Below are positions 1 to 64,000 of a stretch of DNA of 64,000 bases, piece after piece. Under the pieces are notes generated by a model. It saw only the letters and a list, made by a program, of their open reading frames with translations. It was not told the DNA's origin and did no database searches. How positions within the stretch are numbered: position 1 is the first letter of the stretch; every line of letters begins with the position of its first letter. This DNA comes from Terriglobia bacterium. GTDB taxonomy: Bacteria > Acidobacteriota > Terriglobia > Bryobacterales > Bryobacteraceae. The stretch is from positions 1-64,000 of the forward strand of contig JAIQFE010000033.1 of the NCBI GenBank assembly GCA_020073445.1, written 5' to 3'. The translations under genes were made by a program, and so were the position numbers.

Positions 1-177
1 AACGTGAAGCGTTGGCGGACGGGCGATCAGATCGAGCGATGGGTTGGCTCAGGGTTGCTCGTCGCCGAGCGGCACTTCCGCAGGGTGATCGGTCATCGCC
101 AGATTCCGTTGTTGCTGTCCTCGATGGCTAACGCCGTTTCCAAGAAACCGATTGCGAAAGGAGCCGCCGTCGCGTAG
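1..177 (+). CDS. 3' end of an IS256-type transposase (partial)
   Basis: The open frame enters from the left edge and stops at TAG 175-177. The 58 visible residues contain RWRTGDQIERWVGSGLLVAE followed by FRRVIGHRQIPLL, which resembles the C-terminus of IS256-type (mutator family) transposases, where a W-x-GD-x-x-x-RW helix is followed by F-R-R-x-x-G-x-x-x-x-P. The catalytic DDE residues would lie outside the window, so activity cannot be judged. No terminal inverted repeat was recognised in the following 200 bases. The family assignment rests on recall of the C-terminal pattern only. Confidence 0.65.
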   Translation, partial: NVKRWRTGDQIERWVGSGLLVAERHFRRVIGHRQIPLLLSSMANAVSKKPIAKGAAVA

Positions 178-204
178 CCTATGAGGATCGAGAGTCGCTA
201 ACTT

Positions 205-393
205 TCAACGGAGTTCCGGGCAATCTCCGTAGGCCAGATAGCCCGTGATAACGACAGCAATCACGCTCACCCACATCGGGATTGAAGTATTTTGAATAAC
301 TATCGAGGCGCCGAAAGCGATTCGCAGCACGTGAGCGAGAGCAAGCAACAGAAAAAACACCCCGGCAACCAGCGAAAATGTCTTCTGGCGCAT
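205..393 (-). CDS. small two-helix membrane protein
   Basis: A 62-residue protein beginning MRQKTFSLVAG. It has two hydrophobic helices (about residues 6-27 and 38-56) and little else, so it should sit in the inner membrane. A GGAGGT ribosome-binding site (398-403 on the complement) lies four bases before the ATG at 393, so this start is preferred to the in-frame ATG at 405, which overlaps the site. Small proteins with this pattern (basic start, HVLRIAFG after helix 1, two helices) are common and uncharacterised in Acidobacteria. The function is unknown. It stands alone between the transposase tail and a broken ankyrin gene. Confidence 0.65.
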   Translation of the reverse strand: MRQKTFSLVAGVFFLLLALAHVLRIAFGASIVIQNTSIPMWVSVIAVVITGYLAYGDCPELR

Positions 394-541
394 CACTACC
401 TCCATTCTTTTCCAGCCGTAGTGTACACCTCCCGCACCCGCCCCAAAATACTTGTCTCTATAGTCTCCCTAGTCTCTATCGCCCCAAGCACCGAGTATCC
501 CGTCGCAATCCGCCGCCGTCTCAAGAACTGAGGGGACAGCC

Positions 542-913
542 GTGGCAGACAATTTCGCGGGCAAAATTGCATCCTTGGGACTCATTGGTGGATTGTTCGT
601 AGAAATGGGGAGCGTGCGTGGCGCGGATAAGCTCCAAAGGAGGATTGACCAAGGGCTCGATGTGAACCTCACGGACCACACGGGACGGACGCTCCTCATG
701 TAGGCCGTACATTTTGCTTCGACCTCTACGCCCGGCACGCTGCGGCGCAGAATGGTGGCGGGCATCTGCTGCCTCCTCTGCAACTTCGCTCACGTGAATA
801 TCGCCGATGAGCGGGGCGACACGGCTCTCAGCCTGGCGCTCCGGTTCCGCCAAGAAGATCTCGCCATGCTGCTCCTCGAACACAACGCCAACTTCCCCTC
901 CAGCATCAACTAA
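542..913 (+). pseudogene. ankyrin-repeat protein, broken by an in-frame stop
   Basis: Reading from GTG 542 gives an ankyrin-like protein: LQRRIDQGLDVNLTDHTGRT, then an amber stop at 701-703, then in the same frame a further repeat (FAHVNIADERGDTALSLALR and AMLLLEHNA) ending at TAA 911-913. Both halves fit the ankyrin pattern (GADVN, DxxGxTALxxA, LLLExxA). The stop replaces what would be the codon before an Ala at the start of a helix, for example CAG to TAG. A short protein up to residue 53 could still be made. Alternatives are stop-codon read-through or a sequencing error, but the neighbouring debris makes decay more likely. Confidence 0.6.
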
Positions 914-1814
914 GCGCCCAAGACCCAGCTCGTGATTCGATGCCTGACGGCGATGGCAGGCTGCTCGATCATTCGCTCATTCTTTGGAATCCGACGATCT
1001 TCTCCGGCATCCAGCGTTTCCCGCAATCGCCCCGGCAGCCCTCCAGCAGTTCTACGAAAAGATGGTCGAGCTGGACGTGCCCGCGATGGTACACGGTCAG
1101 TTCCTCCTGTCGCCCGGACCTCAACCAGAACGGGGCACACTACATCAACGTGGACACGACGATGTTCATTTGCGCCTGGAAGATTGTCTCCTCTTTGGCG
1201 CGGCACGCGTTCCTCTTCAGTACGGCATCGCAGGTGTTTACGGCCTGCAGTTCCGGCGCGTCATGCTGACCGAAGCACGTACCGCCACAGCGATCTCGAA
1301 CTGGCCTCCCGCCCTCCTTCTTCCTGTGGAGCAGTATCCCCGACGATTACCCCAGGTCGCCGATTATCTTGAAACCGTCCGCAAAATCGAACGGCGTCTA
1401 CAACATCACTTTCCGGTGGACGCCGAGTACAACGTCAATCCCACCACCCATTTACCGACCGACTATGCCGCTTACGGCTTTGACAACATTGTCACCGTGG
1501 CCGACTGGACGAATCCTCACGCCAAAGATGGCGGCGGCGATAAGAACCGCAAGATCGGCGAGGGCCACCACATCCACGCTATTGATCCAAAAGGGACTTC
1601 CGGACCTCGAATTTCTGGGGTTTTGGGGCGTTTTTGACCGACAGACTGCAATCGGCGGCCCGGCCCGGATTGGGTACCCGCCGTCCAGGCGGCCCTAACC
1701 CGCTTGACGTGTGGTAATCTCTAAATCGTCCTTTCCTTAGTGAATCCCCTCGATGACGATCGCGAAGGGACGTGTGTCTGCGCTCGTCTCCAGTCGTGAT
1801 GAACGGGAGGGACC
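914..1814. other. gene debris without an intact gene
   Basis: About 900 bases with frames that look coding for short stretches but switch phase. Near 940 a frame reads MPDGDGRLLDHSLIL, and near 1355 another reads DYLETVRKIERRL. Both resemble, out of order, pieces of DUF1552-type proteins of Acidobacteria and Planctomycetes. Further pieces (1130-1190 NQNGAHYINVDTT, and 1440-1600 with YGFDNIVTVADWTNP) are unassigned. A 217-residue frame (984-1637) exists but its composition changes along its length. I read the region as scrambled gene remnants, and the DUF1552 link is weak. Confidence 0.3.
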
Positions 1815-2192
1815 ATGCTGGCACAGGCTGTTAGAACAAATCACGGACGCGCGGAGCGGATCAAGGTTCAGAGCGCCCTCAACCCACTCCTCTGGCTCTG
1901 TGCCATCGCAACGCCGATGTGTTTCACGGCAGCGTACTTCTTCATCCGCGTGAACGCGCCGCCCGGAGTGCCGTGGCTGCTCGTCGGCGTAGGAATCACG
2001 CCCATCGTGATCACCTGTCTTGCCTTCGCCGGATTTGCGATCTTCAGTCCGGAGCGGCTCCAGTCCGAGGCCTACCAGCTCCAGCATGAGGCGCTTAAAC
2101 TCATAGAGAAGAGCGGCACCCCGCTCAAGATAGCGCCAGTCTCGATCGAAGCCATCACCACACTGACGGGCGGACTGCGAACAGGTAGCTAA
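1815..2192 (+). CDS. two-helix membrane protein of unknown function
   Basis: A 125-residue protein starting MLAQAVRTNHG, with GGGAGG placed four bases before the ATG. Two hydrophobic segments (about residues 25-45 and 54-76) are followed by a soluble C-terminal tail with ERLQSEAYQLQHEALKLIEK. It is probably an inner-membrane protein with a cytoplasmic tail. Similar small proteins occur next to phage or island genes, but I cannot name a family. The opposite strand has a longer open frame, rejected because it lacks a convincing start and this strand has the hydrophobic pattern and ribosome-binding site. Confidence 0.55.
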   Translation: MLAQAVRTNHGRAERIKVQSALNPLLWLCAIATPMCFTAAYFFIRVNAPPGVPWLLVGVGITPIVITCLAFAGFAIFSPERLQSEAYQLQHEALKLIEKSGTPLKIAPVSIEAITTLTGGLRTGS

Positions 2193-2283
2193 CCGACAAA
2201 CTACCGCCGCAATCATTGACAAATCCCGCCCATCTGCCTTACTGACGCTGCGTGCTTTCTCTCAGGAGCTCGCCCCCGAGTTT

Positions 2284-2517
2284 TTGCGCAAGACCATTCT
2301 TGATACGGAAGCCCGTGATCTACTAGACCCGGTCGCGAATCATTTTGGAACGCTAAATGAAGCGGCGAGATTGACCGACGAAGACAGGAAGCGTCTGAAG
2401 GAATGCTACCTTGCGGAAGTGTTTAAGCCGAGATTCATAGTGCTTCTTGAACGGCACTTCCCCGAACTATTCGGCGGCAGCGAACCAACCATTGAGGAGC
2501 TAATCCAAAAGTTCTAG
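2284..2517 (+). CDS. small hypothetical protein
   Basis: A 77-residue acidic protein if the TTG at 2284 is the start. The frame stays open upstream to about 2182 and reads naturally there (SALLTLRAFSQELAPEFLRK), so the true start may lie further left at a rare codon. No membrane segment, signal or known motif is seen. The C-terminal part is helical and charged (FIVLLERHFPELFGG, EPTIEELIQ). It is followed 19 bases later by a rho-independent terminator (2537-2559), which supports a real transcription unit. Confidence 0.45.
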   Translation: MRKTILDTEARDLLDPVANHFGTLNEAARLTDEDRKRLKECYLAEVFKPRFIVLLERHFPELFGGSEPTIEELIQKF

Positions 2518-2536
2518 CAGGATCACCGCCCAACCC

Positions 2537-2559
2537 CGACCGCTCCCCGCGGTCGTTTT
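2537..2559 (+). terminator. rho-independent terminator, copy 1 of a repeated element
   Basis: The arms CGACCGC (2537-2543) and GCGGTCG (2549-2555) enclose a five-base loop and are followed by TTTTC. The same stem, T-run and following CATTTCCAC recur at 3807. It ends the small gene 2284-2517. Confidence 0.7.
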
Positions 2560-2581
2560 CATTTCCACTTTGCCGGAACTG

Positions 2582-2815
2582 TTAGTGTTTGGAAACGTCA
2601 GTAGGTGGCTGAGTTGGTTGCCCCGAATTTCGGTAGACTCCCCGGAGAGTCCGTTTCGTAGTTTTCCTGTATTCCACAACCTCCTCGACCTCCTCCACGA
2701 CTTCTTCGGATCGCTCCTGCACCGCTTTCGAGGTGCCACGCAATTTAGCGACGAACTTCTTACACGCTTTTGCGATGAGGTCGGCCAGTAACGGAGGCCA
2801 GAGGTGTTCAATCAT
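2582..2815 (-). CDS. small charged hypothetical protein
   Basis: A 77-residue protein beginning MIEHLWPPLLADLIAKACKK. A GAGGTG site lies about five bases before the ATG at 2815. An in-frame GTG at 2827 is possible but overlaps this site. The middle (about residues 30-52) is a run of Glu/Val/Arg typical of a coiled coil (RSEEVVEEVEEVVE). The tail is polar. No family recognised. It lies just downstream of the excisionase-like gene on the same strand, 48 bases away, so the two may be cotranscribed. Confidence 0.5.
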   Translation of the reverse strand: MIEHLWPPLLADLIAKACKKFVAKLRGTSKAVQERSEEVVEEVEEVVEYRKTTKRTLRGVYRNSGQPTQPPTDVSKH

Positions 2816-2863
2816 AGGGCACCTCACTCAAAGTTTGGACGATATCCCCAGCTAGGTTGGTGA

Positions 2864-3088
2864 TCAAATGTCACCTCCCCCAAGCTGTTGGCGGTTCTCC
2901 CGTTCCGTTACGTAGGCTTCGATTGCGCTCGCCCTGAAGCGCCATAGCTTTTTGCCCACTTTGAGTGTTCCGCGCCCAAACTCGCCGGCTGCAGCCCACG
3001 CTCTGATAGTCCGTTCGGTAACACCAAGTATTAGAGCTACCGCATGTGAATCCAGTAGCCTTTCAGGGGCGGGATATCTCAGTTCCAA
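2864..3088 (-). CDS. excisionase-like helix-turn-helix DNA-binding protein
   Basis: 74 residues, one MerR/AlpA-type winged helix domain: LLDSHAVALILGVTERTIRA (about residues 11-30) is the helix-turn-helix, followed by KVGKKLWRFRASAIEAYV, the usual wing and closing helix of excisionase (Xis) domains. The start is TTG at 3088, fixed by GAGGAG at 3095-3100, six bases upstream. Such proteins bind att or promoter DNA of mobile elements. A perfect 10-bp inverted repeat (3127-3151) lies 38 bases upstream and is a candidate operator. No integrase is next to it here, so the element it came from may be decayed. Confidence 0.8.
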   Translation of the reverse strand: MELRYPAPERLLDSHAVALILGVTERTIRAWAAAGEFGRGTLKVGKKLWRFRASAIEAYVTERENRQQLGGGDI

Positions 3089-3126
3089 AGTATGCCTCCT
3101 CGCTCGAAGAGGCCCTTTGGAATTTA

Positions 3127-3151
3127 CTAGTTAGCCGGAATGGCTAACTAG
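3127..3151. promoter_or_regulatory. perfect 10-bp inverted repeat, candidate operator
   Basis: CTAGTTAGCC (3127-3136), five-base spacer GGAAT, then GGCTAACTAG (3142-3151). It sits in the leader of the HTH gene 2864-3088 and just beyond a terminator of the upstream gene, as expected for an autoregulatory operator. It has no T-run, so it is not itself a good terminator. Confidence 0.5.
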
Positions 3152-3623
3152 CAAAAAAAAGACCTCTCAACCCTATCGGGGTTGAAAGGTCTTGGCTGGT
3201 CGCCAAATTGGATGTGGTCAATCTTTCTACAAAGCCGCTGGAGTACGGCGTGGGCATTGTCACGTTGTGTGAATGCGGCAAGTCCACAGATGTGTTTAAG
3301 GGGGCGGCGATTTGGGTCGGAAGGCCGTTCGTGGAACCGAAGATGAGCCTATTGAGTAACAGTGCAGTCCCAATAACTAGCAGCTTCCCGACGTTCAAGT
3401 CGGCGATAAGCAGTTTCGCCTGGAGCTGCAGGCGCCGGTAGAACGTGGGTATTACAGTGTCGGATGCTAGGAAGGCGAATGTCACAAAAACTAGCGCGAA
3501 GCCGACGCTGCCCAGAACGTAAGCGATATGCTTCTTGCGCTTCATCCGCCAGCGCAGGAGGATGCTCATCAAGACTCCCACAACAATGAGCGACTGGAGT
3601 AGGATCAATGGCAAGTACTGCAT
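3144..3623 (-). CDS. membrane protein of unknown function, 3' end overlapping a terminator
   Basis: 159 residues starting MQYLPLILLQSLIVVGVLMS. Three hydrophobic helices (about 3-22, 33-54, 76-95) are followed by a polar tail of about 60 residues. An inner-membrane protein without recognised family. No clear ribosome-binding site precedes the ATG. Oddly, the last 16 codons run through a strong terminator hairpin and its T-run (3153-3192), and the stop codon TAG (3144-3146) lies inside the palindrome beyond it. A transcript ended at the T-run would lack a stop. Either the terminator is leaky, the frame is shifted, or the C-terminal tail is not real. Confidence 0.5.
   Translation of the reverse strand: MQYLPLILLQSLIVVGVLMSILLRWRMKRKKHIAYVLGSVGFALVFVTFAFLASDTVIPTFYRRLQLQAKLLIADLNVGKLLVIGTALLLNRLIFGSTNGLPTQIAAPLNTSVDLPHSHNVTMPTPYSSGFVERLTTSNLATSQDLSTPIGLRGLFFAS
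3153..3192 (-). terminator. strong rho-independent terminator
   Basis: On the complement a 14-bp stem with one mismatch (3160-3173 with 3179-3192) and a five-base loop is followed directly by eight Ts (3153-3160). It should end transcription of the membrane-protein gene and insulate the HTH gene. Confidence 0.8.
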
Positions 3624-3806
3624 ACGCAGAAACGGTAGCGAATATCTCTCGCGAGATTTTGAGTCAAACGCATATTCATCTTACGCTACCCAGAATTATT
3701 CTATACCCGAACACCACGCAGATTCCAGAAAAAACGTGCGTCCCCAGTCTCCCCAAATTCCGGAAAGGCTCCTTCCTGATACACCTTCAACGAGTTAGTT
3801 CCCCTC

Positions 3807-3828
3807 CGACCGCGGATGCGGTCGTTTT
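3807..3828 (+). terminator. rho-independent terminator, copy 2 of a repeated element
   Basis: The stem CGACCGC/GCGGTCG (3807-3813, 3818-3824) with a four-base loop is followed by TTTTCATTTCCAC, nearly identical to 2537-2568. No convincing + strand gene ends before it, so this copy looks orphaned. Confidence 0.6.
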
Positions 3829-3867
3829 CATTTCCACCTTGCGGAACCCGTATTAGAGCTCGCCGGG

Positions 3868-4107
3868 CTACGCCGCTGGCGGAAGCGCCTTCCGAGTTGG
3901 CGCGGGCAGCGCGGTGACCGCGTTTGCCGACCGCTGGCCCTGCGGCCCCACCCCAGCCGCGCCGCCGCTGTTCCGTAACGCCTCTACCTCCCGAACTGCT
4001 TCGCCGGTCATGTACCCCCCCAGGTGCAGCATGCTGAACAATAAAAGTCCGTGTGTAACTCGTGACAGCGCGCCTGACCAAAACAGCTCAGCGTTCCACA
4101 ACCACAT
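3868..4107 (-). CDS. small hypothetical protein with one membrane helix
   Basis: 79 residues beginning MWLWNAELFWSGALSR, with a hydrophobic stretch at about residues 16-33 (THGLLLFSMLHLGGYM) and an Ala/Pro-rich tail. It begins 21 bases after the stop of the gene at 4129-4527 on the same strand, so the two probably form a small operon. No family recognised. The ribosome-binding site is weak (GAAGAAG). Confidence 0.4.
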   Translation of the reverse strand: MWLWNAELFWSGALSRVTHGLLLFSMLHLGGYMTGEAVREVEALRNSGGAAGVGPQGQRSANAVTALPAPTRKALPPAA

Positions 4108-4128
4108 TTCCCATACTTCTTCACCGCG

Positions 4129-4527
4129 CTAGGGACAAGGCACTGAAAAGGCCATAGTCCCGCTCACGCGGTCCATGGCGCTCTGGCCGACTACCCCACC
4201 CGGCTCTGCCATTGCCTGCACCGCTTCTTCGTCCGAGATTTTCCTTGCGCGGACGGCCTTCCAGGTCTCGGCATCCTGCTGGACCAGGAGGATTGCAAAC
4301 CAAGCCCGATGCTTGTTACACCGGGCGATCACGCACGCTTCTTCCAACTCTGGCGCGGCCTCCAGCAGCCACGGTAATGGCCGTCGCGGCCCCTTGAGTA
4401 TCTGCCCCGGCCTCGGAACTCCGGCATTGGGCGAAGGCGGAATTGCCTTCGGCTGCCCGGCCGCACCCGTGGCCGGAGATTGTTCTTGAGAAGGCTGAGT
4501 AGAACTACCCAGCAGTTTGGACTGCAT
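4129..4527 (-). CDS. hypothetical cytoplasmic protein
   Basis: 132 residues. The first 45 are Pro/Gln/Ser-rich and look disordered. The rest has a compact pattern (EEACVIARCNKHRAWFAILL, then DAETWKAVRARKISDEEAVQ) suggesting a small alpha/beta fold. A G-rich stretch (GGGGGGG) lies a few bases before the ATG at 4527. No signal peptide and no known motif. It precedes the small membrane protein 3868-4107. Confidence 0.5.
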   Translation of the reverse strand: MQSKLLGSSTQPSQEQSPATGAAGQPKAIPPSPNAGVPRPGQILKGPRRPLPWLLEAAPELEEACVIARCNKHRAWFAILLVQQDAETWKAVRARKISDEEAVQAMAEPGGVVGQSAMDRVSGTMAFSVPCP

Positions 4528-4747
4528 GTCCCCCCCGCTGCAACTGCAACTACAAAAGGATCAATGCACCCGCAGTATACCAAAGCGCCCTTCCTCAGGG
4601 CGCCCGTAGATCTTAGCTGTTCGCTCTCCTTCTGGGCGTGAGTTTAGAGTATTATCACGGTGGGAGGCCCAGATGACCAAACTTTTGTTCCTCCCTCAGA
4701 CACTCTGTCGCGCTTGTTTCCCTATGGGAATATGATCCGTGTTTACG

Positions 4748-4858
4748 ATGACCCCACATGTTTACGATGCGACAGGGGACCTGCTTCGGGAGGGAGAACC
4801 TTTACGGTCGGGCGTGACTGGCCGAAGTAAGGTGGGTCAAAAAATCCTGAACGCCTAA
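4748..4858 (+). CDS. possible 36-residue protein
   Basis: ATG 4748 to TAA 4856-4858 reads MTPHVYDATGDLLREGEPLR and continues for 16 residues. A strong hairpin begins five bases after the stop. The start of the frame overlaps a short direct repeat (GTTTACGATG at 4741 and 4760). With no ribosome-binding site this is only a candidate. Confidence 0.25.
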   Translation: MTPHVYDATGDLLREGEPLRSGVTGRSKVGQKILNA

Positions 4859-4863
4859 CAGGT

Positions 4864-4888
4864 AAGGGAGCCGAATTTCGGCTCCCTT
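4864..4888. terminator. hairpin between convergent units
   Basis: An 11-bp perfect stem, AAGGGAGCCGA (4864-4874) with TCGGCTCCCTT (4878-4888). It lies between the small + frame and the 3' end of the - strand gene 4934-5656. The T-run is poor on both sides, so it may act in both directions weakly. Confidence 0.6.
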
Positions 4889-4933
4889 ATAAATTCAGCT
4901 AGCCGTGCCCGGCCCACAGCGCTCGGCGTTCGT

Positions 4934-5656
4934 TTAGACCGACTTTGCGTAAGCCTCAATAAGCAAACGGGCGCGTGCATGACACTCCTGGTTGCTCAAG
5001 AGCTGCCGTGCCGGCGTCCGCGCATGCCGAGTGAGTTGGGTGGTCTCCATAACGTCAACCACATATTTCTCAGGCTGGTTGGCAAGCTGCGCCAGCTTGC
5101 CGCGTCCGCCGACGGCATGACTAAGCTCTTCCAGCGCTTTATAGACGCCATATAGCGGGCGGTCATCGTCGAGCACCTCTTCGCTGTAGTACCTCAGTGC
5201 CTTTGCTAACGCTGGGTTCCGTTGCGATTTCTCCACCAGTGAAGAATACGTGGACAGCTTGGCGCTGTCGTAGGCCGGAGTCACGATGAAGGCCTTGCCC
5301 TGGATGGTTGCTTGCGAAACGCGAATGTCGGCGGTCACCTTGACCGTATCGCTGACCTCGATCCCGATCGCCTTCGTGCCGTTAGACTTAATCTCCCATG
5401 ATTGGTTGAGATCTGCGACATGGCGAACGCCGTGCTCGGCGCTGAACCATTCCAGATACTGCCAGACAATCTCCCTCGCGCGGTCGGTGTCGGCCTTGTC
5501 CTCAAAACCGATCGCAATAACACCATCCTCCATCTCGATGGGAAAGCCTTCGGACGCAAACGATTCGTTCTTGCCTTTGAACGGGCCGGGAGGGACAATG
5601 GCGCCCCGCAGACCATATTTCGTGTTCATAAGGAGACTATAGGACGATACTGCCAT
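4934..5656 (-). CDS. hypothetical protein, 240 residues
   Basis: A soluble protein starting MAVSSYSLLMNTKYGLRG. There is no signal peptide or membrane helix. The N-terminal half reads as a beta-rich domain (residues 20-130, with GVIAIGFEDKADTDRAREIV and an ITVDTAKAFIVTPAYD-like strand pattern). The C-terminal 100 residues are helical (LRYYSEEVLDDDRPLYGVYK, then KALEELSHAVGGRGKLAQLA). The helical tail resembles a family of unknown-function bacterial proteins that I cannot name. It is monocistronic. The in-frame ATG at residue 10 is an alternative start. Confidence 0.6.
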   Translation of the reverse strand: MAVSSYSLLMNTKYGLRGAIVPPGPFKGKNESFASEGFPIEMEDGVIAIGFEDKADTDRAREIVWQYLEWFSAEHGVRHVADLNQSWEIKSNGTKAIGIEVSDTVKVTADIRVSQATIQGKAFIVTPAYDSAKLSTYSSLVEKSQRNPALAKALRYYSEEVLDDDRPLYGVYKALEELSHAVGGRGKLAQLANQPEKYVVDVMETTQLTRHARTPARQLLSNQECHARARLLIEAYAKSV

Positions 5657-6205
5657 CCTCGACTATAAGCCAGAGGCAGGAAAGAGAAGCATGCCCACGT
5701 GCAGTTGCCCATCACGTGGAGAGTCAGGCTGCCTCGGTACGCATTTGCTCGCTAAACGGCACAGCAACGGCAATCGCTGCTGCACCCATGGGCACAGCCG
5801 TCAGCCAGAGTCGCACCCGGCGTCCGCGGTTTGGTAGCTCGGCTTGGTGGAATATACCAGCCTGATCGGAGACTCCAAGAGAGGAAGCAAATCGAGGAAT
5901 GTAGCAGAGTGCCCAGGTTCCGAAATGGTCGAACATCACGACGGTCTGTGAACCCCATAGGCAAATCTGGGTTGGGCACCCTCGTATCAAGAAACCTGAA
6001 CCACGGTGCGCATGATCTTTCTGCACTCGACAGAATCCTATTGAGTTAGACGGCGCTGAACACAACCGGAATACTCGCGGCGTCATATTCCGTTAGAAAG
6101 GCAACGGGGACGATCGTGCTCTTTAAGCACTTTTAGAATTCGAAATACGCTCGTGCACCGCGGTTTATACATAGCGAACGATGCGCCGCTTTACGTGCGC
6201 CGCCT
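5657..6205. other. stretch without a confident gene
   Basis: About 550 bases. A - strand frame (5724-6086) ends in RRVRLWLTAVPMGAAAIAVA, which looks like a membrane-helix remnant, but the remainder has unusual composition and no start signal. Probably spacer or decayed gene. Confidence 0.3.
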
Positions 6206-7795
6206 TTAGAACTTAATAGTTATTCCATTCTGCACGACGACCACTCGTTCAAAGTTCGGGGGTAAAGAGCCGAGCTTCAGTGTCGATGTCAGCGCGTAGT
6301 GGCCGGCGTCGTCTAGTGCAATGCTGAGATCAACTTCGCCGGAAGGCCGCCAGCCCTGGACAGTTGTTCCGTATATGATTTTTGTTGCTGCGCCAGTTGC
6401 GTCGAAGCCGTCCCTCTCCCGATAGACCTGTTCAGTCGCGAACAAGTATCTTGCTGTGCCGGAGAGGTTCAGCGTCACGAATCGGCTGAATTCAAGGGAG
6501 AGACTTACTTTGGGATAGATGCGAGAAATCGAGTAGCCGGGCACTGTGATTTTCGATGTCCCCACCGAGGCTTTAGCCGTTTCGTCGGAGATTTGGGAAC
6601 CGGCTTCGACGCCGGTATAAAATCGCGAACGATACCCGAAGAAGGCTTTCGTGGCGTCTTGCGGCTCAAGTTGAGCGCTGGTCGTTTTCTCCTTTAGGTA
6701 CCGGAGGAAATTTTGCTGCTTCAGAGAATTGTCAGTTCCCGCGGCGAACCATTGCGTCTCGCTCGCGAAGAGAGCGTTTTTGTGAATCAATGCGTAGTTC
6801 GTCTCGTAGATGAACCCTATCGTCGGATCGATGCCCTGAATCGCGCCCCATTTTTCTGTTCGGATGAAGCGTCCGAAGCCGGGTCCGAGCTGAATGATGT
6901 CGTTGGTTTTGACTTTGCCGATTGCACCGCCTTGACCGACGTCGGCGGTGGCGGTGGGACGAAATTGAATGTCCTTCCAACTACGGATCCCGAATACTGG
7001 CGCGACTTTGCCGTTCAAGATGAAAACGGGCTTGGAATTCACACCCGCCTGAGAAAGGAAGTTTGCGTAGAAGATGGAATCGTCCTTGCCTTTGGGCGAG
7101 CTTGCGGGAGCCAGGCGTTTCTTGAGTTTGATAACGACCTGGTCACCGAAGATGGTTTTGAGTCCTGTCAACTTGAATCTAGAGTTGAGCTGCTTGGATT
7201 CGTCCTGCTCGTCGAAGGTGAGGCGCAGGGTGCCATAATCCGAGACGCTGACATCTGCGGGGCGGGCCTGCGGATAGACTGTCGCGTGATGCGAAACGAA
7301 GATTCCCGGGGCATCTTCAGACGCGAAATCGAGCTGCTTCGTGGTGGATAGATCGAACTCAACGGGAGAGCCGAGCCAGAGCTCACCGCCGTAGCGGTAG
7401 CTGGTCGGTGTCTGTCGAATGGGTGGTGCGATGGTTGCGTTTGGCTTGGTAGAGAAGCGGAAATAGGCGGTGTCGAATGGAGTACCGCCCGCAGATCCCG
7501 AGATCCGCATTTCGTAGTCGGTGTTGCCTTTGAGAGGGGTTCCTAGGTCGACGATAAGGAACTTGAACTCAGCCGTCGAGACCGTTCCTGACGATACAGA
7601 TTCTCCCGTGGCGTTTCCATTGGTCACGATAAAGATCGAAACGGTGCTTGCAAAAGTATTTACAGATTGTGTGCAATCAATCGCCACTCTTTTGTCCGTC
7701 ACCACGTGATAGCTGGTCAGCTGACAGGGGATGTCGGCCGCGGAGGTCACGAATGGCAGGAGGAACATCCATGGGGAGGTGATGCGAAAGGGCAC
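6206..7795 (-). CDS. secreted or outer-membrane protein of unknown function
   Basis: 529 residues with an N-terminal signal (MPFRITSPWMFLLPFVTSAA). The rest is beta-rich. Residues 25-115 form an immunoglobulin-like region and residues 270-529 alternate polar and hydrophobic strands. The chain ends in Phe (GITIKF), as do many outer-membrane barrel proteins. This suggests an outer-membrane location, though no named family was recognised. Translation starts at GTG 7795, one base after the stop of the 142-residue gene at 7797-8225, so the two are translationally coupled. No enzymatic motif was seen. Confidence 0.65.
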   Translation of the reverse strand: MPFRITSPWMFLLPFVTSAADIPCQLTSYHVVTDKRVAIDCTQSVNTFASTVSIFIVTNGNATGESVSSGTVSTAEFKFLIVDLGTPLKGNTDYEMRISGSAGGTPFDTAYFRFSTKPNATIAPPIRQTPTSYRYGGELWLGSPVEFDLSTTKQLDFASEDAPGIFVSHHATVYPQARPADVSVSDYGTLRLTFDEQDESKQLNSRFKLTGLKTIFGDQVVIKLKKRLAPASSPKGKDDSIFYANFLSQAGVNSKPVFILNGKVAPVFGIRSWKDIQFRPTATADVGQGGAIGKVKTNDIIQLGPGFGRFIRTEKWGAIQGIDPTIGFIYETNYALIHKNALFASETQWFAAGTDNSLKQQNFLRYLKEKTTSAQLEPQDATKAFFGYRSRFYTGVEAGSQISDETAKASVGTSKITVPGYSISRIYPKVSLSLEFSRFVTLNLSGTARYLFATEQVYRERDGFDATGAATKIIYGTTVQGWRPSGEVDLSIALDDAGHYALTSTLKLGSLPPNFERVVVVQNGITIKF

Positions 7796-7796
7796 C

Positions 7797-8225
7797 TTAT
7801 TGTCCCCGCTTCCTGGCAGTGGCCTTCTTTTCCCCGACTTTCTTGGGCGACGCCGACAGTGCAGCGGTAATGTCCTTCACAAGAGCCGCGTGGGATGCTT
7901 TCGAAAGCGTAACGCCAGTCGTTACCTCGGGACTCTGGAGCACGGCCTTGAAGAGATCATCTGCAGTGATGATCCCGCCGCCGGTGGGGTTGAGGTCGGT
8001 ATGGTCGAAGTTGAGGTTACGGGCTGGGTCTTTCTTAAATTCGGCGATGAGGCGATCGAAGAGGTCCTCGGCCCCCTGCTCCCAGAAATCGATGGCATTG
8101 TGGGATGGCTTGCCGGTAGGCTTGGTGCGGTTCCACAGGTCCTCAAGTTTTTCGTCGGTGTGATTGACTGCGTTTTCGCCGCACCAGCGATTGAGTACGT
8201 CCACGGTTCTTTCTATGGGTGTCAT
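7797..8225 (-). CDS. hypothetical cytoplasmic protein coupled to the 529-residue secreted protein
   Basis: 142 residues starting MTPIERTVDVLNRWCGENAV. The main part is helical and soluble, and the last 17 residues are rich in Lys/Arg (KKVGEKKATARKRGQ), as in nucleic-acid-binding tails. No family recognised. It ends one base before the GTG of the secreted protein and begins one base after the stop of a short upstream frame (8227-8376). The three are probably one operon. Confidence 0.6.
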   Translation of the reverse strand: MTPIERTVDVLNRWCGENAVNHTDEKLEDLWNRTKPTGKPSHNAIDFWEQGAEDLFDRLIAEFKKDPARNLNFDHTDLNPTGGGIITADDLFKAVLQSPEVTTGVTLSKASHAALVKDITAALSASPKKVGEKKATARKRGQ

Positions 8226-8226
8226 C

Positions 8227-8376
8227 TTAGAGAGCCTCCGAGAATCTGACTTTGACCGATCCCTTGGCGATGGCGCTAGCCAGTACGGCTCCCGTTCTTG
8301 TTAGTGCCATCGATTCGTACGCCTTCTCAATAGCTTCCGAACCAAGAAGTACCGGAAGTCCAAGAGTCGTTGACAA
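8227..8376 (-). CDS. possible 49-residue protein heading the operon
   Basis: TTG 8376 to TAA 8227 reads LSTTLGLPVLLGSEAIEKAY and ends KGSVKVRFSEAL. The composition is coding-like and the stop lies one base before the ATG of the next gene, typical of coupling. A stop codon lies two codons before the TTG and no clear ribosome-binding site is seen, so it may be the tail of a decayed longer gene. Confidence 0.35.
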   Translation of the reverse strand: MSTTLGLPVLLGSEAIEKAYESMALTRTGAVLASAIAKGSVKVRFSEAL

Positions 8377-8616
8377 TCGCTAAACTCTACGGGGTTCTGA
8401 CCACTACGCTTTCTGATTTCGATTTAGGCTTCACCCGGCTGAGAACGCGCGACTATAGGCGGGTAGAAATCGAATATCACTTTTGCTTCATGAGAATATC
8501 CAGAACAACGGTTTGTATTTTACCGCATTCTTAGCTCAAGTGAGTATTCGGTCATCAGTGCAAAACGAAAGCTCCTAAAGTGCGACGGATATCCAATCAC
8601 TTGTCGGAGGGCCGCG
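8377..8616. other. intergenic stretch
   Basis: About 240 bases holding no frame or hairpin that I can support. It separates the secreted-protein operon from the fragment at 8617. Confidence 0.4.
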
Positions 8617-8856
8617 CTAATGAAGAAGACTTGACTTCGAAAGCAACCCAGCGCCGCCCTGCGGCTGGCTGACCGTGAACATCCGAAACTCTGCCGTGCT
8701 GAGCAGCTTGCCGTCGCAGAAGCTCCAGACATTCCTACAAAGTCTGCGATCCGGAAATTCCTCGGATATTACTACTCGGAGGCGCGTCCCGTTCTGAATC
8801 GAATCGTCGTAACGCAAAAACGGATGCAGCTGAGACAGCGGCCAGCATTCCGCGAA
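8617..8856 (-). pseudogene. gene fragment downstream of the first TIR gene
   Basis: The open - strand frame from 8856 to the stop at 8617 reads FAECWPLSQLHPFLRYDDSI, then TRLRVVISEEFPDRRLCRNV. It looks like real protein rather than shadow sequence. It begins right after an in-frame stop (8857-8859) without a start codon or ribosome-binding site, just 12 bases beyond the end of the TIR gene. Probably the tail of a decayed gene. No family recognised. Confidence 0.35.
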
Positions 8857-8868
8857 CTACGCTGAGTG

Positions 8869-10320
8869 TCAGTCGCCGAGCGGTTCGGGAAAGATTCTGG
8901 CGATCGCATCGTCAAAGATGGTCCGCCCGCCGAAACTGGTCGAGGCTCTGAGAAGACGCCTTAGGGCCTCATCTCTGGACAGTCTGCCAAGTTCCACGGC
9001 CGAGAGGATCTCGTCTCGCATATCAACTAATACCGGCTCGATACGTTCGTGTCCCGATGAGCTCAGGTGAACCTCCTTGAAATGGCGACACTCAATGGCG
9101 AATTCATCACGGCAGTATGCGCGCATTCGCTCAGGGAAGTGAAGCGCGCTGCGCAATAGGAGCACCCGTTCCCCCTCCAACTCGCGCTCCAGTAGCTGCG
9201 GGGCAACGAAACTGAGAACATCAACAAGAGACAGGGTAGTGCTGGACTCTCTGACGATTAAATCCGACGGCAAATAGATTCTGATTGGCGAGAAGCTTCC
9301 CGGCCCCCACTCCACAAGGTTCGATTGGGCCCAAAGGAAACGTTCGGCGCCTTCACTCCGGCAGAGCCATGGGAGTCCCGCCATTACGCCACAGGAAAAC
9401 GTGTAGTCGCAATCCGCGAAAACGTCAGCCCATTCTGGTGTTGGCGTCCCACGGAGCTGATGAGCAAGCAGGGCTCGGCCCAGTGCAATGGATTTCGACA
9501 GGACATACCTCCGAATCAGGCTCACCGCGGCATCCGGCAGCTCAAGCCCTGCAGAATGGTCAGGCTGACTAGGCCCTAACACCCACAATGGCGCACGGAG
9601 CATTGATGCAAACACTTCTCTGCGAATCCTCTCCACGAACCGAACGAAGCTTTCACGCGTCTCGCGGTCGTACTCATCGATCGCCTTGCTGTCTATCAGG
9701 CTCTCGAACGCCGCAATCGTTTTGAGAAGAAACGCAGGGAGACGCAGCTCAACCGGAAGGTCGGTCTTGTCGGCCGAACGGGTCTTGAACGGCTTGAAGG
9801 AACTTCGGAGCGCTACTTCATCGAATTCCGTGAAACTGGTCGCACGCAGAATGAGAGCTGGAGTCCCGGCTGCGTGACTGATCGCCGCTGCCACCGGTTC
9901 GTCGCGAATCAGTAGCGAGGTTACTAGATCCGCGACTTGGCTTGGAGTCGCGTTTCGAATGTCCGCGGTCGTTGACGGCAACCCAGGCAGGACGCTGTCG
10001 TCCAGCCGCACCGGAATGATGTAGCGGTCGTCTTCGGCGAGCGATCGCTCCTGTGCTGCCCGTCGTTCTACCCGGTTTGTCCACCTGCTCGATAAATAAG
10101 ACGCAGAGACGAACACCAGGCAGTACCGTGCTTGAGTCAGGTAGACGTCATGCAAGTAGTCGATGAGATTACGACCGATGATGTCCGCCTGCTCGTCCGG
10201 GGCATAGAAGACCGACACTCCGCGGCCTTTGAGAGCGTTTACGACCGCTTCGACATAGTCGCGATCGGGGCTTGCATACGATACCGCCAACGTGAATCGA
10301 GGTCCAACCATTGAAGTCAC
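8869..10320 (-). CDS. TIR-domain protein with a C-terminal domain of unknown function
   Basis: 483 residues. Residues 8-138 form a TIR domain: strand A with SYASPDRDY, then FYAPDE, a long helix, and CLVFVSASYLSSRW, with Glu85 in NRVERRAAQE at the usual catalytic position. TIR domains of this type commonly hydrolyse NAD+ or make ADP-ribose-type signals. The C-terminal 330 residues are soluble, have no recognised motif, and probably form a sensor or regulatory part. The start is GTG 10320, or the ATG three codons later. It stands alone at the left edge of the TIR island. The domain call is firm and the biological role is inferred. Confidence 0.85.
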   Translation of the reverse strand: MTSMVGPRFTLAVSYASPDRDYVEAVVNALKGRGVSVFYAPDEQADIIGRNLIDYLHDVYLTQARYCLVFVSASYLSSRWTNRVERRAAQERSLAEDDRYIIPVRLDDSVLPGLPSTTADIRNATPSQVADLVTSLLIRDEPVAAAISHAAGTPALILRATSFTEFDEVALRSSFKPFKTRSADKTDLPVELRLPAFLLKTIAAFESLIDSKAIDEYDRETRESFVRFVERIRREVFASMLRAPLWVLGPSQPDHSAGLELPDAAVSLIRRYVLSKSIALGRALLAHQLRGTPTPEWADVFADCDYTFSCGVMAGLPWLCRSEGAERFLWAQSNLVEWGPGSFSPIRIYLPSDLIVRESSTTLSLVDVLSFVAPQLLERELEGERVLLLRSALHFPERMRAYCRDEFAIECRHFKEVHLSSSGHERIEPVLVDMRDEILSAVELGRLSRDEALRRLLRASTSFGGRTIFDDAIARIFPEPLGD

Positions 10321-10823
10321 GACGACTAAGGCCAGGTGTCTGTGCTGTCCGCCGAACCGATTTTACCGAAACGCGATATCCGATGCATGTAGTCACTAAA
10401 CGTAGAGCTTTAATCGGTCACTCCGCCGCATAACAGCCTATTCGGAGATTTCCAGAAGTCCCATTCTAGGAAGTTCGCCGGATCGGTCTCGAGAAACACC
10501 GTACACGGAAGCCACATGCGCTGGGAGTCGGCATCTCGGACAAGTGATCCAGAAACCTAGAACTCCATCGGAGGTGCCCGGCGAACTTCCTCCAATCAGA
10601 CTTCTGGGGCGTTTGATGTTGCTAAAAGGATTTATCAACAGCTACGTTGAACATGGGCGAGGATTTCGCCCGACTTAGTGCGTCTTGCATGTCGCCCTCT
10701 GTTGTAAAGGTTCAGGGACATTGATAAGCGGCGTTAACCGTTAAGTGGCTTTACCGTGAGCCGAAAGACCTGCGTCATATCGCGCACTGCGCAATCAACT
10801 CAGTTCCGATTGGAGAAAAAGTT
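10321..10823. other. divergent intergenic region
   Basis: About 500 bases between the divergent TIR gene and the membrane TIR-like gene. A 66-codon - strand frame (10438-10638) contains CPRC but has no second Cys pair and no clear start, so it is not called. The promoters of both flanking genes should be here. None is obvious. Confidence 0.35.
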
Positions 10824-12605
10824 GTGCTGGTCAGCTTAAATGTCATTGGACCTCGGCTTGCACATGATTCCTACCGAGCACACACGGAGATGTACGTCGG
10901 CTTGCCGAACGTTTTTGCGAGGTGCCTTGTGCCAACGGGCGATGGGCGAGGGTCGATGTCAGGAATCCCACTTGAACACCATCGAGGAAGAGCATGGAGG
11001 ATCGCGGGCTTCCTCCTGGTTTCGCTAGCACTCGGTCTAGGTTTTTCTCTTGAGCAACAGAAAGAACAACCGGGATCGGCTGTCTTTTGGCTGGCCGGTT
11101 TGGCATGGAGTTCGTTGGCCGGCGGGGTGGCGTGTTCTAAGCGCGGAAAGAAGCTCCGGCTGATCGGCGCACAGGCGCTGATGGCACAGGACGGGCGTTC
11201 GCCTGTGCTTTACCTGCGCTCGTTCGTTGATGATGCCAAGGAAGCTCGGATCTTGCCGAATCCCCTGATTGGCTTCTTCGGACTATTATTTGTATTTGCC
11301 GAGGCCGTGTTTGGCGCCCTGTCAGAAGAGGAGCAACTTGCCGACGCGGTGGACGAAATTGGGCCGCTTGTGGCGATCGGCAAGCCAGGCGAGAAACTGC
11401 CTGAACTCGGTGCGGCTAGGCTATACGTCAGCGATTCTGAATGGCGTGAGCGCGTCGACCAGTTGATGGCCCGCGCTCAGTTGGTAATTTTGCTTGCGGG
11501 AACAACAGAAGGTTTCTGGTGGGAGCTGAAGCGAACAGCCGATCAGGGAGCCCCTGAAAAGCTCGTTCTTTTGTTTCCCTTCGGAAAGGGAAGATACAGG
11601 AAGTTCTGTGAACGGGCAGAGAGGCTACTGCCCCACAAATTGCCTGAATTCCCGGGCGGTTGGAGATTTCGGAGCCGCTTACGGGCCATTCTGTATTTTG
11701 GACCGGATTGGACACCACACATAGCCCGGCTCAAGGTGGGTTTCTCTATAAATCCTTTGGTGCCTACGCTGAGGAAGGCGCTCCAGCCGATCATCGAACA
11801 GCTTCATATTAGTACGAAACAGGGGTCAAAGCCGGTACGAGGCTACTTGAGCAAGGCCATGGCGACCATCCCGGGTATGCTTGTGGGGATGTTCGGCATG
11901 GGGTTCCTGTTCAGTTTGCTAGTACTCTCCTTTCTGCGGATGGGTAACCCACCCCAAAAGCCGTTCAGCCCGCTCCTTATTGAATCGAGCTCGCAGCCGA
12001 AATCAGCGCTCACCGAGGCACAGGGGCGCTTTATTGAGCAGTCGAAGGCCATCCCGGGACTCGAACAGATCTTCAACTCTGCTGAGCTGAAGAGCATGTC
12101 TAGCGAGGAACAAAACAAGCGCTCGAGCGCTATGGTACAAGAGTTCTCACGTGTGCACCTGCGCTCAGGCCTAAGGCGGCTCGGCGATTCCGCGCTGCTT
12201 ACAAAACTGGATGTCGACCGCAAGCTCTTCGCCCTAGCTGCTCCCGACGTCTGTGCGGCGCTTTCCCACGGTACCATCGCTCCGGAACAAATGGATGCTT
12301 TGCTGGGCCAGCTTGACCGGGCCGAAATCGATCAGTATTTCGACCTCCTTATACAGGCTATTCGCGCTGATGCCGAGGGCACACCCGCGGAGCGTTCGGC
12401 TGATCACGAAGCTGTGAGCCGCTCGTTCGAAGGGATCGCTTCGGGCTTGCCGGAACCAGACGCTGCAAAACTCCGCCAGACCATGTCCAGTTATAGCGTC
12501 GCATCCGATGAAGAGGTTTGCTGGTCTGAACGCGTCCTCCGCACTGGCATTGCGGGCCTCCCCAAACAGGATCAAGTGCTCTGGGCGTTGTCGATCTATC
12601 AGTAA
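10824..12605 (+). CDS. polytopic membrane protein with a TIR-like Rossmannoid core
   Basis: 593 residues. Hydrophobic helices at about 57-75, 85-104, 147-166 and 345-371 surround a soluble core: SPVLYLRSFVDDAKEA (127-141), GPLVAIGKPGEKLPELGAAR (180-199), and QLVILLAGTTEGFWWELKRT (219-238). This order (strand plus RSF-DD, VAIG-PGE, hydrophobic strand, W-E-L helix) belongs to a widespread uncharacterised bacterial membrane family. Glu234 sits where TIR domains carry their catalytic Glu, but this is inference. The C-terminal 200 residues are helical and cytoplasmic. GTG 10824 has GGAG eight bases upstream. The ATG at 10956 (MSGIPLEHHR) is an alternative. Confidence 0.65.
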   Translation: MLVSLNVIGPRLAHDSYRAHTEMYVGLPNVFARCLVPTGDGRGSMSGIPLEHHRGRAWRIAGFLLVSLALGLGFSLEQQKEQPGSAVFWLAGLAWSSLAGGVACSKRGKKLRLIGAQALMAQDGRSPVLYLRSFVDDAKEARILPNPLIGFFGLLFVFAEAVFGALSEEEQLADAVDEIGPLVAIGKPGEKLPELGAARLYVSDSEWRERVDQLMARAQLVILLAGTTEGFWWELKRTADQGAPEKLVLLFPFGKGRYRKFCERAERLLPHKLPEFPGGWRFRSRLRAILYFGPDWTPHIARLKVGFSINPLVPTLRKALQPIIEQLHISTKQGSKPVRGYLSKAMATIPGMLVGMFGMGFLFSLLVLSFLRMGNPPQKPFSPLLIESSSQPKSALTEAQGRFIEQSKAIPGLEQIFNSAELKSMSSEEQNKRSSAMVQEFSRVHLRSGLRRLGDSALLTKLDVDRKLFALAAPDVCAALSHGTIAPEQMDALLGQLDRAEIDQYFDLLIQAIRADAEGTPAERSADHEAVSRSFEGIASGLPEPDAAKLRQTMSSYSVASDEEVCWSERVLRTGIAGLPKQDQVLWALSIYQ

Positions 12606-12831
12606 GCAGCATCCGGTCGTCACCCTTTGGCCAGCGGAGAACGACAACGCGCTCGTCTCCCGTAATCCACTTGCCGATAATCGTGGTCATCGTGGTGAAC
12701 TGAACTTTTGAGTCGAATCACGAGAATGCGGAAGTTGGCCGCGGCGAACGCCCAGTGCGGCAAACCAGTGCGCTTTCACTCCTCCCGTTGAAAGCGTCAC
12801 GGAGTTGATACGTAAAGGCTGGGACGGCGCA
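12606..12831. repeat. convergent spacer with one copy of a short dispersed sequence
   Basis: This spacer separates the convergent 3' ends of the 593-residue membrane gene and the TIR-metallophosphatase gene. Bases 12729-12750 (CGGAAGTTGG-NN-GCGGCGAACG) match 17183-17204 at 20 of 22 positions. That second copy also lies between convergent TIR-island genes. Confidence 0.4.
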
Positions 12832-14700
12832 CTAATTGATGCGGTGAGTGTGGAGATCCACCGTGACTGCATCGGTTGGAGCTTGCCCGGGCGAATCGGT
12901 TACGGGCTGGTACTCGATGCGCATCTGTTTTCGATCGACGGTTATTCTCAAAAAGCCGTAATTCGCTTCATCAAGGGCCTCTAATACCGCATCCTGGCCC
13001 TCGAATCGCATCGGCAGAGCGATGGGGTCTCGAATTAGTTTGGCGAGTCCAAAGCCCCCGCCTCCAGCGTTGATGTAGGGGATCTGCATTCCCCCAATCT
13101 CTCGCGTGTATCTTTGATAATCGTGGGCATGCCCAGAGAGAACTGCATGCGGCCAAACGCCTGTCTCCTTCGAGACTTCGTCCAAGTCCGCGAGCAGTCC
13201 GCGGCTGCCCCCATGCTTCGAAGGGGCATAAAGGTTGTGGTGGAGGAGAACAAGTATCGCGCCTTGATACTTCTCGCTCTTTATGCGATTCAGCGCCGCT
13301 CTCAAGAAAGCGAGCTGTCCTTGCCCGACCCCCGGGTACTTCCCGGATTCATCCGAGATTACACCGGGGCCTTCCGATGTGTTGCTGTAAAGCGCTAAGA
13401 TCCGGAGGAATGGGGCGTCGAATGTAAAATACACGCCGGGTTGGATCTGTGGTGTCCTGCCGAGCGTGCCGTCTTGCGAAGCTTTCTCGAAACGTGGGGC
13501 GCAGAAATTCGCAAGAAATGCCTGGAGCGATGTCCCCCCGGTGCCGGGTGCGATCATCCCATCGTGATTGCCGGCAACGGCGAGAATCGGCGCTGGGTAT
13601 TGGCGGTAAGGAAGGTAAAACTGATCGTAGTAGTACATAGCCTCGCCGAAGCTGTAGACCACATCACCCAAATCGAAAAAGAACGATGGTGTTGGGTGGC
13701 CAGTTTCAGTAAAATCCGCGGTCATCCGTTTGGCTACCCGGTCAGGATCGGCTGGGCTGTGTACATTTCCAGTGCTCCCGACTGCGTGGAAAAGGATCTT
13801 CCCTTGCTTCTCAACTGCTTGCACCTGGTCCTTTCCGGCGAGGCCCCACACGTCGGCAAATGATAGTCTCGGTTCGCTTCCACCACGTGATGACGGAAAT
13901 GGCCGAGGCCGCAGTTCGACGGCGCTGTTCGCGAGCTTTTCATAAGCTTCCGCATCTGGTGGATGAGGTACTCGAAACTTCGTTATATCCGGATCGGGTT
14001 GCCCGAATCGCGGGCCATCGCCCTCGCTCGCTTGCGCGGAAGGTGGCGGGGCAGAGCCAGTAGGCAGCAGATGAGGAAGGCCCCAAAGCGCCAAACCGAT
14101 AACCGAGATCGCTGCAATTCCCCAACCGGCGATCAGCAGACGGCGTCGGCGGCGTTCCTGAAGTAAGGCCAGATCATGCCGAATTAATCCCTCAATGCGC
14201 CGCCGCTCCGCCAGGGTCTGACTCTCGCCCATCTGCGGGGCCTCAGCCAACCTTTTTTTCACTACTCCGACGAGGCCAGCCAATTCTTGACGGAATTTTC
14301 CGTCGGAAACGGAGATAGCGTTTCGTTCTCTGAGTGGGTCGATGGACGAAGGCAGATCGGCGGCCAACGGCATCGTGGCGCCTTGTACCAGCACAGGAAT
14401 AACGAGAATCGGTCGATTCAACGCAACAAGAATTTCCAGCCGGACGAAATCATCGGCTTTGAATATTCGTTTGCGCAATCCCTTCCGCACTCCGGCCCAG
14501 CGAGGTCCAATAATCGCCAGAAAGATTGCGCAAGTGCTCAAACGATCGCTGATTGCTTCTACGAAATCTTCCCCAGCGGCAATACCATCGACATCCATGA
14601 AGACCTGATCTTCGCCGAACTGGGCGGTCAGTTGGTCGAAGATTCGGCCGGCGTGCGCTGGAGAGTCTTGACGGCGATAGCTGATAAAAATATTGTTCAA
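12832..14700 (-). CDS. TIR - transmembrane - calcineurin-like metallophosphatase fusion
   Basis: 622 residues from TTG 14700, chosen because GGGAAG lies eight bases upstream and the TIR domain begins at once (MNNIFISYRRQDS). A longer frame to 14859 has no domain. Residues 1-150 are TIR with Glu89 (FVRLEILVA). A basic stretch and one helix (188-211) would anchor it in the membrane. Residues 300-560 form a metallophosphoesterase: FDLGDVV (343-349), VAGNHDG (375-381), LLHHNLY (485-491), GHAHDY (523-528). The first metal motif reads GSTGN (308-312), where GDTG is expected, so one metal ligand appears to be lost. The phosphatase substrate is unknown, and a nucleotide signal is plausible. Confidence 0.85.
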   Translation of the reverse strand: MNNIFISYRRQDSPAHAGRIFDQLTAQFGEDQVFMDVDGIAAGEDFVEAISDRLSTCAIFLAIIGPRWAGVRKGLRKRIFKADDFVRLEILVALNRPILVIPVLVQGATMPLAADLPSSIDPLRERNAISVSDGKFRQELAGLVGVVKKRLAEAPQMGESQTLAERRRIEGLIRHDLALLQERRRRRLLIAGWGIAAISVIGLALWGLPHLLPTGSAPPPSAQASEGDGPRFGQPDPDITKFRVPHPPDAEAYEKLANSAVELRPRPFPSSRGGSEPRLSFADVWGLAGKDQVQAVEKQGKILFHAVGSTGNVHSPADPDRVAKRMTADFTETGHPTPSFFFDLGDVVYSFGEAMYYYDQFYLPYRQYPAPILAVAGNHDGMIAPGTGGTSLQAFLANFCAPRFEKASQDGTLGRTPQIQPGVYFTFDAPFLRILALYSNTSEGPGVISDESGKYPGVGQGQLAFLRAALNRIKSEKYQGAILVLLHHNLYAPSKHGGSRGLLADLDEVSKETGVWPHAVLSGHAHDYQRYTREIGGMQIPYINAGGGGFGLAKLIRDPIALPMRFEGQDAVLEALDEANYGFLRITVDRKQMRIEYQPVTDSPGQAPTDAVTVDLHTHRIN

Positions 14701-15113
14701 GCGAGCTACTTCCCTGCGGTTCTTCCCAAACCTATACACAAAGGCGTTGGGGATTCTCTGCGTGCCGACCATCCGCCCCTTCGCCTCTGTCCAGCTCCTT
14801 TGAGCATGGGCATAGACGCTTATCCCATGGCGCATCCAAGAGCTTGGAGCCGCCAGCACACGTTCTTTCAGAGCCCAGACGGCGGCTCAATTGGACCATT
14901 ATGCAAAAAAAAACCACGGCCGCGGGGTGAAAGCTTGCTTGGAAGAGCGAACCTTCGAAGGGAGGTACTGGCCATACCAAAACGCGAGCCGCGGCTGATT
15001 CGGGACCCGACCGCGTACAACACCAGTGGCGATATCCAGGCAGCGTAACAGCATCTCGCTCACGAATCGACTGTTGATCGCCGTCGTCCTTGAAAAACGA
15101 ATTCTGTAATAAC

Positions 15114-16016
15114 TTATCGGCCACTCACTGTCGCGCGTTCAGCTTGCGCAGCGACCGCTAGCGCCTTAGCCTGCTGCGCAACCTTACCGATCGTTCCCTC
15201 GCGACGCCGCAGCGAGGTCTTGCTTGCGACGTAATCCACCAATTGCAAACAGTTCTCCTCGTTCTCCAAGGACATACTGTGACGCTCGCTCAGCGGCGAT
15301 GGAACATCAGCGTACGTTGCACCCCGTACCAGAACCGGAAACGTCGGAACGTCACGACCCCAGGACGCGCCGAGTTCGCAGAGAACATAATTTGATTCCG
15401 AGGTGTCAGGGCTGAGAACGCCGATAACCAGTTCGGCCCTGGCGATCTCGCTTCGGAGAAGCTCGGACGTCCGCTCTCCCGGCGTGAGCATATAGGGCTG
15501 AACCGACGTACACCGTAGATCGTTCCTCTCGACGTAAAACGCTTGCTCCAGAAGCGCCGCCAGAGCGGCGACGATCGGCTCGTCTCTGTGGCGATGGCTG
15601 ATAAAGATTCGGGGGCTCAGATTAACGTTGTCGCCGATCGCCTTCTCAAGCTCTTCAACCAGCCGCTCCGTGTCGTCCGGCCCCTTCAATCGGAAGCAGT
15701 AGATGTCACTTAGGAAGTCCGGAATGTCCATCTCTCCTGCCAGGACGGGCAGCAGGAGCGTCCCCCGCAACTCCTCCAAAACGCGCCCGGCACCGATCTC
15801 ACCAACAACGTTCTTGGACGCAAGCGCAGCTTCCGTGATCACAACGACGAGAACATCAGCCGTGGAGAGCGCCTTCGTGTACTTGGCCCGCCAGTTCCCA
15901 GCGGCAGCGGTCCCAACCGGGAGTCTGATTTGGTGCCCCTTAGCGCGCAGCCGCGCCTCCAAGTCCTGCGCGATGGCCAAGTCCTTCCAGGCGTGTGATA
16001 AGAAGATATTCGCCAT
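15114..16016 (-). CDS. tandem TIR-TIR protein
   Basis: 300 residues from ATG 16016 (MANIFLSHAWKD), with GAGG six bases upstream. The frame extends to 16244 without domain content. Two TIR domains follow each other: residues 2-130, with Glu73 in VVGEIGAGR, and residues 136-265 (RIFISHRHRDEP), with Glu214 in VLCELGASWG. Both keep the E-[IL]-GA pattern, so both may be catalytic. There is no membrane helix. Two TIR domains in one chain could form the composite active site seen in TIR filaments without needing a partner. The divergent neighbour encodes a deoxyribosyltransferase-like protein. Confidence 0.85.
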   Translation of the reverse strand: MANIFLSHAWKDLAIAQDLEARLRAKGHQIRLPVGTAAAGNWRAKYTKALSTADVLVVVITEAALASKNVVGEIGAGRVLEELRGTLLLPVLAGEMDIPDFLSDIYCFRLKGPDDTERLVEELEKAIGDNVNLSPRIFISHRHRDEPIVAALAALLEQAFYVERNDLRCTSVQPYMLTPGERTSELLRSEIARAELVIGVLSPDTSESNYVLCELGASWGRDVPTFPVLVRGATYADVPSPLSERHSMSLENEENCLQLVDYVASKTSLRRREGTIGKVAQQAKALAVAAQAERATVSGR

Positions 16017-16348
16017 ATTCTGCCTCGCATCAAGAATAGCGCGTTGCGTTTTTTGAAGCGCCTTCCTCATCCACTGGCCGAAAGTCGGAATGTGAGTGTT
16101 GCCGGTGCGCGAATCCTGGCGATAACAGCCCTTCTCACCATTTTTCGCGTGGCCGAAGCTGTTCAGTCGCACGCCTAGGGGGAAGGTTTGGACCGGATCG
16201 TTTCCGAACCTGAACAAGATGCAAGGGGAACTCGCTGGGCGCACCGCGCATTTCGCGAGGGGAAATGGGCCCTGCAGTAAAGATACGTATCATTCGTCTG
16301 TTTGAGCAGCAGCTACCAACCTGCTAAAGTCGCTCCTGAGAGACACCA
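16017..16348. other. divergent intergenic region
   Basis: 330 bases between the tandem TIR gene and the deoxyribosyltransferase-like gene. It contains a perfect 10-bp palindrome, GATACGTATC (16282-16291), a possible binding site. No clear -35/-10 pair was seen. Confidence 0.35.
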
Positions 16349-17020
16349 ATGTCCAAGCTGGATTCAGACGTCCGTAGCCTGATCAATTACCTTTACTTCG
16401 AGGTTTCGAGTACTTGGGATCAAATGATGTGGTTCCTGTGGTCTCCTGACACCAAACCTGACGCCGATTTTTGGGTGGAGCCGGGGGTGGGCACGAACGA
16501 GGTGCAACTCAAAAAAGAGATCAGGGAGTTCGTCATTCAAACGGACGCTCAGATGCAGGGGTTACCCTCAGACGATTTTGTGTTTAGCTACCCGATCACC
16601 GAAAGGCTACGGCGGCAAGGTGATTTGCGGTTGTGTTTTCTGGCTATGCCGACGAAAGACTGGCTTCCTGACGTCCAGCGTACGATCGAGGCCGCGGCGG
16701 CGGGTTTCGAGTGCAAGCTTTCTGTCGATAACGCCGCTCCAGGCGATATTATGAATCAAGTTTGGCAGGACATCAGACGGTCAGAAGCGGTGGTCGCGGA
16801 CCTGACGGATAAGAACCCAAATGTCTTCTATGAGATGGGTCTTGCGCACGCCCTTGGCAAGACCACCATCATCATCAAGCAAAAAGAGACGCCTCCTGTC
16901 CCATTTGACCTGAGGAATTACAGGCACTTCGAGTACGATCCGGGGAACCTGGAGGAACTGAAGGCTTGGCTCAGAAGCGCATTTCTGTCGGTGCCGCGAC
17001 GGTACAGCTTCGATCGCTAG
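16349..17020 (+). CDS. nucleoside 2-deoxyribosyltransferase-like (TIR-like) protein
   Basis: 223 residues. The C-terminal part (93-215) has the fold pattern of nucleoside deoxyribosyltransferase-like Rossmannoids: LRLCFLAMP, then IRRSEAVVADLTDKNPNVFY, EMGLAHALGK and IIIIKQ. The ADLT-x-x-NPNVFYE-x-G signature (150-164) is shared with TIR-related sensor or effector proteins found in bacterial conflict islands. The N-terminal 90 residues are of unknown fold. It probably binds or cleaves a nucleotide such as NAD+, but the enzymatic call is inferred from the motif. It is transcribed divergently from the tandem TIR gene. Confidence 0.7.
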   Translation: MSKLDSDVRSLINYLYFEVSSTWDQMMWFLWSPDTKPDADFWVEPGVGTNEVQLKKEIREFVIQTDAQMQGLPSDDFVFSYPITERLRRQGDLRLCFLAMPTKDWLPDVQRTIEAAAAGFECKLSVDNAAPGDIMNQVWQDIRRSEAVVADLTDKNPNVFYEMGLAHALGKTTIIIKQKETPPVPFDLRNYRHFEYDPGNLEELKAWLRSAFLSVPRRYSFDR

Positions 17021-17433
17021 CGCCTAAGACAGGAATTCCGACAGCTGCAAGATTCTTCCCTAACGGGCCAGCGTTCACCCGACACGGCCAAAGATGGACG
17101 CGTAGTTGCCAGCCTCGGATGTGACCGGCGTGGACGTGATCGCATCCGGACGCCAGGTGCTTCGCGCGAGTCACGCGCAACACGGAAGTTGGATGCGGCG
17201 AACGGCGATTTCGTCGGTCAGCGGCCAAAAGAAGCGAAACGATAGCTGTCGATAACATCCCTTGCCACCAGCAATCCCGGCATAGCGGACCGCAAATGAC
17301 GTTCGAGGAACCGAAGGGGCACTTCCTCCAACTCGACTTGGGGAGAGTTCTTAGTGTGAGAGGACTTGTCAACAGCTCCTCTCTTGATCGCACGTGGCGT
17401 CAGGTGCGAGCGTCACGCCGACAGTTCGTAGCA
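17021..17433. repeat. convergent spacer with the second copy of the short dispersed sequence
   Basis: 410 bases between the convergent ends of the deoxyribosyltransferase-like gene and the TIR-WD40 gene. There is no supported gene. Bases 17183-17204 repeat the 22-base sequence of 12729-12750. Confidence 0.4.
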
Positions 17434-20232
17434 TCACGGGCACGACTTCCGGTAAGGTGGAGTGTCGCCGAATAGCTGTTTCCATTCGCGTTCGTCCAAG
17501 TCGCGATTGGCGATAGCGCACGCCTGCCGCAGCCACACGTCGGGTCGAAGATCCCAAACAATCGCGCTATCGTGGAAGCCGGCGGAACCGAGCCATCGCC
17601 CGTCCGAGCTAAACGCCAGGCTCGACACGAACTCGCCCTCTCTGTAAGCGATCGCCTCGCCCAGGCTCTGGCGTCGCTCGATATCCCAGAACACGATCCG
17701 TACTCCGGCGGCACATGCCAGCATCCTTCCATCCGGGCTGAAGGCAATGGCATAGACGGGGCCGGAGTGACCAGTCAACGCCGGCGGCAGCTCCTGGCCT
17801 GATTGTGTGTCCCACAATCGCACGCTGTCGTCGTAGTCCGCCATGCCCACCGCGCCGGATGCCAGCATTTTGCCGTCCGGACTGAACGCCAGCGCCTGTA
17901 CGGCCATGCGGTGGGCTCTCGCGGCAGGCCAGAGGAGGTGCCGGGAGTTTAGGTCCCAAAGCGCGACTGTGCCGTCGAAACCTCCCGAGGCAAGTCTGCG
18001 GCCGTCAGGACTGAATGCCAGGCCCATGATCGAGTGGTCTTCCGAGACCACGGCGATTGGAAACCGAACCGGTGGCGCCTCTCCGGTGCGCATGATCAGG
18101 ACCGAGCTGTCGCTCCAAACGGTGGAATTTCCGTCAGGACTGAACGCCACGCGTGACACATCATCGTCGGTTCCTCCCAGCTTTTCGGCCTTTGCCGTCC
18201 CGCTGCTCATCTCCCATGCGATGACTCGGTCCTTTGCGGCCGAGAGCAGCTTGCCGCCATCGGCCGTGAAAGCAAGGCTGAGAATGGTATTGGACTGGCC
18301 CTGCAAAGGTGCGCGAATTGGCTGCCCGCGCTCCGGATCCCATAGCGTCACCTTGTTGTTCCCAGACGTAGTAGCCAAAATTCTGCCGTTGGGACTGAAC
18401 GCGATGCTGGAATAACCTTCGGGGGCGCCCTCAAGCGGCCTGCCGAGAACACTCAGGGGATCGGCCGCCCACCGCAGGGCAACATTGTCCCGGCCCAGTG
18501 AGAGCAGTGAACGGCCGTCCGCGCTGAACGCCACCGCAATGGGCGGCTCCCGATGACCCTTGAGTGGATCGCCTGCCGGACGCCGGCTGTCGACATCCCA
18601 GAGCATCACGCTACGGTCCTTCGCCGCCGATGCCAGTGTCTTGCCATCCGGGCTAAACGCGACGCTCAAGCCCCAAGAGTCGTTTCCCAGCGGCCATCCC
18701 TGGTGTCCGGCGAGAGGCGGTCCCATCGCCACGCCAGTTTTGACGTCCCACAGAATCACGGTCCGATCTTCGCTGCCGGAAGCCAGGATACTTCCGTCGG
18801 GAGAGAAGGCAAGTCCGAAAATCTCTGAGTGATGACCTAGCAGCGGCGACCCGATCGGCTGCCCGGTGGCGGTTGCCCATAAAACGATACTACCGTCGTG
18901 AGCCCCGGACGCAAGCACTGTACCATCCGGGCTGAACGCAAGCACGTTCTCCCAACGTTTCGGCCGTAGGGGCGGAACGCGCAAGCGGCGATTTGCCACG
19001 TCCCAAACCAAAATGCCCGCGCTTGATTCGTAGGCGGCGATTCGCTTCCGATCCGAACTGAAACTCAGGTGCGAAGGCGCGCTATCAGAGTACAATCCAT
19101 CTGAAAGGGACCTCTCGACAACTTGAGTCTTGACGTTCCGGATGACCACTTTCCCTGGCTCCCCAGTCGCAAAGACGGCGCCGTCGGCGCTCACGGCAAC
19201 GCTTTCCACTTTCCTGTGTAAGTTTACTTCGCCCAGTGTCGCCAGCGACCTCTCCGTCGCCGCTTCGATGACTACGTTACGGCTATCCTCATCAAGCGCC
19301 ACAACGGTGCGGCCGTCACGACTCAGCACCGCAGTACGCCATGCGTGACGGGGACCGCGTATGAACTGGCGAAGATGGGGGCTATAAAACAGCACTGCCA
19401 AGAGAGCCTTACGTGCCTCAAATGTGGGCTGTGTCCGAAAAGCCTCAACTGCCTCCAGCAGAGCGCTATCTAGGTCGGTAGCCGATTCTCCGACTGCCTG
19501 AGCGGCGAGCTGGCCAGAAAGTGCCGTCATGCGCCGATCCTCGGCCAACTTCCGTTGCTGGTCGGCAATCACGGTCTTCTGCTGTGCAACGTTACGTTGA
19601 CCCGTCGCGTAGACGGCCACCAGCCCGAGCGCCGCCGCCAAGAGAGCAAGTAACACGACCGCCGACCATGCAATTCTCAAGGTTCTGCGATGTTGTCGCA
19701 GGTCTTCGCTATCCAGCTCATCCTTGGGCCGTCCGTGGAGCGGCGCGGCCAGGTCCAAAATGGCATCTCGAAACCTGGCGTCGTGCAGAAATTGCTCTTG
19801 ACGAGCCCAGGACAGGTCGACATAGAACGGCTCCATGCGAAAGGTACCGCGCAACACTTGGGGAAGCGCGTTGGTCTGCAACCAGTCAAATTCACCGGCA
19901 GTAGCATTCCATGCGATTTGCCCGCCAGTAATTACAATCAAAATTTTGTCCGGCGTACGGTTACGCATGAACCAGGCAACTTCCTGATCCACCCATTTCG
20001 ACGCCGCCGCCTGGGGCGACGCCAACAGCAGCAGGTACTCGGACTCGTCTAACGCTTGAACAATTGAGTTCCACAACGCCGGATTTGCGGAGAGACCGGT
20101 CTTATCGCGGAACACCCGGAGGGCATAAGTCTTGTACCACGGACGCGCGAAGCGTTGAAGAGACGATTGAATGCATGCCGCGAGGTCAGCGTCCCCCGCA
20201 TGACTGTAGGAAAGAAAAGCGTTGTAACGCAA
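17434..20232 (-). CDS. TIR - transmembrane - WD40 repeat protein
   Basis: 932 residues. Residues 1-150 form a TIR domain (YNAFLSYSHAGDADL; Glu84 in WVDQEVAWF). One helix (187-209) and a short coiled coil (212-240) lead to a linker and about a dozen WD40 repeats (300-900), recognisable by recurring LAFSPDGxxLASG and VxLWD. The tail reads EREWKQLFGDTP and ends in Cys-Pro. The TIR domain would be cytoplasmic beside the membrane, and the WD40 propeller(s) a sensing or docking platform. Such R-TM-WD40 proteins are typical of bacteria with complex lifestyles and resemble STAND-type proteins without the NTPase. There is no operon partner, and the ATG at 20232 follows a clear gap. Confidence 0.9.
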   Translation of the reverse strand: MRYNAFLSYSHAGDADLAACIQSSLQRFARPWYKTYALRVFRDKTGLSANPALWNSIVQALDESEYLLLLASPQAAASKWVDQEVAWFMRNRTPDKILIVITGGQIAWNATAGEFDWLQTNALPQVLRGTFRMEPFYVDLSWARQEQFLHDARFRDAILDLAAPLHGRPKDELDSEDLRQHRRTLRIAWSAVVLLALLAAALGLVAVYATGQRNVAQQKTVIADQQRKLAEDRRMTALSGQLAAQAVGESATDLDSALLEAVEAFRTQPTFEARKALLAVLFYSPHLRQFIRGPRHAWRTAVLSRDGRTVVALDEDSRNVVIEAATERSLATLGEVNLHRKVESVAVSADGAVFATGEPGKVVIRNVKTQVVERSLSDGLYSDSAPSHLSFSSDRKRIAAYESSAGILVWDVANRRLRVPPLRPKRWENVLAFSPDGTVLASGAHDGSIVLWATATGQPIGSPLLGHHSEIFGLAFSPDGSILASGSEDRTVILWDVKTGVAMGPPLAGHQGWPLGNDSWGLSVAFSPDGKTLASAAKDRSVMLWDVDSRRPAGDPLKGHREPPIAVAFSADGRSLLSLGRDNVALRWAADPLSVLGRPLEGAPEGYSSIAFSPNGRILATTSGNNKVTLWDPERGQPIRAPLQGQSNTILSLAFTADGGKLLSAAKDRVIAWEMSSGTAKAEKLGGTDDDVSRVAFSPDGNSTVWSDSSVLIMRTGEAPPVRFPIAVVSEDHSIMGLAFSPDGRRLASGGFDGTVALWDLNSRHLLWPAARAHRMAVQALAFSPDGKMLASGAVGMADYDDSVRLWDTQSGQELPPALTGHSGPVYAIAFSPDGRMLACAAGVRIVFWDIERRQSLGEAIAYREGEFVSSLAFSSDGRWLGSAGFHDSAIVWDLRPDVWLRQACAIANRDLDEREWKQLFGDTPPYRKSCP

Positions 20233-20358
20233 GTCTTGTCTCCTCAGTTACTCAAACGACTTTCCCATGGTAATGCAACTTATGTACGCCAAGGAGAGTT
20301 CCATGACAGGTTCCGTCGCGCTTCGCTAGAACACAGGACACACACCGCCGGAGGTGCT

Positions 20359-20547
20359 ATGGCGGAAACCAAAAAGAAAACGGAGTCGGTGCCTTTAATG
20401 CTCAAGATGAGCGGGCGCAATCGGGTTATCGAGCGGCTCGCTGCTCCTGCTCCTTCGCGTTTGCTGGACTCGCTCGAGTCGCGATGCCATAGCATGCTTG
20501 AGGCCGTCGAGAGCTTAGGCTCGAATACTGCCGGCCCTTTTCTGTAG
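20359..20547 (+). CDS. small protein with a strong ribosome-binding site, antisense to the EVE-TIR tail
   Basis: 62 residues beginning MAETKKKTESVPLMLKMSGR, with GGAGGT (20350-20355) three bases before the ATG. The protein is basic at the start and helical later (RLLDSLESRCHSMLEAVESL). Its last 33 bases overlap the 3' end of the convergent EVE-TIR gene. It is too small to assign. It lies between two TIR genes, so a regulatory or antitoxin role is conceivable but has no direct support. Confidence 0.4.
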   Translation: MAETKKKTESVPLMLKMSGRNRVIERLAAPAPSRLLDSLESRCHSMLEAVESLGSNTAGPFL

Positions 20548-21438
20548 TCCAGAAACAAGCATTTGGTAGCCGCCTGTTTTGAACAGTTCCGCATACTGCC
20601 AGCGGGCTAAGCGTTTTGGAACGTCACATCTGTCGAGTTTGACTGGCAAAATAGTAGTGGTACCTTCTGGCCGTTCATCAGCGGCTCTTAGCGCCCACTT
20701 AATTTCGAGTTGCGCAAATCCAGCTCTCTTCACTGAATGAGAAGACAAGCAGATTATCACGATCTCGACTGACTGTATGGCCTTCGTGATCGACGAGCGC
20801 CAATCATCTGCGGGAATAAGACTATATTTATCGAACCACAAATCGAGCCACCCTTCCTGACAAAGACGTCGATAAAGCCGCTTGACCTTCTCGAAATCCG
20901 GAGATGCGTAGGAGAGAAACACTCGCAGCGAGGGTTTCGGAGGTCCTCCACTTTCGCCGCCTTTCGAGTCTAGCGATCGCCTCTCCATCCGAGCCAACTG
21001 GCCAATGAGTGATGGATTGCACGACATCAACATTTTGCGCAGAGCAGGCCACACACCCTCTTCTCTGATGTCACGTTTTCGACGCACCGCACCCTGCTGA
21101 TTCCGCGCAAATGACCACCGGGAAAGCCGGGCATCCTTCTTGATGTTCGCGAGTGTCAAAGGAGTGGTAAGACGAGCCTTGTCCCCAAGTTCGACCACGT
21201 TTCTCATGTCGGCACGATCTGAGGGTTTGGTGGGTCTGGGCTCAGACATCACCGCAAAAACATAGGCGATGTCCGAGAAGGGAGCTGTGCGGTACATCAG
21301 GACTATATCGCCCTTTGTTGCATTGGGATTTGCTCCCCACAGAATTTCGTTCAGATGATCGAGATCTCGCAAGTCTTCGTTATTGCGGGAATCAACCATG
21401 AAGATCCAAATCCGGGGTGGATGCAAGGGGTGGTTCAT
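20515..21438 (-). CDS. EVE-TIR fusion protein
   Basis: 307 residues. Residues 8-139 match an EVE (PUA-like) domain: IWIFMVDSRNN at the start, ILWGANPNATKGDIVLMYRT, IAYVFAVMSEP, and a closing RLSRWSFARNQQG. EVE domains hold modified bases in an aromatic cage, such as 5-methylcytosine and related marks. Residues 170-295 are a TIR domain (LRVFLSYASPDFEK; Glu245 in FAQLEIKWAL). A flexible Ser/Gly linker joins them. This suggests a sensor of modified nucleic acid that controls NAD+ cleavage or signal synthesis. There is no membrane helix. Divergent from the DUF4062 gene. The domain order is firm and the ligand is inferred. Confidence 0.8.
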   Translation of the reverse strand: MNHPLHPPRIWIFMVDSRNNEDLRDLDHLNEILWGANPNATKGDIVLMYRTAPFSDIAYVFAVMSEPRPTKPSDRADMRNVVELGDKARLTTPLTLANIKKDARLSRWSFARNQQGAVRRKRDIREEGVWPALRKMLMSCNPSLIGQLARMERRSLDSKGGESGGPPKPSLRVFLSYASPDFEKVKRLYRRLCQEGWLDLWFDKYSLIPADDWRSSITKAIQSVEIVIICLSSHSVKRAGFAQLEIKWALRAADERPEGTTTILPVKLDRCDVPKRLARWQYAELFKTGGYQMLVSGLQKRAGSIRA

Positions 21439-21849
21439 TACTCACTCCATGTCACCATTTTAATTGCAGATGCAATTCTATTTGCGTCTCGCCTCAGGGC
21501 TCAGCAGACCGACTTTCGCGGATAGCTCAGATCGCCTTAGCACTTGCGACGGGAACAAGTCGATTGAGCTAACATGAGCACGGTTGGCGTCAAGTGCCCT
21601 CCTGAGGACGGTGTTAGCGAGAGCCCTTCATCGCAATGACCGACCAATCCCCTTGTGGCGTCATCCGAGCCGAATTGCGTTCCGCGCAGCCCTTCACCAA
21701 ATACCCAACCACATTCTTGGCAATACCTTGGGCAAAGCCGGCCATACGGACGGTTCCAGTTCCCGAATGGGTCAAGCGTGCAGTCTACCGCTGTCAGCAA
21801 CAGCTACGGTTCGCTCGCGGGTTGACGATCCCTTCGGGAAGCCTGTTTT
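21439..21849. other. divergent intergenic region
   Basis: About 410 bases upstream of both the EVE-TIR and DUF4062 genes. An open + frame from 21636 joins the DUF4062 frame but looks non-coding (no domain, irregular composition), and the internal ATG at 21879 has the ribosome-binding site. Confidence 0.4.
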
Positions 21850-21858
21850 TGCTACAAT
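21850..21858 (+). promoter_or_regulatory. candidate extended -10 promoter element
   Basis: TGCTACAAT matches an extended -10 (TGn-TAtAAT, one mismatch), 20 bases before the ATG of the DUF4062 gene. No matching -35 was found. A leader of about 14 bases carrying GGAGG (21869-21873) would result. Confidence 0.35.
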
Positions 21859-21878
21859 TCAGCGGTCTGGAGGTCGGA

Positions 21879-23054
21879 ATGCACGCACGCGTGATGCTTA
21901 GCTCCGTTACGAAAGACGACATCCCCCTGGGCGATATCCGAAGCCTAAAAAGTACTTGGTATGAATTCGAAACACTTACGGAACGACTGCAAAGCGCGGG
22001 CCTTTCCGTCGAAGCCGACTCCCGAATCGACTTCACATCCGTCCGAACTGAAATTCAGCGCCATCTCAAAGGGAAATACGGGTTCGAGGTTTACAACTTT
22101 CAAAACACCCCCAGTGACGGAGGCTCTCCCGAAAGAGTCACGATACTAGAATCCCATCGCAGTCACCTTGTCATCGGGATCTTTGGCTCAAAGACAGGCT
22201 GGAAAGTTCCCGACCAGGATCCGCTGACCCCTACATTTCGCGAATGGCGGGCCGCGCTGGAAACTCCTCTTAAATTCAAGATCTTTGCCTTTAAGGGGTC
22301 ACTCACGGTTCGGAAACCGCCCGCTCTGGAGGGCCTCGTTCGGGAGATTACGGATTACAAGAACGGAATGATTTATGTGGAGTTCGGAGATGCGGCGGAC
22401 CTGTTCGCCTCGCTTGAGAGCGCCGTCCAAGACTACGTGAATAAAGCCGTCGCCGGATATGCACGTGATTATGCCGCCAAGCAACCTAATTCGGAGACCG
22501 AACAATGGCTCCTGTTGCCTTATCGGGCGCGTGTCGTAGAGATGAGGAGCGCGCTGGAACGCGTCGCTCAATGGCAGGGAGTCAAACAAGGGATGCTCGC
22601 TCTCGACTCCAGCATCCAGCCGGTTGAACTACATTGCGTGCCCGATAACTTCTCGATTCCCGAATCGAGGAAGTTCGCGGCCTACATATTCGACGACGAA
22701 ACCAGCGGCGGCAAATCCGATCTAACGGGCACGCTCCATATTGTCGCCTCGTTCGGCGGCGTAACTGATTTGCAAACAAGACGGCACCTCGGCAATTTCG
22801 AAGCAGCGGAGGTATATTCGGCGCCGTGGGGATTCTATGCTACGGTGCCGGCTTCGGGCATTCAGTGCCTCTACCTGCCCCGCTGCATAAACTCTCTCGT
22901 CATGCAGTCGAAGCTGTCCGGCGCAATCTCATGGTTGGCAGAGCATGCGCAGCAGATCACCGCTTTGGCAACCCGGCGAAGCCAGATCCTCAAACTGGTG
23001 TCCGGGCCTGCTGACTCCGCCAGGATCAGCAAGGCCAGAACCGGACGCCCATGA
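21879..23054 (+). CDS. DUF4062-domain protein (TIR-related)
   Basis: 391 residues from ATG 21879, set by GGAGG six bases upstream. Residues 3-180 fit DUF4062: RVMLSSVTKDDIPLGDIRSL, YGFEVYNFQ, ESHRSHLVIGIFGSKTGW, then TPTFREWRAALE and FKIFAFKG. DUF4062 is a TIR-like Rossmannoid domain found in many conflict proteins. The strand (LVIGIFGSKTGW) and following acidic helix (REWRAALE, Glu122) occupy the TIR active-site positions. The C-terminal 200 residues have no recognised domain. It heads three genes on the + strand: this one, a SLOG protein and a TIR protein. Confidence 0.75.
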   Translation: MHARVMLSSVTKDDIPLGDIRSLKSTWYEFETLTERLQSAGLSVEADSRIDFTSVRTEIQRHLKGKYGFEVYNFQNTPSDGGSPERVTILESHRSHLVIGIFGSKTGWKVPDQDPLTPTFREWRAALETPLKFKIFAFKGSLTVRKPPALEGLVREITDYKNGMIYVEFGDAADLFASLESAVQDYVNKAVAGYARDYAAKQPNSETEQWLLLPYRARVVEMRSALERVAQWQGVKQGMLALDSSIQPVELHCVPDNFSIPESRKFAAYIFDDETSGGKSDLTGTLHIVASFGGVTDLQTRRHLGNFEAAEVYSAPWGFYATVPASGIQCLYLPRCINSLVMQSKLSGAISWLAEHAQQITALATRRSQILKLVSGPADSARISKARTGRP

Positions 23055-23385
23055 AAAGAACATGAGGCCAAGCATCGAAGCGTCCACGAATTGCAGCAAG
23101 GAAACAACGTGGTCCCGATCACTGTCCGAAATCCGACGCTCTGCAGAAAGCCTCTGGTGCCCGGACGGATGGGAATCGACCTCCACGAGGACTGTTGCGA
23201 AGTCTTTTGTGATGTCCGAATCCAAGAACCAGACGAGTACCTGTCGGTAGACCTCTATTGCGCCAAAATCGGTTCGCTGACGTGTAGGGGATCTCGCGCC
23301 AGTAATCGGATGGTAAACCCTGCGGGTCGGTCCGGGCAGTCGACCTATGGTCACGTGAGGTATATCTTATTTTTTGGGGCTGATC
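23055..23385. other. spacer with a possible decayed - strand frame
   Basis: 330 bases between the DUF4062 and SLOG genes. A - strand frame (about 23100-23354) reads like protein (EVYRQVLVWFLDSDITKDFA) but lacks a start signal and overlaps the DUF4062 gene, so it is not called as a gene. Confidence 0.3.
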
Positions 23386-24417
23386 ATGAGAAACGTCCGG
23401 GTGTGCATTTATGGTGGGACGGATCTTCAGGGAACACCCACAGGGTTCGTCTCCGCGCTGGCTTACAAAATCCTCGACTCGATGCCCGCGGTGATCGTCA
23501 CAGGCGGTTTTCTGCATTCGAACAAAAAGCCGACGGCCGTCTCTACTGACGTGGCCGCGCTGAGTGGTGCCCGCCGCTACGCTAGCGAGCATAGGATTGA
23601 CCTGAAGGATTGCTACGAGGCATGGATTCCGGAGCCCAGCCTGGACAGCCGCCCCGACGTCAAAGGTGCCGTTCGGATGACCAACATGGATGACATCACC
23701 GTGCGGGTGATGACAGGACGAACTCCGCTGGGGCGGCGTCTGGCCATGGTCGCCGGCGTCGACATGGTAGTGACGATCTCAGGCAAACAGCACACCGAGG
23801 TCGTGGTCGAGCAGGCGCTGGAGCTTGGTCTCCCGGTCCTTCCCATACCCAACGCTGGTGGTGATTCTAAAGAACTCCTGGCCAAATACCGGGAACGGGT
23901 AGCTGCCGGCTTCGATCCAGGAGCTCTTGATAGGTGCCTCGCCGATGTATCCAACGCGATAGGTCGTCACCCCGAGACGGCTGCCAGTGCGGTTGTAGAC
24001 CTTATACGCACGGCAAAGGTCGGGAGGTGCCTCGTGCTCCTCCCGTTCGACGATGTGCACAACGCGCTGTACACCTCAACGATCGAGCCATCCATCGCCA
24101 AACACATGATTCCAGTTCGTCTAGATCGGCTCCCGAGAAGCGAGGCGATCTACACCAGCTTCGCCGACGCAGTACGATCATCCCTGGCTGTCATCGCTGA
24201 TATAACGCTCCTCAACGAGAACGTCATGTACGAAGTCGGGTATGCGCACGGCCGCGGGCTAACGCCCCTGATCTACACGCGGGACGCCGCTCGGCTCGAG
24301 CAGCTACCGGTGTACTTCCGGACCCTGAACGTACGACTGGCATCTGAGGCGACGCCGGTTAACCTCCTCATCGATGATTACCTGCGCTCCTTCAAGGCTA
24401 CCCGCAGAGTAAATTGA
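23386..24417 (+). CDS. SLOG domain fused to a deoxyribosyltransferase-like (TIR-like) domain
   Basis: 343 residues from ATG 23386 (MRNVRVCIYGGTDLQGT). Residues 3-180 have the SLOG/LOG Rossmann pattern: VCIYGGTDLQGT, AVIVTGGF, then TPLGRRLAMVAGVDMVVTIS, GKQHTEVV and LPVLPIPNAGGDS. Residues 213-330 form a second Rossmannoid with the signature VIADITLLNENVMYEVGYAH (269-288), as in nucleoside deoxyribosyltransferase-like proteins. SLOG domains bind nucleotide signals, including TIR-made cyclic ADP-ribose isomers in Thoeris ThsA. This protein could sense the product of the TIR gene 128 bases downstream. A TTG 12 bases earlier is an alternative start. Confidence 0.75.
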   Translation: MRNVRVCIYGGTDLQGTPTGFVSALAYKILDSMPAVIVTGGFLHSNKKPTAVSTDVAALSGARRYASEHRIDLKDCYEAWIPEPSLDSRPDVKGAVRMTNMDDITVRVMTGRTPLGRRLAMVAGVDMVVTISGKQHTEVVVEQALELGLPVLPIPNAGGDSKELLAKYRERVAAGFDPGALDRCLADVSNAIGRHPETAASAVVDLIRTAKVGRCLVLLPFDDVHNALYTSTIEPSIAKHMIPVRLDRLPRSEAIYTSFADAVRSSLAVIADITLLNENVMYEVGYAHGRGLTPLIYTRDAARLEQLPVYFRTLNVRLASEATPVNLLIDDYLRSFKATRRVN

Positions 24418-24545
24418 CCTCACGGCGTGAGGCCTGCTCTGAGGCATTCAACTCCGGTCGAAGTGACTTACTACAACAGCAGAAGAGCTTGGCTGAGGCG
24501 TCTTCGTCTCACTCCGTATGGCCGTTCCAGAGGTAGGCTAAAGCG

Positions 24546-25310
24546 ATGGTCTTCGTCTGCTACAGCCACCCGAATGGAAAAGCGCGCGACAAGTTCAGAA
24601 CTATGTTTAGTCCATTACGGCAATACGGGTCGTACATGGACTTCTCGGATCAGGAGATCGAGGCTGGCGATCTGTGGAAGAAGGCCATCTTAGCGTTCCT
24701 CGAAAAAGCGACTGTGGCGGTACTGCTCGTGACGGCTGAGTTTTTCGACTCAGAGTTTATCCGCGAGGTCGAACTGCCATACCTCCTTAAGAAGCACAGG
24801 GAGGGAAGCCTCACCATCGTATGGGTTCCTGTTTCTCCTAGCCTGCACGAAGAAACGCCTCTTGGCCCGCTTCAGGCGGCCTTGCCGCCTGGCAAGACGA
24901 TCAAAGAGATGCCCAAGGATAAGCGCGACGCCGCCTGGAAGACGGTTTGTCAACAAGTAAAGGATGCCCTTGTCGCGCGAGAAGAGCCGGCGATAAACAC
25001 GGCTCTCGAAGGTACAACGGTTCCGAGAAGGGCTCAGGATCTTCAGGTCCTTTCCCGTCCCGCCACTCGACGGACAGAGGTTTTCATCCGTGCGGACAAC
25101 AGTGAGGACTGGTATCACCAAGGGCTGATCCTCGCGGGGAGAATGACGCTGACCTGTCATTTCGGGAACGACAAAACGAAATCGGGCACGGGTTTTCACA
25201 TCAGATCCATCACCACGGACGAGGTCATTCCACAGCAGCACGGCAAACCCACGAAACCGTTTCCGAAGTCGCGCACCGAATCTGCGAGGGTGCGTGTGAT
25301 TCGGACCTAG
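24546..25310 (+). CDS. TIR-domain protein with a short C-terminal domain
   Basis: 254 residues. Residues 1-150 are a TIR domain of the TIR_2 type: MVFVCYSHPNGKARDKF, YMDFSDQEIEAGDLW, VAVLLVTAEFFDSEF, IREVELPYLL (Glu76, or Glu74, as catalytic candidate) and LTIVWVPVSPS. The final 90 residues (EVFIRADNSEDWYHQGLILA onwards) are polar and beta-rich without recognised family, and might bind a trigger. It is the third gene of the + strand set after DUF4062 and SLOG, the layout expected if this TIR makes a signal read by the SLOG protein. Confidence 0.85.
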   Translation: MVFVCYSHPNGKARDKFRTMFSPLRQYGSYMDFSDQEIEAGDLWKKAILAFLEKATVAVLLVTAEFFDSEFIREVELPYLLKKHREGSLTIVWVPVSPSLHEETPLGPLQAALPPGKTIKEMPKDKRDAAWKTVCQQVKDALVAREEPAINTALEGTTVPRRAQDLQVLSRPATRRTEVFIRADNSEDWYHQGLILAGRMTLTCHFGNDKTKSGTGFHIRSITTDEVIPQQHGKPTKPFPKSRTESARVRVIRT

Positions 25311-25754
25311 AGACACTACCGAATTCGGGACCAGCGAACGGCACTCGAAGGAACCGGGTGGCGGCGACCTGATTACTGTCGCAAGTCCTCGATTCGCCAA
25401 GTCCCGATTACTCGGAACGCACGCCGATGTGGATACATGTTCGCGTCAGCAATGGGCGTGTTGTCCGGGCCATCGAAAAGTGCTCTAATCCCTGCGAAGA
25501 CTGTTAAGGCCCCAGAGAGTTTTGAGCGTCATAAAACTCCGGCCGAGAGCCGAGATCGCGGTTGGCCTCATTCTCCGCTAGCCATCTCTGAGGCTCTACG
25601 ACCGGGTACTCATGTGGAATCGCCGTGAACATGCTCCCTAAAGCGGACATAAGCTTGCACCAAACCGGTAATAGACTACCCAACCGGCCAGTTAACACAG
25701 CTAATCTTCAGCCGGCAAAGTCCTGCCATCGCAGTGCGCGGGCACTCCTCAGAA
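25311..25754. other. convergent spacer
   Basis: 440 bases with no supported gene, repeat or hairpin between the TIR gene and the BamA-like gene. Confidence 0.4.
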
Positions 25755-26981
25755 TTACTGCCCTGGCAACCCGGGCGCTAATCCGAAGAACTTGTGGAGA
25801 CCTTCACCGCTGCCGAGCCCTACGTAGGCCCGAAACACGACCTTCCCCGCCGACCATACATTCACGCCGAAACCATAGCTGTGGCGGAAATTGGCGAAGC
25901 TCAGGTCGCTCTTGCGGTCGGCCACTTGGCCGGTATCGTAGAACGCTAGGATGCCAAACCATTTCCAAAGATTGCGCTCATACTGGGTGGAGATCATCAC
26001 CAAGTCCTGCCCACGAAAACGGTAGTCGGCAAAGCCGCGCAGCATCGCGTCGTTGTTAATATCGGAACCGCCGAGCGTCTCTTGGAGATAGAACGGTACC
26101 GCGTTGCCCGCGCTCATGTCGGACATCGAGGCCACACCGCGGATGCTTAAGACACTGGTGCGGTTCGGCTTGCCGTTGGGTCGTTCGAGATAAATGTTGT
26201 GACGCAAATCCGCGTGCAAGCGGCGAAAGGTGTAATGGCCCGTATCCGTATCGTGGAAAAAGTTATAGCCGATCCGATACTCGAATTCGAACGGATCGGC
26301 GTGGTGCGCGCGCACGAATACTTCCGAGTGCACGAAGGCGGGCTGCTTTGACAGGCCTGGCGCAGTTGCCTCGGCGAAAAACTGATCGATGGAGCGCACG
26401 CCCGGGCTGTGAACCCCGCTGACGTCAGGGAAAATTCCCTCGGCCGTGCCGCCGAGCGCGAGCCAGGAGGCAATGGGGTTACTGGCATCGATGCCGACGA
26501 ACGTGTCGCGCTCGCTGAAATTCACGAGGTTTGTGGTCGCCGTGTGGGGGCCGATTCCGTAGAACGGCATCTGCGGCAATCCGCGCGCCCGGATGTAGAC
26601 GTGCGACGCGAAAGACTCCGTAGCTTTGTTCCAGGAGCCGAATTTACGGTGCACCAACGTATCCTTCATTTCCGCGCTCCAGAACTGCCGTAAAGATATC
26701 GCGCCGTTGACGTTGAAGGTGGAGCGCCACTCACCGCGTTTGTCCAGCGTCAAAGATAGCCCCGGGCCCGTGCCGCCGCCGGGCACGATGCTTTTGGCGA
26801 TGGGATGGATGGTATCGAGCGTAAAAATGTCGGTGATACAGGATTCAAGGTTGCTCAGCAACTTCTTTGGATCGGTACGCACCGCGGCACAGTTGCGCTT
26901 CAGCTCATCCGCGTTGGCGGCATGCAGCAGTGCGGCCGCTCCCAGGCCGAGGATGAGAGGCATGGAGAGTCGCGGTCTCAT
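25755..26981 (-). CDS. BamA/Omp85-like surface-antigen barrel protein
   Basis: 408 residues with a signal peptide (MRPRLSMPLILGLGAAALLH). There are no POTRA repeats. After about 40 residues the chain is beta-barrel-like to the end and closes with the Omp85 pattern: LGGSDINNDAMLRGFADYRF, then GILAFYDTGQVADR, FRHSYGFGVNVWS and VVFRAYVGLGSGEG. It should sit in the outer membrane. Its ATG overlaps the last four bases of the phospholipase gene, so the two are coupled. POTRA-less barrels of this class are often fused to or paired with hydrolases (patatin-like systems), suggesting that it helps export or display the phosphoesterase. That role is inferred. Confidence 0.75.
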   Translation of the reverse strand: MRPRLSMPLILGLGAAALLHAANADELKRNCAAVRTDPKKLLSNLESCITDIFTLDTIHPIAKSIVPGGGTGPGLSLTLDKRGEWRSTFNVNGAISLRQFWSAEMKDTLVHRKFGSWNKATESFASHVYIRARGLPQMPFYGIGPHTATTNLVNFSERDTFVGIDASNPIASWLALGGTAEGIFPDVSGVHSPGVRSIDQFFAEATAPGLSKQPAFVHSEVFVRAHHADPFEFEYRIGYNFFHDTDTGHYTFRRLHADLRHNIYLERPNGKPNRTSVLSIRGVASMSDMSAGNAVPFYLQETLGGSDINNDAMLRGFADYRFRGQDLVMISTQYERNLWKWFGILAFYDTGQVADRKSDLSFANFRHSYGFGVNVWSAGKVVFRAYVGLGSGEGLHKFFGLAPGLPGQ

Positions 26982-28426
26982 GCGCCTCCTCCACCGGCTT
27001 GCTGTGTCTGGCTCTTTCGTAACTCCTCGCCGACTTTTCGAATGTAGAGGGATGCGTCCCGCTCGGTCTGGATCTGGGCCGGCGTAACTCCGCTGTTGAG
27101 GCCGGGAAGGAACTTCTGTTCCACCTCGAAGGCGTGCTGCACCATCATCTTCTGGTGCTCACTGAGAGGCGAATCCAGATTATTCGTCTTTTGAAGATCC
27201 GAAACCGGTGGCAGCGGCATAGCATCTTGCAGGGCCTTAAAATCGATTTTGTCGTCGCGCATGGTATTCCGAGTGAGCAGATGCTCAAACGTGTTGGCAG
27301 TGCGGTCGCGCTCGGTGAGATAATTGCTTGCCGTTATGTCTTCCAGGAAGATCTTGCGCGCCGTGGCGATCACGGACGTGTGATCGTACACCGTGCTGTC
27401 GATCTGGCCCGGGTCGATGTACGCGGAGACGATAACCGCGGGCACTCGGATTCCCAGGCGTTTAAAATCGAAAGGCGGAATTTGCGCGACGTTCTCGCCG
27501 GGGTCCTGGGCGATCTTGCCGTCGGGGCTTACGGCGGCCGGCGGAGTCACGTGATCGTACAATCCGCCGTGCTCATCGTAAACGATCACCAGAATCGTGC
27601 TCTTCCACACATCGGGATTGGAGCGAATAGAGTTATATACATCTAGGATCAGGTCCTCGCCGGAGCGCACATCGTGATCGGGATGTTGGTCGCTCGCCTG
27701 GAGCGTTCCATCCGGAGAATCGAAGTACTGCGGCTCGATGAAGCTGTACTCCGGCAGCGTGTTCTGCTTGCATGCACGGTGGAAATCGTCGATCAGGCCG
27801 AACCATTTGCTTTGGCTGCTGCCCAGTGTTTTGAAAGTCATGGCCATGGTGGAGTCATGATAAAAAATGCTGCCGCGCTTTCCGAACTGGTCCAGAAGTT
27901 CGTAGATGCTCTTGCTTTCGTCGAACCACACCGGCGACATGTCGGTGCGGCCGACGGAAGTCGCCGAATGAATGAAACTACGATTGGGAAGCGTCGGGCC
28001 AGGCACCGAAGAGAACCAGCGATCGCATACCGCGTACTGCCTGGCAAGTGTGGTGAGCACGGGAATCTTCGCTGGATGCATGCAATTCATCACTCGCGCC
28101 CCCTTGACGGGGTCGTGCGTGTGCGTCTCGTAGCTTTTAACGAAACCCTGCATGAACGGACCGACACCGGTGCCTTCGAAATTGCCGAAGATCTGCATAT
28201 TGACGTCGGGGAAATGATGGCCGGGGTCGGGTGTCAGATCCCCCGTGTAGCTCGCGTCGTCAGTCACGGAAACGTCTTGTCCGGCGGAGTTGGGATTGGT
28301 CTCTTTGCCCGTGAGTCCGTCGATCGGCCAGTCCGGTCCCATCATCATCCCGAACATGTGATCGAAGGAACGGTTCTCCATCATGAGAACCACCAAGTGT
28401 TTGATGTTATCCAGCGGCGATGCCAA
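26978..28426 (-). CDS. phospholipase C / acid phosphatase family phosphoesterase (PF04185)
   Basis: 482 residues from TTG 28426, set by GGGGAGG five bases upstream. The frame continues to 28513 without such a site. The family signature IKHLVVLMMENRSFDHMFGM opens the domain (8-27). Later motifs are GPTLPNRSFIHSA, QHPDHDVRSGE, VYDEHGGLYDHVTPP and VPAVIVSAYIDPGQ. Family members cleave phospholipid head groups or phosphomonoesters in the periplasm or outside the cell. No classical signal peptide follows the chosen start, so export is unclear. The gene precedes and overlaps the BamA-like gene. Divergent from DUF2235. Confidence 0.9.
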   Translation of the reverse strand: MASPLDNIKHLVVLMMENRSFDHMFGMMMGPDWPIDGLTGKETNPNSAGQDVSVTDDASYTGDLTPDPGHHFPDVNMQIFGNFEGTGVGPFMQGFVKSYETHTHDPVKGARVMNCMHPAKIPVLTTLARQYAVCDRWFSSVPGPTLPNRSFIHSATSVGRTDMSPVWFDESKSIYELLDQFGKRGSIFYHDSTMAMTFKTLGSSQSKWFGLIDDFHRACKQNTLPEYSFIEPQYFDSPDGTLQASDQHPDHDVRSGEDLILDVYNSIRSNPDVWKSTILVIVYDEHGGLYDHVTPPAAVSPDGKIAQDPGENVAQIPPFDFKRLGIRVPAVIVSAYIDPGQIDSTVYDHTSVIATARKIFLEDITASNYLTERDRTANTFEHLLTRNTMRDDKIDFKALQDAMPLPPVSDLQKTNNLDSPLSEHQKMMVQHAFEVEQKFLPGLNSGVTPAQIQTERDASLYIRKVGEELRKSQTQQAGGGGA

Positions 28427-28563
28427 GGCTGCCTCCCCGTGAAAGCTGCTCGCGAAACTAGTTTGAATTATACCGGTTTTCCAAAAAACGCGGATCCACA
28501 CTGAATAAAGCACAGGAGACCTTGTGCAATGCGGGGATCTGCTGAGTTATGTAGAATCGTCCC

Positions 28564-29679
28564 ATGCCGAAGAATATCGTGGTCTGCTGCGACGGTACTG
28601 CCAATGAGTTTGCCGAAGACCGCACCAACGTCATCAAGCTGTACTCGGCGCTGACGCACGATACCGATGCGCAGGTGGCCTATTATCATCCCGGAATCGG
28701 CACCATGGAACCGTTCGGCGCTCTCAGTCCGATCACGCGCACACTGACGCGCGTCCTCGGCATGGCTGTGGGCTACGGCCTGGAATATGACATCCGCGAC
28801 GCCTATGTATTCCTAATGCAGTCTTATCAGCCCGGCGATAGCGTCTTCCTTTTCGGCTTTAGTCGCGGCGCTTTCACTGTCCGGGCCGTGGCTTCACTCA
28901 TCCGAATGTATGGCATGATTCGCAAGGGCAACGAACCGCTGGTCCCGTATGCAATTCGCATGCTAACCGGAATCCAGCGCGCTGGCGCTAACCAGGAAGC
29001 CGCTAAGACCTATTTTGATCTTGCCAGCGAATTCAAGCGGACCATGTCCTGTGCCGATCCACGCATGCGGTTCGTTGGCGTCTGGGACACCGTGAGCTCG
29101 GTCGGATGGATCGAAAACCCTCTCCATTTGCCCTACGAGGCCAACAATCCCGATATCGAAATCGGCCGCCATGCCGTATCGATCGACGAACGGCGCGCCT
29201 TCTTCCGGTCGCATCTCTGGCAGTTGCCCGCCAATCCGGCGACTGCCCGCGGCCCTCGAGATCTGCAGCAAGTGTGGTTTCCGGGAGTACACTGCGATAT
29301 CGGCGGCGGCTACCCGGAGCAAACTAGTGGGCTTTCCAAGTACGCGCTTGGCTGGATGCTTCAGGAGGCCAAGGCCGCTGGCTTGATAGTGGATGCCGGC
29401 AAGGAGGCTGAGGTGCTTGGGCTCACCGGTACCGGAAAGTATGTGCCGGCCGCGCCGGACGCCTTCAGGCATGAGTCTCTGAAGGGCTGGTGGAACATCG
29501 CGGAGTTCATTCCAAAGCGCCACTGGAACTGGAAAACCAGCAAATGGGAACATCGCATGAACCTGTATCGCCGCCGCACTATCCCGCCCAAGTCGCTAGT
29601 CCACGATGCTGCGTATCTGCAGAGCCCAGACTATCAGAAGCGTCTTCCCGCAGACGCCGTCCGCGTCTCCACCCGGTAG
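28564..29679 (+). CDS. DUF2235 alpha/beta hydrolase
   Basis: 371 residues starting MPKNIVVCCDGTANEFAEDR, the hallmark N-terminus of DUF2235 (I-V-x-C-D-G-T). The nucleophile elbow is FLFGFSRGAFTVRA (about 96-109), the G-x-S-x-G motif. The later FPGVHCDIGGGYPEQ supplies the usual Asp/His region. DUF2235 includes Tle1-type phospholipase effectors of type VI secretion, but no Tle1 C-terminal module or VgrG is nearby, so a house-keeping or stress hydrolase is as likely. It is divergent from the phospholipase gene with 137 bases between them. No signal peptide. Confidence 0.85.
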   Translation: MPKNIVVCCDGTANEFAEDRTNVIKLYSALTHDTDAQVAYYHPGIGTMEPFGALSPITRTLTRVLGMAVGYGLEYDIRDAYVFLMQSYQPGDSVFLFGFSRGAFTVRAVASLIRMYGMIRKGNEPLVPYAIRMLTGIQRAGANQEAAKTYFDLASEFKRTMSCADPRMRFVGVWDTVSSVGWIENPLHLPYEANNPDIEIGRHAVSIDERRAFFRSHLWQLPANPATARGPRDLQQVWFPGVHCDIGGGYPEQTSGLSKYALGWMLQEAKAAGLIVDAGKEAEVLGLTGTGKYVPAAPDAFRHESLKGWWNIAEFIPKRHWNWKTSKWEHRMNLYRRRTIPPKSLVHDAAYLQSPDYQKRLPADAVRVSTR

Positions 29680-29690
29680 TTTGATTGAGT

Positions 29691-30944
29691 TTATTGTGGA
29701 GCTGAATCGCCCTGGATCAAACCCTGCACACTTCCGTGCAACGGTGCGTCGTCGATCACAAAGAACAGCCCACCGCGCCCGTTTTGGCTGCTACTACAAT
29801 TTGGACCTGACAATGATCCTTGTTGGTTCATATCTCCGAAGATGGTGTACGAATGGGTGCCTCCGGTCGAAACGCCGATCTTGGCGTGATTCCCGTTCGG
29901 TTCTGGCTCGCCCTCCAGCCCGATCGGCTTTCCTTGCCATGTTCCTGTGATCGCGATTTGCACGGCGCCTGGTTTTGGAAGGGACTGGTCCCAACATGTG
30001 ACGTTCGTGTTCGCGGTTGTCGTCGGGATCTCGGGTCTACCCCACCACGACGCTACTCTCAGCGGCACGCCGCCTAGCATCGCAGAAACCATCTGCCATG
30101 GTGGGACATTCAGATGGGATGGTTTGGAGATCAATACGACGCCGCTCGATAGCGCGTCTTTCGTCGCCGTCGTGCTCATGGATATGTTCCCAAGGCCTTT
30201 GGCGAGTGCCTGGATGTCCGCCGGCCCCCCGTTTTTCACGATCTGGGGTTTCACCGGATCAGTCACGACACTCGCGTTGGCAAGAGCTTTCAATACGGTT
30301 ACGACATCGTCCTTGTTCAGCTTCAACGAGAAAAAGTGCTGGCTCACCAGAACATCGTTATCCTTCACGCACCCTAGCGTGTTTCCATCGGTTTTCCTGG
30401 GTTTCTTAGAGCTGCCCGAAGCGGGCCAAGATGGCGTTGAGACCTGCAGCACCAGTCCACTCCCATCCTTATTCCACGCCAGTAAACCCTTGGAGTGGGC
30501 GGCAGGTGCCGCCTCAGTGGACATAGGATCTCCGTAGAACTGATCGTTCCAGAGAACATAAAAGAAGTTACCTTTGTAGACTTGGCTGAAAGTGGCTCCC
30601 ACTGGATCGATAGTCGTGTCTCCGATGCAACCGCTGCCGTGCTGCAGGGTATGGTCGGCACTGCTGGCGTATGCGAACTGCTGGCTAAACGACTTGTACG
30701 GTTGAACTGCCCCTCCAAAAGGGCATGAGCGTTGCGCGGCACCGCCACAATCCGGGAATGACTCGGCATTGAACTTGAATACAAACCACCAGTCCACGGT
30801 CTGTCCGGCCTTCAACAGCGGGATCGGGGTGGCTGCAGGTTGCGCCGCCAGAGACGAGAGGCACAAGGATGTCGTCAAGAAGAGCAACGTGGGTCCCGCA
30901 AAAAAACGTAGCAACTCGCGACTCCTAGATTTCTTCTGACTCAT
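29691..30944 (-). CDS. secreted DNase II-like nuclease
   Basis: 417 residues from ATG 30944, set by GAGGAGG seven bases upstream. A signal peptide (LLFLTTSLCLSSLAAQPA) ends near residue 36. The mature chain follows DNase II: VDWWFVFKFNA (50-60, compare human VDWFVVYK), FYVLWNDQ, H150-S-K152-G in AAHSKGLLAWNKDG, and the second motif H353-A-K355 in NGNHAKIGVS followed by YTIFGDMNQQGS and GRGGLFFVID. Both HxK motifs of the pseudodimeric phospholipase D-like active site are present, so it should be active without metal. Likely exported, for nutrition or defence against DNA. Convergent with DUF2235. Confidence 0.85.
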   Translation of the reverse strand: MSQKKSRSRELLRFFAGPTLLFLTTSLCLSSLAAQPAATPIPLLKAGQTVDWWFVFKFNAESFPDCGGAAQRSCPFGGAVQPYKSFSQQFAYASSADHTLQHGSGCIGDTTIDPVGATFSQVYKGNFFYVLWNDQFYGDPMSTEAAPAAHSKGLLAWNKDGSGLVLQVSTPSWPASGSSKKPRKTDGNTLGCVKDNDVLVSQHFFSLKLNKDDVVTVLKALANASVVTDPVKPQIVKNGGPADIQALAKGLGNISMSTTATKDALSSGVVLISKPSHLNVPPWQMVSAMLGGVPLRVASWWGRPEIPTTTANTNVTCWDQSLPKPGAVQIAITGTWQGKPIGLEGEPEPNGNHAKIGVSTGGTHSYTIFGDMNQQGSLSGPNCSSSQNGRGGLFFVIDDAPLHGSVQGLIQGDSAPQ

Positions 30945-31457
30945 GGTAGATCCTCCTCTTTGATGGATATGAGCGATCGCGTGTGATTGCGGTCCCCGTA
31001 TCTCAAAGGATTCAGAATGATTGCACAAAACGGTACGATGTCGCGGCAGCTACAGATTCAACCGCACCTTCGTGGGCGAACCCTCCCTTGAGAGCCCCAC
31101 GCGGGCCACCCCGTCCATAGTAGCTTCCACAAGTCACGACGCGAGAAGTCGGAAAAACCGTCAACTTGCCCGGGTTCTATCAAAACCGCGATCGCTAACA
31201 CCGGGACACGCATGATTCATAGGCCCTCGGTCGGAGATTCCGCTTCTAAATAGAAAGCGCGATAACGAAGAGAAAGAGGCCACGGAAAGTGGGCGATTCA
31301 TTTTAGGTTGCGTTAACTCGGATTAAGCAAGGTATCCCCACGGCGGGATTGCGCTGTGCTAACAGTCATCTGGAGCGTCGTCTCGCAATGTTACTTCTCA
31401 CACCGGATTGGCACAGGGTTCGACTAGAAGGGTTAGAATTATAGCTATTCGAAAGCC
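30945..31457. other. divergent intergenic region
   Basis: 510 bases between the DNase II-like gene and the FxsC-like gene. No supported gene. A TAGAAT box (31434-31439) with TTGGCA 20 bases upstream is a weak promoter candidate for the downstream gene. Confidence 0.3.
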
Positions 31458-32627
31458 ATGAAACCATTTTTCTTTAGTTATGCACACAACGACGAGCTAG
31501 GCGATGGTTACCTGGATGAATTCTTCGACGAAGTAAATAGGCGCGTGCGCTATCTGACGGGAAGCCGCGAGGACGGCTTCCGCGACACGCAGGCTATACG
31601 TGTCGGTGAACAGTGGTCTGATGAGTTGGTGGATGAACTATCCACCAGCCCTGCCATGGTCTGTCTCTATTCCCCTTCGTATTTTCGGAGCCGGGTCTGC
31701 TCCCAGGAGTTGCAGGTGTTTCTGGAGCGGCGTCAGCAATATATCGACCAAAATCCCGGGAAACGACCTTCAAACATAATTCCGATCTTGTGGCAGCCTG
31801 ACGAGATCCCATGGGCCCTTCCGAGCTTTGAATATGAGAAGCCGCGCTCGCCTGAAATGGAGGGAAGCGGGGTATGGAACGTACGAGAGAGCGAGAATCC
31901 GCGCGAGTTCCGGGTCATCGCACAGTCCGTAGCAGTTCGGGTGAAAGAGGCGTCCCGTGTTCCGCTGCCACGCCTGCGTTACCGCCCCGTGTTGGGCGGC
32001 GTAAATAGCGCCTTCGAGCCTCCTCCGCTGCCCCCGGACGAATTCGATGTGGGCGGTGCGCCTGCCGGTCCACAGTGCGCCACCTTCGTTTATCCACATC
32101 CGCCTGCCTGGAACGCGTGGCCTTTTTCTCCTGACCACAACCCTCTGCTTCACATCTCCGCCGCAGTCGCAAAGGGTCGCGACCTAATATCGCGACAGCT
32201 AACCTTCGACCCGGCAGGCGGCAATCTAGTTCAGCGCCTGAATGCCGCGCGAGAGAAGAACAATCTGACAGTTCTCCTACTAAACGGCGCCGGCTTGAAC
32301 GATCCAGCTCTGATCGCGAGCCTGCAGAAATGCGATAGCGAGAAGTTCGACACGCTCAGCGCGCTGGTGGCGTGGCCCGGTCCTAGGAATTCGACGGGCC
32401 AACGTTTTATGGAGGAAGCCTTCCCATACCTCAGCACCAAACGTGCTCCCTACTTCTATCCAGATCTCGATCAACCGGAAAAGTTTGCAGGGGCTGTAGG
32501 AAACAGTTTAGACGCACTGAAAACTGCTGTTCTTAGGAACCCGCGCGGGGTACCCGCGCTTCCGACGGGAAGCGATTTTTCCGCGCTCCCCTCCGTAACG
32601 GGACCCGGCGGACGAAGGCCCGACTAG
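31458..32627 (+). CDS. FxsC-like TIR protein
   Basis: 389 residues. Residues 1-170 form a TIR domain (MKPFFFSYAHNDE, FRDTQAIRVGEQWSDELVD, AMVCLYSPSYFRSRVCSQEL with Glu84). A Pro-rich linker (190-205) leads to a C-terminal domain (about 210-360: FVYPHPPAWNAWPFSPDHNP, NNLTVLLLNGAG) as in FxsC, the TIR-like protein first noted beside FxSxx-COOH peptide clusters. Its TAG stop shares its G with the GTG of the next gene, so the two are tightly coupled and probably act in one complex. No FxSxx-ending small frame was found nearby. Confidence 0.8.
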   Translation: MKPFFFSYAHNDELGDGYLDEFFDEVNRRVRYLTGSREDGFRDTQAIRVGEQWSDELVDELSTSPAMVCLYSPSYFRSRVCSQELQVFLERRQQYIDQNPGKRPSNIIPILWQPDEIPWALPSFEYEKPRSPEMEGSGVWNVRESENPREFRVIAQSVAVRVKEASRVPLPRLRYRPVLGGVNSAFEPPPLPPDEFDVGGAPAGPQCATFVYPHPPAWNAWPFSPDHNPLLHISAAVAKGRDLISRQLTFDPAGGNLVQRLNAAREKNNLTVLLLNGAGLNDPALIASLQKCDSEKFDTLSALVAWPGPRNSTGQRFMEEAFPYLSTKRAPYFYPDLDQPEKFAGAVGNSLDALKTAVLRNPRGVPALPTGSDFSALPSVTGPGGRRPD

Positions 32628-35137
32628 TGGCTCTCCTTTCCAGCGGAAGAATCATTACGTTCTATTCCTACAAGGGTGGGACAGGGCGTTCGATGGCGCT
32701 TGCGAATGTCGCGTGGGTGCTGGCGAGCAGTGGTGCCCGCGTGCTGGTTGTCGACTGGGACCTGGAAGCTCCCGGGCTCCATCGCTACTTCCGACCATTC
32801 TTGAACGATAAGGAATTGATCCGCGAGGAGTCGGCGGGCTTGATCGATTTCATGACCGATTTCGTCCAGACGATGGCCACCCCCCTCCAGCCCTCGGAAT
32901 CGCGTAAGGAAGATTGGTACGAGAAGCACGCGGATATCAGCAAGTGGACCAAGCGTCTTCTGTGGCCATCCGGCGAAGACGCCAAGACGAGCTTGGGCGG
33001 GTACATCGATTTTGTTCCCGCGGGTCGGCAAGGGCCGGGTTACGCCCGCCGCGTGAATTCGTTCGACTGGGCCGGATTTTATGAGAAGTACAACGGCGGG
33101 GCGTTCCTTGACGCGGTTCGCCGCGCCATGGTGGCGAACTACGACTGGGTGTTGATCGATAGCCGCACCGGAGTCAGCGATACCTCCGGTATCTGCACCA
33201 TTCAACTGCCAGACACGCTGGTGGCCTGTTTCACACTCAACTACCAAAGCATCGACGGCACGGCCGCGGTTGCAAAGTCCGCGGCGACAGGCACGAAACG
33301 AAATCTCCGCATCCTGCCCTTGCCGACACGTTTGGACGGGAATGAGGAGCAGATGCTCAAGGCGATGATGACCTATGCCCGAACGGCGTTCGAGCCCTGT
33401 CTGGAGCCGCACATCGATCGTGACGCCTATTGGCTGGACATGGGCGTGCCGTATTTCTCACGCTACGCCTATTCGGAGAAGCTGGCGCCGTTCGAAGTTC
33501 AAGTAAGCCGCTCGACCTCGACCTTGCCCGCCATGGAGCGATTGGCGAGTCATATTACAGAAGGCCGTGTGACCAGCTTGCAAGCCCTTCCCGAGCCCTA
33601 TCGTGAGCAGACTTTGGCCGAGTTCGAGCAGTTACCCGAAACTGCCCTGCAAGCCACCGAGTCTAAGAAAGTGAATCCGGATCGAGTACTCATGTTCGCC
33701 CGGCGGGGTTGGTATCAGCTTCGGACAAACATGACGCTGGTTTCCTTAGTAGCGGTCTCAGTCGCCGGGTTAGAGATTAGTAAATCAGGCTTAGATTGGT
33801 GGCGACGTTTGTCTTCATCTCCGCAAAACCCAATTTCCACTCTCATCGCCGATGCCCGAAAGGAACTGGAGGCTGGGAGGAACCGCGAACACGGCGCCTT
33901 GTTGATCGCGGAAGCGGCAGCCCGATTGGATCCGGCGAGCGTCGTTGGACCGGGCGGAAGCGCCGACGCGCAACAACTTTATCAGGCGCTCATGGAACTG
34001 CAACCTTTGACGTTGCAGAAATCCCAGAAGGATACGGTTCTCATCCGGCCCGATGGTCTCCGGATGGTAGGAGTTGCCGCCAAACAAGGGGCGTCATTGT
34101 TTCGCCTTCCTCCGCAGGGGAATGACAAGGGCTCTTCGGCCGGTTATTCTGCGGCCGCGTTTAGTCCCGATAATCGATTCCTGGCGGCCGGTGGACGCAA
34201 TGGCAGCTTGCTGGTGATGGACGCGGACTCCGGCCGGCAGGTGTGGCAATGGGAGAATCCAGACCCGAATTCCGCGTGGGTGATTGCCGTGACCTTCAGC
34301 CCCAGTGGAAACCTGCTCGCCGCGGCGACGGATACGGGTGACATTGTAATCTCCGCAGTCGACCCTTGGAAGGAACTGAAGCGGTTTAAGCAGCTTGGCG
34401 TCCGGATTCTCGCCTTCACCCCCGATTCGGCCTACCTTTCCGCTGCCGGTTTCGACACGGTTCACTGGTGGACTCCAAAGAGCGATAAAGCTGTGGAGTC
34501 TTTCCGCCAGCATAAAAAGGGGGTTGTCGCCATGGCTATGTCCCTCATTGAAGACAAGCAACGTAGGATGGTGACCATCGATTACGTGGGGACGGCCAGG
34601 CTCTGGACTCAGACCGCAAATCTTCCTGAGGTAACCAGCATCGCGAATGAGCCAGGTCTCGATCGTCTCGCGTTTTCGCCGGACGGACATCTTCTCGCTG
34701 TCAGCGGCAAGAAGGACACAAAAATCTTTGAGATGACTGACGGCAAGTCGAATCTGAAGACGTCGCTCGCAACGGGCGAGCTGACGGCACTGACATTCAG
34801 CGAGGATGGCCGCTGGCTTCTGACTGGCAGCTTCGTGGGCACAGCGCAAATCTGGGATGTGGCGACATGGCGCCCCCTGCAAAAGGTCGACTTCGCCGCC
34901 GCCGTCGCTTCGCTGGCCCTCACCCCGAATCGAAAATACCTTGCGGTCGCGTCGGGAGATCGAGTTTCGCTCGCGTTGACGCAAGTTACTGGCCTTGATC
35001 AAGGCTTCCCTGCCTCTCAAGTCCGCGGCCTGGCGTGCAGTCAAACGGAGAGGCAGCTCACCCTCGAGGAATGGAAGACATACTTCGGGAACGAGCCGTT
35101 ACGCTACACGTGCGGTCAAACGTCCGCGGCGCATTAG
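32627..35137 (+). CDS. KGGTGR-variant ATPase with C-terminal WD40 repeats
   Basis: 836 residues from GTG 32627. The N-terminal MinD/ParA-like domain (8-330) opens with FYSYKGGTGRSMALANVA, a deviant Walker A with Arg after the last Gly, then VLVVDWDLEAPGLHRYF and WVLIDSRTGVSDTSG. This is the KGGVGR-motif ATPase family known next to FxsC-type TIR proteins. A hydrophobic helix near 370-385 may anchor it, and WD40 repeats occupy about 500-810 (AAFSPDNRFLAAGG, LAFSPDGHLLAVSG, LTFSEDGRWLLTGS). The tail has EEWKTYFGNEP. I infer an NTP-dependent switch that gates the coupled TIR protein when the WD40 part binds a trigger. Confidence 0.85.
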   Translation: MALLSSGRIITFYSYKGGTGRSMALANVAWVLASSGARVLVVDWDLEAPGLHRYFRPFLNDKELIREESAGLIDFMTDFVQTMATPLQPSESRKEDWYEKHADISKWTKRLLWPSGEDAKTSLGGYIDFVPAGRQGPGYARRVNSFDWAGFYEKYNGGAFLDAVRRAMVANYDWVLIDSRTGVSDTSGICTIQLPDTLVACFTLNYQSIDGTAAVAKSAATGTKRNLRILPLPTRLDGNEEQMLKAMMTYARTAFEPCLEPHIDRDAYWLDMGVPYFSRYAYSEKLAPFEVQVSRSTSTLPAMERLASHITEGRVTSLQALPEPYREQTLAEFEQLPETALQATESKKVNPDRVLMFARRGWYQLRTNMTLVSLVAVSVAGLEISKSGLDWWRRLSSSPQNPISTLIADARKELEAGRNREHGALLIAEAAARLDPASVVGPGGSADAQQLYQALMELQPLTLQKSQKDTVLIRPDGLRMVGVAAKQGASLFRLPPQGNDKGSSAGYSAAAFSPDNRFLAAGGRNGSLLVMDADSGRQVWQWENPDPNSAWVIAVTFSPSGNLLAAATDTGDIVISAVDPWKELKRFKQLGVRILAFTPDSAYLSAAGFDTVHWWTPKSDKAVESFRQHKKGVVAMAMSLIEDKQRRMVTIDYVGTARLWTQTANLPEVTSIANEPGLDRLAFSPDGHLLAVSGKKDTKIFEMTDGKSNLKTSLATGELTALTFSEDGRWLLTGSFVGTAQIWDVATWRPLQKVDFAAAVASLALTPNRKYLAVASGDRVSLALTQVTGLDQGFPASQVRGLACSQTERQLTLEEWKTYFGNEPLRYTCGQTSAAH

Positions 35138-35246
35138 ACTCGGGATAGCACAGGGTAACTGCCCGCTGATTTCTGTTTGTGCAAACATCACCTCGACAAA
35201 GTTAACTAGCGGACGGATTCTCGCCCAAGGGGAGAGTTTCGACCGG

Positions 35247-35804
35247 TCACTCGTTCGCCCCCCCCCGGCTTGTCCTAATCTCCAGAACCGGCAAGCCGCG
35301 ACTTTCCGCCTCGTCTCGGAAAGCATTCGTTAAATCACCCTCGCTGTGGACCAACCCATTCCAAGCGACGACTGCCGTGACCTTTTCATTCATCTCAAGC
35401 GCGATCATCATCGCTTGATCCAGCACGGCGCGGTTGGTTGCCCTGTAGGCGACCGGGTCGCCTTTTGTGTAGCCTAATACGACCAAGTCGCCTCGGCTTT
35501 CAGTTTCGTCAAGAATCTGATCGTATTGCGGACCCCATTCGGCGCTTTGATCCACTACCGATGTTTCGCGAAATATGTGCCGTTCGAACGGAAGCACAAC
35601 ACGACGGCGAATGCCAAGAAGCCCTGCCGCCTCCAGTGCCAGGAGGTCCGCACCACACGCCGCAGAGCTGACTAACACTCGAGCTTTATTCGCCTTGAAG
35701 AGAGCCCGCAATCGCTCACCCACCATACCGACGTTTTCAGCCGGGAAGCCGTGGATCACTGCGTTGGGTGGATCAATTCGCCTACCCGCCAGAGCGATAA
35801 TCAC
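35247..35804 (-). CDS. stand-alone SLOG-family protein
   Basis: 185 residues from GTG 35804, with GAGGAGG four bases upstream. It reads MIIALAGRRIDPPNA, then RVLVSSAACGADLLALEAAG, RRVVLPFERHIF, and LVVLGYTKG, with TAVVAWNG near the end. The GRR-I-D start and the CGAD-L motif are typical of SLOG domains in nucleotide-signalling conflict systems. It should bind a nucleotide or nucleotide-sugar signal. It is convergent with the ATPase-WD40 gene and divergent (67 bases) from the SLOG-SLATT gene, with which it may share control. Confidence 0.7.
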   Translation of the reverse strand: MIIALAGRRIDPPNAVIHGFPAENVGMVGERLRALFKANKARVLVSSAACGADLLALEAAGLLGIRRRVVLPFERHIFRETSVVDQSAEWGPQYDQILDETESRGDLVVLGYTKGDPVAYRATNRAVLDQAMMIALEMNEKVTAVVAWNGLVHSEGDLTNAFRDEAESRGLPVLEIRTSRGGANE

Positions 35805-35871
35805 TCAACCTCCTCGTTCCCACGAAAGCTCACAATTCTTGTACTATTAGATCCGGCAATATATCAAGCCA

Positions 35872-37521
35872 ATGTCTCACACTATTATCGATGTAGATGC
35901 GGCGAAATCGATCGAGGCTACAGTTAAAGAGCTGAATCTTCCCCGGCTCCCGCTCATTATACTGCTGGGCGACTTCGATCCCAATCTCAGCGACCAAGTT
36001 CTTTCCATATGCAGCCGTGTGATTGCTCCAAGTGCGCTCGACCCCGGTGCGCTGGTTCTCGACGATGCTAGATCCTCGGGTTGCGCGGCGCTGATGGGGC
36101 AGGCTGCTCTCGACCAGGACAAGATGCCTCAGCTGCTCGGGATCATCCCGAAAGACAGAGCCGACAGCGATATCGACCCTAATCACGAGGTTGTATTGCG
36201 TTTGCCCGACGTGTGGTCCGATTCACCCAAGTGGACCTTTCAGATTATCGATGAGCTCGCCAAGGATGGAGCCAATCCGACCCCAGTTCTGGCGGTGCTT
36301 TTCGGCGGAAAAGACCCTGAGAAGAAAGCCGTCATTCGCTGTGCGCGGCGTGACTGGCCGGTGCTGGTCATCAGTAAAACAGGCGGGCTTGCCGACCAGA
36401 TTATCAAAGCGAAAACACCACCGACGGATGGCACCGTCCCAACCACGCCGCTGGATCCTGAATTGCGCGAGATCGTCGAAACAGCAACGATCTATCCGGC
36501 GTCGATCGACAGTACCGCGGACGACCTGGCGCGAATCCTGTTAGGGCGGATTGACGCTCACCCAGAGACCCTCGCTGCCACGCTCAAGGAAGTTTGGTCG
36601 CGGCTCGACGAGCTCGACAGGGCGGCGATGCTGCGACAGAAGCGGTTCCGGAGAATTGAGCTGGCGCTCATTATTCTTGCTGTCCTGGCGGCTTTGTTCG
36701 CCATCCTAACAGTGACGAACGTAATTCCGGTGGCGTTTGTGACTTTTCTTCACGAGTGGTACGTTCCAGTTGGCACGCTGCATTTTCTCGTCGTATTGAC
36801 ACCCATCGCCATCTCGATCCTAAGCGCCTACAACAGCCACTTTCGCGATGGAACGAAATGGATTCTCCTCCGGGGGGCCGCTGAAGCCCTGAAGCGCGAA
36901 GTGTTTCGCTTTCGATCGCGAGCCGGAGCATATAGCGACGAGCAGTGTTTGCTGAACTCTCGCGAATCGAAATTGGCCGCGAGAGTCAAAGATATTACTT
37001 CGTCCCTAGAGCAGAGCGAGGTCAACAAGATCAATATAGATAAGCTTCCGCCGAACGACGATTCGCGGGAGAGTTTCTTGACGCCTGACGAGTATGTCGA
37101 CAATCGTATTCACGACCAAGTCAGTTACTTCGTCAAGAAAACTCGTGCCCTATCAAGGCAGCTCTCGTGGATGCAGGCGTTTATCTACGTCGTCGGTGGA
37201 ACTGGAACCCTCCTGGCGGCGTTTCACAAAGACCCCTGGGTAGCGCTGGCCACAGCCGTTGTCACTGCGATCACGACTAAGCTTCAAGCAGATCAGGTTG
37301 AAACGTCGTTGGTCCAGTACAATCAGGCGCTGACAAGCTTAAGGAACATCGATGCGTGGTGGAAGGCCCTGTCTCGCTGGGAAAAGATGCGACGAAAGAA
37401 CATCGATTTGCTCGTGGATCAAACTGAAAAAACCCTAGAATCTGAAACCGCCGGATGGGTGCAGCAAATGCAATCTGCGCTTGACAAGCTGACGGAGAAG
37501 GAACCAGCTAAGACCAGTTAG
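35872..37521 (+). CDS. SLOG (LSDAT)-SLATT predicted signal-gated membrane effector
   Basis: 549 residues. Residues 20-230 form an LSDAT-type SLOG domain, as in TRPM channels: LPLIILLGDFDPN, DDARSSGCAALMGQAALDQD, MPQLLGIIP and PTPVLAVLFGG. Residues 262-330 contain two membrane helices, followed by RGAAEALKREVFRFRSRAGA, the SLATT signature. A second pair of helices (about 432-472, MQAFIYVVGGTGTLLAAF and VALATAVVTAITT) leads to a helical tail. SLATT domains are predicted pore-forming effectors controlled by nucleotide signals. Binding of a TIR-made signal to SLOG could open the pore and kill or arrest the cell. No partner enzyme is in the same operon. Confidence 0.8.
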   Translation: MSHTIIDVDAAKSIEATVKELNLPRLPLIILLGDFDPNLSDQVLSICSRVIAPSALDPGALVLDDARSSGCAALMGQAALDQDKMPQLLGIIPKDRADSDIDPNHEVVLRLPDVWSDSPKWTFQIIDELAKDGANPTPVLAVLFGGKDPEKKAVIRCARRDWPVLVISKTGGLADQIIKAKTPPTDGTVPTTPLDPELREIVETATIYPASIDSTADDLARILLGRIDAHPETLAATLKEVWSRLDELDRAAMLRQKRFRRIELALIILAVLAALFAILTVTNVIPVAFVTFLHEWYVPVGTLHFLVVLTPIAISILSAYNSHFRDGTKWILLRGAAEALKREVFRFRSRAGAYSDEQCLLNSRESKLAARVKDITSSLEQSEVNKINIDKLPPNDDSRESFLTPDEYVDNRIHDQVSYFVKKTRALSRQLSWMQAFIYVVGGTGTLLAAFHKDPWVALATAVVTAITTKLQADQVETSLVQYNQALTSLRNIDAWWKALSRWEKMRRKNIDLLVDQTEKTLESETAGWVQQMQSALDKLTEKEPAKTS

Positions 37522-37826
37522 GTCGCGATTCGCACCTATCTTGTGATCACCAAGAATTGACGCGGCCTCGTGTCACTGGTCATGTCGGCTTTTCGAGCGC
37601 GCGATCTCTAGACCTTTCGTCGGCGTCATGGATAATTGTCCGAAGCCATGGGTTTGAAAATTCAGCTCATGGCAGCGGCCCCGGCAACCGCGCAAAGGGC
37701 GACCAAAGCTTGCAGGAGCAAATCCGAACGAGCCGTTGGTTGCATTTGGTTGCACTTAGAGGCCTTTTTTGGAGCCTAAAAAATGCAATATTGCCAATCT
37801 TTGCAACAACTTAGCTTTGGCAGGCC
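37522..37826. other. intergenic region left of the tRNA fragment
   Basis: 300 bases with no supported gene. The 5' half expected for a tRNA-Phe gene (a GGCCAGG acceptor strand and D-arm) is absent here. Confidence 0.5.
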
Positions 37827-37877
37827 GCAGCCCTGAAAAGGCTGGCGTCGGCGGTTCGATTCCGTCCCTGGCCACCA
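37827..37877 (+). tRNA. 3' part of tRNA-Phe(GAA), probable attachment site
   Basis: From the anticodon stem onward the sequence is a good tRNA-Phe: CAGCC, loop CTGAAAA (anticodon GAA), GGCTG; variable GCGTC; T-arm GGCGG-TTCGATT-CCGTC; acceptor strand CCTGGCC, A, CCA. No D-arm or 5' acceptor strand precedes it, so it cannot make a tRNA. Such 3' fragments are left at the ends of elements that integrate into tRNA genes with an identity block from the anticodon arm to CCA. The integrase gene ends 66 bases downstream. Confidence 0.8.
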
Positions 37878-37943
37878 CATTCTAAACAACTTAGTAATCG
37901 CCAGAAACATGGATTAATAGGCGCGGGAACAATACGGGAACAT

Positions 37944-39056
37944 TCAAGCCGTTCCCGTTGCTGGCTCCCGCCGTTCTCCTTCCATCATTTTCCACATCAC
38001 ACGCGCCGTGCTACCGGTCTTCGCAATGTGGCTCTTTGCGAGTTTCGCGTAGCGCTCGGTCATTTTGATGTTGGAATGGCCAAGGATCTTGGCCAGCTCG
38101 TATAGATCGCCGCCGTTCATCATGTACCAACTCGCGAACGTGTGCCGGAGATCGTGAAATCGAAAATCCATGATCCCCGCCTCATCCAGAATGGTCTCAA
38201 AGCTTTTGTCTACCCTCTGGCGTTCGCGCTTGGCCCCCGGCTCAGGAGGAAAAATTCGCCCCTCCCCTAAAATTGCCGGGTACCGTCTGAACTCAGCACT
38301 GAGCTCCGGCGGCATTGGAACGTACCGGACTTTGCCACCCTTCAGCTTCGCCCGGACAGCGATCAATTCCTCCTTGTACAAAAGATCATTCCACCCGAGC
38401 CCGAAGATCTCGGCAATCCGCATCCCGGTGGTGAGCGCGATCAGAACAATCAAGCGCAAACGAAAAAATGTTTGATTGATGCCCTTCCCGGCTTTCCGGT
38501 ACATCTTCTTGTCGAGAGTCGTTTTCAGGTTTGGAATCTCCTCCGCTGTTAAGTACCGCTCTCGTTGGTCATCGGGTCGCTTCACTTCCACCAAATCAGC
38601 TGGATTCCGGTCGATCCCAGTTTCCTTGGACCAAATCTTGGATGCCTTCGCCATCATGTGATGCATGACATTGAAGTGCCGGACTGCCGTTCCTTGCAGC
38701 AGCCCCTTCTCTGCCACAAGACCGCGATACCACCGGTCAATGGCAGTTCCATCCGCAAGCTCCCGGACAAAGAATTTCCCCAGCTCGCTCCGGATGCCGT
38801 CGAGAATACTCTTTTCCCGATCCGCGGACTTCTTCTTGCTTGCATATTGCACCCAGTACCGGTCAATCAGCACAGACATCCGAAAGTTGATCTCCTTCCT
38901 GATATCCAGATGCCGATTCTCATCCCGCGCCGACATCTTCTTGCGCAGGATCTTCTTGGCCAATTCGTGAGACCCATGAACAACGAGGCTTGGCTGCCTA
39001 CCTCCTTCCCGCCAACGTATCTTGTAAACTCCATCTTCAACTCTATGAATAGACAC
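37944..39056 (-). CDS. int: tyrosine site-specific recombinase (integrase)
   Basis: 370 residues with an N-terminal arm-binding region, a core-binding helical domain (about 60-160) and a catalytic domain (165-345). All active-site residues are visible: Arg213 (TTGMRIAEIFGLGW), Lys242 (LKGGKVRYV), His301 and Arg304 (FHDLRHTFASW), His327 (LGHSNIKMTERYAKL) and Tyr336. It is therefore probably active. It faces the tRNA-Phe fragment 66 bases away, the normal position of an integrase at an att site. An excisionase-like gene lies 15 bases upstream on the same strand, so the two are cotranscribed. Confidence 0.95.
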   Translation of the reverse strand: MSIHRVEDGVYKIRWREGGRQPSLVVHGSHELAKKILRKKMSARDENRHLDIRKEINFRMSVLIDRYWVQYASKKKSADREKSILDGIRSELGKFFVRELADGTAIDRWYRGLVAEKGLLQGTAVRHFNVMHHMMAKASKIWSKETGIDRNPADLVEVKRPDDQRERYLTAEEIPNLKTTLDKKMYRKAGKGINQTFFRLRLIVLIALTTGMRIAEIFGLGWNDLLYKEELIAVRAKLKGGKVRYVPMPPELSAEFRRYPAILGEGRIFPPEPGAKRERQRVDKSFETILDEAGIMDFRFHDLRHTFASWYMMNGGDLYELAKILGHSNIKMTERYAKLAKSHIAKTGSTARVMWKMMEGERREPATGTA

Positions 39057-39071
39057 TTGCTGCGTTCTCCT

Positions 39072-39290
39072 TTAGTCAATGGTTTCGATCGTGTGCTGTT
39101 CGATAAAGCGCTGTAGCGCTTCAAGATCAAACCGCAACGCTCGACCCACCTTGACGCAAGGAAGCTCCCGCAGCCGGGCCTTCTTGTAGACGGTAGCTAC
39201 CTTCAAGCCCAGAAACATGGCAGCCTCCTTGACGTTCAGGAGCCGCTTGCCGACCACACCATTAGACACCAAGACTGGTTTTGCTGCCAT
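39072..39290 (-). CDS. excisionase-like helix-turn-helix protein
   Basis: 72 residues from ATG 39290 (MAAKPVLVSNGVVGK), with GAAGGT close upstream. The frame extends to 39371 but those codons look non-coding. One winged helix domain: LLNVKEAAMFLGLKVATVYK then LPCVKVGRALRFDLEALQRF. It probably directs excision of the element or represses the integrase. It is distinct in sequence from the HTH protein at 2864-3088, though of the same family. Confidence 0.8.
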   Translation of the reverse strand: MAAKPVLVSNGVVGKRLLNVKEAAMFLGLKVATVYKKARLRELPCVKVGRALRFDLEALQRFIEQHTIETID

Positions 39291-39369
39291 GGACCTTCGG
39301 GCTCGCCGCCACCAGAATGCCCTCGGCTTGGCCTGCGGCTGTCCGGGGGAACGAGCCTTCACACAAATC

Positions 39370-40221
39370 ATGCCCCAATTGTTCTTTCTTTGCGAGAAGA
39401 TAGTTGTAGGCTACGTGCACATGGAACTAGAGCGGGCCGATCTGAACTATTTCGTCATGTTTGTGCTCTTGGACGAGGCCAAGCGCTATCCGATTGGAAA
39501 GCGGTGGTCAAAGGCACTGAGAGGCTTTTGGATAACCCGGTCCCGAGAGCCGAACATGCGCGTTTCCGATCGCATCGTTCGCCGGAACGTGTGTATTGAG
39601 GCTCTCAAAGTCATTGGCAGATTGCCGGTCACTATGGCTGCGATTGACGTCGGGATTCAGATTGGGCAGTCTACTGATGCCGAAGTAGACGTCATTCGGA
39701 CCAGCTATTACGACCGGGGAGTCGACAAGGCCGCCTGGAATGTCTTTTGGGGGAGTTTTTTGAGCTGGCGGGAATGGGTTCTGACATCACCGCAAGCAAG
39801 ATTAGACTTCTTTCTGAATCAGTATGAAAGCGAGCAGGGCAGAGCGCGGCGTAGATCTCTTGAAAAACTATTTGAAGATCTTCGATCCGACGAGGTTCAA
39901 GCTGCTAGGAATCGAAACTGGGCGCTAGAACGATGCCAAAGCGCACAGGCTCGGATCGAATCCAACCAATGGGACCCTAATGCCGACTGGAAGAGCCTCG
40001 CGACCGACCACTCGGAGGTAGGGCGCTTCCGTGCTGCTTTCGGACAAGTCGAAGAGGCGATAAGCCACCTAATCCAGGCTCTCGAAATTTGGCAGGCGCG
40101 TGGACAGGAAATGCCGCGCATTCAAGATAGAGCAGTACCCCAGCTTGAGGCCGCGATCGCGTATCTGCAGAGTCTTGGCAGGCGTCCAGGTGAGAAATCG
40201 GTTACCTGGCTTTACCTGTGA
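39370..40221 (+). CDS. hypothetical cargo protein of the integrated element
   Basis: 283 residues if it starts at ATG 39370 (MPQLFFLCEKIVVGYVHMEL). ATG 39421 (MELERADLNYF) is an alternative, and neither has a strong ribosome-binding site. The first half is globular (IDVGIQIGQSTDAEVDVIRT, NVFWGSFLSWREW). The second half is helical with a TPR-like segment (ARNRNWALERCQSAQARIES, FGQVEEAISHLIQALEIWQA). No signal peptide. It is divergent from the excisionase gene. Function unknown, probably accessory to the element. Confidence 0.55.
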   Translation: MPQLFFLCEKIVVGYVHMELERADLNYFVMFVLLDEAKRYPIGKRWSKALRGFWITRSREPNMRVSDRIVRRNVCIEALKVIGRLPVTMAAIDVGIQIGQSTDAEVDVIRTSYYDRGVDKAAWNVFWGSFLSWREWVLTSPQARLDFFLNQYESEQGRARRRSLEKLFEDLRSDEVQAARNRNWALERCQSAQARIESNQWDPNADWKSLATDHSEVGRFRAAFGQVEEAISHLIQALEIWQARGQEMPRIQDRAVPQLEAAIAYLQSLGRRPGEKSVTWLYL

Positions 40222-41388
40222 GCAAGGCTCGAATTTCCATCAACGGCGACGTTTAGCTTTGGCGGCGTCTAACTGAGTGCGTCCCAAAATTCGTCGTGTG
40301 AGCTAGGAAGCGTCGATTTCACCTATGCGACCTTCCTATATCCAGGATTACTGGAGGCCCTAAAGCCCGCGCCAAGACATTCTGATTGGCGCACACCATA
40401 GCATCGCTCAGTCTGACGTGAAGTGATTGGGAAGTGACGCGGGACGAAAAACTTTTTTGTCAGCGACCTGCTGTTTTTTCGGTGCAAAACTCCGGATCGA
40501 CAGTAGCATCTCACAACCGGCGCATTTGCCCCAGATACGCTGTTTTTTGCCTATACATATAACTGTAAACTTTAGTAAGCGAACAAAAACTCGGCCCGGG
40601 CGTCGGCTAGGCGCTCCGGTCTGCGTTTACGTCACCGCTCGGTCCAGCGCGCCTTCTGTGACCCGTCCCAAAATTCTCTCAACGACGCGTAGCGCTCCGG
40701 AATCCCTTAGACGCCGTTCCGGGCGTTGCCGGCCCTCCGAGCGCGCGCAGCGCGCGCGCTAGCTAATGCGGAAGAACGTGAAAAGTTTTGAACTCGTGGA
40801 CTGCGGAGCAATTTTCGGAAATTTTTTTGCGGCGCAGACCCCGAATAATTTCGGGCGCAAAAATCGGATCACCGAAAATCTGGTGGGCGTTCCACGCAAG
40901 TCCCGCCATTGTCGGAGGGCTGATTGGATCGAGGGAGGGAGAAGCAGAACCCTTGAAACAGATCGTTCCTCGCCTCCAGGAGGCCTCGCGCGATCCATAT
41001 TATATATGCAAGAAAGCGTGATGCTTGTCCCGTCGTTAGCTGCAATCGTCTGAAAGGATGACCTCTAAGAAAACGGTCGCCAAGGCGCGCCGACGGCTTC
41101 AGACTCCGCACGAGGCACCTTGCTTCGGCGGGCCGCATGGAGTCGCCCACCCTCGAAATTAGTCTGGTTATTGGGCCATATCGGAAGCTGCCATGTCGAA
41201 AGGCATTTCAACGCTTTCGTTACGCCTCCAGCCACTTCATTCACCAGACGATAACTCCACCACGCTTGCCGGACCGAGAAGAAATTCCTTTGGCACGCGG
41301 TCAGGATTTTTCCACTTTTACGAGTAGCGCGTTATAAGGACCAAGTGACACCGAGTTCCTACCTATGGTGGTACTTTAGTGAGAAGCT
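40222..41388. other. 1.2-kb region without a supported gene
   Basis: It contains T-rich stretches near 40450-40550, two copies of GCGCTCCGG, a 9-bp hairpin of alternating GC (40740-40760) and another hairpin, CCCGAA-TAAT-TTCGGG (near 40840). Open frames of 60-95 codons on both strands lack start signals and sensible composition. It may be the right end of the integrated element plus the promoter region of the efflux operon. No second copy of the tRNA 3' end was found here. Confidence 0.4.
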
Positions 41389-41766
41389 GTGCGGAACGGT
41401 CGAGTCATTCTCGGTTTGGCCACGCTCCTATGGGGATTCCTACAGGCGCCGTTTGACCACATTCACCCTGGGGAAGAGCTCGAACACCAGGCGACATCCG
41501 CTCCCGTACATCTGCATGTGCACGAGGCGTTTGCAGGACATGGTCCGTTCATCGCTCCACATACGGCGGATGACGATGAAATCGATGTCTTGTGGAATGC
41601 AGCGACGTCCGCGCACGTGGTGCTCGTTCATCCTGATGCCGACTTGGCCGAACGTGTACCCGTGCCGGCTCCCGCGCTTGCTTTTAACCCGGTCTTAATA
41701 CCACGGCATCGCGGGCACGATCCGCCCGAGTCCAGTCCGAAAATCCCCAGAGCTCCTCCGGCCTAA
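41389..41766 (+). CDS. small His-rich secreted protein heading the Czc-like operon
   Basis: 125 residues from GTG 41389. A short signal-like segment (VILGLATLLWGFLQAP) is followed by a His-rich chain: FDHIHPGEELEHQ, APVHLHVHEAFAGHGPFIAPH, AHVVLVHPDADLAE. The C-terminus is Pro-rich. The many His residues and the position 71 bases before a TolC/CzcC-type gene suggest a periplasmic metal-binding protein. GAGAAG just upstream could be the ribosome-binding site. No named family. Confidence 0.6.
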   Translation: MRNGRVILGLATLLWGFLQAPFDHIHPGEELEHQATSAPVHLHVHEAFAGHGPFIAPHTADDDEIDVLWNAATSAHVVLVHPDADLAERVPVPAPALAFNPVLIPRHRGHDPPESSPKIPRAPPA

Positions 41767-41837
41767 TCCTTCCATCCAGGCGCACGGTCTACGTGTGTCC
41801 GTTGATAGCTGCTTGTGGAAAGGAATAGGTCTGATTC

Positions 41838-43097
41838 ATGTTATTTCGTCCGAAGTGGGTTTTCTGGATTGCGGTATCCGCGGTCTGCTCGGCGCAGGAT
41901 CAACGGGAATGGTCGGAGGCGCAAATCGTCGAGCGCTTCCTGACGCTGAGCCCCCAAGCGCAGGAGCTGCGCGCGCGGCTAGCGCTGACAGAAGCGGAAG
42001 CCAAGACGCGAACGGTCTACCCGAACCCGGCAGTCTCGTATTCCCGCGAGGGCGCGGGCTACAACGAGTTCTTTGAAGCGTCGCAAACGCTGCCGCTCAA
42101 TGGGCGAGTCCGCTATTTGCGGGACGCCGGTTCGGCCGCCGTATCGGTAGCCGATGCCAACAGAGAAGCCGCGCTGTGGTCGCTGCGGAGCGATCTGCGC
42201 CTTGCTTTTTACCAAATGGTGGCGGCGCAGGACCGGGTGCGCCTGCTTTCGGCAAGAAGCGGTGAAGTCGAAGAGCTCATCCGCATTCTTCGCCAGCGCG
42301 AGCAGGAGGGTGAGGGGTCACGTTACGACCGGCTGCGCGCCGAGCGAGAGATCGCGGAGCTGCGGACGGACGTAGTCGCAGCCAATGCGCTCATCGCCGA
42401 GGCGAGGGGAAAGATCAGTGGATTCCTGCCCGAAGGTACCCAAGTACAGAGCGTGCAAGGAGCGCTAGCGGTCTCCCTGGAGCCGCCGGACGTGGAAACG
42501 CTGAGGGCTCGCGCCATCGATACCCGCGCAGACTATCGGGCCGAGCAGAAGGCTCTCACCCGTTTCAAACTCGAAGAGCAGGCCGCCCGGCGCCTGCGCA
42601 TCCCCGATCCCCAGGTGTCAGCGGGGGTGAAACGCGCCGACGTCACCTCAGGAGTGGGGACGAATCCGTTTTCGAATGTGACGCGCACAGGCGTCGTGTT
42701 CAGTTTGAGTGTCCCGCTACCTGTGTTTAACAGCGGTCGATACGAAGTCGCGCGCTACCAGGCGGAACAGCAGCAGGCCACGGCGCGGGCGGCTGTTCTT
42801 GCACGCCAGATCCAGACTGAAATCCAAGGCGCGCGCGAAGTACTGATCATCCGAGGCGAGGCGCTGGCGGCGTATCAACGCGAGCTTGAATCGGCGGGAG
42901 CGGAACTGATCCGCATCACCCGAGTGGCGTATGAAGAGGGCGAAGTGGGCATTCTTGAACTGCTCGATTCGCTGCGCGTCAACCGGCTAGCGAGCTTGCG
43001 ATTGCTGGAGTTGCAGGCGGGGGTTCGAGAGGCGTTCATTGAACTGGAGCGAGTTGTGGGCGCGGAACTGACAACCAATGGGGGAGGTCGGCCGTGA
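41838..43097 (+). CDS. TolC-family outer-membrane protein (CzcC-like)
   Basis: 419 residues with a signal peptide (VFWIAVSAVCSAQ). It has two repeats of the TolC helical hairpin (about 35-215 and 230-410), with typical YPNPAVSYSREGAGY and a repeated SVPLPVFNSGRYEVARYQ strand-helix joint. It forms the outer-membrane channel of the tripartite efflux pump made with the next two genes. Its TGA overlaps the GTG of the adaptor gene by four bases (GTGA), so the genes are coupled. Confidence 0.9.
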   Translation: MLFRPKWVFWIAVSAVCSAQDQREWSEAQIVERFLTLSPQAQELRARLALTEAEAKTRTVYPNPAVSYSREGAGYNEFFEASQTLPLNGRVRYLRDAGSAAVSVADANREAALWSLRSDLRLAFYQMVAAQDRVRLLSARSGEVEELIRILRQREQEGEGSRYDRLRAEREIAELRTDVVAANALIAEARGKISGFLPEGTQVQSVQGALAVSLEPPDVETLRARAIDTRADYRAEQKALTRFKLEEQAARRLRIPDPQVSAGVKRADVTSGVGTNPFSNVTRTGVVFSLSVPLPVFNSGRYEVARYQAEQQQATARAAVLARQIQTEIQGAREVLIIRGEALAAYQRELESAGAELIRITRVAYEEGEVGILELLDSLRVNRLASLRLLELQAGVREAFIELERVVGAELTTNGGGRP

Positions 43098-44605
43098 GAA
43101 AGATCTATTTGATTTTGGCCGCAGGACTATTGGCGGCGTGTTCGCAGAATCCGAAGGCTGAATCGGCCGCTCCGAAGGCAGAAACACCCGAGCCTCTGAA
43201 GGCCTCGGTCTGGACCCGCGGTGGCGAGCTATATCTGGAATATCCGGCGCTGGTCCGCGGCCAGAAACAACGCTTCGCCATCCATCTGACGCGGCTTACG
43301 GATTTCAAGGCCGTCAAGGACGCCGCGTGCGAAGTGCATTTGGGCGTGGAGGTCTTTCCTTGCGATCCATCGACGCATCCGGGAATTTTCGGGGCTAACG
43401 TCGAGCCAAAAACCGCGGGTGAAGCGGCCATGAGCATCGTAGTTCACGGGAAGGATCTGAACGAAGCCTTCGACGTGGGAACGGTGAAGGTGGCCTCCGA
43501 CGTCGCATCTACTGAAAAGCCCGCCGAACCGAAAGAGGAGACCATCGCGTTTTCAAAAGAACAGCAGTGGGCGCTGGATTTTGGCACGGAACTGGCCGCG
43601 GAGCAGAGTATGCGTGACAACCTGCGCGTGGCTGCGGAAACGCTGCCGCGAACGGGCGGCGAGGCGGTGGTGACCGCGCCCGCCGCGGGGCGCTTAATCG
43701 TTGACAAGACCTTCGCGGTCGGCACGACGATCGAGATCGGGACCGAGTTGGCTAACATCGTTCCACCCGTAGGGTCCACGACGGACACGGCTAGTCTGCA
43801 GCTGGCGGAAACCGAGGCCAGAGTCAGCCTGGAACAGGCCCAACGTGATCGTGCCCGGGCGGAGCGTCTGCTAGCCGCGGGAGCTGTTCCCGCGCGCAGA
43901 GCCGAAGAGGCTCGGGCCGTCGAAGCTACGGCGCAGGCTCGCTTGCAGGCTGCACAGACTCGCCTCCAGCAGTTCGACTCTACTCGTTCGGGCGACGGGA
44001 AAGACACCGGAGTCAAGCGTTTTGTAGTCCGCGCGCCGATCAGCGGGATACTTGCAGAATCGAGCGCCATCAGCGGAGCGAATACGGAAGTCGGGAAAAG
44101 TTTGTTCCGCATCGTCGATATCAATTCGATATTCGTGAGCGGTGTGGTGCCGGAATCGGAATTCTCGAAACTTCGCCAGTTGTCCGGCGCTGAGGTCGAA
44201 ATGCCCGACGGTCAAATTCGTCCGGCGGGGAAGCTTGTAGCGGTCGGGCGCTTGGTGGATGCGGAAACCAGAACGGTCCCGGTGACCTACGAGACCGACA
44301 ATCACGACCATCGTCTAGCGATTAATCAGACCGTGTTCCTGCGCTTGTTCCTGACGCCTATGGGTAAGGCTCCGGTCGTTCCAGAAGCCGCGATCATCGA
44401 TGATGCGGGGCGCCCCGTGGTCTTCGTACAGCGGGGCGGCGAGACCTTTTTGCGGAGACCCGTGAAGCTTGGTATCCGCAACCACGGACTGGTGCAGGTG
44501 CTCGAAGGCGTGAATGTGGGCGATCGTGTGGTCACCAAAGGCGCATATTTGATTCGCCTGTCTACCATGTCCAGCGCTGTTCCAGCCCATGGACACGTTC
44601 ACTAA
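43094..44605 (+). CDS. RND periplasmic adaptor protein (CzcB-like lipoprotein)
   Basis: 503 residues. A lipoprotein signal (LILAAGLLAACSQ, lipid on Cys of LAAC) opens the chain. An additional N-terminal beta domain (about 35-135, KASVWTRGGELYLEYPALVR) precedes the membrane-fusion module: PAAGRLIVDKTFAVGTTIEI (barrel-sandwich), a helical hairpin (LAETEARVSLEQAQRDRARA) and VRAPISGILAESSAISGANT. This order matches CzcB-type adaptors for Co/Zn/Cd efflux. The extra N-terminal domain may bind metal. It links the TolC-like channel with the RND pump, coded 12 bases downstream. Confidence 0.9.
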   Translation: MRKIYLILAAGLLAACSQNPKAESAAPKAETPEPLKASVWTRGGELYLEYPALVRGQKQRFAIHLTRLTDFKAVKDAACEVHLGVEVFPCDPSTHPGIFGANVEPKTAGEAAMSIVVHGKDLNEAFDVGTVKVASDVASTEKPAEPKEETIAFSKEQQWALDFGTELAAEQSMRDNLRVAAETLPRTGGEAVVTAPAAGRLIVDKTFAVGTTIEIGTELANIVPPVGSTTDTASLQLAETEARVSLEQAQRDRARAERLLAAGAVPARRAEEARAVEATAQARLQAAQTRLQQFDSTRSGDGKDTGVKRFVVRAPISGILAESSAISGANTEVGKSLFRIVDINSIFVSGVVPESEFSKLRQLSGAEVEMPDGQIRPAGKLVAVGRLVDAETRTVPVTYETDNHDHRLAINQTVFLRLFLTPMGKAPVVPEAAIIDDAGRPVVFVQRGGETFLRRPVKLGIRNHGLVQVLEGVNVGDRVVTKGAYLIRLSTMSSAVPAHGHVH

Positions 44606-44617
44606 CGGGAGACGAAC

Positions 44618-47600
44618 ATGATCGATAAATTGATTGGCTGGTCTCTTCGTTATCGCGTAATCGTGATTGCGCTCGCGGCGGCATTCCTGGTCTGGGGCGG
44701 ATTCTCACTGCGAGACGTGCCTTTGGACGTCCTGCCGGACTTGAGTGCACCGACGGTCACGATTCTGGTTGAAGGACATGGAATGGCCCCGACCGAAATG
44801 GAGTCGCTAGTGACGTTTCCCATTGAGGCCTCGCTCAACGGCGCGTCGGGAGTGCGACGCGTACGGTCGGCGACCGCAGTGGGCTTGGCGGTGGTCTGGG
44901 TGGAGTTCGACTGGGGCCAGGACATTCAGCGCGCCCGGCAAATCGTCACGGAGAAGCTGACGCTCGTAGGCGCCAGTCTGCCCCCAGAGGTGGAGCAGCC
45001 ATTCCTGGCGCCAGTCTCGTCGATCATGGGCGAGATCATGTTCGTCGCGCTCGAATCGGACCGGCACTCGCCACTCGATCTGCGCACGGTGGCCGATAAC
45101 GCCGTAAGGCGGCTGCTGCTTGCGGTTCCAGGCGTTTCACAAGTGATCGCAACCGGGGGCGGCCAGAAGCAGTACCAGGTGCTGATAGACCCTGTGGAAT
45201 TGCGGGAATACAACGTCACGCTGGGACAAGTGGAGGAGGCGCTACACCGTGGCAACAAGAACTCGTCGGCAGGCTTTCGCGTCACGGGAGGACAGGAGTA
45301 TCTCATCCAGGGGGTCGGACGTGTTTCGAACGAGGACGAGATCGGCAACATCGTGATCACGGCGCGCGGAGCCCGGCCGATTCTGGTGCGCAACGTGGCA
45401 CACGTGCAGATCGGCGCGGCATTGAAGCGCGGCGAAGGATCGCACAAGGGCTCACCCGCTGTGATCCTGGGCATCCAGAAGCAGCCCGGCGCAAACACTT
45501 TGGAATTGACTCGGCTACTGGACACCACGCTCGATGACATCCAGCGGACGCTTCCCGAAGGCATGGTGATCGACAAACATGTGTTCCGGCAGGCGGACTT
45601 TATTCAACGCGCGCTCGACAATCTGATCGGCGCACTGCGCGATGGTTCACTGCTGGTGGTGCTGGTGGTGCTCATTTTCCTGGCGAACCTGCGGGCATCT
45701 CTCATTACGCTTATCGCTCTGCCGATTTCGCTGGTCGCGGCGGTGCTGGGCATCAAGTTTCTGGGATTCACGCTCAACACCATGAGCCTGGGCGGGCTGG
45801 CGATCGCTATGGGAGAGCTGGTGGATGACGCGATTATCGACGTGGAAAACGTGGTGCGGCGGATGCGGGAGAACAGTCGCCTGCCGGAAGCAGAGAGGCT
45901 GGGTCCGATTGAGGTGGTGTATCGCGCCAGCCGAGAGATTCGAGGATCGGTGGTGTTCGCGACTCTGATCGTAATTCTGGTATTCCTGCCGTTGTTCGCA
46001 CTAGAGAGCGTGGAGGGGCGGCTACTGTGGCCCATCGGATTCGCGTACATCATCGCCTTGGTGGCGTCGCTGGTGGTTGCTCTGACGGTCACACCCGCGC
46101 TGTGCTCGATCCTGCTGCCGAGGGCAAAATCCATCTTGAGGGGGCAGGAGCCCTGGCTGATCCGTGTACTGAAACGGATGTATCGTCCGTCCCTTTCTTT
46201 TTCGATTGATCATCCGTGGGTCGTGATGGGCGCTTCGGCGCTGCTACTTATCGCCGCAGGTGTGGGTGTTTCGCGTATGGGGAGGTCATTCCTGCCGGAG
46301 TTCAACGAAGGAAGTCTAACGGTAGGCGCCGTGACGATCCCTGGAACCAGCCTGGCGGAATCGAATCAGCTCGGCACGGCTCTGGAAAAGATTCTGCTCA
46401 CAGTGCCGGAGGTTCGGTCGACTGGCCGCCGAACCGGACGGGCTGAGCTCGATGAGCATGTGCAGAGTGTGGAATCGGCGGAGATCGACGTAGATTTGCA
46501 AATGGCGAGTCGGCCAAAAGACGAAGTCCTTCGGGAGATCCGCGATAAGGTTAGTGTGCTGCCGGGAACCAACGTCAGCGTGGGACAGCCCATCTCGCAC
46601 CGCATCGATCACATGCTTTCGGGAACGCTCGCGAATATTGCTGTCAAGATTTTCGGGGACGATCTGCGCCAGCTCCGATTGTTAGCGAAGCAGGTGCAGA
46701 CGGAAATGGCGGGCGTACCTGGCGTCGTGGATCTGTCGCTCGAGCAGCAGACGGATATCCCCACCTTGCGAATTCGCGCGGACCCTGCATTGGCCGCGCG
46801 CTACGGCCTGCCAGCGGGAGAGGTGACCCAGCGAATCGAGACAGTATTGGTCGGTAGTGAGGTGGGGCGGATTCTTGACGGCCAAGTCAGCTTCCCGCTG
46901 GTTGCCAAGTATGAAGATGTTCGCGGGTCAGGCGATGGGGAGGATACTCTGGCGGGTATTCGTGGAATGTTGCTCGATACGCCGGCAGGGCCGCGCGTAC
47001 CTCTTTCGAGCGTCGCGACGATTCAGGAAGATCGGAGTCCGAACTTCATCATGCGCGAGGGAGTGCAGCGGAGGATCGTGGTACAAGCCAACGTGTCTGG
47101 GCGAGACTTGCGCGGTACCGTACAGGAGATCCAGCAGCGCGTGGCTCAGGCCGTGAAATTACCGCAGGGTTACCGGATCGAGTACGGTGGCCAGTTCGAG
47201 AGCGCCGAGCGTGCTTACCAGCGGCTGCTGCTGCTTGGGGGCGGAGTGGTAGTCGGGATCTTCCTCATTCTCGGCATCGCGTTTGGATCGTACAAGGATG
47301 CACTGATCATCATGCTGAACCTGCCGCTGGCCTTGGTGGGGGGCGTCGCTGGCGTCTTCCTAGCGGGAGGGGTGCTTTCCCTCGCATCGATCGTGGGGTT
47401 CATTACCCTATTCGGAATCGCGACGCGCAATGGCATCATGCTGATCTCTCATGTACACCATCTTCGAGACCAGGGCGTGTCGGACTTCCGACAGGCCGTG
47501 GTGGATGGAGCATCCGAGCGTCTGGCACCGATTTTGATGACTGCTCTCGCTGCGGGTTTGGCACTTGTACCCATAGCGATGGGCATGGGTAAGCCCGGAA

Positions 47601-47722
47601 GCGAAATTCAGGCTCCGATGGCGATTGTGATTTTTTGCGGCTTGCTGACGTCCACTGCCCTGAACATGGTCGTGGTCCCGGCGGCGTATTATCGTTTTGT
47701 GCGATCCGCGCCTAATTCGTGA
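44618..47722 (+). CDS. heavy-metal RND efflux pump (CzcA-like)
   Basis: 1034 residues, the usual length. It begins MIDKLIGWSLRYRVIVIALA and has the RND plan: helix 1, a large periplasmic loop, helices 2-6, a second loop and helices 8-12. The proton-relay helix 4 reads AIAMGELVDDAIIDVENVVR, with acidic residues spaced as in the heavy-metal (HME) subfamily. It exports divalent or monovalent metal ions from periplasm or cytosol using the proton gradient. Exact metal is not decidable from the sequence. A good ribosome-binding site (GGGAGA) precedes ATG 44618. Last gene of the pump operon. Confidence 0.92.
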   Translation: MIDKLIGWSLRYRVIVIALAAAFLVWGGFSLRDVPLDVLPDLSAPTVTILVEGHGMAPTEMESLVTFPIEASLNGASGVRRVRSATAVGLAVVWVEFDWGQDIQRARQIVTEKLTLVGASLPPEVEQPFLAPVSSIMGEIMFVALESDRHSPLDLRTVADNAVRRLLLAVPGVSQVIATGGGQKQYQVLIDPVELREYNVTLGQVEEALHRGNKNSSAGFRVTGGQEYLIQGVGRVSNEDEIGNIVITARGARPILVRNVAHVQIGAALKRGEGSHKGSPAVILGIQKQPGANTLELTRLLDTTLDDIQRTLPEGMVIDKHVFRQADFIQRALDNLIGALRDGSLLVVLVVLIFLANLRASLITLIALPISLVAAVLGIKFLGFTLNTMSLGGLAIAMGELVDDAIIDVENVVRRMRENSRLPEAERLGPIEVVYRASREIRGSVVFATLIVILVFLPLFALESVEGRLLWPIGFAYIIALVASLVVALTVTPALCSILLPRAKSILRGQEPWLIRVLKRMYRPSLSFSIDHPWVVMGASALLLIAAGVGVSRMGRSFLPEFNEGSLTVGAVTIPGTSLAESNQLGTALEKILLTVPEVRSTGRRTGRAELDEHVQSVESAEIDVDLQMASRPKDEVLREIRDKVSVLPGTNVSVGQPISHRIDHMLSGTLANIAVKIFGDDLRQLRLLAKQVQTEMAGVPGVVDLSLEQQTDIPTLRIRADPALAARYGLPAGEVTQRIETVLVGSEVGRILDGQVSFPLVAKYEDVRGSGDGEDTLAGIRGMLLDTPAGPRVPLSSVATIQEDRSPNFIMREGVQRRIVVQANVSGRDLRGTVQEIQQRVAQAVKLPQGYRIEYGGQFESAERAYQRLLLLGGGVVVGIFLILGIAFGSYKDALIIMLNLPLALVGGVAGVFLAGGVLSLASIVGFITLFGIATRNGIMLISHVHHLRDQGVSDFRQAVVDGASERLAPILMTALAAGLALVPIAMGMGKPGSEIQAPMAIVIFCGLLTSTALNMVVVPAAYYRFVRSAPNS

Positions 47723-47778
47723 GATCCATACCGCATCGGCAAATCTAGGCAGAGGCTATCTTGGTTGGAGCGCGTAAC

Positions 47779-48381
47779 ATGTCCACCAAAGACCACTGGG
47801 AGTCTGTGTATGCGTCCAAGCCTGAAACAGAGCTGAGCTGGACGCAGCCGGATCCCCATCTCTCTCTGTCCCTGATCGCTGAAATATGCCCAACCGGGAG
47901 CGTGATTGACGTGGGAGGAGGGACATCTCTGCTGGCTGGAAAGCTCCTAGACCGTGGGTATTCGGTCGCGGTACTCGATATCTCAGAATCGGCCGTGACT
48001 AAAGGACGGGAAAGACTTGGACCGAAAGCAAGTATGGTCCATTGGATCGTGGCTGATGTGACCGCCAGTCCTGACCTCGGCAGCTTCGATGTCTGGCATG
48101 ACCGCGCGGTTTTTCACTTTCTCACGAACCAGGCAGATCGGGCCGCTTACGTGACCTTACTGAATCGGACTGTTTCAGCGGGACGGCACGCGGTGATTTC
48201 GACCTTCGCACCCGATGGACCCGAGAAATGCAGCGGCCTGGACGTACAGCGCTATAGCGGACTAACGCTGAGTGCGGAGTTGGGATCGTCCTTTGTGCTT
48301 CTTAAGAGCGTGCTGGAGACTCACTGGACTCCTGGCGGAAAGCCGCAGTCATTTCAGTACAGTGTGTTTCGTCGGGTTTAG
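47779..48381 (+). CDS. class I SAM-dependent methyltransferase
   Basis: 200 residues from ATG 47779, with GGAG a few bases upstream. The family start DHWESVYASKPETELSWTQ is followed by motif I (VIDVGGGTSLLAGKLLDRGY), VAVLDISESAV, VHWIVADVT, and FDVWHDRAVFHFL. This group of small methyltransferases often stands beside metal or metalloid resistance genes. The substrate is unknown. It follows the CzcA-like gene by 56 bases and may be cotranscribed, and it converges on the CusF-like gene. Confidence 0.85.
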   Translation: MSTKDHWESVYASKPETELSWTQPDPHLSLSLIAEICPTGSVIDVGGGTSLLAGKLLDRGYSVAVLDISESAVTKGRERLGPKASMVHWIVADVTASPDLGSFDVWHDRAVFHFLTNQADRAAYVTLLNRTVSAGRHAVISTFAPDGPEKCSGLDVQRYSGLTLSAELGSSFVLLKSVLETHWTPGGKPQSFQYSVFRRV

Positions 48382-48409
48382 CGGATTCAACCGATCTGGT
48401 TCGGGACCG

Positions 48410-48754
48410 TCACTTTTTAGATTTTGAATCGCCGCTGCCTTTCGGCACCACCTGCACTTTGTGGAGCGTCATATCACCTTCGTAAACGGTCGCCGTGATC
48501 TGGTCACCCGCCTTGATGATCTTGAGGACTGCGGGATCGTCAACTTTATAGCCCATTGTCATCGCGTCCATCCAGCCTTCAACCTTCTCACCATTGACGG
48601 TCAGGCTGTTGGCGCCAACATTAACAGCCTCCACTTTCCCATGGAACGTGTAGGCTTTTTTGGCGGGTGCGGCTTGCCCCAGACAAACTGCGGCCATCAG
48701 CATTGTCGCTCCACAGAGTCTGATCAATCGCTTCACTGCTAAAAGATGCATCAT
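48410..48754 (-). CDS. CusF-like periplasmic copper-binding protein
   Basis: 114 residues with a signal peptide (LCGATMLMAAVCLGQAAP). The mature part is a small OB-fold of the CusF/DUF type: FHGKVEAVNVGANSLTVNGE, GWMDAMTMGYKVDD and AGDQITATVYEGDM. The W-M-x-x-M-x-M cluster resembles the copper/silver site of CusF. It probably carries Cu(I) or Ag(I) to the pump coded 27 bases upstream. AAGGAGA precedes the ATG. The last gene of the six-gene - strand operon. Confidence 0.8.
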   Translation of the reverse strand: MMHLLAVKRLIRLCGATMLMAAVCLGQAAPAKKAYTFHGKVEAVNVGANSLTVNGEKVEGWMDAMTMGYKVDDPAVLKIIKAGDQITATVYEGDMTLHKVQVVPKGSGDSKSKK

Positions 48755-48781
48755 AGTCGGTCTCCTTTTATTTGAACTGCT

Positions 48782-51700
48782 TTACTCTCTTACATCCACT
48801 TCTCCCGCACTCCTCAGGCTGCCCCGTCGCAGCGCGCGGGTCTTCATCATCACGAAGAACACAGGAACCAAGATCAGCACGTGGATTGTCGAGGTGATCA
48901 TGCCGCCGACAATCGGCGCCGCGATCGGCTTCATCACGTCCGAACCGACACCCGATTCCGACAGTATTGGAATCAAGCTGGCGAGAACCGCGGCTACCGT
49001 CATTAGCTTGGGACGGAGCCGATGCACGGCGCCCTCAATGGCAGCCTGCTGGATGTCAGCGGGCTGAAGGGGTTGTCCGGCCGCTAGCTTTCGGTCAAGT
49101 GCTTCGTGCAAATAGACGACCATCACCACTCCGGTCTCGACGGCGATCCCAAACAAAGCTATATAGCCGACCCATACCGCGACGCTGAAGTTGTAGCCTA
49201 AATACCACTGCAACAGCAGACCTCCAGTCATCGCGTAGACTGTTGGAAAGATCAAAACTAGCGCTTCACCAATCGAATGAAAGACCATGTAGAGCAACAG
49301 GAAGATCGCGAAGAACACAATCGGCAGGATGAGTTTTAACCGCTCCCGCGCCCGCAGCTCGAATTCGTATTCGCCCGACCATTTCATCGTGTAGCCTGCC
49401 GGAAGCACAAGCTTTTCATGGAGCAACTTGTCGGCCCGCTCCACGAACCCGCCATAGTCCCTGGTATTCAGGTCGAGATAGACGTAGCCGGTGAGCGCTG
49501 CATCCTCATCGCGGATCATGGTGGCACCCTTCGAGAAAGAAAGCTTGGCGAGTTCGCCCAGAGGCACTTGGGTGTTGGCCGGGGTGGCGATCAAAACCTG
49601 CCGTAGCTTGTCGAGATTGTCCCGAAAGTCAGGCGCGTAGCGGACGGAGATCGGGTATCGCTCGCGGCCCTCGACATTCTCTGCGATGTTGTCTCCGCCT
49701 ATTCCGGACGTGATCGCACGCTGAACATCGCCCACGGTGAGTCCGTAGCGCGCGGCTTCGGCCCGATTCACTTCGATGTTCAAGTAAAACCCCTGGGCGA
49801 CACGCTCCGCGAATGCGGATCTCATTTCGGGAAGAGCCGTGAGAATCTGTTGAATCTTGCTGCCCACCTGCTGGATGCCGTCAAGTGTAGGCCCCTGGAC
49901 CTTAATGCCGACCGGCGTCTTGATTCCGGTGAGCTCCATGTCCAAACGATTCTGGATCGGCATGGTCCAGCTATTCGTCAGGCCCGGGAACTGAAGCTTG
50001 GAGTCCATTTCCGAGATAAGCTTCTCGTAAGTCATACCGGCGCGCCATTGTTCTCGCGGTTTCAGGGTCACGGTTGTGTCGTACATGTCCATGGGAGCGT
50101 TATCTGTGGCGCTTTCGGACCGGCCGATCGAACCAAATACGCTGGTCACCTCGGGAAATGAGCGAAGAATCCGATCCTGCTCTTGCATCAACTGGGTAGC
50201 CTGACCAATCGAAATGCCCGGAAGCGCGGTGGGCATATAGAGCGTAGCTCCTTCGAACAGGGGCGGCATGAACTGGCTTCCGAGCTTGAACGCGAGGGGA
50301 AACGTCACGGCCAAAAAAACCAGATTAAGTAGAACCGTGGTCTTGGGAAACCGCAGGCACAATCTTAGGGCCGGAAGATAAATCGCCTGCGTGATGCGCG
50401 AAATCGGATTGCTCGATTCTGGGCGCAGTCGGCCACGGATGAAGAGAAGCATCAGCGGGGGGACCAGCGTGATCGCCAACAACGATGAAAAACCGACGGC
50501 CAACGTTTTGGTCCACGCCAGGGGCCGGAACATGCGTCCTTCCTGAGCTTCCAGCATGAAAACCGGCAGGAACGAAACGACGATAATCACCAGTGAAAAG
50601 AAGAGCGCCGGTGCCACCTGTTTGGCGGCATCAAGGAGAATCTTCCTTTGCTCGCCGCGAGAGAGGGTCCGCGGCGTCGGCTCGGCCGCGGCGGCCTGCT
50701 GCGCTTCCGCCAATTGCCGGTAGCCGTTTTCCACCATTACGATCGCGGCATCAACCAAGACCCCAATGGCCAGTGCGATGCCCCCCAACGACATGATGTT
50801 AGAGCTGACTTGTAGGTAGTACATCGGTATGAATGAAGCGATGACAGCGATCGGCAGCACAAGAATCGGAATGAACGCGGAGCGAAAGTGGAAGAGGAAC
50901 ACGACGATCACGACGCTGACGATTACGGCTTCTTCGATGAGGTCGCGCTTTAGAGTGCCAATGGATGCTTGAATCAGCCCCGAGCGATCATATCCCGCGA
51001 TGATCTCCACTCCGGGCGGAAGAGATCCGGAAATCTGGGCGAGTTTCTGCTTGACGCCGGAGATCACGTTCAAAGCATTCATTCCGTCACGCATTACAAC
51101 GATGCCGCCAACGGTTTCTCCTTCGCCATTCCATTCCGCCACGCCGCGGCGGATGTCGGGACCGAATGCAACGCTTCCCAGATCTCTCACCAGGACCGGC
51201 GTGCCGTTCTTGGTGGTCACTGGCACGGTTTCAAGGTCCGAGAGAGACCGCAGATAGCCCAGGCCGCGAATCATGTACTCAGCGCCCCCAAGCTCGATCA
51301 GTCTGCCGCCTACTTCGTTGGTGCTGTCGCGTACCCGGTCGATGACCGTCGAAAGTGCGATGTTATAGGCGCGGAGCTTGTCCGGGTTCAGCCGAACCTG
51401 GTACTGGCGGACAAAGCCCCCGATGCTCGACACCTCGGCCACACCAGGGACAGTCGCGATCTGATAACGCAAGTACCAATCCTGAAGGCTTCGCAGATCC
51501 GCCAGGCTGTAGCGATGGTTGTGATCCACCAGCAAGTATTCGTAGACCCACCCTGCGCCGGTAGCATCCGGACCCAGTGTCGGATTGACCCCGGTCGGCA
51601 AGCGTCCCTGGATCTGCTGCAGGTATTCCAGTACTCGGGAGCGCGCCCAGTAAAGATCGGTCCCATCTTCGAAGACGACGAACACGTATGAGTCGCCGAA

Positions 51701-51958
51701 CATGGTTTGCGCACGGACGCCCTTCACACGGGGCGCCGCCAGCAAGGCAGTAACAATGGGATAGGTAACCTGATCTTCGATGATCTGGGGCGGTTCATTC
51801 CAACTTGTGTGAATAATCACCTGGACATCAGAGATGTCGGGTAGAGCGTCGAGCGGAATGCGCTGCATCGCCCAGATACCTGCCAGCACCAGGGCGAGTG
51901 TTCCTGTGAAAACAAGGAAGCGGTTTCGCGCGCACCAGTCGATCCAACGACTGATCAC
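48782..51958 (-). CDS. heavy-metal RND efflux pump (CusA-like)
   Basis: 1058 residues, starting at GTG 51958 (MISRWIDWCARNRFLVFTGT), which overlaps the adaptor stop (GTGA). It has two periplasmic loops and twelve predicted helices. Helix 4 reads GIALAIGVLVDAAIVMVENG, the CusA-type variant, in contrast to GELVDDAIIDVENV of the Czc-like pump at 44618. Together with the CusF-like protein this points to Cu(I)/Ag(I) export. The methionine relay of CusA could not be assigned with certainty. It is part of a coupled operon with CusB- and TolC-like genes. Confidence 0.9.
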   Translation of the reverse strand: MISRWIDWCARNRFLVFTGTLALVLAGIWAMQRIPLDALPDISDVQVIIHTSWNEPPQIIEDQVTYPIVTALLAAPRVKGVRAQTMFGDSYVFVVFEDGTDLYWARSRVLEYLQQIQGRLPTGVNPTLGPDATGAGWVYEYLLVDHNHRYSLADLRSLQDWYLRYQIATVPGVAEVSSIGGFVRQYQVRLNPDKLRAYNIALSTVIDRVRDSTNEVGGRLIELGGAEYMIRGLGYLRSLSDLETVPVTTKNGTPVLVRDLGSVAFGPDIRRGVAEWNGEGETVGGIVVMRDGMNALNVISGVKQKLAQISGSLPPGVEIIAGYDRSGLIQASIGTLKRDLIEEAVIVSVVIVVFLFHFRSAFIPILVLPIAVIASFIPMYYLQVSSNIMSLGGIALAIGVLVDAAIVMVENGYRQLAEAQQAAAAEPTPRTLSRGEQRKILLDAAKQVAPALFFSLVIIVVSFLPVFMLEAQEGRMFRPLAWTKTLAVGFSSLLAITLVPPLMLLFIRGRLRPESSNPISRITQAIYLPALRLCLRFPKTTVLLNLVFLAVTFPLAFKLGSQFMPPLFEGATLYMPTALPGISIGQATQLMQEQDRILRSFPEVTSVFGSIGRSESATDNAPMDMYDTTVTLKPREQWRAGMTYEKLISEMDSKLQFPGLTNSWTMPIQNRLDMELTGIKTPVGIKVQGPTLDGIQQVGSKIQQILTALPEMRSAFAERVAQGFYLNIEVNRAEAARYGLTVGDVQRAITSGIGGDNIAENVEGRERYPISVRYAPDFRDNLDKLRQVLIATPANTQVPLGELAKLSFSKGATMIRDEDAALTGYVYLDLNTRDYGGFVERADKLLHEKLVLPAGYTMKWSGEYEFELRARERLKLILPIVFFAIFLLLYMVFHSIGEALVLIFPTVYAMTGGLLLQWYLGYNFSVAVWVGYIALFGIAVETGVVMVVYLHEALDRKLAAGQPLQPADIQQAAIEGAVHRLRPKLMTVAAVLASLIPILSESGVGSDVMKPIAAPIVGGMITSTIHVLILVPVFFVMMKTRALRRGSLRSAGEVDVRE

Positions 51959-53505
51959 TGCGTGCCCCCTTCAGCAGTCACAGAGATCTGTTTCTGGGCG
52001 ATGGTTTGACCGTTCTTCGTGGCAAGCACCGTAACTTGCCAGGTGCCGCCCATCAGAATCTGGCCTGGGCCATCATAAACTCCTCCGGCCTTTTCGCTGA
52101 GTGTGGCGACATTGCGCATCGCCGGCATTCCCATGGCAGGCATCGCGGGCATGAGGAACGTCACAGTTACTTGGGCGCCGGTGATGGGCGCACTGTCCGG
52201 CCCAGCCAGCTTCACACGAAACGTATTGGTGCCAAGTCGAGGAGTGGACGGGCTTGATGAGTAGTCGAGAGATACCTGCGGAGCATTTGCCGCGGATGCA
52301 GCGCTAACACCGGGGGGCGGTGGAGCAAACGAGCCCATCGCTGCCTGAAGCTGGCTTTCCGAGTCGAGCAGGAAATTCGCGGACGTCGCGACACGCTCTC
52401 CGGCTCTCAGTCCCTTGGTTACGACAAAATCCTCGCCAGCCCGCGCGCCGGTTTCGATCTCGCGTGGCTCAAAGTGGCCATCCCCGTGATCGATGAACGC
52501 GATCTGGCGCGTCCCGGACTGGTAGACTCCGGATGCTGGAATCACCAGTTGGCGTCCCAGTGCCAAGTCGAGTTTCACATTGACGAACATTCCCAGCGAA
52601 AGCTTCATGTCGGGATTGGCGATTTCGAGCCGTACTCTCGCAGTACGAGTCGTCTGGTCAAGTTGAGGCGAAATGAAACTCACCCGTCCGGGGAACGTGC
52701 GTCCTGGATAGGAGTCCACGGTGATGACCGCGGCATCTCCCAACTTAACTCGGCCGATGTCGTTTTGAAAAAGCTGGGCGTAAACCCAGACGGTGGATAG
52801 ATCCGCAATCGAGTAAAGCTTTGTACCCGGCTGCACATACATGGTGGGAAGGGCGTTTCGCTCGATGATCAGTCCTGACGTGGGAGAGTCAATTTCGAAA
52901 TCGCGCTTGACCTGTCCGGTCTCTTCCAACTCCTGAATGTCGCGTTCTGGTAGCCCCCACTGCTTCAGCCGTTCCATCGCGGAAGACAAGAGAGTGCCAG
53001 CTCCCGATGCGACCCCGGGAACCGTGCTTTGCGCCAGGAGCCCACGATTCTGCTTCGCCAGCAGATATTCGTTCTCGGTCCTGACCAGTTCAGGACTGTA
53101 GATCGTCAAGAGCGGCTGCGCTTTTTGCACGGGCTTGAAAATGGAGTCAACGTAGACCTTCTGGATCCAACCCGCGAAGCGAACCTGTACCTCGGCGAGT
53201 CGCGTCTCATCTACTTCGACGCTGCCGGTGGTTTGGATTTCATCGTGAACTTGCCGATACTCCACGGTGCCCGTTTTGACGCCGATGCTCTGCATCCGTT
53301 GGGGCGTCAACGACACCGGAACCAGAGCCGTTTCCGAGCTTGGAGCTTCCAAGCGCGTCGCGTCGGGACTTGCAGGTGCACGAGACACAACGGACGAAAA
53401 CCTCGCCTTAAGCACTTGCGGACCGATCCAAAGCAGGACTACGCCTGCCGCAAGCAGGATCGCTGCCGCGAGGGTGATGAAAAAAGCGATTCGATAGCGT
53501 TGCAT
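51955..53505 (-). CDS. CusB-like RND adaptor with a C-terminal YtkA/FixH-type domain
   Basis: 516 residues from ATG 53505 (MQRYRIAFFITLAAAILLAA), with GAGG eight bases upstream, so the longer frame to 53568 is not used. An N-terminal anchor helix (7-30) leads to the CusB pattern: VEVDETRLAEVQVRFAGWIQ, VQKAQPLLTIYSPEL, RTENEYLLAK. The last 100 residues (from about 415) are an immunoglobulin-like YtkA/FixH domain with FLMPAMPAMGMPAM, a Met-rich stretch that may hold Cu(I). Such an extra metal-binding domain would replace or assist CusF delivery. Confidence 0.85.
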   Translation of the reverse strand: MQRYRIAFFITLAAAILLAAGVVLLWIGPQVLKARFSSVVSRAPASPDATRLEAPSSETALVPVSLTPQRMQSIGVKTGTVEYRQVHDEIQTTGSVEVDETRLAEVQVRFAGWIQKVYVDSIFKPVQKAQPLLTIYSPELVRTENEYLLAKQNRGLLAQSTVPGVASGAGTLLSSAMERLKQWGLPERDIQELEETGQVKRDFEIDSPTSGLIIERNALPTMYVQPGTKLYSIADLSTVWVYAQLFQNDIGRVKLGDAAVITVDSYPGRTFPGRVSFISPQLDQTTRTARVRLEIANPDMKLSLGMFVNVKLDLALGRQLVIPASGVYQSGTRQIAFIDHGDGHFEPREIETGARAGEDFVVTKGLRAGERVATSANFLLDSESQLQAAMGSFAPPPPGVSAASAANAPQVSLDYSSSPSTPRLGTNTFRVKLAGPDSAPITGAQVTVTFLMPAMPAMGMPAMRNVATLSEKAGGVYDGPGQILMGGTWQVTVLATKNGQTIAQKQISVTAEGGTQ

Positions 53506-53515
53506 GGTCATTTCC

Positions 53516-54763
53516 TCAATCCAGCGGCACGCCGGTGATCTGCTCGATTCGAGCCAGAGCTGTTTCATGTTCCATCAAGGTCTTCCAGTACTCCCCGTCG
53601 AAATTGAGGACATCCAGGAAGGAGGAAAACAAGGTTTCGAAATCGACACTGCCGGTCTGATACGACGTAAGCCCGGATTGATAGGCCGCCAGCGCCTGTG
53701 GAATCAGTCCTTCGCGGTAGATCTTAAGCATCTGCGAGGCCGTCTCTGCAGCGATGTATTGATTGCGAACATCGAAGTAAGCGGTTTGAATCTGACTCTC
53801 GTATTCGCGTCGTGACCGGTTGAGTTCGTCCACGGCCTGCGTCATCTCCGGATTGAGTTTTCGACGACGGTAAATCGGAATACGGGCGCTGACGCTGAGC
53901 ATATAGTAGTCGCGGAACGGCTCCGCGGTGTGCTGCCACATGTACTGCACACTGAAATCCGGATAACGGTCTTTGCGGGCGATCTCTACCTGCAGACTCT
54001 GCTTCTTCACCGTCTCCTGTTGGCCCGCGACTTCCGGGTTCTCGCTCATAACCTTTGCCAATAGCTCGGCCGACGTGTAGCGCAGCGGAGTTTCCACCAG
54101 CGGTTCCGTCGAAACGTCTGGCGAGTCCGGTGGACGATTCAGCAGTTTGCGGAGTAGCGCCTGCTGGGAATGCATCAACTCGTGGTGGTGGGCGACCTCC
54201 CGCAGCAGTTTGGTGCGTTCTAGCTGCGATTTCAGAATGTCCTGCTGGCTGCCTTCCCCCACTCGGTAGCGACCGTCCGCAATCTTTTCGACTTGTTCGA
54301 GAAGTGTGCCATTGCGGTCCAGCACTTCCAAAGTCTGCTGGACGTACGCGATCTGGTAGTACGCTTCCTTGACTTGTTGGAGGACGGAGCGCCGCACGGC
54401 TTCGAGCTTGTTCCGGCTGATCGCGGCATCCTGCTGCGCAGACTCGCCTCTGAGCTTCAGCTTTCCCGGATATGGAAGATCCTGAGAGATTCCGAATCCG
54501 ATGTAGGCGAAGTCACTGTTGCTGTATCCGGCAAACGGCCGCGGACTGCCCACCGAAAAGTGTTGAAGCGTGACTTGCGGGTCAGGCAGCGTGGAGACTT
54601 GAGAGGGAACCTGGGTTGCCGCCTGCCAGCCCAGCCTGGTCGCCTGAATGTCCGGGTTGCTGCGCGTAGCTTCGCCAAGCAAGGACGAGAGCGGAGTCGG
54701 CAAGTCAGCCGCGGGCGCCGCCGCGACTAAGAAGAGCGCGATAACGGCCTGGAAGAGCCTCAT
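53516..54763 (-). CDS. TolC-family outer-membrane protein (CusC-like)
   Basis: 415 residues with a signal peptide (LFQAVIALFLVAAAPAADLP). Two TolC repeats are evident: residues 30-210 (DPQVTLQHFSVGSPRPFAGY, YPGKLKLRGESAQQDAAISR) and 225-410 (YPDFSVQYMWQH, SVSARIPIYRRRKLNPEM). It supplies the outer-membrane duct of the Cus-like pump. Its start overlaps the stop of the upstream secreted-protein gene by four bases, and its TGA lies ten bases before the adaptor ATG. Confidence 0.9.
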   Translation of the reverse strand: MRLFQAVIALFLVAAAPAADLPTPLSSLLGEATRSNPDIQATRLGWQAATQVPSQVSTLPDPQVTLQHFSVGSPRPFAGYSNSDFAYIGFGISQDLPYPGKLKLRGESAQQDAAISRNKLEAVRRSVLQQVKEAYYQIAYVQQTLEVLDRNGTLLEQVEKIADGRYRVGEGSQQDILKSQLERTKLLREVAHHHELMHSQQALLRKLLNRPPDSPDVSTEPLVETPLRYTSAELLAKVMSENPEVAGQQETVKKQSLQVEIARKDRYPDFSVQYMWQHTAEPFRDYYMLSVSARIPIYRRRKLNPEMTQAVDELNRSRREYESQIQTAYFDVRNQYIAAETASQMLKIYREGLIPQALAAYQSGLTSYQTGSVDFETLFSSFLDVLNFDGEYWKTLMEHETALARIEQITGVPLD

Positions 54764-55452
54764 CGGTGTTCTTCGCCTCCGCCGGTGGAAAGGTCGAGGT
54801 CAGCCGCGTAAAGACGATCCCACATTTGTTCGAATACGACGCGTGCGAGTGGCTGCTTCAGGTCGAACTCGGCGGTCTCCCGGTAACCCGTCACCCGCAG
54901 TTCGTACGGATTCGGATTCGCGATGGTCTGGATATCCGCCCATCGCCAAGTGCGGCTGTCACGGCCATTTTCGGTTACGTAGTCAATGCCGGTATCTTTC
55001 AAGCGCAGCGTCCCATTGCTGCCCCCGGACCACACCCGGTGATGAGCCGGGATCTTTGACAGAACCGCCACGCTTGGGAGCGGGATTCCGTTGCGCACGG
55101 GCTTCCCGACACGCTCTGTAAGTTGAACGGCGATCTCTGGCGGCATTGGCTCGCCCAAGGTGAACTGATAGCGTTGTTCTCCAGGCTGGTGCCAGGGACG
55201 ATTCTCATAGCTGGTGATCGTGAGTTCCCGCGTTGAGAGATCGAAACTGTGAATGTCAACATATGTCCATCGCTGGTTGAACTTGGGTGAGCGGAATTCC
55301 ACGCCCGCATCATCGAGCGTCAGACTTCCGGGAACGTCTTTCTTCAATAACCGATGCCAATTCGCCGGAGCTTGCCAGAGCTCGGATTGGGCGGCATTCG
55401 CAAGAACCGCGCCCAGTACGATCGTTGCTGAAATCTTGACACTACTTCTCAT
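54760..55452 (-). CDS. secreted protein of unknown function in the Cus-like operon
   Basis: 230 residues from ATG 55452, with GAGGAGG five bases upstream. The signal peptide is ISATIVLGAVLANAAQS. The mature chain is beta-rich and contains two similar halves, each with a stretch like GSLTLDDAGVEFRSPKFNQR / GTLRLKDTGIDYVTENGRDS and W-x-[YW]-x-D-I, suggesting a duplicated PH-like domain. There is no metal motif. It probably resides in the periplasm. The overlap with the TolC gene ties it to the efflux operon. Confidence 0.65.
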   Translation of the reverse strand: MRSSVKISATIVLGAVLANAAQSELWQAPANWHRLLKKDVPGSLTLDDAGVEFRSPKFNQRWTYVDIHSFDLSTRELTITSYENRPWHQPGEQRYQFTLGEPMPPEIAVQLTERVGKPVRNGIPLPSVAVLSKIPAHHRVWSGGSNGTLRLKDTGIDYVTENGRDSRTWRWADIQTIANPNPYELRVTGYRETAEFDLKQPLARVVFEQMWDRLYAADLDLSTGGGEEHR

Positions 55453-55547
55453 CCAAACCTCCTCGGTTGCCCGTCCGGGCAAGCGTGTCCGATTAACTGA
55501 CTTTGAAACTGAAAATGGGCGTGCGGAGGCACACCATAGGAGGAGTT

Positions 55548-55895
55548 CTAGATGAGAAGCGGCAGACTGGGGGACGTTAAGGGAATGCCAGGCGGCGGAT
55601 GACTCACCGGGTCGCCGACAGCCAGAAATGTTGGGGAGACCAGGATGGGGATGTGCACAACTGTTAATGCGATTAGCGGAGATGAGTGTCCAGCCACTTT
55701 CGACGGCGCAATCTGGTCATTGTCCTGGAGGGGGCTCTTGCAGCACTCGTCTGAGTTCGCCGTCGGAACGCACTTGCCTTTAAGGCAGCAATCCGCAGCT
55801 TGTCGACTTGGGGTGCCGACAGCGAAGCAATCAAAAGGCCTGATAAGCAGGATCACTGCCATCAGGCTGATCGTGATGTGAATGCCACGTCGCAT
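55548..55895 (-). CDS. small Cys-rich secreted protein heading the Cus-like operon
   Basis: 115 residues. A signal or anchor helix (ITISLMAVILLIRPFDCFAV) is followed by ADCCLKGKCVPTANSDECCK, five Cys within twenty residues. The rest is Pro/Ser-rich and ends PSLPLLI. Similar short Cys-cluster proteins precede copper or heavy-metal efflux genes in Acidobacteria. A role as periplasmic copper sink or sensor is likely but inferred. First gene of the - strand set, 95 bases before the next. Confidence 0.65.
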   Translation of the reverse strand: MRRGIHITISLMAVILLIRPFDCFAVGTPSRQAADCCLKGKCVPTANSDECCKSPLQDNDQIAPSKVAGHSSPLIALTVVHIPILVSPTFLAVGDPVSHPPPGIPLTSPSLPLLI

Positions 55896-56319
55896 CCGGA
55901 TTCAGAATAGCACGCGACCCGCCAAAGCTTGATCCGGCTTAACCCTATGAGAATGCGAGTGCTTGTCTAGGAACCACGAACTCGCAGCAACGCACTGCGT
56001 GGTTTAGCGCAGGGTGATCGCAACGCCCGGCTGATAATCTGGGCGGTGCTGATAGTCATGTCGATACTAGCGTCTGGGAGATTTGAGTATTTCTCACGTT
56101 CTCAAATCTCGTCTCCGCTCATGCCCGGCAATCTGCTATGACTTCATCGAGGAAGGCGGCGACCAGGCCGACATGGGAACCTGCGTATCGAGGCGCCCTT
56201 GTTTGGTGGATTCCACGGAGGCAGTTTTCGTTCGGGATCGCTGAAGTTCTGGATAACTATCCGTTTTGATGGCACCCTGAATAGCCCAAGCCCGGCTCAG
56301 TGGTGTCAGGCGGAAAATG
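55896..56319. promoter_or_regulatory. upstream region of the Cus-like operon with an inverted repeat
   Basis: 425 bases. A perfect 10-bp inverted repeat, GAGATTTGAG (56078-56087) and CTCAAATCTC (56101-56110) with a 13-base spacer, lies 180 bases upstream of the Cys-rich gene and beyond the end of the DUF5666-like gene. There is no T-run, so it may be an operator rather than a terminator. No regulator gene is adjacent. Confidence 0.35.
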
Positions 56320-57366
56320 TCAGGGGGTACCAATGTCCAAAGTCCAGGACCCGAGCGACATCTCCTGAGTGCCGGGGCGCCTGAGAATCGGTTCCACTCC
56401 AGCCAGAACTGTGATTGCGGCCACCCGTTCGGCAGTGGCTCCTATGGTGCTCGATATGACGATCGCCTCACCAGCCTTCAAGTCCGCGAGCGTTATGCCC
56501 GGACTACTCTCCAACAACTGCTGCAAGTCGCTGCCGCGCCCCGCGGCGGCCGGTCCGCCCGAGTTTCCCCGAACTCTCTGGGCGACGGCTTGCGCAACCT
56601 GAGGCGATAGCCGCCGTAAGCTGGAACCTGCAGTCACTTTTACGACCAGTGGTCTCTTGGATTCAAGATCGTTGATCCGAACTTCGTTCTGCTGCGCATC
56701 GAGCGATAGAATCACCCCCGCGATAGTGCGAAAGGTTCCAGAGACGATCTCTTCGGCGGTCATTTTGCTTCCATCCGGCGAACGATTGCCGCGCGCCCGA
56801 ACCTGGTCTCCGATCTTGATTTCACCAAGTGTTGAGGGACGAGCATCCGCGAACAAGACCGAATCGGGTGCGTATCGTCTCACAGCCGCGTTGGGTGCGA
56901 GTGAAACCGCCACGGGGGCGGTGCCCGCCCCACGAATGTTTATGACGATCTGGTCTGCGCCGGCTGTCGCGACCAAGCCCACGACGCCCCGACGATCCCA
57001 GTCGGTGCGATCAGCCTCTTGTTTCTTCGCGATATCCCCCTGAGACATCACCACGATGAGAGTAGCCGCTACGCTGTTTGCCTGCTCGCCAGCCTTCCCG
57101 CGCGCCAACACGCGATCGCCGACGGAGAGATCGGTAAGCGCGATCGTGACGGCTTTTTGAAGGTCGGTCTCGCCGGGAGCGACTCGCCGGAAACTGGCGG
57201 TGGGCTGGGCAGTAACCACAACCTCACTTCCGTTGTCCGTCCGGAGTGTGATTCGGCGTCCGCCGCGGTCGATGTTTGTCACTGTGCCCAATGCCCGATC
57301 TGGTGTCGCTGTTTGGGCTAAAAGCAGAGAGGAAAGCAGGAAAACAAGGCAATGGACAAGTTTCAT
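56320..57366 (-). CDS. secreted DUF5666-like repeat protein
   Basis: 348 residues with a signal peptide (LVHCLVFLLSSLLLAQ). The mature chain has repeated small beta domains of DUF5666 type: LGTVTNIDRGGRRITLRTDN, VGDRVLARGKAGEQ, IKIGDQVRARGNRSPDGSKM and IAGVILSLDAQQNEVRINDL, where each unit has G-x-V/I, a strand, then GD-x-V-x-A-R-G. The function of this family is unknown, and a periplasmic or surface role is likely. Divergent from the Oar-like receptor with 119 bases between the starts. Confidence 0.75.
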   Translation of the reverse strand: MKLVHCLVFLLSSLLLAQTATPDRALGTVTNIDRGGRRITLRTDNGSEVVVTAQPTASFRRVAPGETDLQKAVTIALTDLSVGDRVLARGKAGEQANSVAATLIVVMSQGDIAKKQEADRTDWDRRGVVGLVATAGADQIVINIRGAGTAPVAVSLAPNAAVRRYAPDSVLFADARPSTLGEIKIGDQVRARGNRSPDGSKMTAEEIVSGTFRTIAGVILSLDAQQNEVRINDLESKRPLVVKVTAGSSLRRLSPQVAQAVAQRVRGNSGGPAAAGRGSDLQQLLESSPGITLADLKAGEAIVISSTIGATAERVAAITVLAGVEPILRRPGTQEMSLGSWTLDIGTP

Positions 57367-57387
57367 AGGTGTCGCCCCGGTACTTAT

Positions 57388-57447
57388 GTTACAGACTTTC
57401 CAACAGGGTCCTAAGCTTATCTTCAGGTCTGTCGAGTATCCTGTAAC
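57388..57447. promoter_or_regulatory. inverted repeat in a divergent promoter region
   Basis: GTTACAG (57388-57394) and CTGTAAC (57441-57447) form a 7-bp inverted repeat with a 46-base spacer between the DUF5666-like and Oar-like genes. Possibly paired operator half-sites. Weak evidence. Confidence 0.25.
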
Positions 57448-57485
57448 CCGGGCCGCATCAAGCGGAGCCTCGCTATTAGGGACCG

Positions 57486-60371
57486 ATGAAACTCATCCAT
57501 CTTGGTTGGTTTGTGGGCTTCTCTGCTCTTTCGGTTTCGCTGATGGCGCAAACGGCGACGCTGCGCGGCGTGGTCACGGATGAGACCGGAGGCAGTGTAC
57601 CGTCGGCCAAGGTAACGGTGACCGGGGCGAACCTCACGAGGTCCGCAACCGCCAGCAACAACGGCTCCTATGTCCTGACCGGCCTTCCTGCAGGCGACTA
57701 TGCTGTGCAAGCCTCCGCGCCCAACTTGGTCTTGGCTGAGCCCGCCAAAGTTACTCTCGACACCGGCATCCGGACGCTGAACTTGCAGTTGAGGGTCGCT
57801 GTGACCGTTCAGCAGATAACGGTTGAGGAAACTGGGACGCCCGCAGTCAGCACAGACGCTACTAACAACGCCAACGCGACGATCATCAAAGGGAAGGACC
57901 TGGACGCGCTTTCCGACGACCCCGAGGACCTTCAGGCTGATCTTCAGGCATTGGCCGGACCATCGGCCGGGCCAAACGGCGGATCGATTTTTGTGGATGG
58001 ATTCAGCGGCGGGCAGCTTCCACCGAAGGAATCGATTCGCGAGATCCGCATCAATCAGAATCCATTTTCACCCGAATATGACCGGCTTGGATTAGGGCGA
58101 ATCGAAATCCTCACCAAGCCGGGTACGGATAAACTCCGCGGTTCCGTCTCCTACAACTACATGAACGACGTATGGAATTCGCGGAACCCCTATGCAAGCG
58201 AAAAAGCTCCACTTCGGCTGCGGGAGTTCAGGACCAATCTCACCGGCTCTCTGAATCACCGCACATCATTTACTCTTGATGTGCAAAGAGACGCGGTGGA
58301 CAATGGCTCCATCATCAATGCCGTTGTGCTCGATCCGCAAACGCTTGCTGTTACGCCCTTCACCGCCGTACCCGTCACGCCGCAGCGCCGGTTTCAAGCG
58401 AGCCCGCGCGCAGACTACCAAATCAACTCGAACAATACCCTTACGCTCCGCTACACTTACGCGCAAAGCGATATTCAGGACGCCGGAATTGGTAGCTTCG
58501 ACCTGCTCTCGCGCGCGTACCGCATCCAGAACACCAACCACAACTTTCAGGCAAGCGAGACCGCTGTGCTCGGCGCAACGGTCAACGAAATACGTTTCCA
58601 GTACACACGAAGCTTTAGCGAAACCACTCCAAACCTCGTGAGTCCCACCACTCAGGTCCTGGGATCGTTCAACGGCGGCGGCGCGCAGACGGGCCATGCC
58701 TTCAATACGCAGAACAGCTACGAGTTTCAGAACTATACCACCACTGTTCACGGCGGCCACGTCGTCAAATTCGGCGTCAGGACGCGGTTACAAAGCATCG
58801 ACAGTGTGTCGCCGCAAAACTACAACGGGACTTTTACCTTCGCCGGTGGTCTGGCTCCGCAGCTAGACGCCAACTACCAGCCCGTCTTGGACGCCTCGGG
58901 CCAGCCCGTGCTCATTCAGCTCCAGTCGATTGAACGATACCAGCGAACGCTGCAGTTGCAACAAGCCGGATACTCGCCAACACAGATCCGTACTTTAGGA
59001 GGTGGCGCAACGCAGTTCGGTATCACGGCCGGGATTCCGGAGATCGCCGGCAATCAAACGGATGTGGGCCTTTTCCTGGGAGATGACTGGAAAGTGCGCC
59101 CGAACTTCACTCTCAACCTTGGCTTGCGTTACGAAACACAGACCAATATCCATGACTGGCGTAATTGGGCTCCGCGCATTGGATTGGCCTGGGCACCCGG
59201 TGGTAGCAACAAGAAGCAGCCTAAGACGGTCCTGCGCGCCGGATTCGGAATATTTTACGACCGCTTCAGCCTCAATAACACACTCACAGCCAGACGTTCC
59301 GATGGCATCATCCAGCAGCAGTATTTGATCACGAATCCGGACTTCTTTCCGGTGATTCCGCCGATTGCCGCCTTGGCCGCGTTCCGAACGACGCAGGTGA
59401 CCCGAGAGGTCGACTCCAACCTGCGAGCGCCTTATGTCATGCAATCCGCGTTCACCATTGAGCGCCAGTTGCCCGCAGGCAGCACCCTTGCGGTCACCTA
59501 CACCAACTCGCGGGGACTGCATGCGTTGCGATCGTTGGATATCAACGCGCCCTTGCCGGGCAACGGCATATTCCCGTTCGGGAATTCGAACCCCTTGTTC
59601 CTGATGACCTCTTCCGGTATCTACAACCAGAATCAGCTGGCGGTCAATGTTAACGCCCGGGTCAATCGCGAGATTTCTTTAACTGGCGCCTATACTTGGA
59701 ACCACGCAAAGAGTAATACCGACGGCTTAGGGACGTTCCCCGCGAATCCGTACGACTACACCGGAGAGTATGGCCCTGCGTCGAACGATGTTCACCACAC
59801 GGTCAGCATCAATGGGACGATCGATACAAGGTGGGGTTTCCGCTTAAGCCCTCTGTTGAGTATTCAGTCCGGAGCGCCGTTCGATATAACGACCGGAAGC
59901 GATCTGTATGGAACCACGCTGTTCAACGCTCGCCCGGGGATCGCGAGCAATCCGAACAAACCCGGACTGGTCTCAACCAAGTACGGTCTGCTCGATCCCA
60001 GTCCGGCGCCGGGTGAGCAAATCCTGCCCCGTAATTATGGCCGTGGACCGGGACAAGTTTCGGTGAATCTGCGGCTTAGCAAGACAATCGGATTCGGGCC
60101 GGAGCGGGGAACGGGCAGCAACGCTGGTGGAAACTCGGGTGGCCAAGGCGGCGGGAACAATGCTCCCCCGACAGCGCGCCGGTACAACCTGTCCATCTCC
60201 ATGTCGGCTAGAAATGTTCTAAACCACACAAATCCCGGTCCAATCATTGGAAACGTCACGTCTCCGCTGTTCGGTCGCGCGAACCAGATGGCGGGTGGTG
60301 CCGGTGGAGGCGGATTCTCAGAAAACGCCGACAACCGACGGCTGGAAATGCAGTTGCGGCTTGCGTTCTGA
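57486..60371 (+). CDS. Oar-like TonB-dependent outer-membrane protein with a carboxypeptidase-regulatory-like domain
   Basis: 961 residues. The signal peptide (GWFVGFSALSVSLMAQ) is followed by a CarboxypepD_reg-like domain (24-105: ATLRGVVTDETGGSVPSAKV, GSYVLTGLPAGDYAV), a plug-like region (ESIREIRINQNPFSPEYDRL) and a long beta-barrel ending in LEMQLRLAF with terminal Phe. Such proteins are greatly expanded in Acidobacteria (Solibacter and relatives). They are thought to take up or attach to polymers, with substrate unknown. The last part contains a Gly/Asn-rich insert (GTGSNAGGNSGGQGGGN). Confidence 0.9.
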   Translation: MKLIHLGWFVGFSALSVSLMAQTATLRGVVTDETGGSVPSAKVTVTGANLTRSATASNNGSYVLTGLPAGDYAVQASAPNLVLAEPAKVTLDTGIRTLNLQLRVAVTVQQITVEETGTPAVSTDATNNANATIIKGKDLDALSDDPEDLQADLQALAGPSAGPNGGSIFVDGFSGGQLPPKESIREIRINQNPFSPEYDRLGLGRIEILTKPGTDKLRGSVSYNYMNDVWNSRNPYASEKAPLRLREFRTNLTGSLNHRTSFTLDVQRDAVDNGSIINAVVLDPQTLAVTPFTAVPVTPQRRFQASPRADYQINSNNTLTLRYTYAQSDIQDAGIGSFDLLSRAYRIQNTNHNFQASETAVLGATVNEIRFQYTRSFSETTPNLVSPTTQVLGSFNGGGAQTGHAFNTQNSYEFQNYTTTVHGGHVVKFGVRTRLQSIDSVSPQNYNGTFTFAGGLAPQLDANYQPVLDASGQPVLIQLQSIERYQRTLQLQQAGYSPTQIRTLGGGATQFGITAGIPEIAGNQTDVGLFLGDDWKVRPNFTLNLGLRYETQTNIHDWRNWAPRIGLAWAPGGSNKKQPKTVLRAGFGIFYDRFSLNNTLTARRSDGIIQQQYLITNPDFFPVIPPIAALAAFRTTQVTREVDSNLRAPYVMQSAFTIERQLPAGSTLAVTYTNSRGLHALRSLDINAPLPGNGIFPFGNSNPLFLMTSSGIYNQNQLAVNVNARVNREISLTGAYTWNHAKSNTDGLGTFPANPYDYTGEYGPASNDVHHTVSINGTIDTRWGFRLSPLLSIQSGAPFDITTGSDLYGTTLFNARPGIASNPNKPGLVSTKYGLLDPSPAPGEQILPRNYGRGPGQVSVNLRLSKTIGFGPERGTGSNAGGNSGGQGGGNNAPPTARRYNLSISMSARNVLNHTNPGPIIGNVTSPLFGRANQMAGGAGGGGFSENADNRRLEMQLRLAF

Positions 60372-60511
60372 TTTCTCGGGCGGACTGCCACAACTTTGAA
60401 ACGAAGGTGTAATTCAAATCACCTTATTATCTACCAGACATCCGGGATGCCGAAGGCTCTTCGCTGGCGCTAATTTTCCCGATTTGCCGCTATCTATAAG
60501 GAGGGTTCGAT

Positions 60512-63286
60512 ATGGGACTGCAGGCTGAGACCACAACTTTCACTCTTGACAATATGGGTCGCTTTCTTTGCAACACGTTGCAAGAGGCGATCGATAGCAC
60601 GACCGTCACGGTAGCCGGCCGGTCGCGCGGATTCGACGTCATCGTCATTGGCGGGGGCACCTTCGGTGCCGTCATCGCATCGCGGTTACTGCTGAATGAC
60701 GAGACGCATAGCCGCCGGATTCTGGTTCTGGAGTCCGGGCCGTTTGTACTTCCCGAGCACTTTCAAAACCTTCCATATCTGGGCATCGGCCCACCGGACT
60801 GGCGGGTGCCGTGGGATAGCCACCCGGCACTGGGATATGCCGGACTACTGTTCGCCATCGGCGGGCGGTCCCTAGCGTGGGGAGGCTGGTCGCCCCAGAT
60901 GCTTCACCAGGAATTCAAGAACTGGCCTCCTTCCGTTGTGGCCGCGCTCGAAAATACCTACTTCCAGCAATCTAGCGATCAGATCGGCGCAACCGACAGT
61001 AACGATTTCATTTACGGGCGCCTGCATACAGCTCTTCGGCGACAGCTTTTCGATGGGCTTGCGGTCCCGGGCAAAGCGCCGCATGCCCTTGCTCTTGCCG
61101 CGCTGCCGGATCATCCGGCTGTGCGCTATGCGGGTCTTGAGGCGACAGGCGATCTTGCGGTTGCGGCAGGAGCAGCAAGCGGTGGATCGACCACGACGAC
61201 TGGTCCGGCGGAGGTCAGCGACGACGAACTTCGTCGATTCCTGGGATTGAGGCCCACTGACGCGACGTCCCGCGCGCAAATGCTCAACTTGATGAAGTTG
61301 GAGGCCCCGCTGGCAGTTCAAACCCGGACCGAACCGGGAGATTTTCCCATCAACAAGTTCAGCGCGGTGCCGGAGCTGATTAAGGTCGCACGTGTAGCTG
61401 GCGTCGAAGCCGGAGGCATTGACGCCCAGGGCGACGCCCGCAAGCGCCTGATGATTGTGCCGAAAGTTTCCGTGCTCGATATCATCACGGAAACTCAAGC
61501 CGACAATTGGGTGAGGGTCACCGGAGTGCGGGTTAAAGACACCGACGGATTGGAGAAAGTGATCTCGCTCGCGCCTACCTCCAACGGGCACCAAAGCGCG
61601 GTCGTAGTCGCGCTCGGAACCATTGAAAGCACGCGTTTGGCAATTAATACCTTCAAGGATTCGCTGGCAGGGCGCGCGGCGCAGCGGATGGGAAAGAACC
61701 TCATCGCGCATTTGCGTTCCAATTTGACGATTCGCGTCCCAGTAACCTCGCTCACGAGCCTGCCCGCTTCCACGCAGACTTCCCTCCAGGCATCGGCCCT
61801 TTTCGTAAAGGGGAAGGCCACTGTTGCGGGGGAGGATCGCCTATTCCACCTGCAAATAACGGCATCCGGGCTGAACAAGCTGGGGACGGACTCTGAGGCC
61901 GAGCTATTCAAGAAGATTCCCGATACAGAACAGATGGACTCTATGTTGCGAGCGACCGATACCCACGTGGTGATCACGCTACGCGGCATCGGCGAGATGA
62001 CCCCGCAGAACCCGGACAGCTTCGTGCGCCTATCTCCCACCAGGACGGAGAATTCGCGCCCGACCGCAGAGGTAACGCTGGCTGATGTCAAAACGAGGAC
62101 CAGCAACAGCGCCCAATCGAACGTCGACAAGCAGACCTGGGACGCGATGGACGCACTCGCCGATGAAGTCGCGCTCATCTTAGCCAACGGACAGTCGTTC
62201 GAGATTCTCGGCGCGAAAGGCGGCAGCGTGCCCATGCCTGCAGGAGCTACGGTAGCGGACATGCGAACGCAGCATCCCTATGACGACCGCCGCGACCCCG
62301 AGGGCAGCACCCACCACGACGCGGGCACGCTCTGGATGGGAGACAACGTAGCGACTTCCGTCACCAATGAGTTCGGTCGCATTCACGACACCACGAACTG
62401 TTATGTGGATGCTCCGGCGTTGTTTCCGAGTCTCGGCTCGCCCAATCCCATGCTTACCGGCGTTGCACTCTCGCGGCGCACCGCGGATATGCTCGAAAAG
62501 AACGTGCTGCCTCGGGCGATTGTCCGTCCACCCGCTCCGGGATTCACAGCCCTGTTCGATGGCACCGTGGCCTCATTCAAGAAATGGAAGCTCGCCGGGG
62601 TCGCCAATAGCCCGCAGAGTTTCGCGTTCCTCAATGGCGAGCTGGCAAGCTACGGGTCCTCCGACTTTTCGCTGCTCTACTATGCGGCGAAGGCGTTTGA
62701 CGATTTCCACTTGAAACTGCAATTTCGCGTGTTCGACCCTGCTAACTGCAACAGCGGTGTTTTCGTCCGGTTCCTCGATCCGCTGCAGAGACTTCCGGAC
62801 GGGCTGAAGACGAGGGCGGGCAATGAGGGTGCACCGGTCAATTCGAATCCAGCATGGAACGCGGTGTTCTCGGGATTCGAAGTACAGATCGACGACAACG
62901 CCCGTGGGGATGTCAACAAGGACTACTACGGGCGGCGGCCTGAGCCCGACAGGCTATACAAGAACCGCACGGGTGCGATCTACAAAATCCAAGCGGGTGA
63001 TCTGATCATCCAAACCGGGGGGCACGACGTGACCGTCCAGCATTACACCCCCGGCCCACCCACGCGCGCGGGCGTGTGGATGCAGTACGACATTGCGGCT
63101 ACAGGAAACCACTACGAAGTGACACTGACTGATACCGAAACGGGCGTCTCGCAATTAACCACGACTTTTGATAACACCGATACCGAGCGGGGTATCGCCA
63201 AGATCAATGGCGCTCCTGCAGGGTTCATCGGCATCCAGTCCTACCCGAACTCGCCCATCGCGTTTCGCGATATCTGGATCAAGTGA
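60512..63286 (+). CDS. GMC oxidoreductase fused to a DUF1080 domain
   Basis: 924 residues from ATG 60512, with a strong AAGGAGGG site. Residues 42-670 form a GMC flavoprotein: FDVIVIGGGTFGAVIASRLL (FAD site), GGRSLAWGGWSPQM, then HHDAGTLWMGD (His active-site candidate) and GSPNPMLTGVALSRR (Asn partner). Residues 680-924 are a DUF1080 (3-keto-disaccharide hydrolase-type) lectin-like domain: FTALFDGTVASFKKWKLAG, FHLKLQFRVFDPANCNSGVF, FSGFEVQIDDNARGD and GAIYKI. It could oxidise a sugar to the 3-keto form and act on or bind that product in one chain. No clear signal peptide was seen. Confidence 0.85.
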   Translation: MGLQAETTTFTLDNMGRFLCNTLQEAIDSTTVTVAGRSRGFDVIVIGGGTFGAVIASRLLLNDETHSRRILVLESGPFVLPEHFQNLPYLGIGPPDWRVPWDSHPALGYAGLLFAIGGRSLAWGGWSPQMLHQEFKNWPPSVVAALENTYFQQSSDQIGATDSNDFIYGRLHTALRRQLFDGLAVPGKAPHALALAALPDHPAVRYAGLEATGDLAVAAGAASGGSTTTTGPAEVSDDELRRFLGLRPTDATSRAQMLNLMKLEAPLAVQTRTEPGDFPINKFSAVPELIKVARVAGVEAGGIDAQGDARKRLMIVPKVSVLDIITETQADNWVRVTGVRVKDTDGLEKVISLAPTSNGHQSAVVVALGTIESTRLAINTFKDSLAGRAAQRMGKNLIAHLRSNLTIRVPVTSLTSLPASTQTSLQASALFVKGKATVAGEDRLFHLQITASGLNKLGTDSEAELFKKIPDTEQMDSMLRATDTHVVITLRGIGEMTPQNPDSFVRLSPTRTENSRPTAEVTLADVKTRTSNSAQSNVDKQTWDAMDALADEVALILANGQSFEILGAKGGSVPMPAGATVADMRTQHPYDDRRDPEGSTHHDAGTLWMGDNVATSVTNEFGRIHDTTNCYVDAPALFPSLGSPNPMLTGVALSRRTADMLEKNVLPRAIVRPPAPGFTALFDGTVASFKKWKLAGVANSPQSFAFLNGELASYGSSDFSLLYYAAKAFDDFHLKLQFRVFDPANCNSGVFVRFLDPLQRLPDGLKTRAGNEGAPVNSNPAWNAVFSGFEVQIDDNARGDVNKDYYGRRPEPDRLYKNRTGAIYKIQAGDLIIQTGGHDVTVQHYTPGPPTRAGVWMQYDIAATGNHYEVTLTDTETGVSQLTTTFDNTDTERGIAKINGAPAGFIGIQSYPNSPIAFRDIWIK

Positions 63287-63360
63287 GCCGAATGCTAATT
63301 TCGTGAAGGCGGTGTCTTGGAGACTTCGAAAGATCTGCGCGGGAGACTTTCAGCTGTTTC

Positions 63361-64000
63361 TCATTTCACGAGGATCCCCCAAGTGATTTGGAACCTGCCG
63401 TTCACCGCGTCGTCCTCGAAGGAGGCGTGGTTCTTGAACTGGTAATCGAAGCTTAGCCGGGAACGCTCGCCGACGGGAAGAAAATACCCGAAGTTGAAAG
63501 CCCGGATATTTAGTCCCGTTACGGGATCGCCGTTGAACTGGTTATAGCGCGCGTAGACGGTTTGCGCACCAGCCAAACGATAGCTCGTGAGTAGTTCTCC
63601 GGCGGAATTATGCGCTCCCGGCCTGAAGGCCTGAAAGAACTCTGGCTCGATGCTCGCAGGCGTAGAGGGCATGTTCCCAGTCAGGGCTTCACCCCGCAGG
63701 CCGAATCGGCCTGCGGTGACTTGAAAATCGAAACCGAATAGCCGTTCGTTATCATTACCCGAAACTCCCGGAGGCAAGAGCTGTTTTCCGAGTTGTACCG
63801 ACGCTCCCACTGCCAGCTTCTTGTTGAAGCTCTTGCGGATTCGACCCATGTAGTTCACCTGGCGATTGCTATCGTTGAAAAAACGATTGCCGTTGAACGC
63901 CCCCACGAAATATTGAAGATCCTTGAAGCCGGGTGCAGGAAGAAAGCCAAGATCACCGGACAACATGATTCCACGGTCCCGCTCGCCAGGAAAGAAGTAA
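63361..64000 (-). CDS. outer-membrane porin, OprO/OprP-like (partial, runs off the right edge)
   Basis: The frame is open from the right edge (PGERDRGIMLSGDLGFLPAP) to TGA at 63361. The visible 213 residues are barrel strands of a phosphate-selective porin-type protein: LQYFVGAFNGNR, VNYMGRIRKSF, LFGFDFQVTAGRFGLRGEAL, TVYARYNQF, LNIRAFNFGYFLPVGERSRL, RFQITWGILVK. ERD-x-G-I-M-L-S-G is typical of this family. The N-terminus and signal peptide lie outside. Convergent with the GMC-DUF1080 gene. Substrate unknown. Confidence 0.75.
   Translation of the reverse strand, partial: YFFPGERDRGIMLSGDLGFLPAPGFKDLQYFVGAFNGNRFFNDSNRQVNYMGRIRKSFNKKLAVGASVQLGKQLLPPGVSGNDNERLFGFDFQVTAGRFGLRGEALTGNMPSTPASIEPEFFQAFRPGAHNSAGELLTSYRLAGAQTVYARYNQFNGDPVTGLNIRAFNFGYFLPVGERSRLSFDYQFKNHASFEDDAVNGRFQITWGILVK

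What the first reader, a model, noticed from the sequence alone, without database searches (positions are those of the whole stretch)
8869..37521. Dense island of TIR, TIR-like and SLOG proteins with almost no shared architecture
Within 29 kb I see six TIR proteins (TIR-unknown, TIR-TM-phosphatase, TIR-TIR, TIR-TM-WD40, EVE-TIR, TIR-short domain), an FxsC-like TIR protein, a DUF4062 protein, two deoxyribosyltransferase-like proteins, a TIR-like membrane protein, three SLOG domains and a SLATT protein. TIR domains are known NADases or makers of cyclic ADP-ribose-type signals, SLOG domains read such signals, and SLATT domains are predicted pores. No canonical Thoeris ThsA was found. That so many combinations sit together suggests a multi-sensor NAD-based defence or cell-death network.
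Basis: partly seen in the sequence, partly recalled or inferred. Interest (0 to 1): 0.85.

Follow-up and report, generated by a model that had tools for sequence, protein, structure and literature searches.

The report
Bacterial immune island with TRPM-like pore
A soil acidobacterium carries, beside a tRNA gene fragment where mobile DNA inserts, a pile of predicted NAD-cutting TIR immune genes and a membrane protein whose sensor half looks like that of the human TRPM2 channel, which suggests (untested) that bacteria link TIR signals to a self-destruct membrane pore.

The parts
8869..10320 (-). A: TIR plus about 350 aa of unknown C-terminus
   Evidence: Pfam TIR_2 5e-17
10824..12605 (+).
   Evidence: no Pfam, PADLOC or NCBIfam hit; 7 of 200 family genomes including own
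12832..14859 (-). C: TIR-TM-metallophosphoesterase (TM by eye)
   Evidence: TIR_2 3.7e-10, Metallophos 1.1e-4
15114..16244 (-). D: tandem TIR-TIR
   Evidence: TIR_2 2e-28, two stretches; relative in G079 64-85% at contig ends
16349..17020 (+). E: nucleoside deoxyribosyltransferase-like (NDT/DRHyd)
   Evidence: PF05014 8.7e-5, under cut-off
17434..20232 (-). F: TIR-TM-WD40 (TM by eye)
   Evidence: WD40 8e-72; TIR_2 4.7e-8
20515..21438 (-). G: EVE-like-TIR
   Evidence: TIR_2 3.5e-21; EVE 0.0088, under cut-off
21636..23054 (+).
   Evidence: no Pfam hit at E<=10
23374..24417 (+). I: SLOG-like N-terminus (by eye) plus NDT-like C-terminus
   Evidence: PF05014 2e-4, under cut-off; 2 full-length homologues in 200 family genomes
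24546..25310 (+). J: ThsB-like TIR
   Evidence: PADLOC ThsB 4e-18
31458..32627 (+). O: FxsC-like TIR, first gene of the O-P pair
   Evidence: NF040588 2.6e-27, under its cut-off; pair kept in 4 of 4 family loci examined
32627..35137 (+). P: KGGVGR-variant ATPase-WD40, overlaps O by 1 base
   Evidence: NF047398 1.5e-44, over cut-off
35247..35804 (-). P2: single-domain SLOG, divergent from Q
35872..37521 (+). Q: TRPM-type SLOG (LSDAT)-DUF4231-SLATT_1 membrane protein
37827..37877 (+). 51-nt tRNA-Phe 3' fragment, attachment-site remnant
   Evidence: intact tRNA-Phe at C26:15482-15557
37944..39056 (-). R: Xer-type integrase of the tRNA-Phe site
   Evidence: Pfam 2.9e-31; 69-71% relatives at the intact tRNA-Phe of 3 genus-mates

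Best explanation
The region is a mobile-DNA accretion next to a tRNA-Phe integration site. It holds several independent NAD-signalling immune units, most of them single genes, not one network. At least one part, 31458-37521, looks like a TIR/SLOG/membrane-effector module. Proposed order: P (KGGVGR ATPase-WD40) and O (FxsC-like TIR) sense infection, and O cleaves NAD into an ADP-ribose-type product. The product binds the TRPM-type SLOG of Q, and Q's DUF4231/SLATT membrane helices then open or disrupt the inner membrane, giving abortive infection. P2 is a regulator, second sensor or signal trimmer of the same step. Shown here: the domains and folds, the O-P and P2-Q pairings, the P2-TIR linkage, the catalytic-Glu column, the attachment site. 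Inferred: catalysis, the ligand, the pore, the defence role, and that O-P talks to P2-Q (I saw the four genes together in the window only).
Against: No biochemistry. The four genes O-P-P2-Q are together only in the window; P2-Q pairs elsewhere (L057, L068) have no TIR in the stretch searched, so the signal might come from elsewhere or P2 itself may be the partner. L134 has Q with neither TIR nor P2 within 6 kb. The membrane half of Q is poorly modelled (mean pLDDT 66, much of it under 60), so a pore is not shown. Only 13 of 200 family genomes have a P2 match and 9 of 200 a Q match, own included, some to the SLATT half alone. ADP-ribose-contacting residues of TRPM2 were not compared with Q.
Confidence: 0.5

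Rival explanations
1. A pure pile-up: unrelated single-gene TIR effectors and P2-Q collected at an integration hotspot, each acting alone, with no signalling between neighbours.
For: Mixed orientations and one-gene units; pairs tested other than O-P, P2-Q and L-K not seen kept; Gabija-like genes and another integrase beside the intact tRNA-Phe on C26; no TIR in 15 stretches read at tRNA-Phe sites of genus-mates.
Against: O-P and P2-Q are kept across genera; P2-TIR linkage far above chance; a similar set recurs on a Rhizobium plasmid.
Confidence: 0.3
2. P2 is the signal maker and the TIRs are not its source: P2 and Q form a two-gene system (two SLOGs), P2 making or hydrolysing a nucleotide that gates Q, with TIR as an alternative partner.
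For: P2 and Q divergent and without TIR in L057 and L068; SLOG-fold proteins include nucleotide-processing enzymes (recalled); P2 domain fused to cyclase domains in L092 and L094.
Against: P2 is fused to TIR in L099 and L100 and to NDT in L101, which fits a reader of their products; its closest folds by Z are YpsA and the DNA-binding DprA.
Confidence: 0.15
3. Not immunity: secretion or lipid metabolism genes (L, M, DNase II-like N, outer-membrane K, efflux pumps) define the region, and TIRs are passengers.
For: L-K is a kept pair in G170 and G063; K resembles Omp85-family proteins, under cut-off.
Against: 14 of the 18 genes A-Q plus P2 lie outside the K-N block, which has TIR genes J and O on its two sides.
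Confidence: 0.05

Closest known systems
Thoeris type I (ThsB TIR + ThsA SIR2-SLOG)
   Same: TIR signal read by a SLOG domain of an effector (PMC12948488 and PMC11204291, passages)
   Different: effector half is SLATT/DUF4231 membrane helices, not SIR2; the SLOG is the TRPM type; no SIR2 seen in the island scans (lists for F and P cut at 25 families)
Thoeris with TM-macro ThsA (type II)
   Same: TIR-made nucleotide drives a membrane effector (PMC11204291 abstract and passages)
   Different: no macro domain seen in the island scans (same limit); the sensor is SLOG
TIR plus 2TM SLATT gene neighbourhoods
   Same: TIR beside a predicted ADPr-derivative-regulated SLATT effector in Firmicute phages (PMC9503650, passage); SLATT with nucleotide-related effectors such as TIR in GTPase-centric systems (PMC7159879, passage)
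   Different: Q carries its own TRPM-type SLOG and is paired with P2; bacterial island; no relative confirmed in viral contigs or found in phages
TRPM2 channel
   Same: N-terminal MHR1/2 SLOG; in zebrafish TRPM2 this part is reported to bind ADPR (PMC13143021, passage)
   Different: no TRP channel domain by Pfam; membrane part is DUF4231/SLATT
FxsC / KGGVGR systems; PADLOC candidate PDC-M28
   Same: O matches FxsC N-terminus, P matches KGGVGR ATPase and PDC-M28B at 5.8e-22
   Different: O is under the FxsC cut-off and matches no PADLOC model at E<=0.01; the C-terminus of P is WD40 here and varies elsewhere

Membership tests
Thoeris | TIR protein ThsB | tested here: met
   J matches PADLOC ThsB 4e-18; 7 TIR genes
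Thoeris | ThsA effector with SIR2-SLOG or TM-macro | tested here: not met
   no SIR2 or macro hit shown for the 17 island proteins A-Q at E<=0.01 (for F and P only the best 25 of 50 and 35 families are shown) or for P2; the rest of the genome was not searched
Thoeris | TIR makes a signal that activates the partner | not testable with these tools
   no assay
SLOG-SLATT conflict effector (LSDAT-SLATT) | SLOG of the TRPM/LSDAT type fused to SLATT | tested here: met
   PF18171 6e-18, PF18181 1e-18 in one protein
TRPM channel | MHR1/2 N-terminal SLOG | tested here: met
TRPM channel | TRP ion-channel domain | tested here: not met
   Pfam gives SLATT_1, SLATT_3, DUF4231 and LSDAT_prok, no channel family
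SLOG superfamily (P2) | SLOG/DprA-like Rossmann fold | tested here: met
TIR NADase | catalytic Glu | tested here: met
   Glu in the aligned column of 8 of 8 domains; which column is catalytic is recalled
TIR NADase | NAD cleavage | not testable with these tools
   no assay
FxsABC system | FxsC at its curated cut-off | tested here: not met
   95.9 bits against 130
tRNA-borne genomic island | tRNA 3' fragment plus integrase | tested here: met
   51-nt tRNA-Phe fragment 66 nt from R; R relatives at the intact tRNA-Phe in 3 genus-mates
tRNA-borne genomic island | both ends defined | tested here: inconclusive
   left end not found; the window starts at the contig end

The most novel reading that the evidence does not exclude
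A class of bacterial immunity built like TRPM2 signalling: TIR or deoxyribohydrolase-type enzymes make an ADP-ribose-type messenger, a TRPM-type SLOG reads it, and a SLATT membrane effector kills the cell. P2, a SLOG family without a model in Pfam, NCBIfam or PADLOC, is the common adaptor that links such generators to interchangeable membrane attackers (SLATT pore, patatin, phospholipase C), at times beside a peptidoglycan hydrolase (GH108, GH19) as in a holin-endolysin pair.
Probability: 0.3. Interest if true: 0.82.

Novelty: new variant of a known kind. Interest (0 to 1): 0.62.

Why it matters
If true, the ADP-ribose-reading half of a human ion channel has a bacterial counterpart wired to TIR immunity, and the question of what SLATT effectors respond to becomes testable with two to four genes. 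P2 gives a handle, independent of TIR, for finding further NAD-signalling systems that the defence models used here do not cover. The Rhizobium plasmid suggests that dense TIR-SLOG-phospholipase islands travel.

Tried and rejected
Integron-like repeats between genes: the repeat finder gave the WD40 repeats of F, short two- or three-copy matches, one 30-nt inverted pair in the A-B gap, and one 34-nt pair (74%) shared by the A-B and E-F gaps; no repeat marks the gene boundaries in general. I-J as a Thoeris-like pair: rejected; 2 full-length I homologues in 200 genomes, neither beside a J-type TIR; one has a C-type TIR about 3 kb away. L and K as TIR effectors: rejected for this clade; the pair stands without TIR in L105 and L106, while another PLC clade is near TIR-FGE in L075 and L107. 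B as a TIR partner: no TIR in 5 of 5 loci. Integrase of C26 as a close relative of R: only short matches, best 23 residues at E 0.001. Viral scans for Q and P2: no relative confirmed; phage records for Q: none. Solved structures by sequence: P2 no convincing hit; Q with 3 sequences none, with 6 sequences TRPM. NDT neighbours: 2 of 6 loci (G067, G108) have an adjoining TIR gene.

Literature: listings and passages only; no paper was read whole. Searches: SLATT+SLOG+TIR, Thoeris types, Acidobacteria+TIR domain+defense island, 0 papers, TIR+SLATT, 7 papers, TPR-S/TIR/SLOG, uncharacterized immune components, KGGVGR/FxsC, nothing relevant in the 10 of 21 papers listed, TRPM2/SLOG/TIR domain (100), Thoeris+SLATT, 4 papers. 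Passages seen: PMC12948488, PMC7159879, PMC9503650, PMC8195603, PMC13143021, PMC9122126, PMC11204291. The 2015 SLOG/SLATT paper and the 2020 TPR-S paper are recalled; the latter is not held.

Rows dropped or limited: the neighbour tables keep the longest of overlapping ORFs, so a gene can be hidden; the profile counts used every ORF of 100 or 80 aa and more. Loci that match only the SLATT half of Q (L050-L053, seen wider as L061 and L064) are not counted as Q loci. Of the 11 other Q loci, L059, L060, L069 and L070 lie at contig ends, and L059 and L069 may be two halves of one gene. TIR calls in fetched loci come from a local profile made from 8 window domains, which missed one annotated TIR in L112, so counts are low rather than high. 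L068 is among the 23 P2 loci because it was found with Q. The phylum search used E<=1e-10.

Full report
What is there. The window is contig C64:1-64000 of a 6.58 Mb draft genome. Two relatives with Q (G020, G067) have contigs of the same lengths as two named Bryobacterales records, so the family appears to be of that order. Within 8869-37521, Pfam finds TIR in seven genes (A, C, D twice, F, G, J, O), two deoxyribosyltransferase-like genes (E and the C-terminus of I, both under cut-off), a LSDAT-DUF4231-SLATT protein (Q), a phosphoesterase of the phospholipase C type (L), a Tle1-like hydrolase (M) and a DNase II-like protein (N). Of 17 TIR_2 hits in the genome, 8 lie here. H has no Pfam hit even at E 10, so DUF4062 is not confirmed; B has no TIR hit; the SLOG call for the N-terminus of I rests on sight. 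All eight TIR domains keep Glu in the catalytic column.

Where it sits. A 51-nt copy of the tRNA-Phe 3' end lies at 37827-37877, 66 nt from integrase R. The intact tRNA-Phe is on C26, next to MATE and MnmE-like chromosomal genes (named by eye), with a different integrase and Gabija-like genes on its 3' side. Further 3' fragments lie on C102 and C19. Relatives of R (69-71%) stand beside the intact tRNA-Phe in G119, G139 and G497, and no TIR was found in 15 stretches at tRNA-Phe or fragment sites of genus-mates, several of them short. Q, P2, O and B have no match in 11 of 11 genus-mates searched. This is most simply acquired DNA at an integration hotspot; the fragment sits between the TIR block (left) and R (right), and the left end of the block is not known.

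Which pairs recur. O-P: the four best other O homologues (27 of 200 genomes have a match, own included) all have a KGGVGR ATPase within 10 bases on the same strand (L080-L083); the C-terminus of P varies (WD40 in the window, TM in G148, TIR-NTPase-TPR in G131 by eye and profile, FGE in Rhizobium). P2-Q: among 11 other Q loci (four at contig ends) P2 is divergent and adjacent in G050 and an Acidobacteriales bin and decayed in G166; TIR lies within 5 kb in G020, a Hymenobacter bin and a Chlorohelix plasmid; an NDT/TPR-S gene lies beside Q in an Acidobacteriaceae bin; a WD40 gene is upstream in G067 (L059); L069, L070 and L134 show none of these. P2: of 23 other P2 loci, 12 have TIR within 5 kb or in the same protein (fusions in L099 and L100), 2 have SLATT adjacent and a third is decayed, 1 is fused to NDT. 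The family holds 0.74 TIR_2 hits per Mb, so about 0.8% of loci would have one by chance; at the density of the richest genome 2.8%. The 23 are every hit plus L068; they mix family members with distant fused relatives from the phylum, whose own TIR density was not measured. Controls: PLC homologues 1 of 9, B homologues 0 of 5. Not seen kept: I-J, B with TIR, D (one relative, cut by contig ends). A, C, F, G, H, J, M and N were not searched for by themselves in other genomes.

A second island. On the conjugative plasmid pRlX4 of Rhizobium beringeri, found with O in the plasmid collection (1 of 4 records with a match), 26.6 kb hold eight genes that match the local TIR profile: a TIR-WD40 gene, an F-like TIR, a WD40 protein with a weak TIR match, the TIR of an O-P pair, a TIR gene overlapping an LD_cluster2 SLOG gene, a long F-like gene and two small TIR genes; also a patatin and a phage-type lysozyme (the long F-like gene and the last small one were not scanned with Pfam). 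A Sinorhizobium plasmid has three annotated TIR genes, one of which holds the KGGVGR match; three other KGGVGR plasmid loci viewed, of 19 records with a match, have no annotated TIR.

Module swapping. One TIR-TM-FGE gene family (53-64% identical) stands beside Q in G020, in a same-strand run with P2, a patatin and a phospholipase C homologue in G087, and beside a phospholipase C homologue in G035. P2 domains also occur with TPR-S, trypsin, NDT and cyclase domains. A GH108 peptidoglycan hydrolase is near Q in 3 loci (L067, L071, L134) and a GH19 near P2 in L072. These point to membrane and wall attack as output.

Mechanism. I propose TIR (O, aided by P) to an ADP-ribose-type messenger to Q's TRPM-type SLOG to SLATT membrane damage, with P2 tuning the step. 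Fold, pairing and linkage are shown; catalysis, ligand, pore and defence are inferred. The other TIR genes (A, C, D, F, G, J) are best read as stand-alone units.

What is known. SLATT was predicted to be an ADPr-derivative-regulated membrane effector and seen beside phage TIR genes (PMC9503650, passage) and in GTPase-centric systems with TIR and similar domains (PMC7159879, passage). Thoeris uses TIR with SIR2-SLOG or TM-macro effectors (PMC11204291, PMC12948488, passages). I did not find, in the searches named in Tried and rejected, a report of TRPM-type SLOG-SLATT with TIR, or of P2. Those searches cover open-licence papers only and I saw listings and passages, so this is weak evidence of novelty.

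Noticed in passing
window 25755-28513: K-L: outer-membrane protein and phospholipase C-type gene overlap by 4 bases; the same pair, without TIR, is in G170 (same genus) and G063.
   Followed up: yes
window 28564-31028: Tle1-like hydrolase (PF09994) and DNase II-like protein (PF03265) between TIR genes; partners not searched.
   Followed up: no
window 41838-54763: Two RND efflux sets (ACR_tran, HlyD, OEP) right of the integrase.
   Followed up: no
L006 (C75), L007 (C41): Two further contigs of the genome with several TIR genes; C75 also has a recombinase (by eye).
   Followed up: partly
L011 7587-15418: Gabija-like GajA/GajB and an integrase beside the intact tRNA-Phe on C26.
   Followed up: partly
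L138 15094-41660: Dense TIR-SLOG-patatin-lysozyme island on an unannotated stretch of Rhizobium plasmid pRlX4.
   Followed up: partly
L092 7730-9325, L094 1577-3748: P2-type SLOG fused to a nucleotide cyclase domain (PF00211), with a TIR gene next door.
   Followed up: no
L067, L071, L134: GH108 peptidoglycan hydrolase near the Q homologue, as in a holin-endolysin pair.
   Followed up: partly
L129 6331-7294, L130 8323-9288: Small TIR and small NDT-like gene side by side on the same strand in G067 and G108.
   Followed up: partly
   Followed up: no
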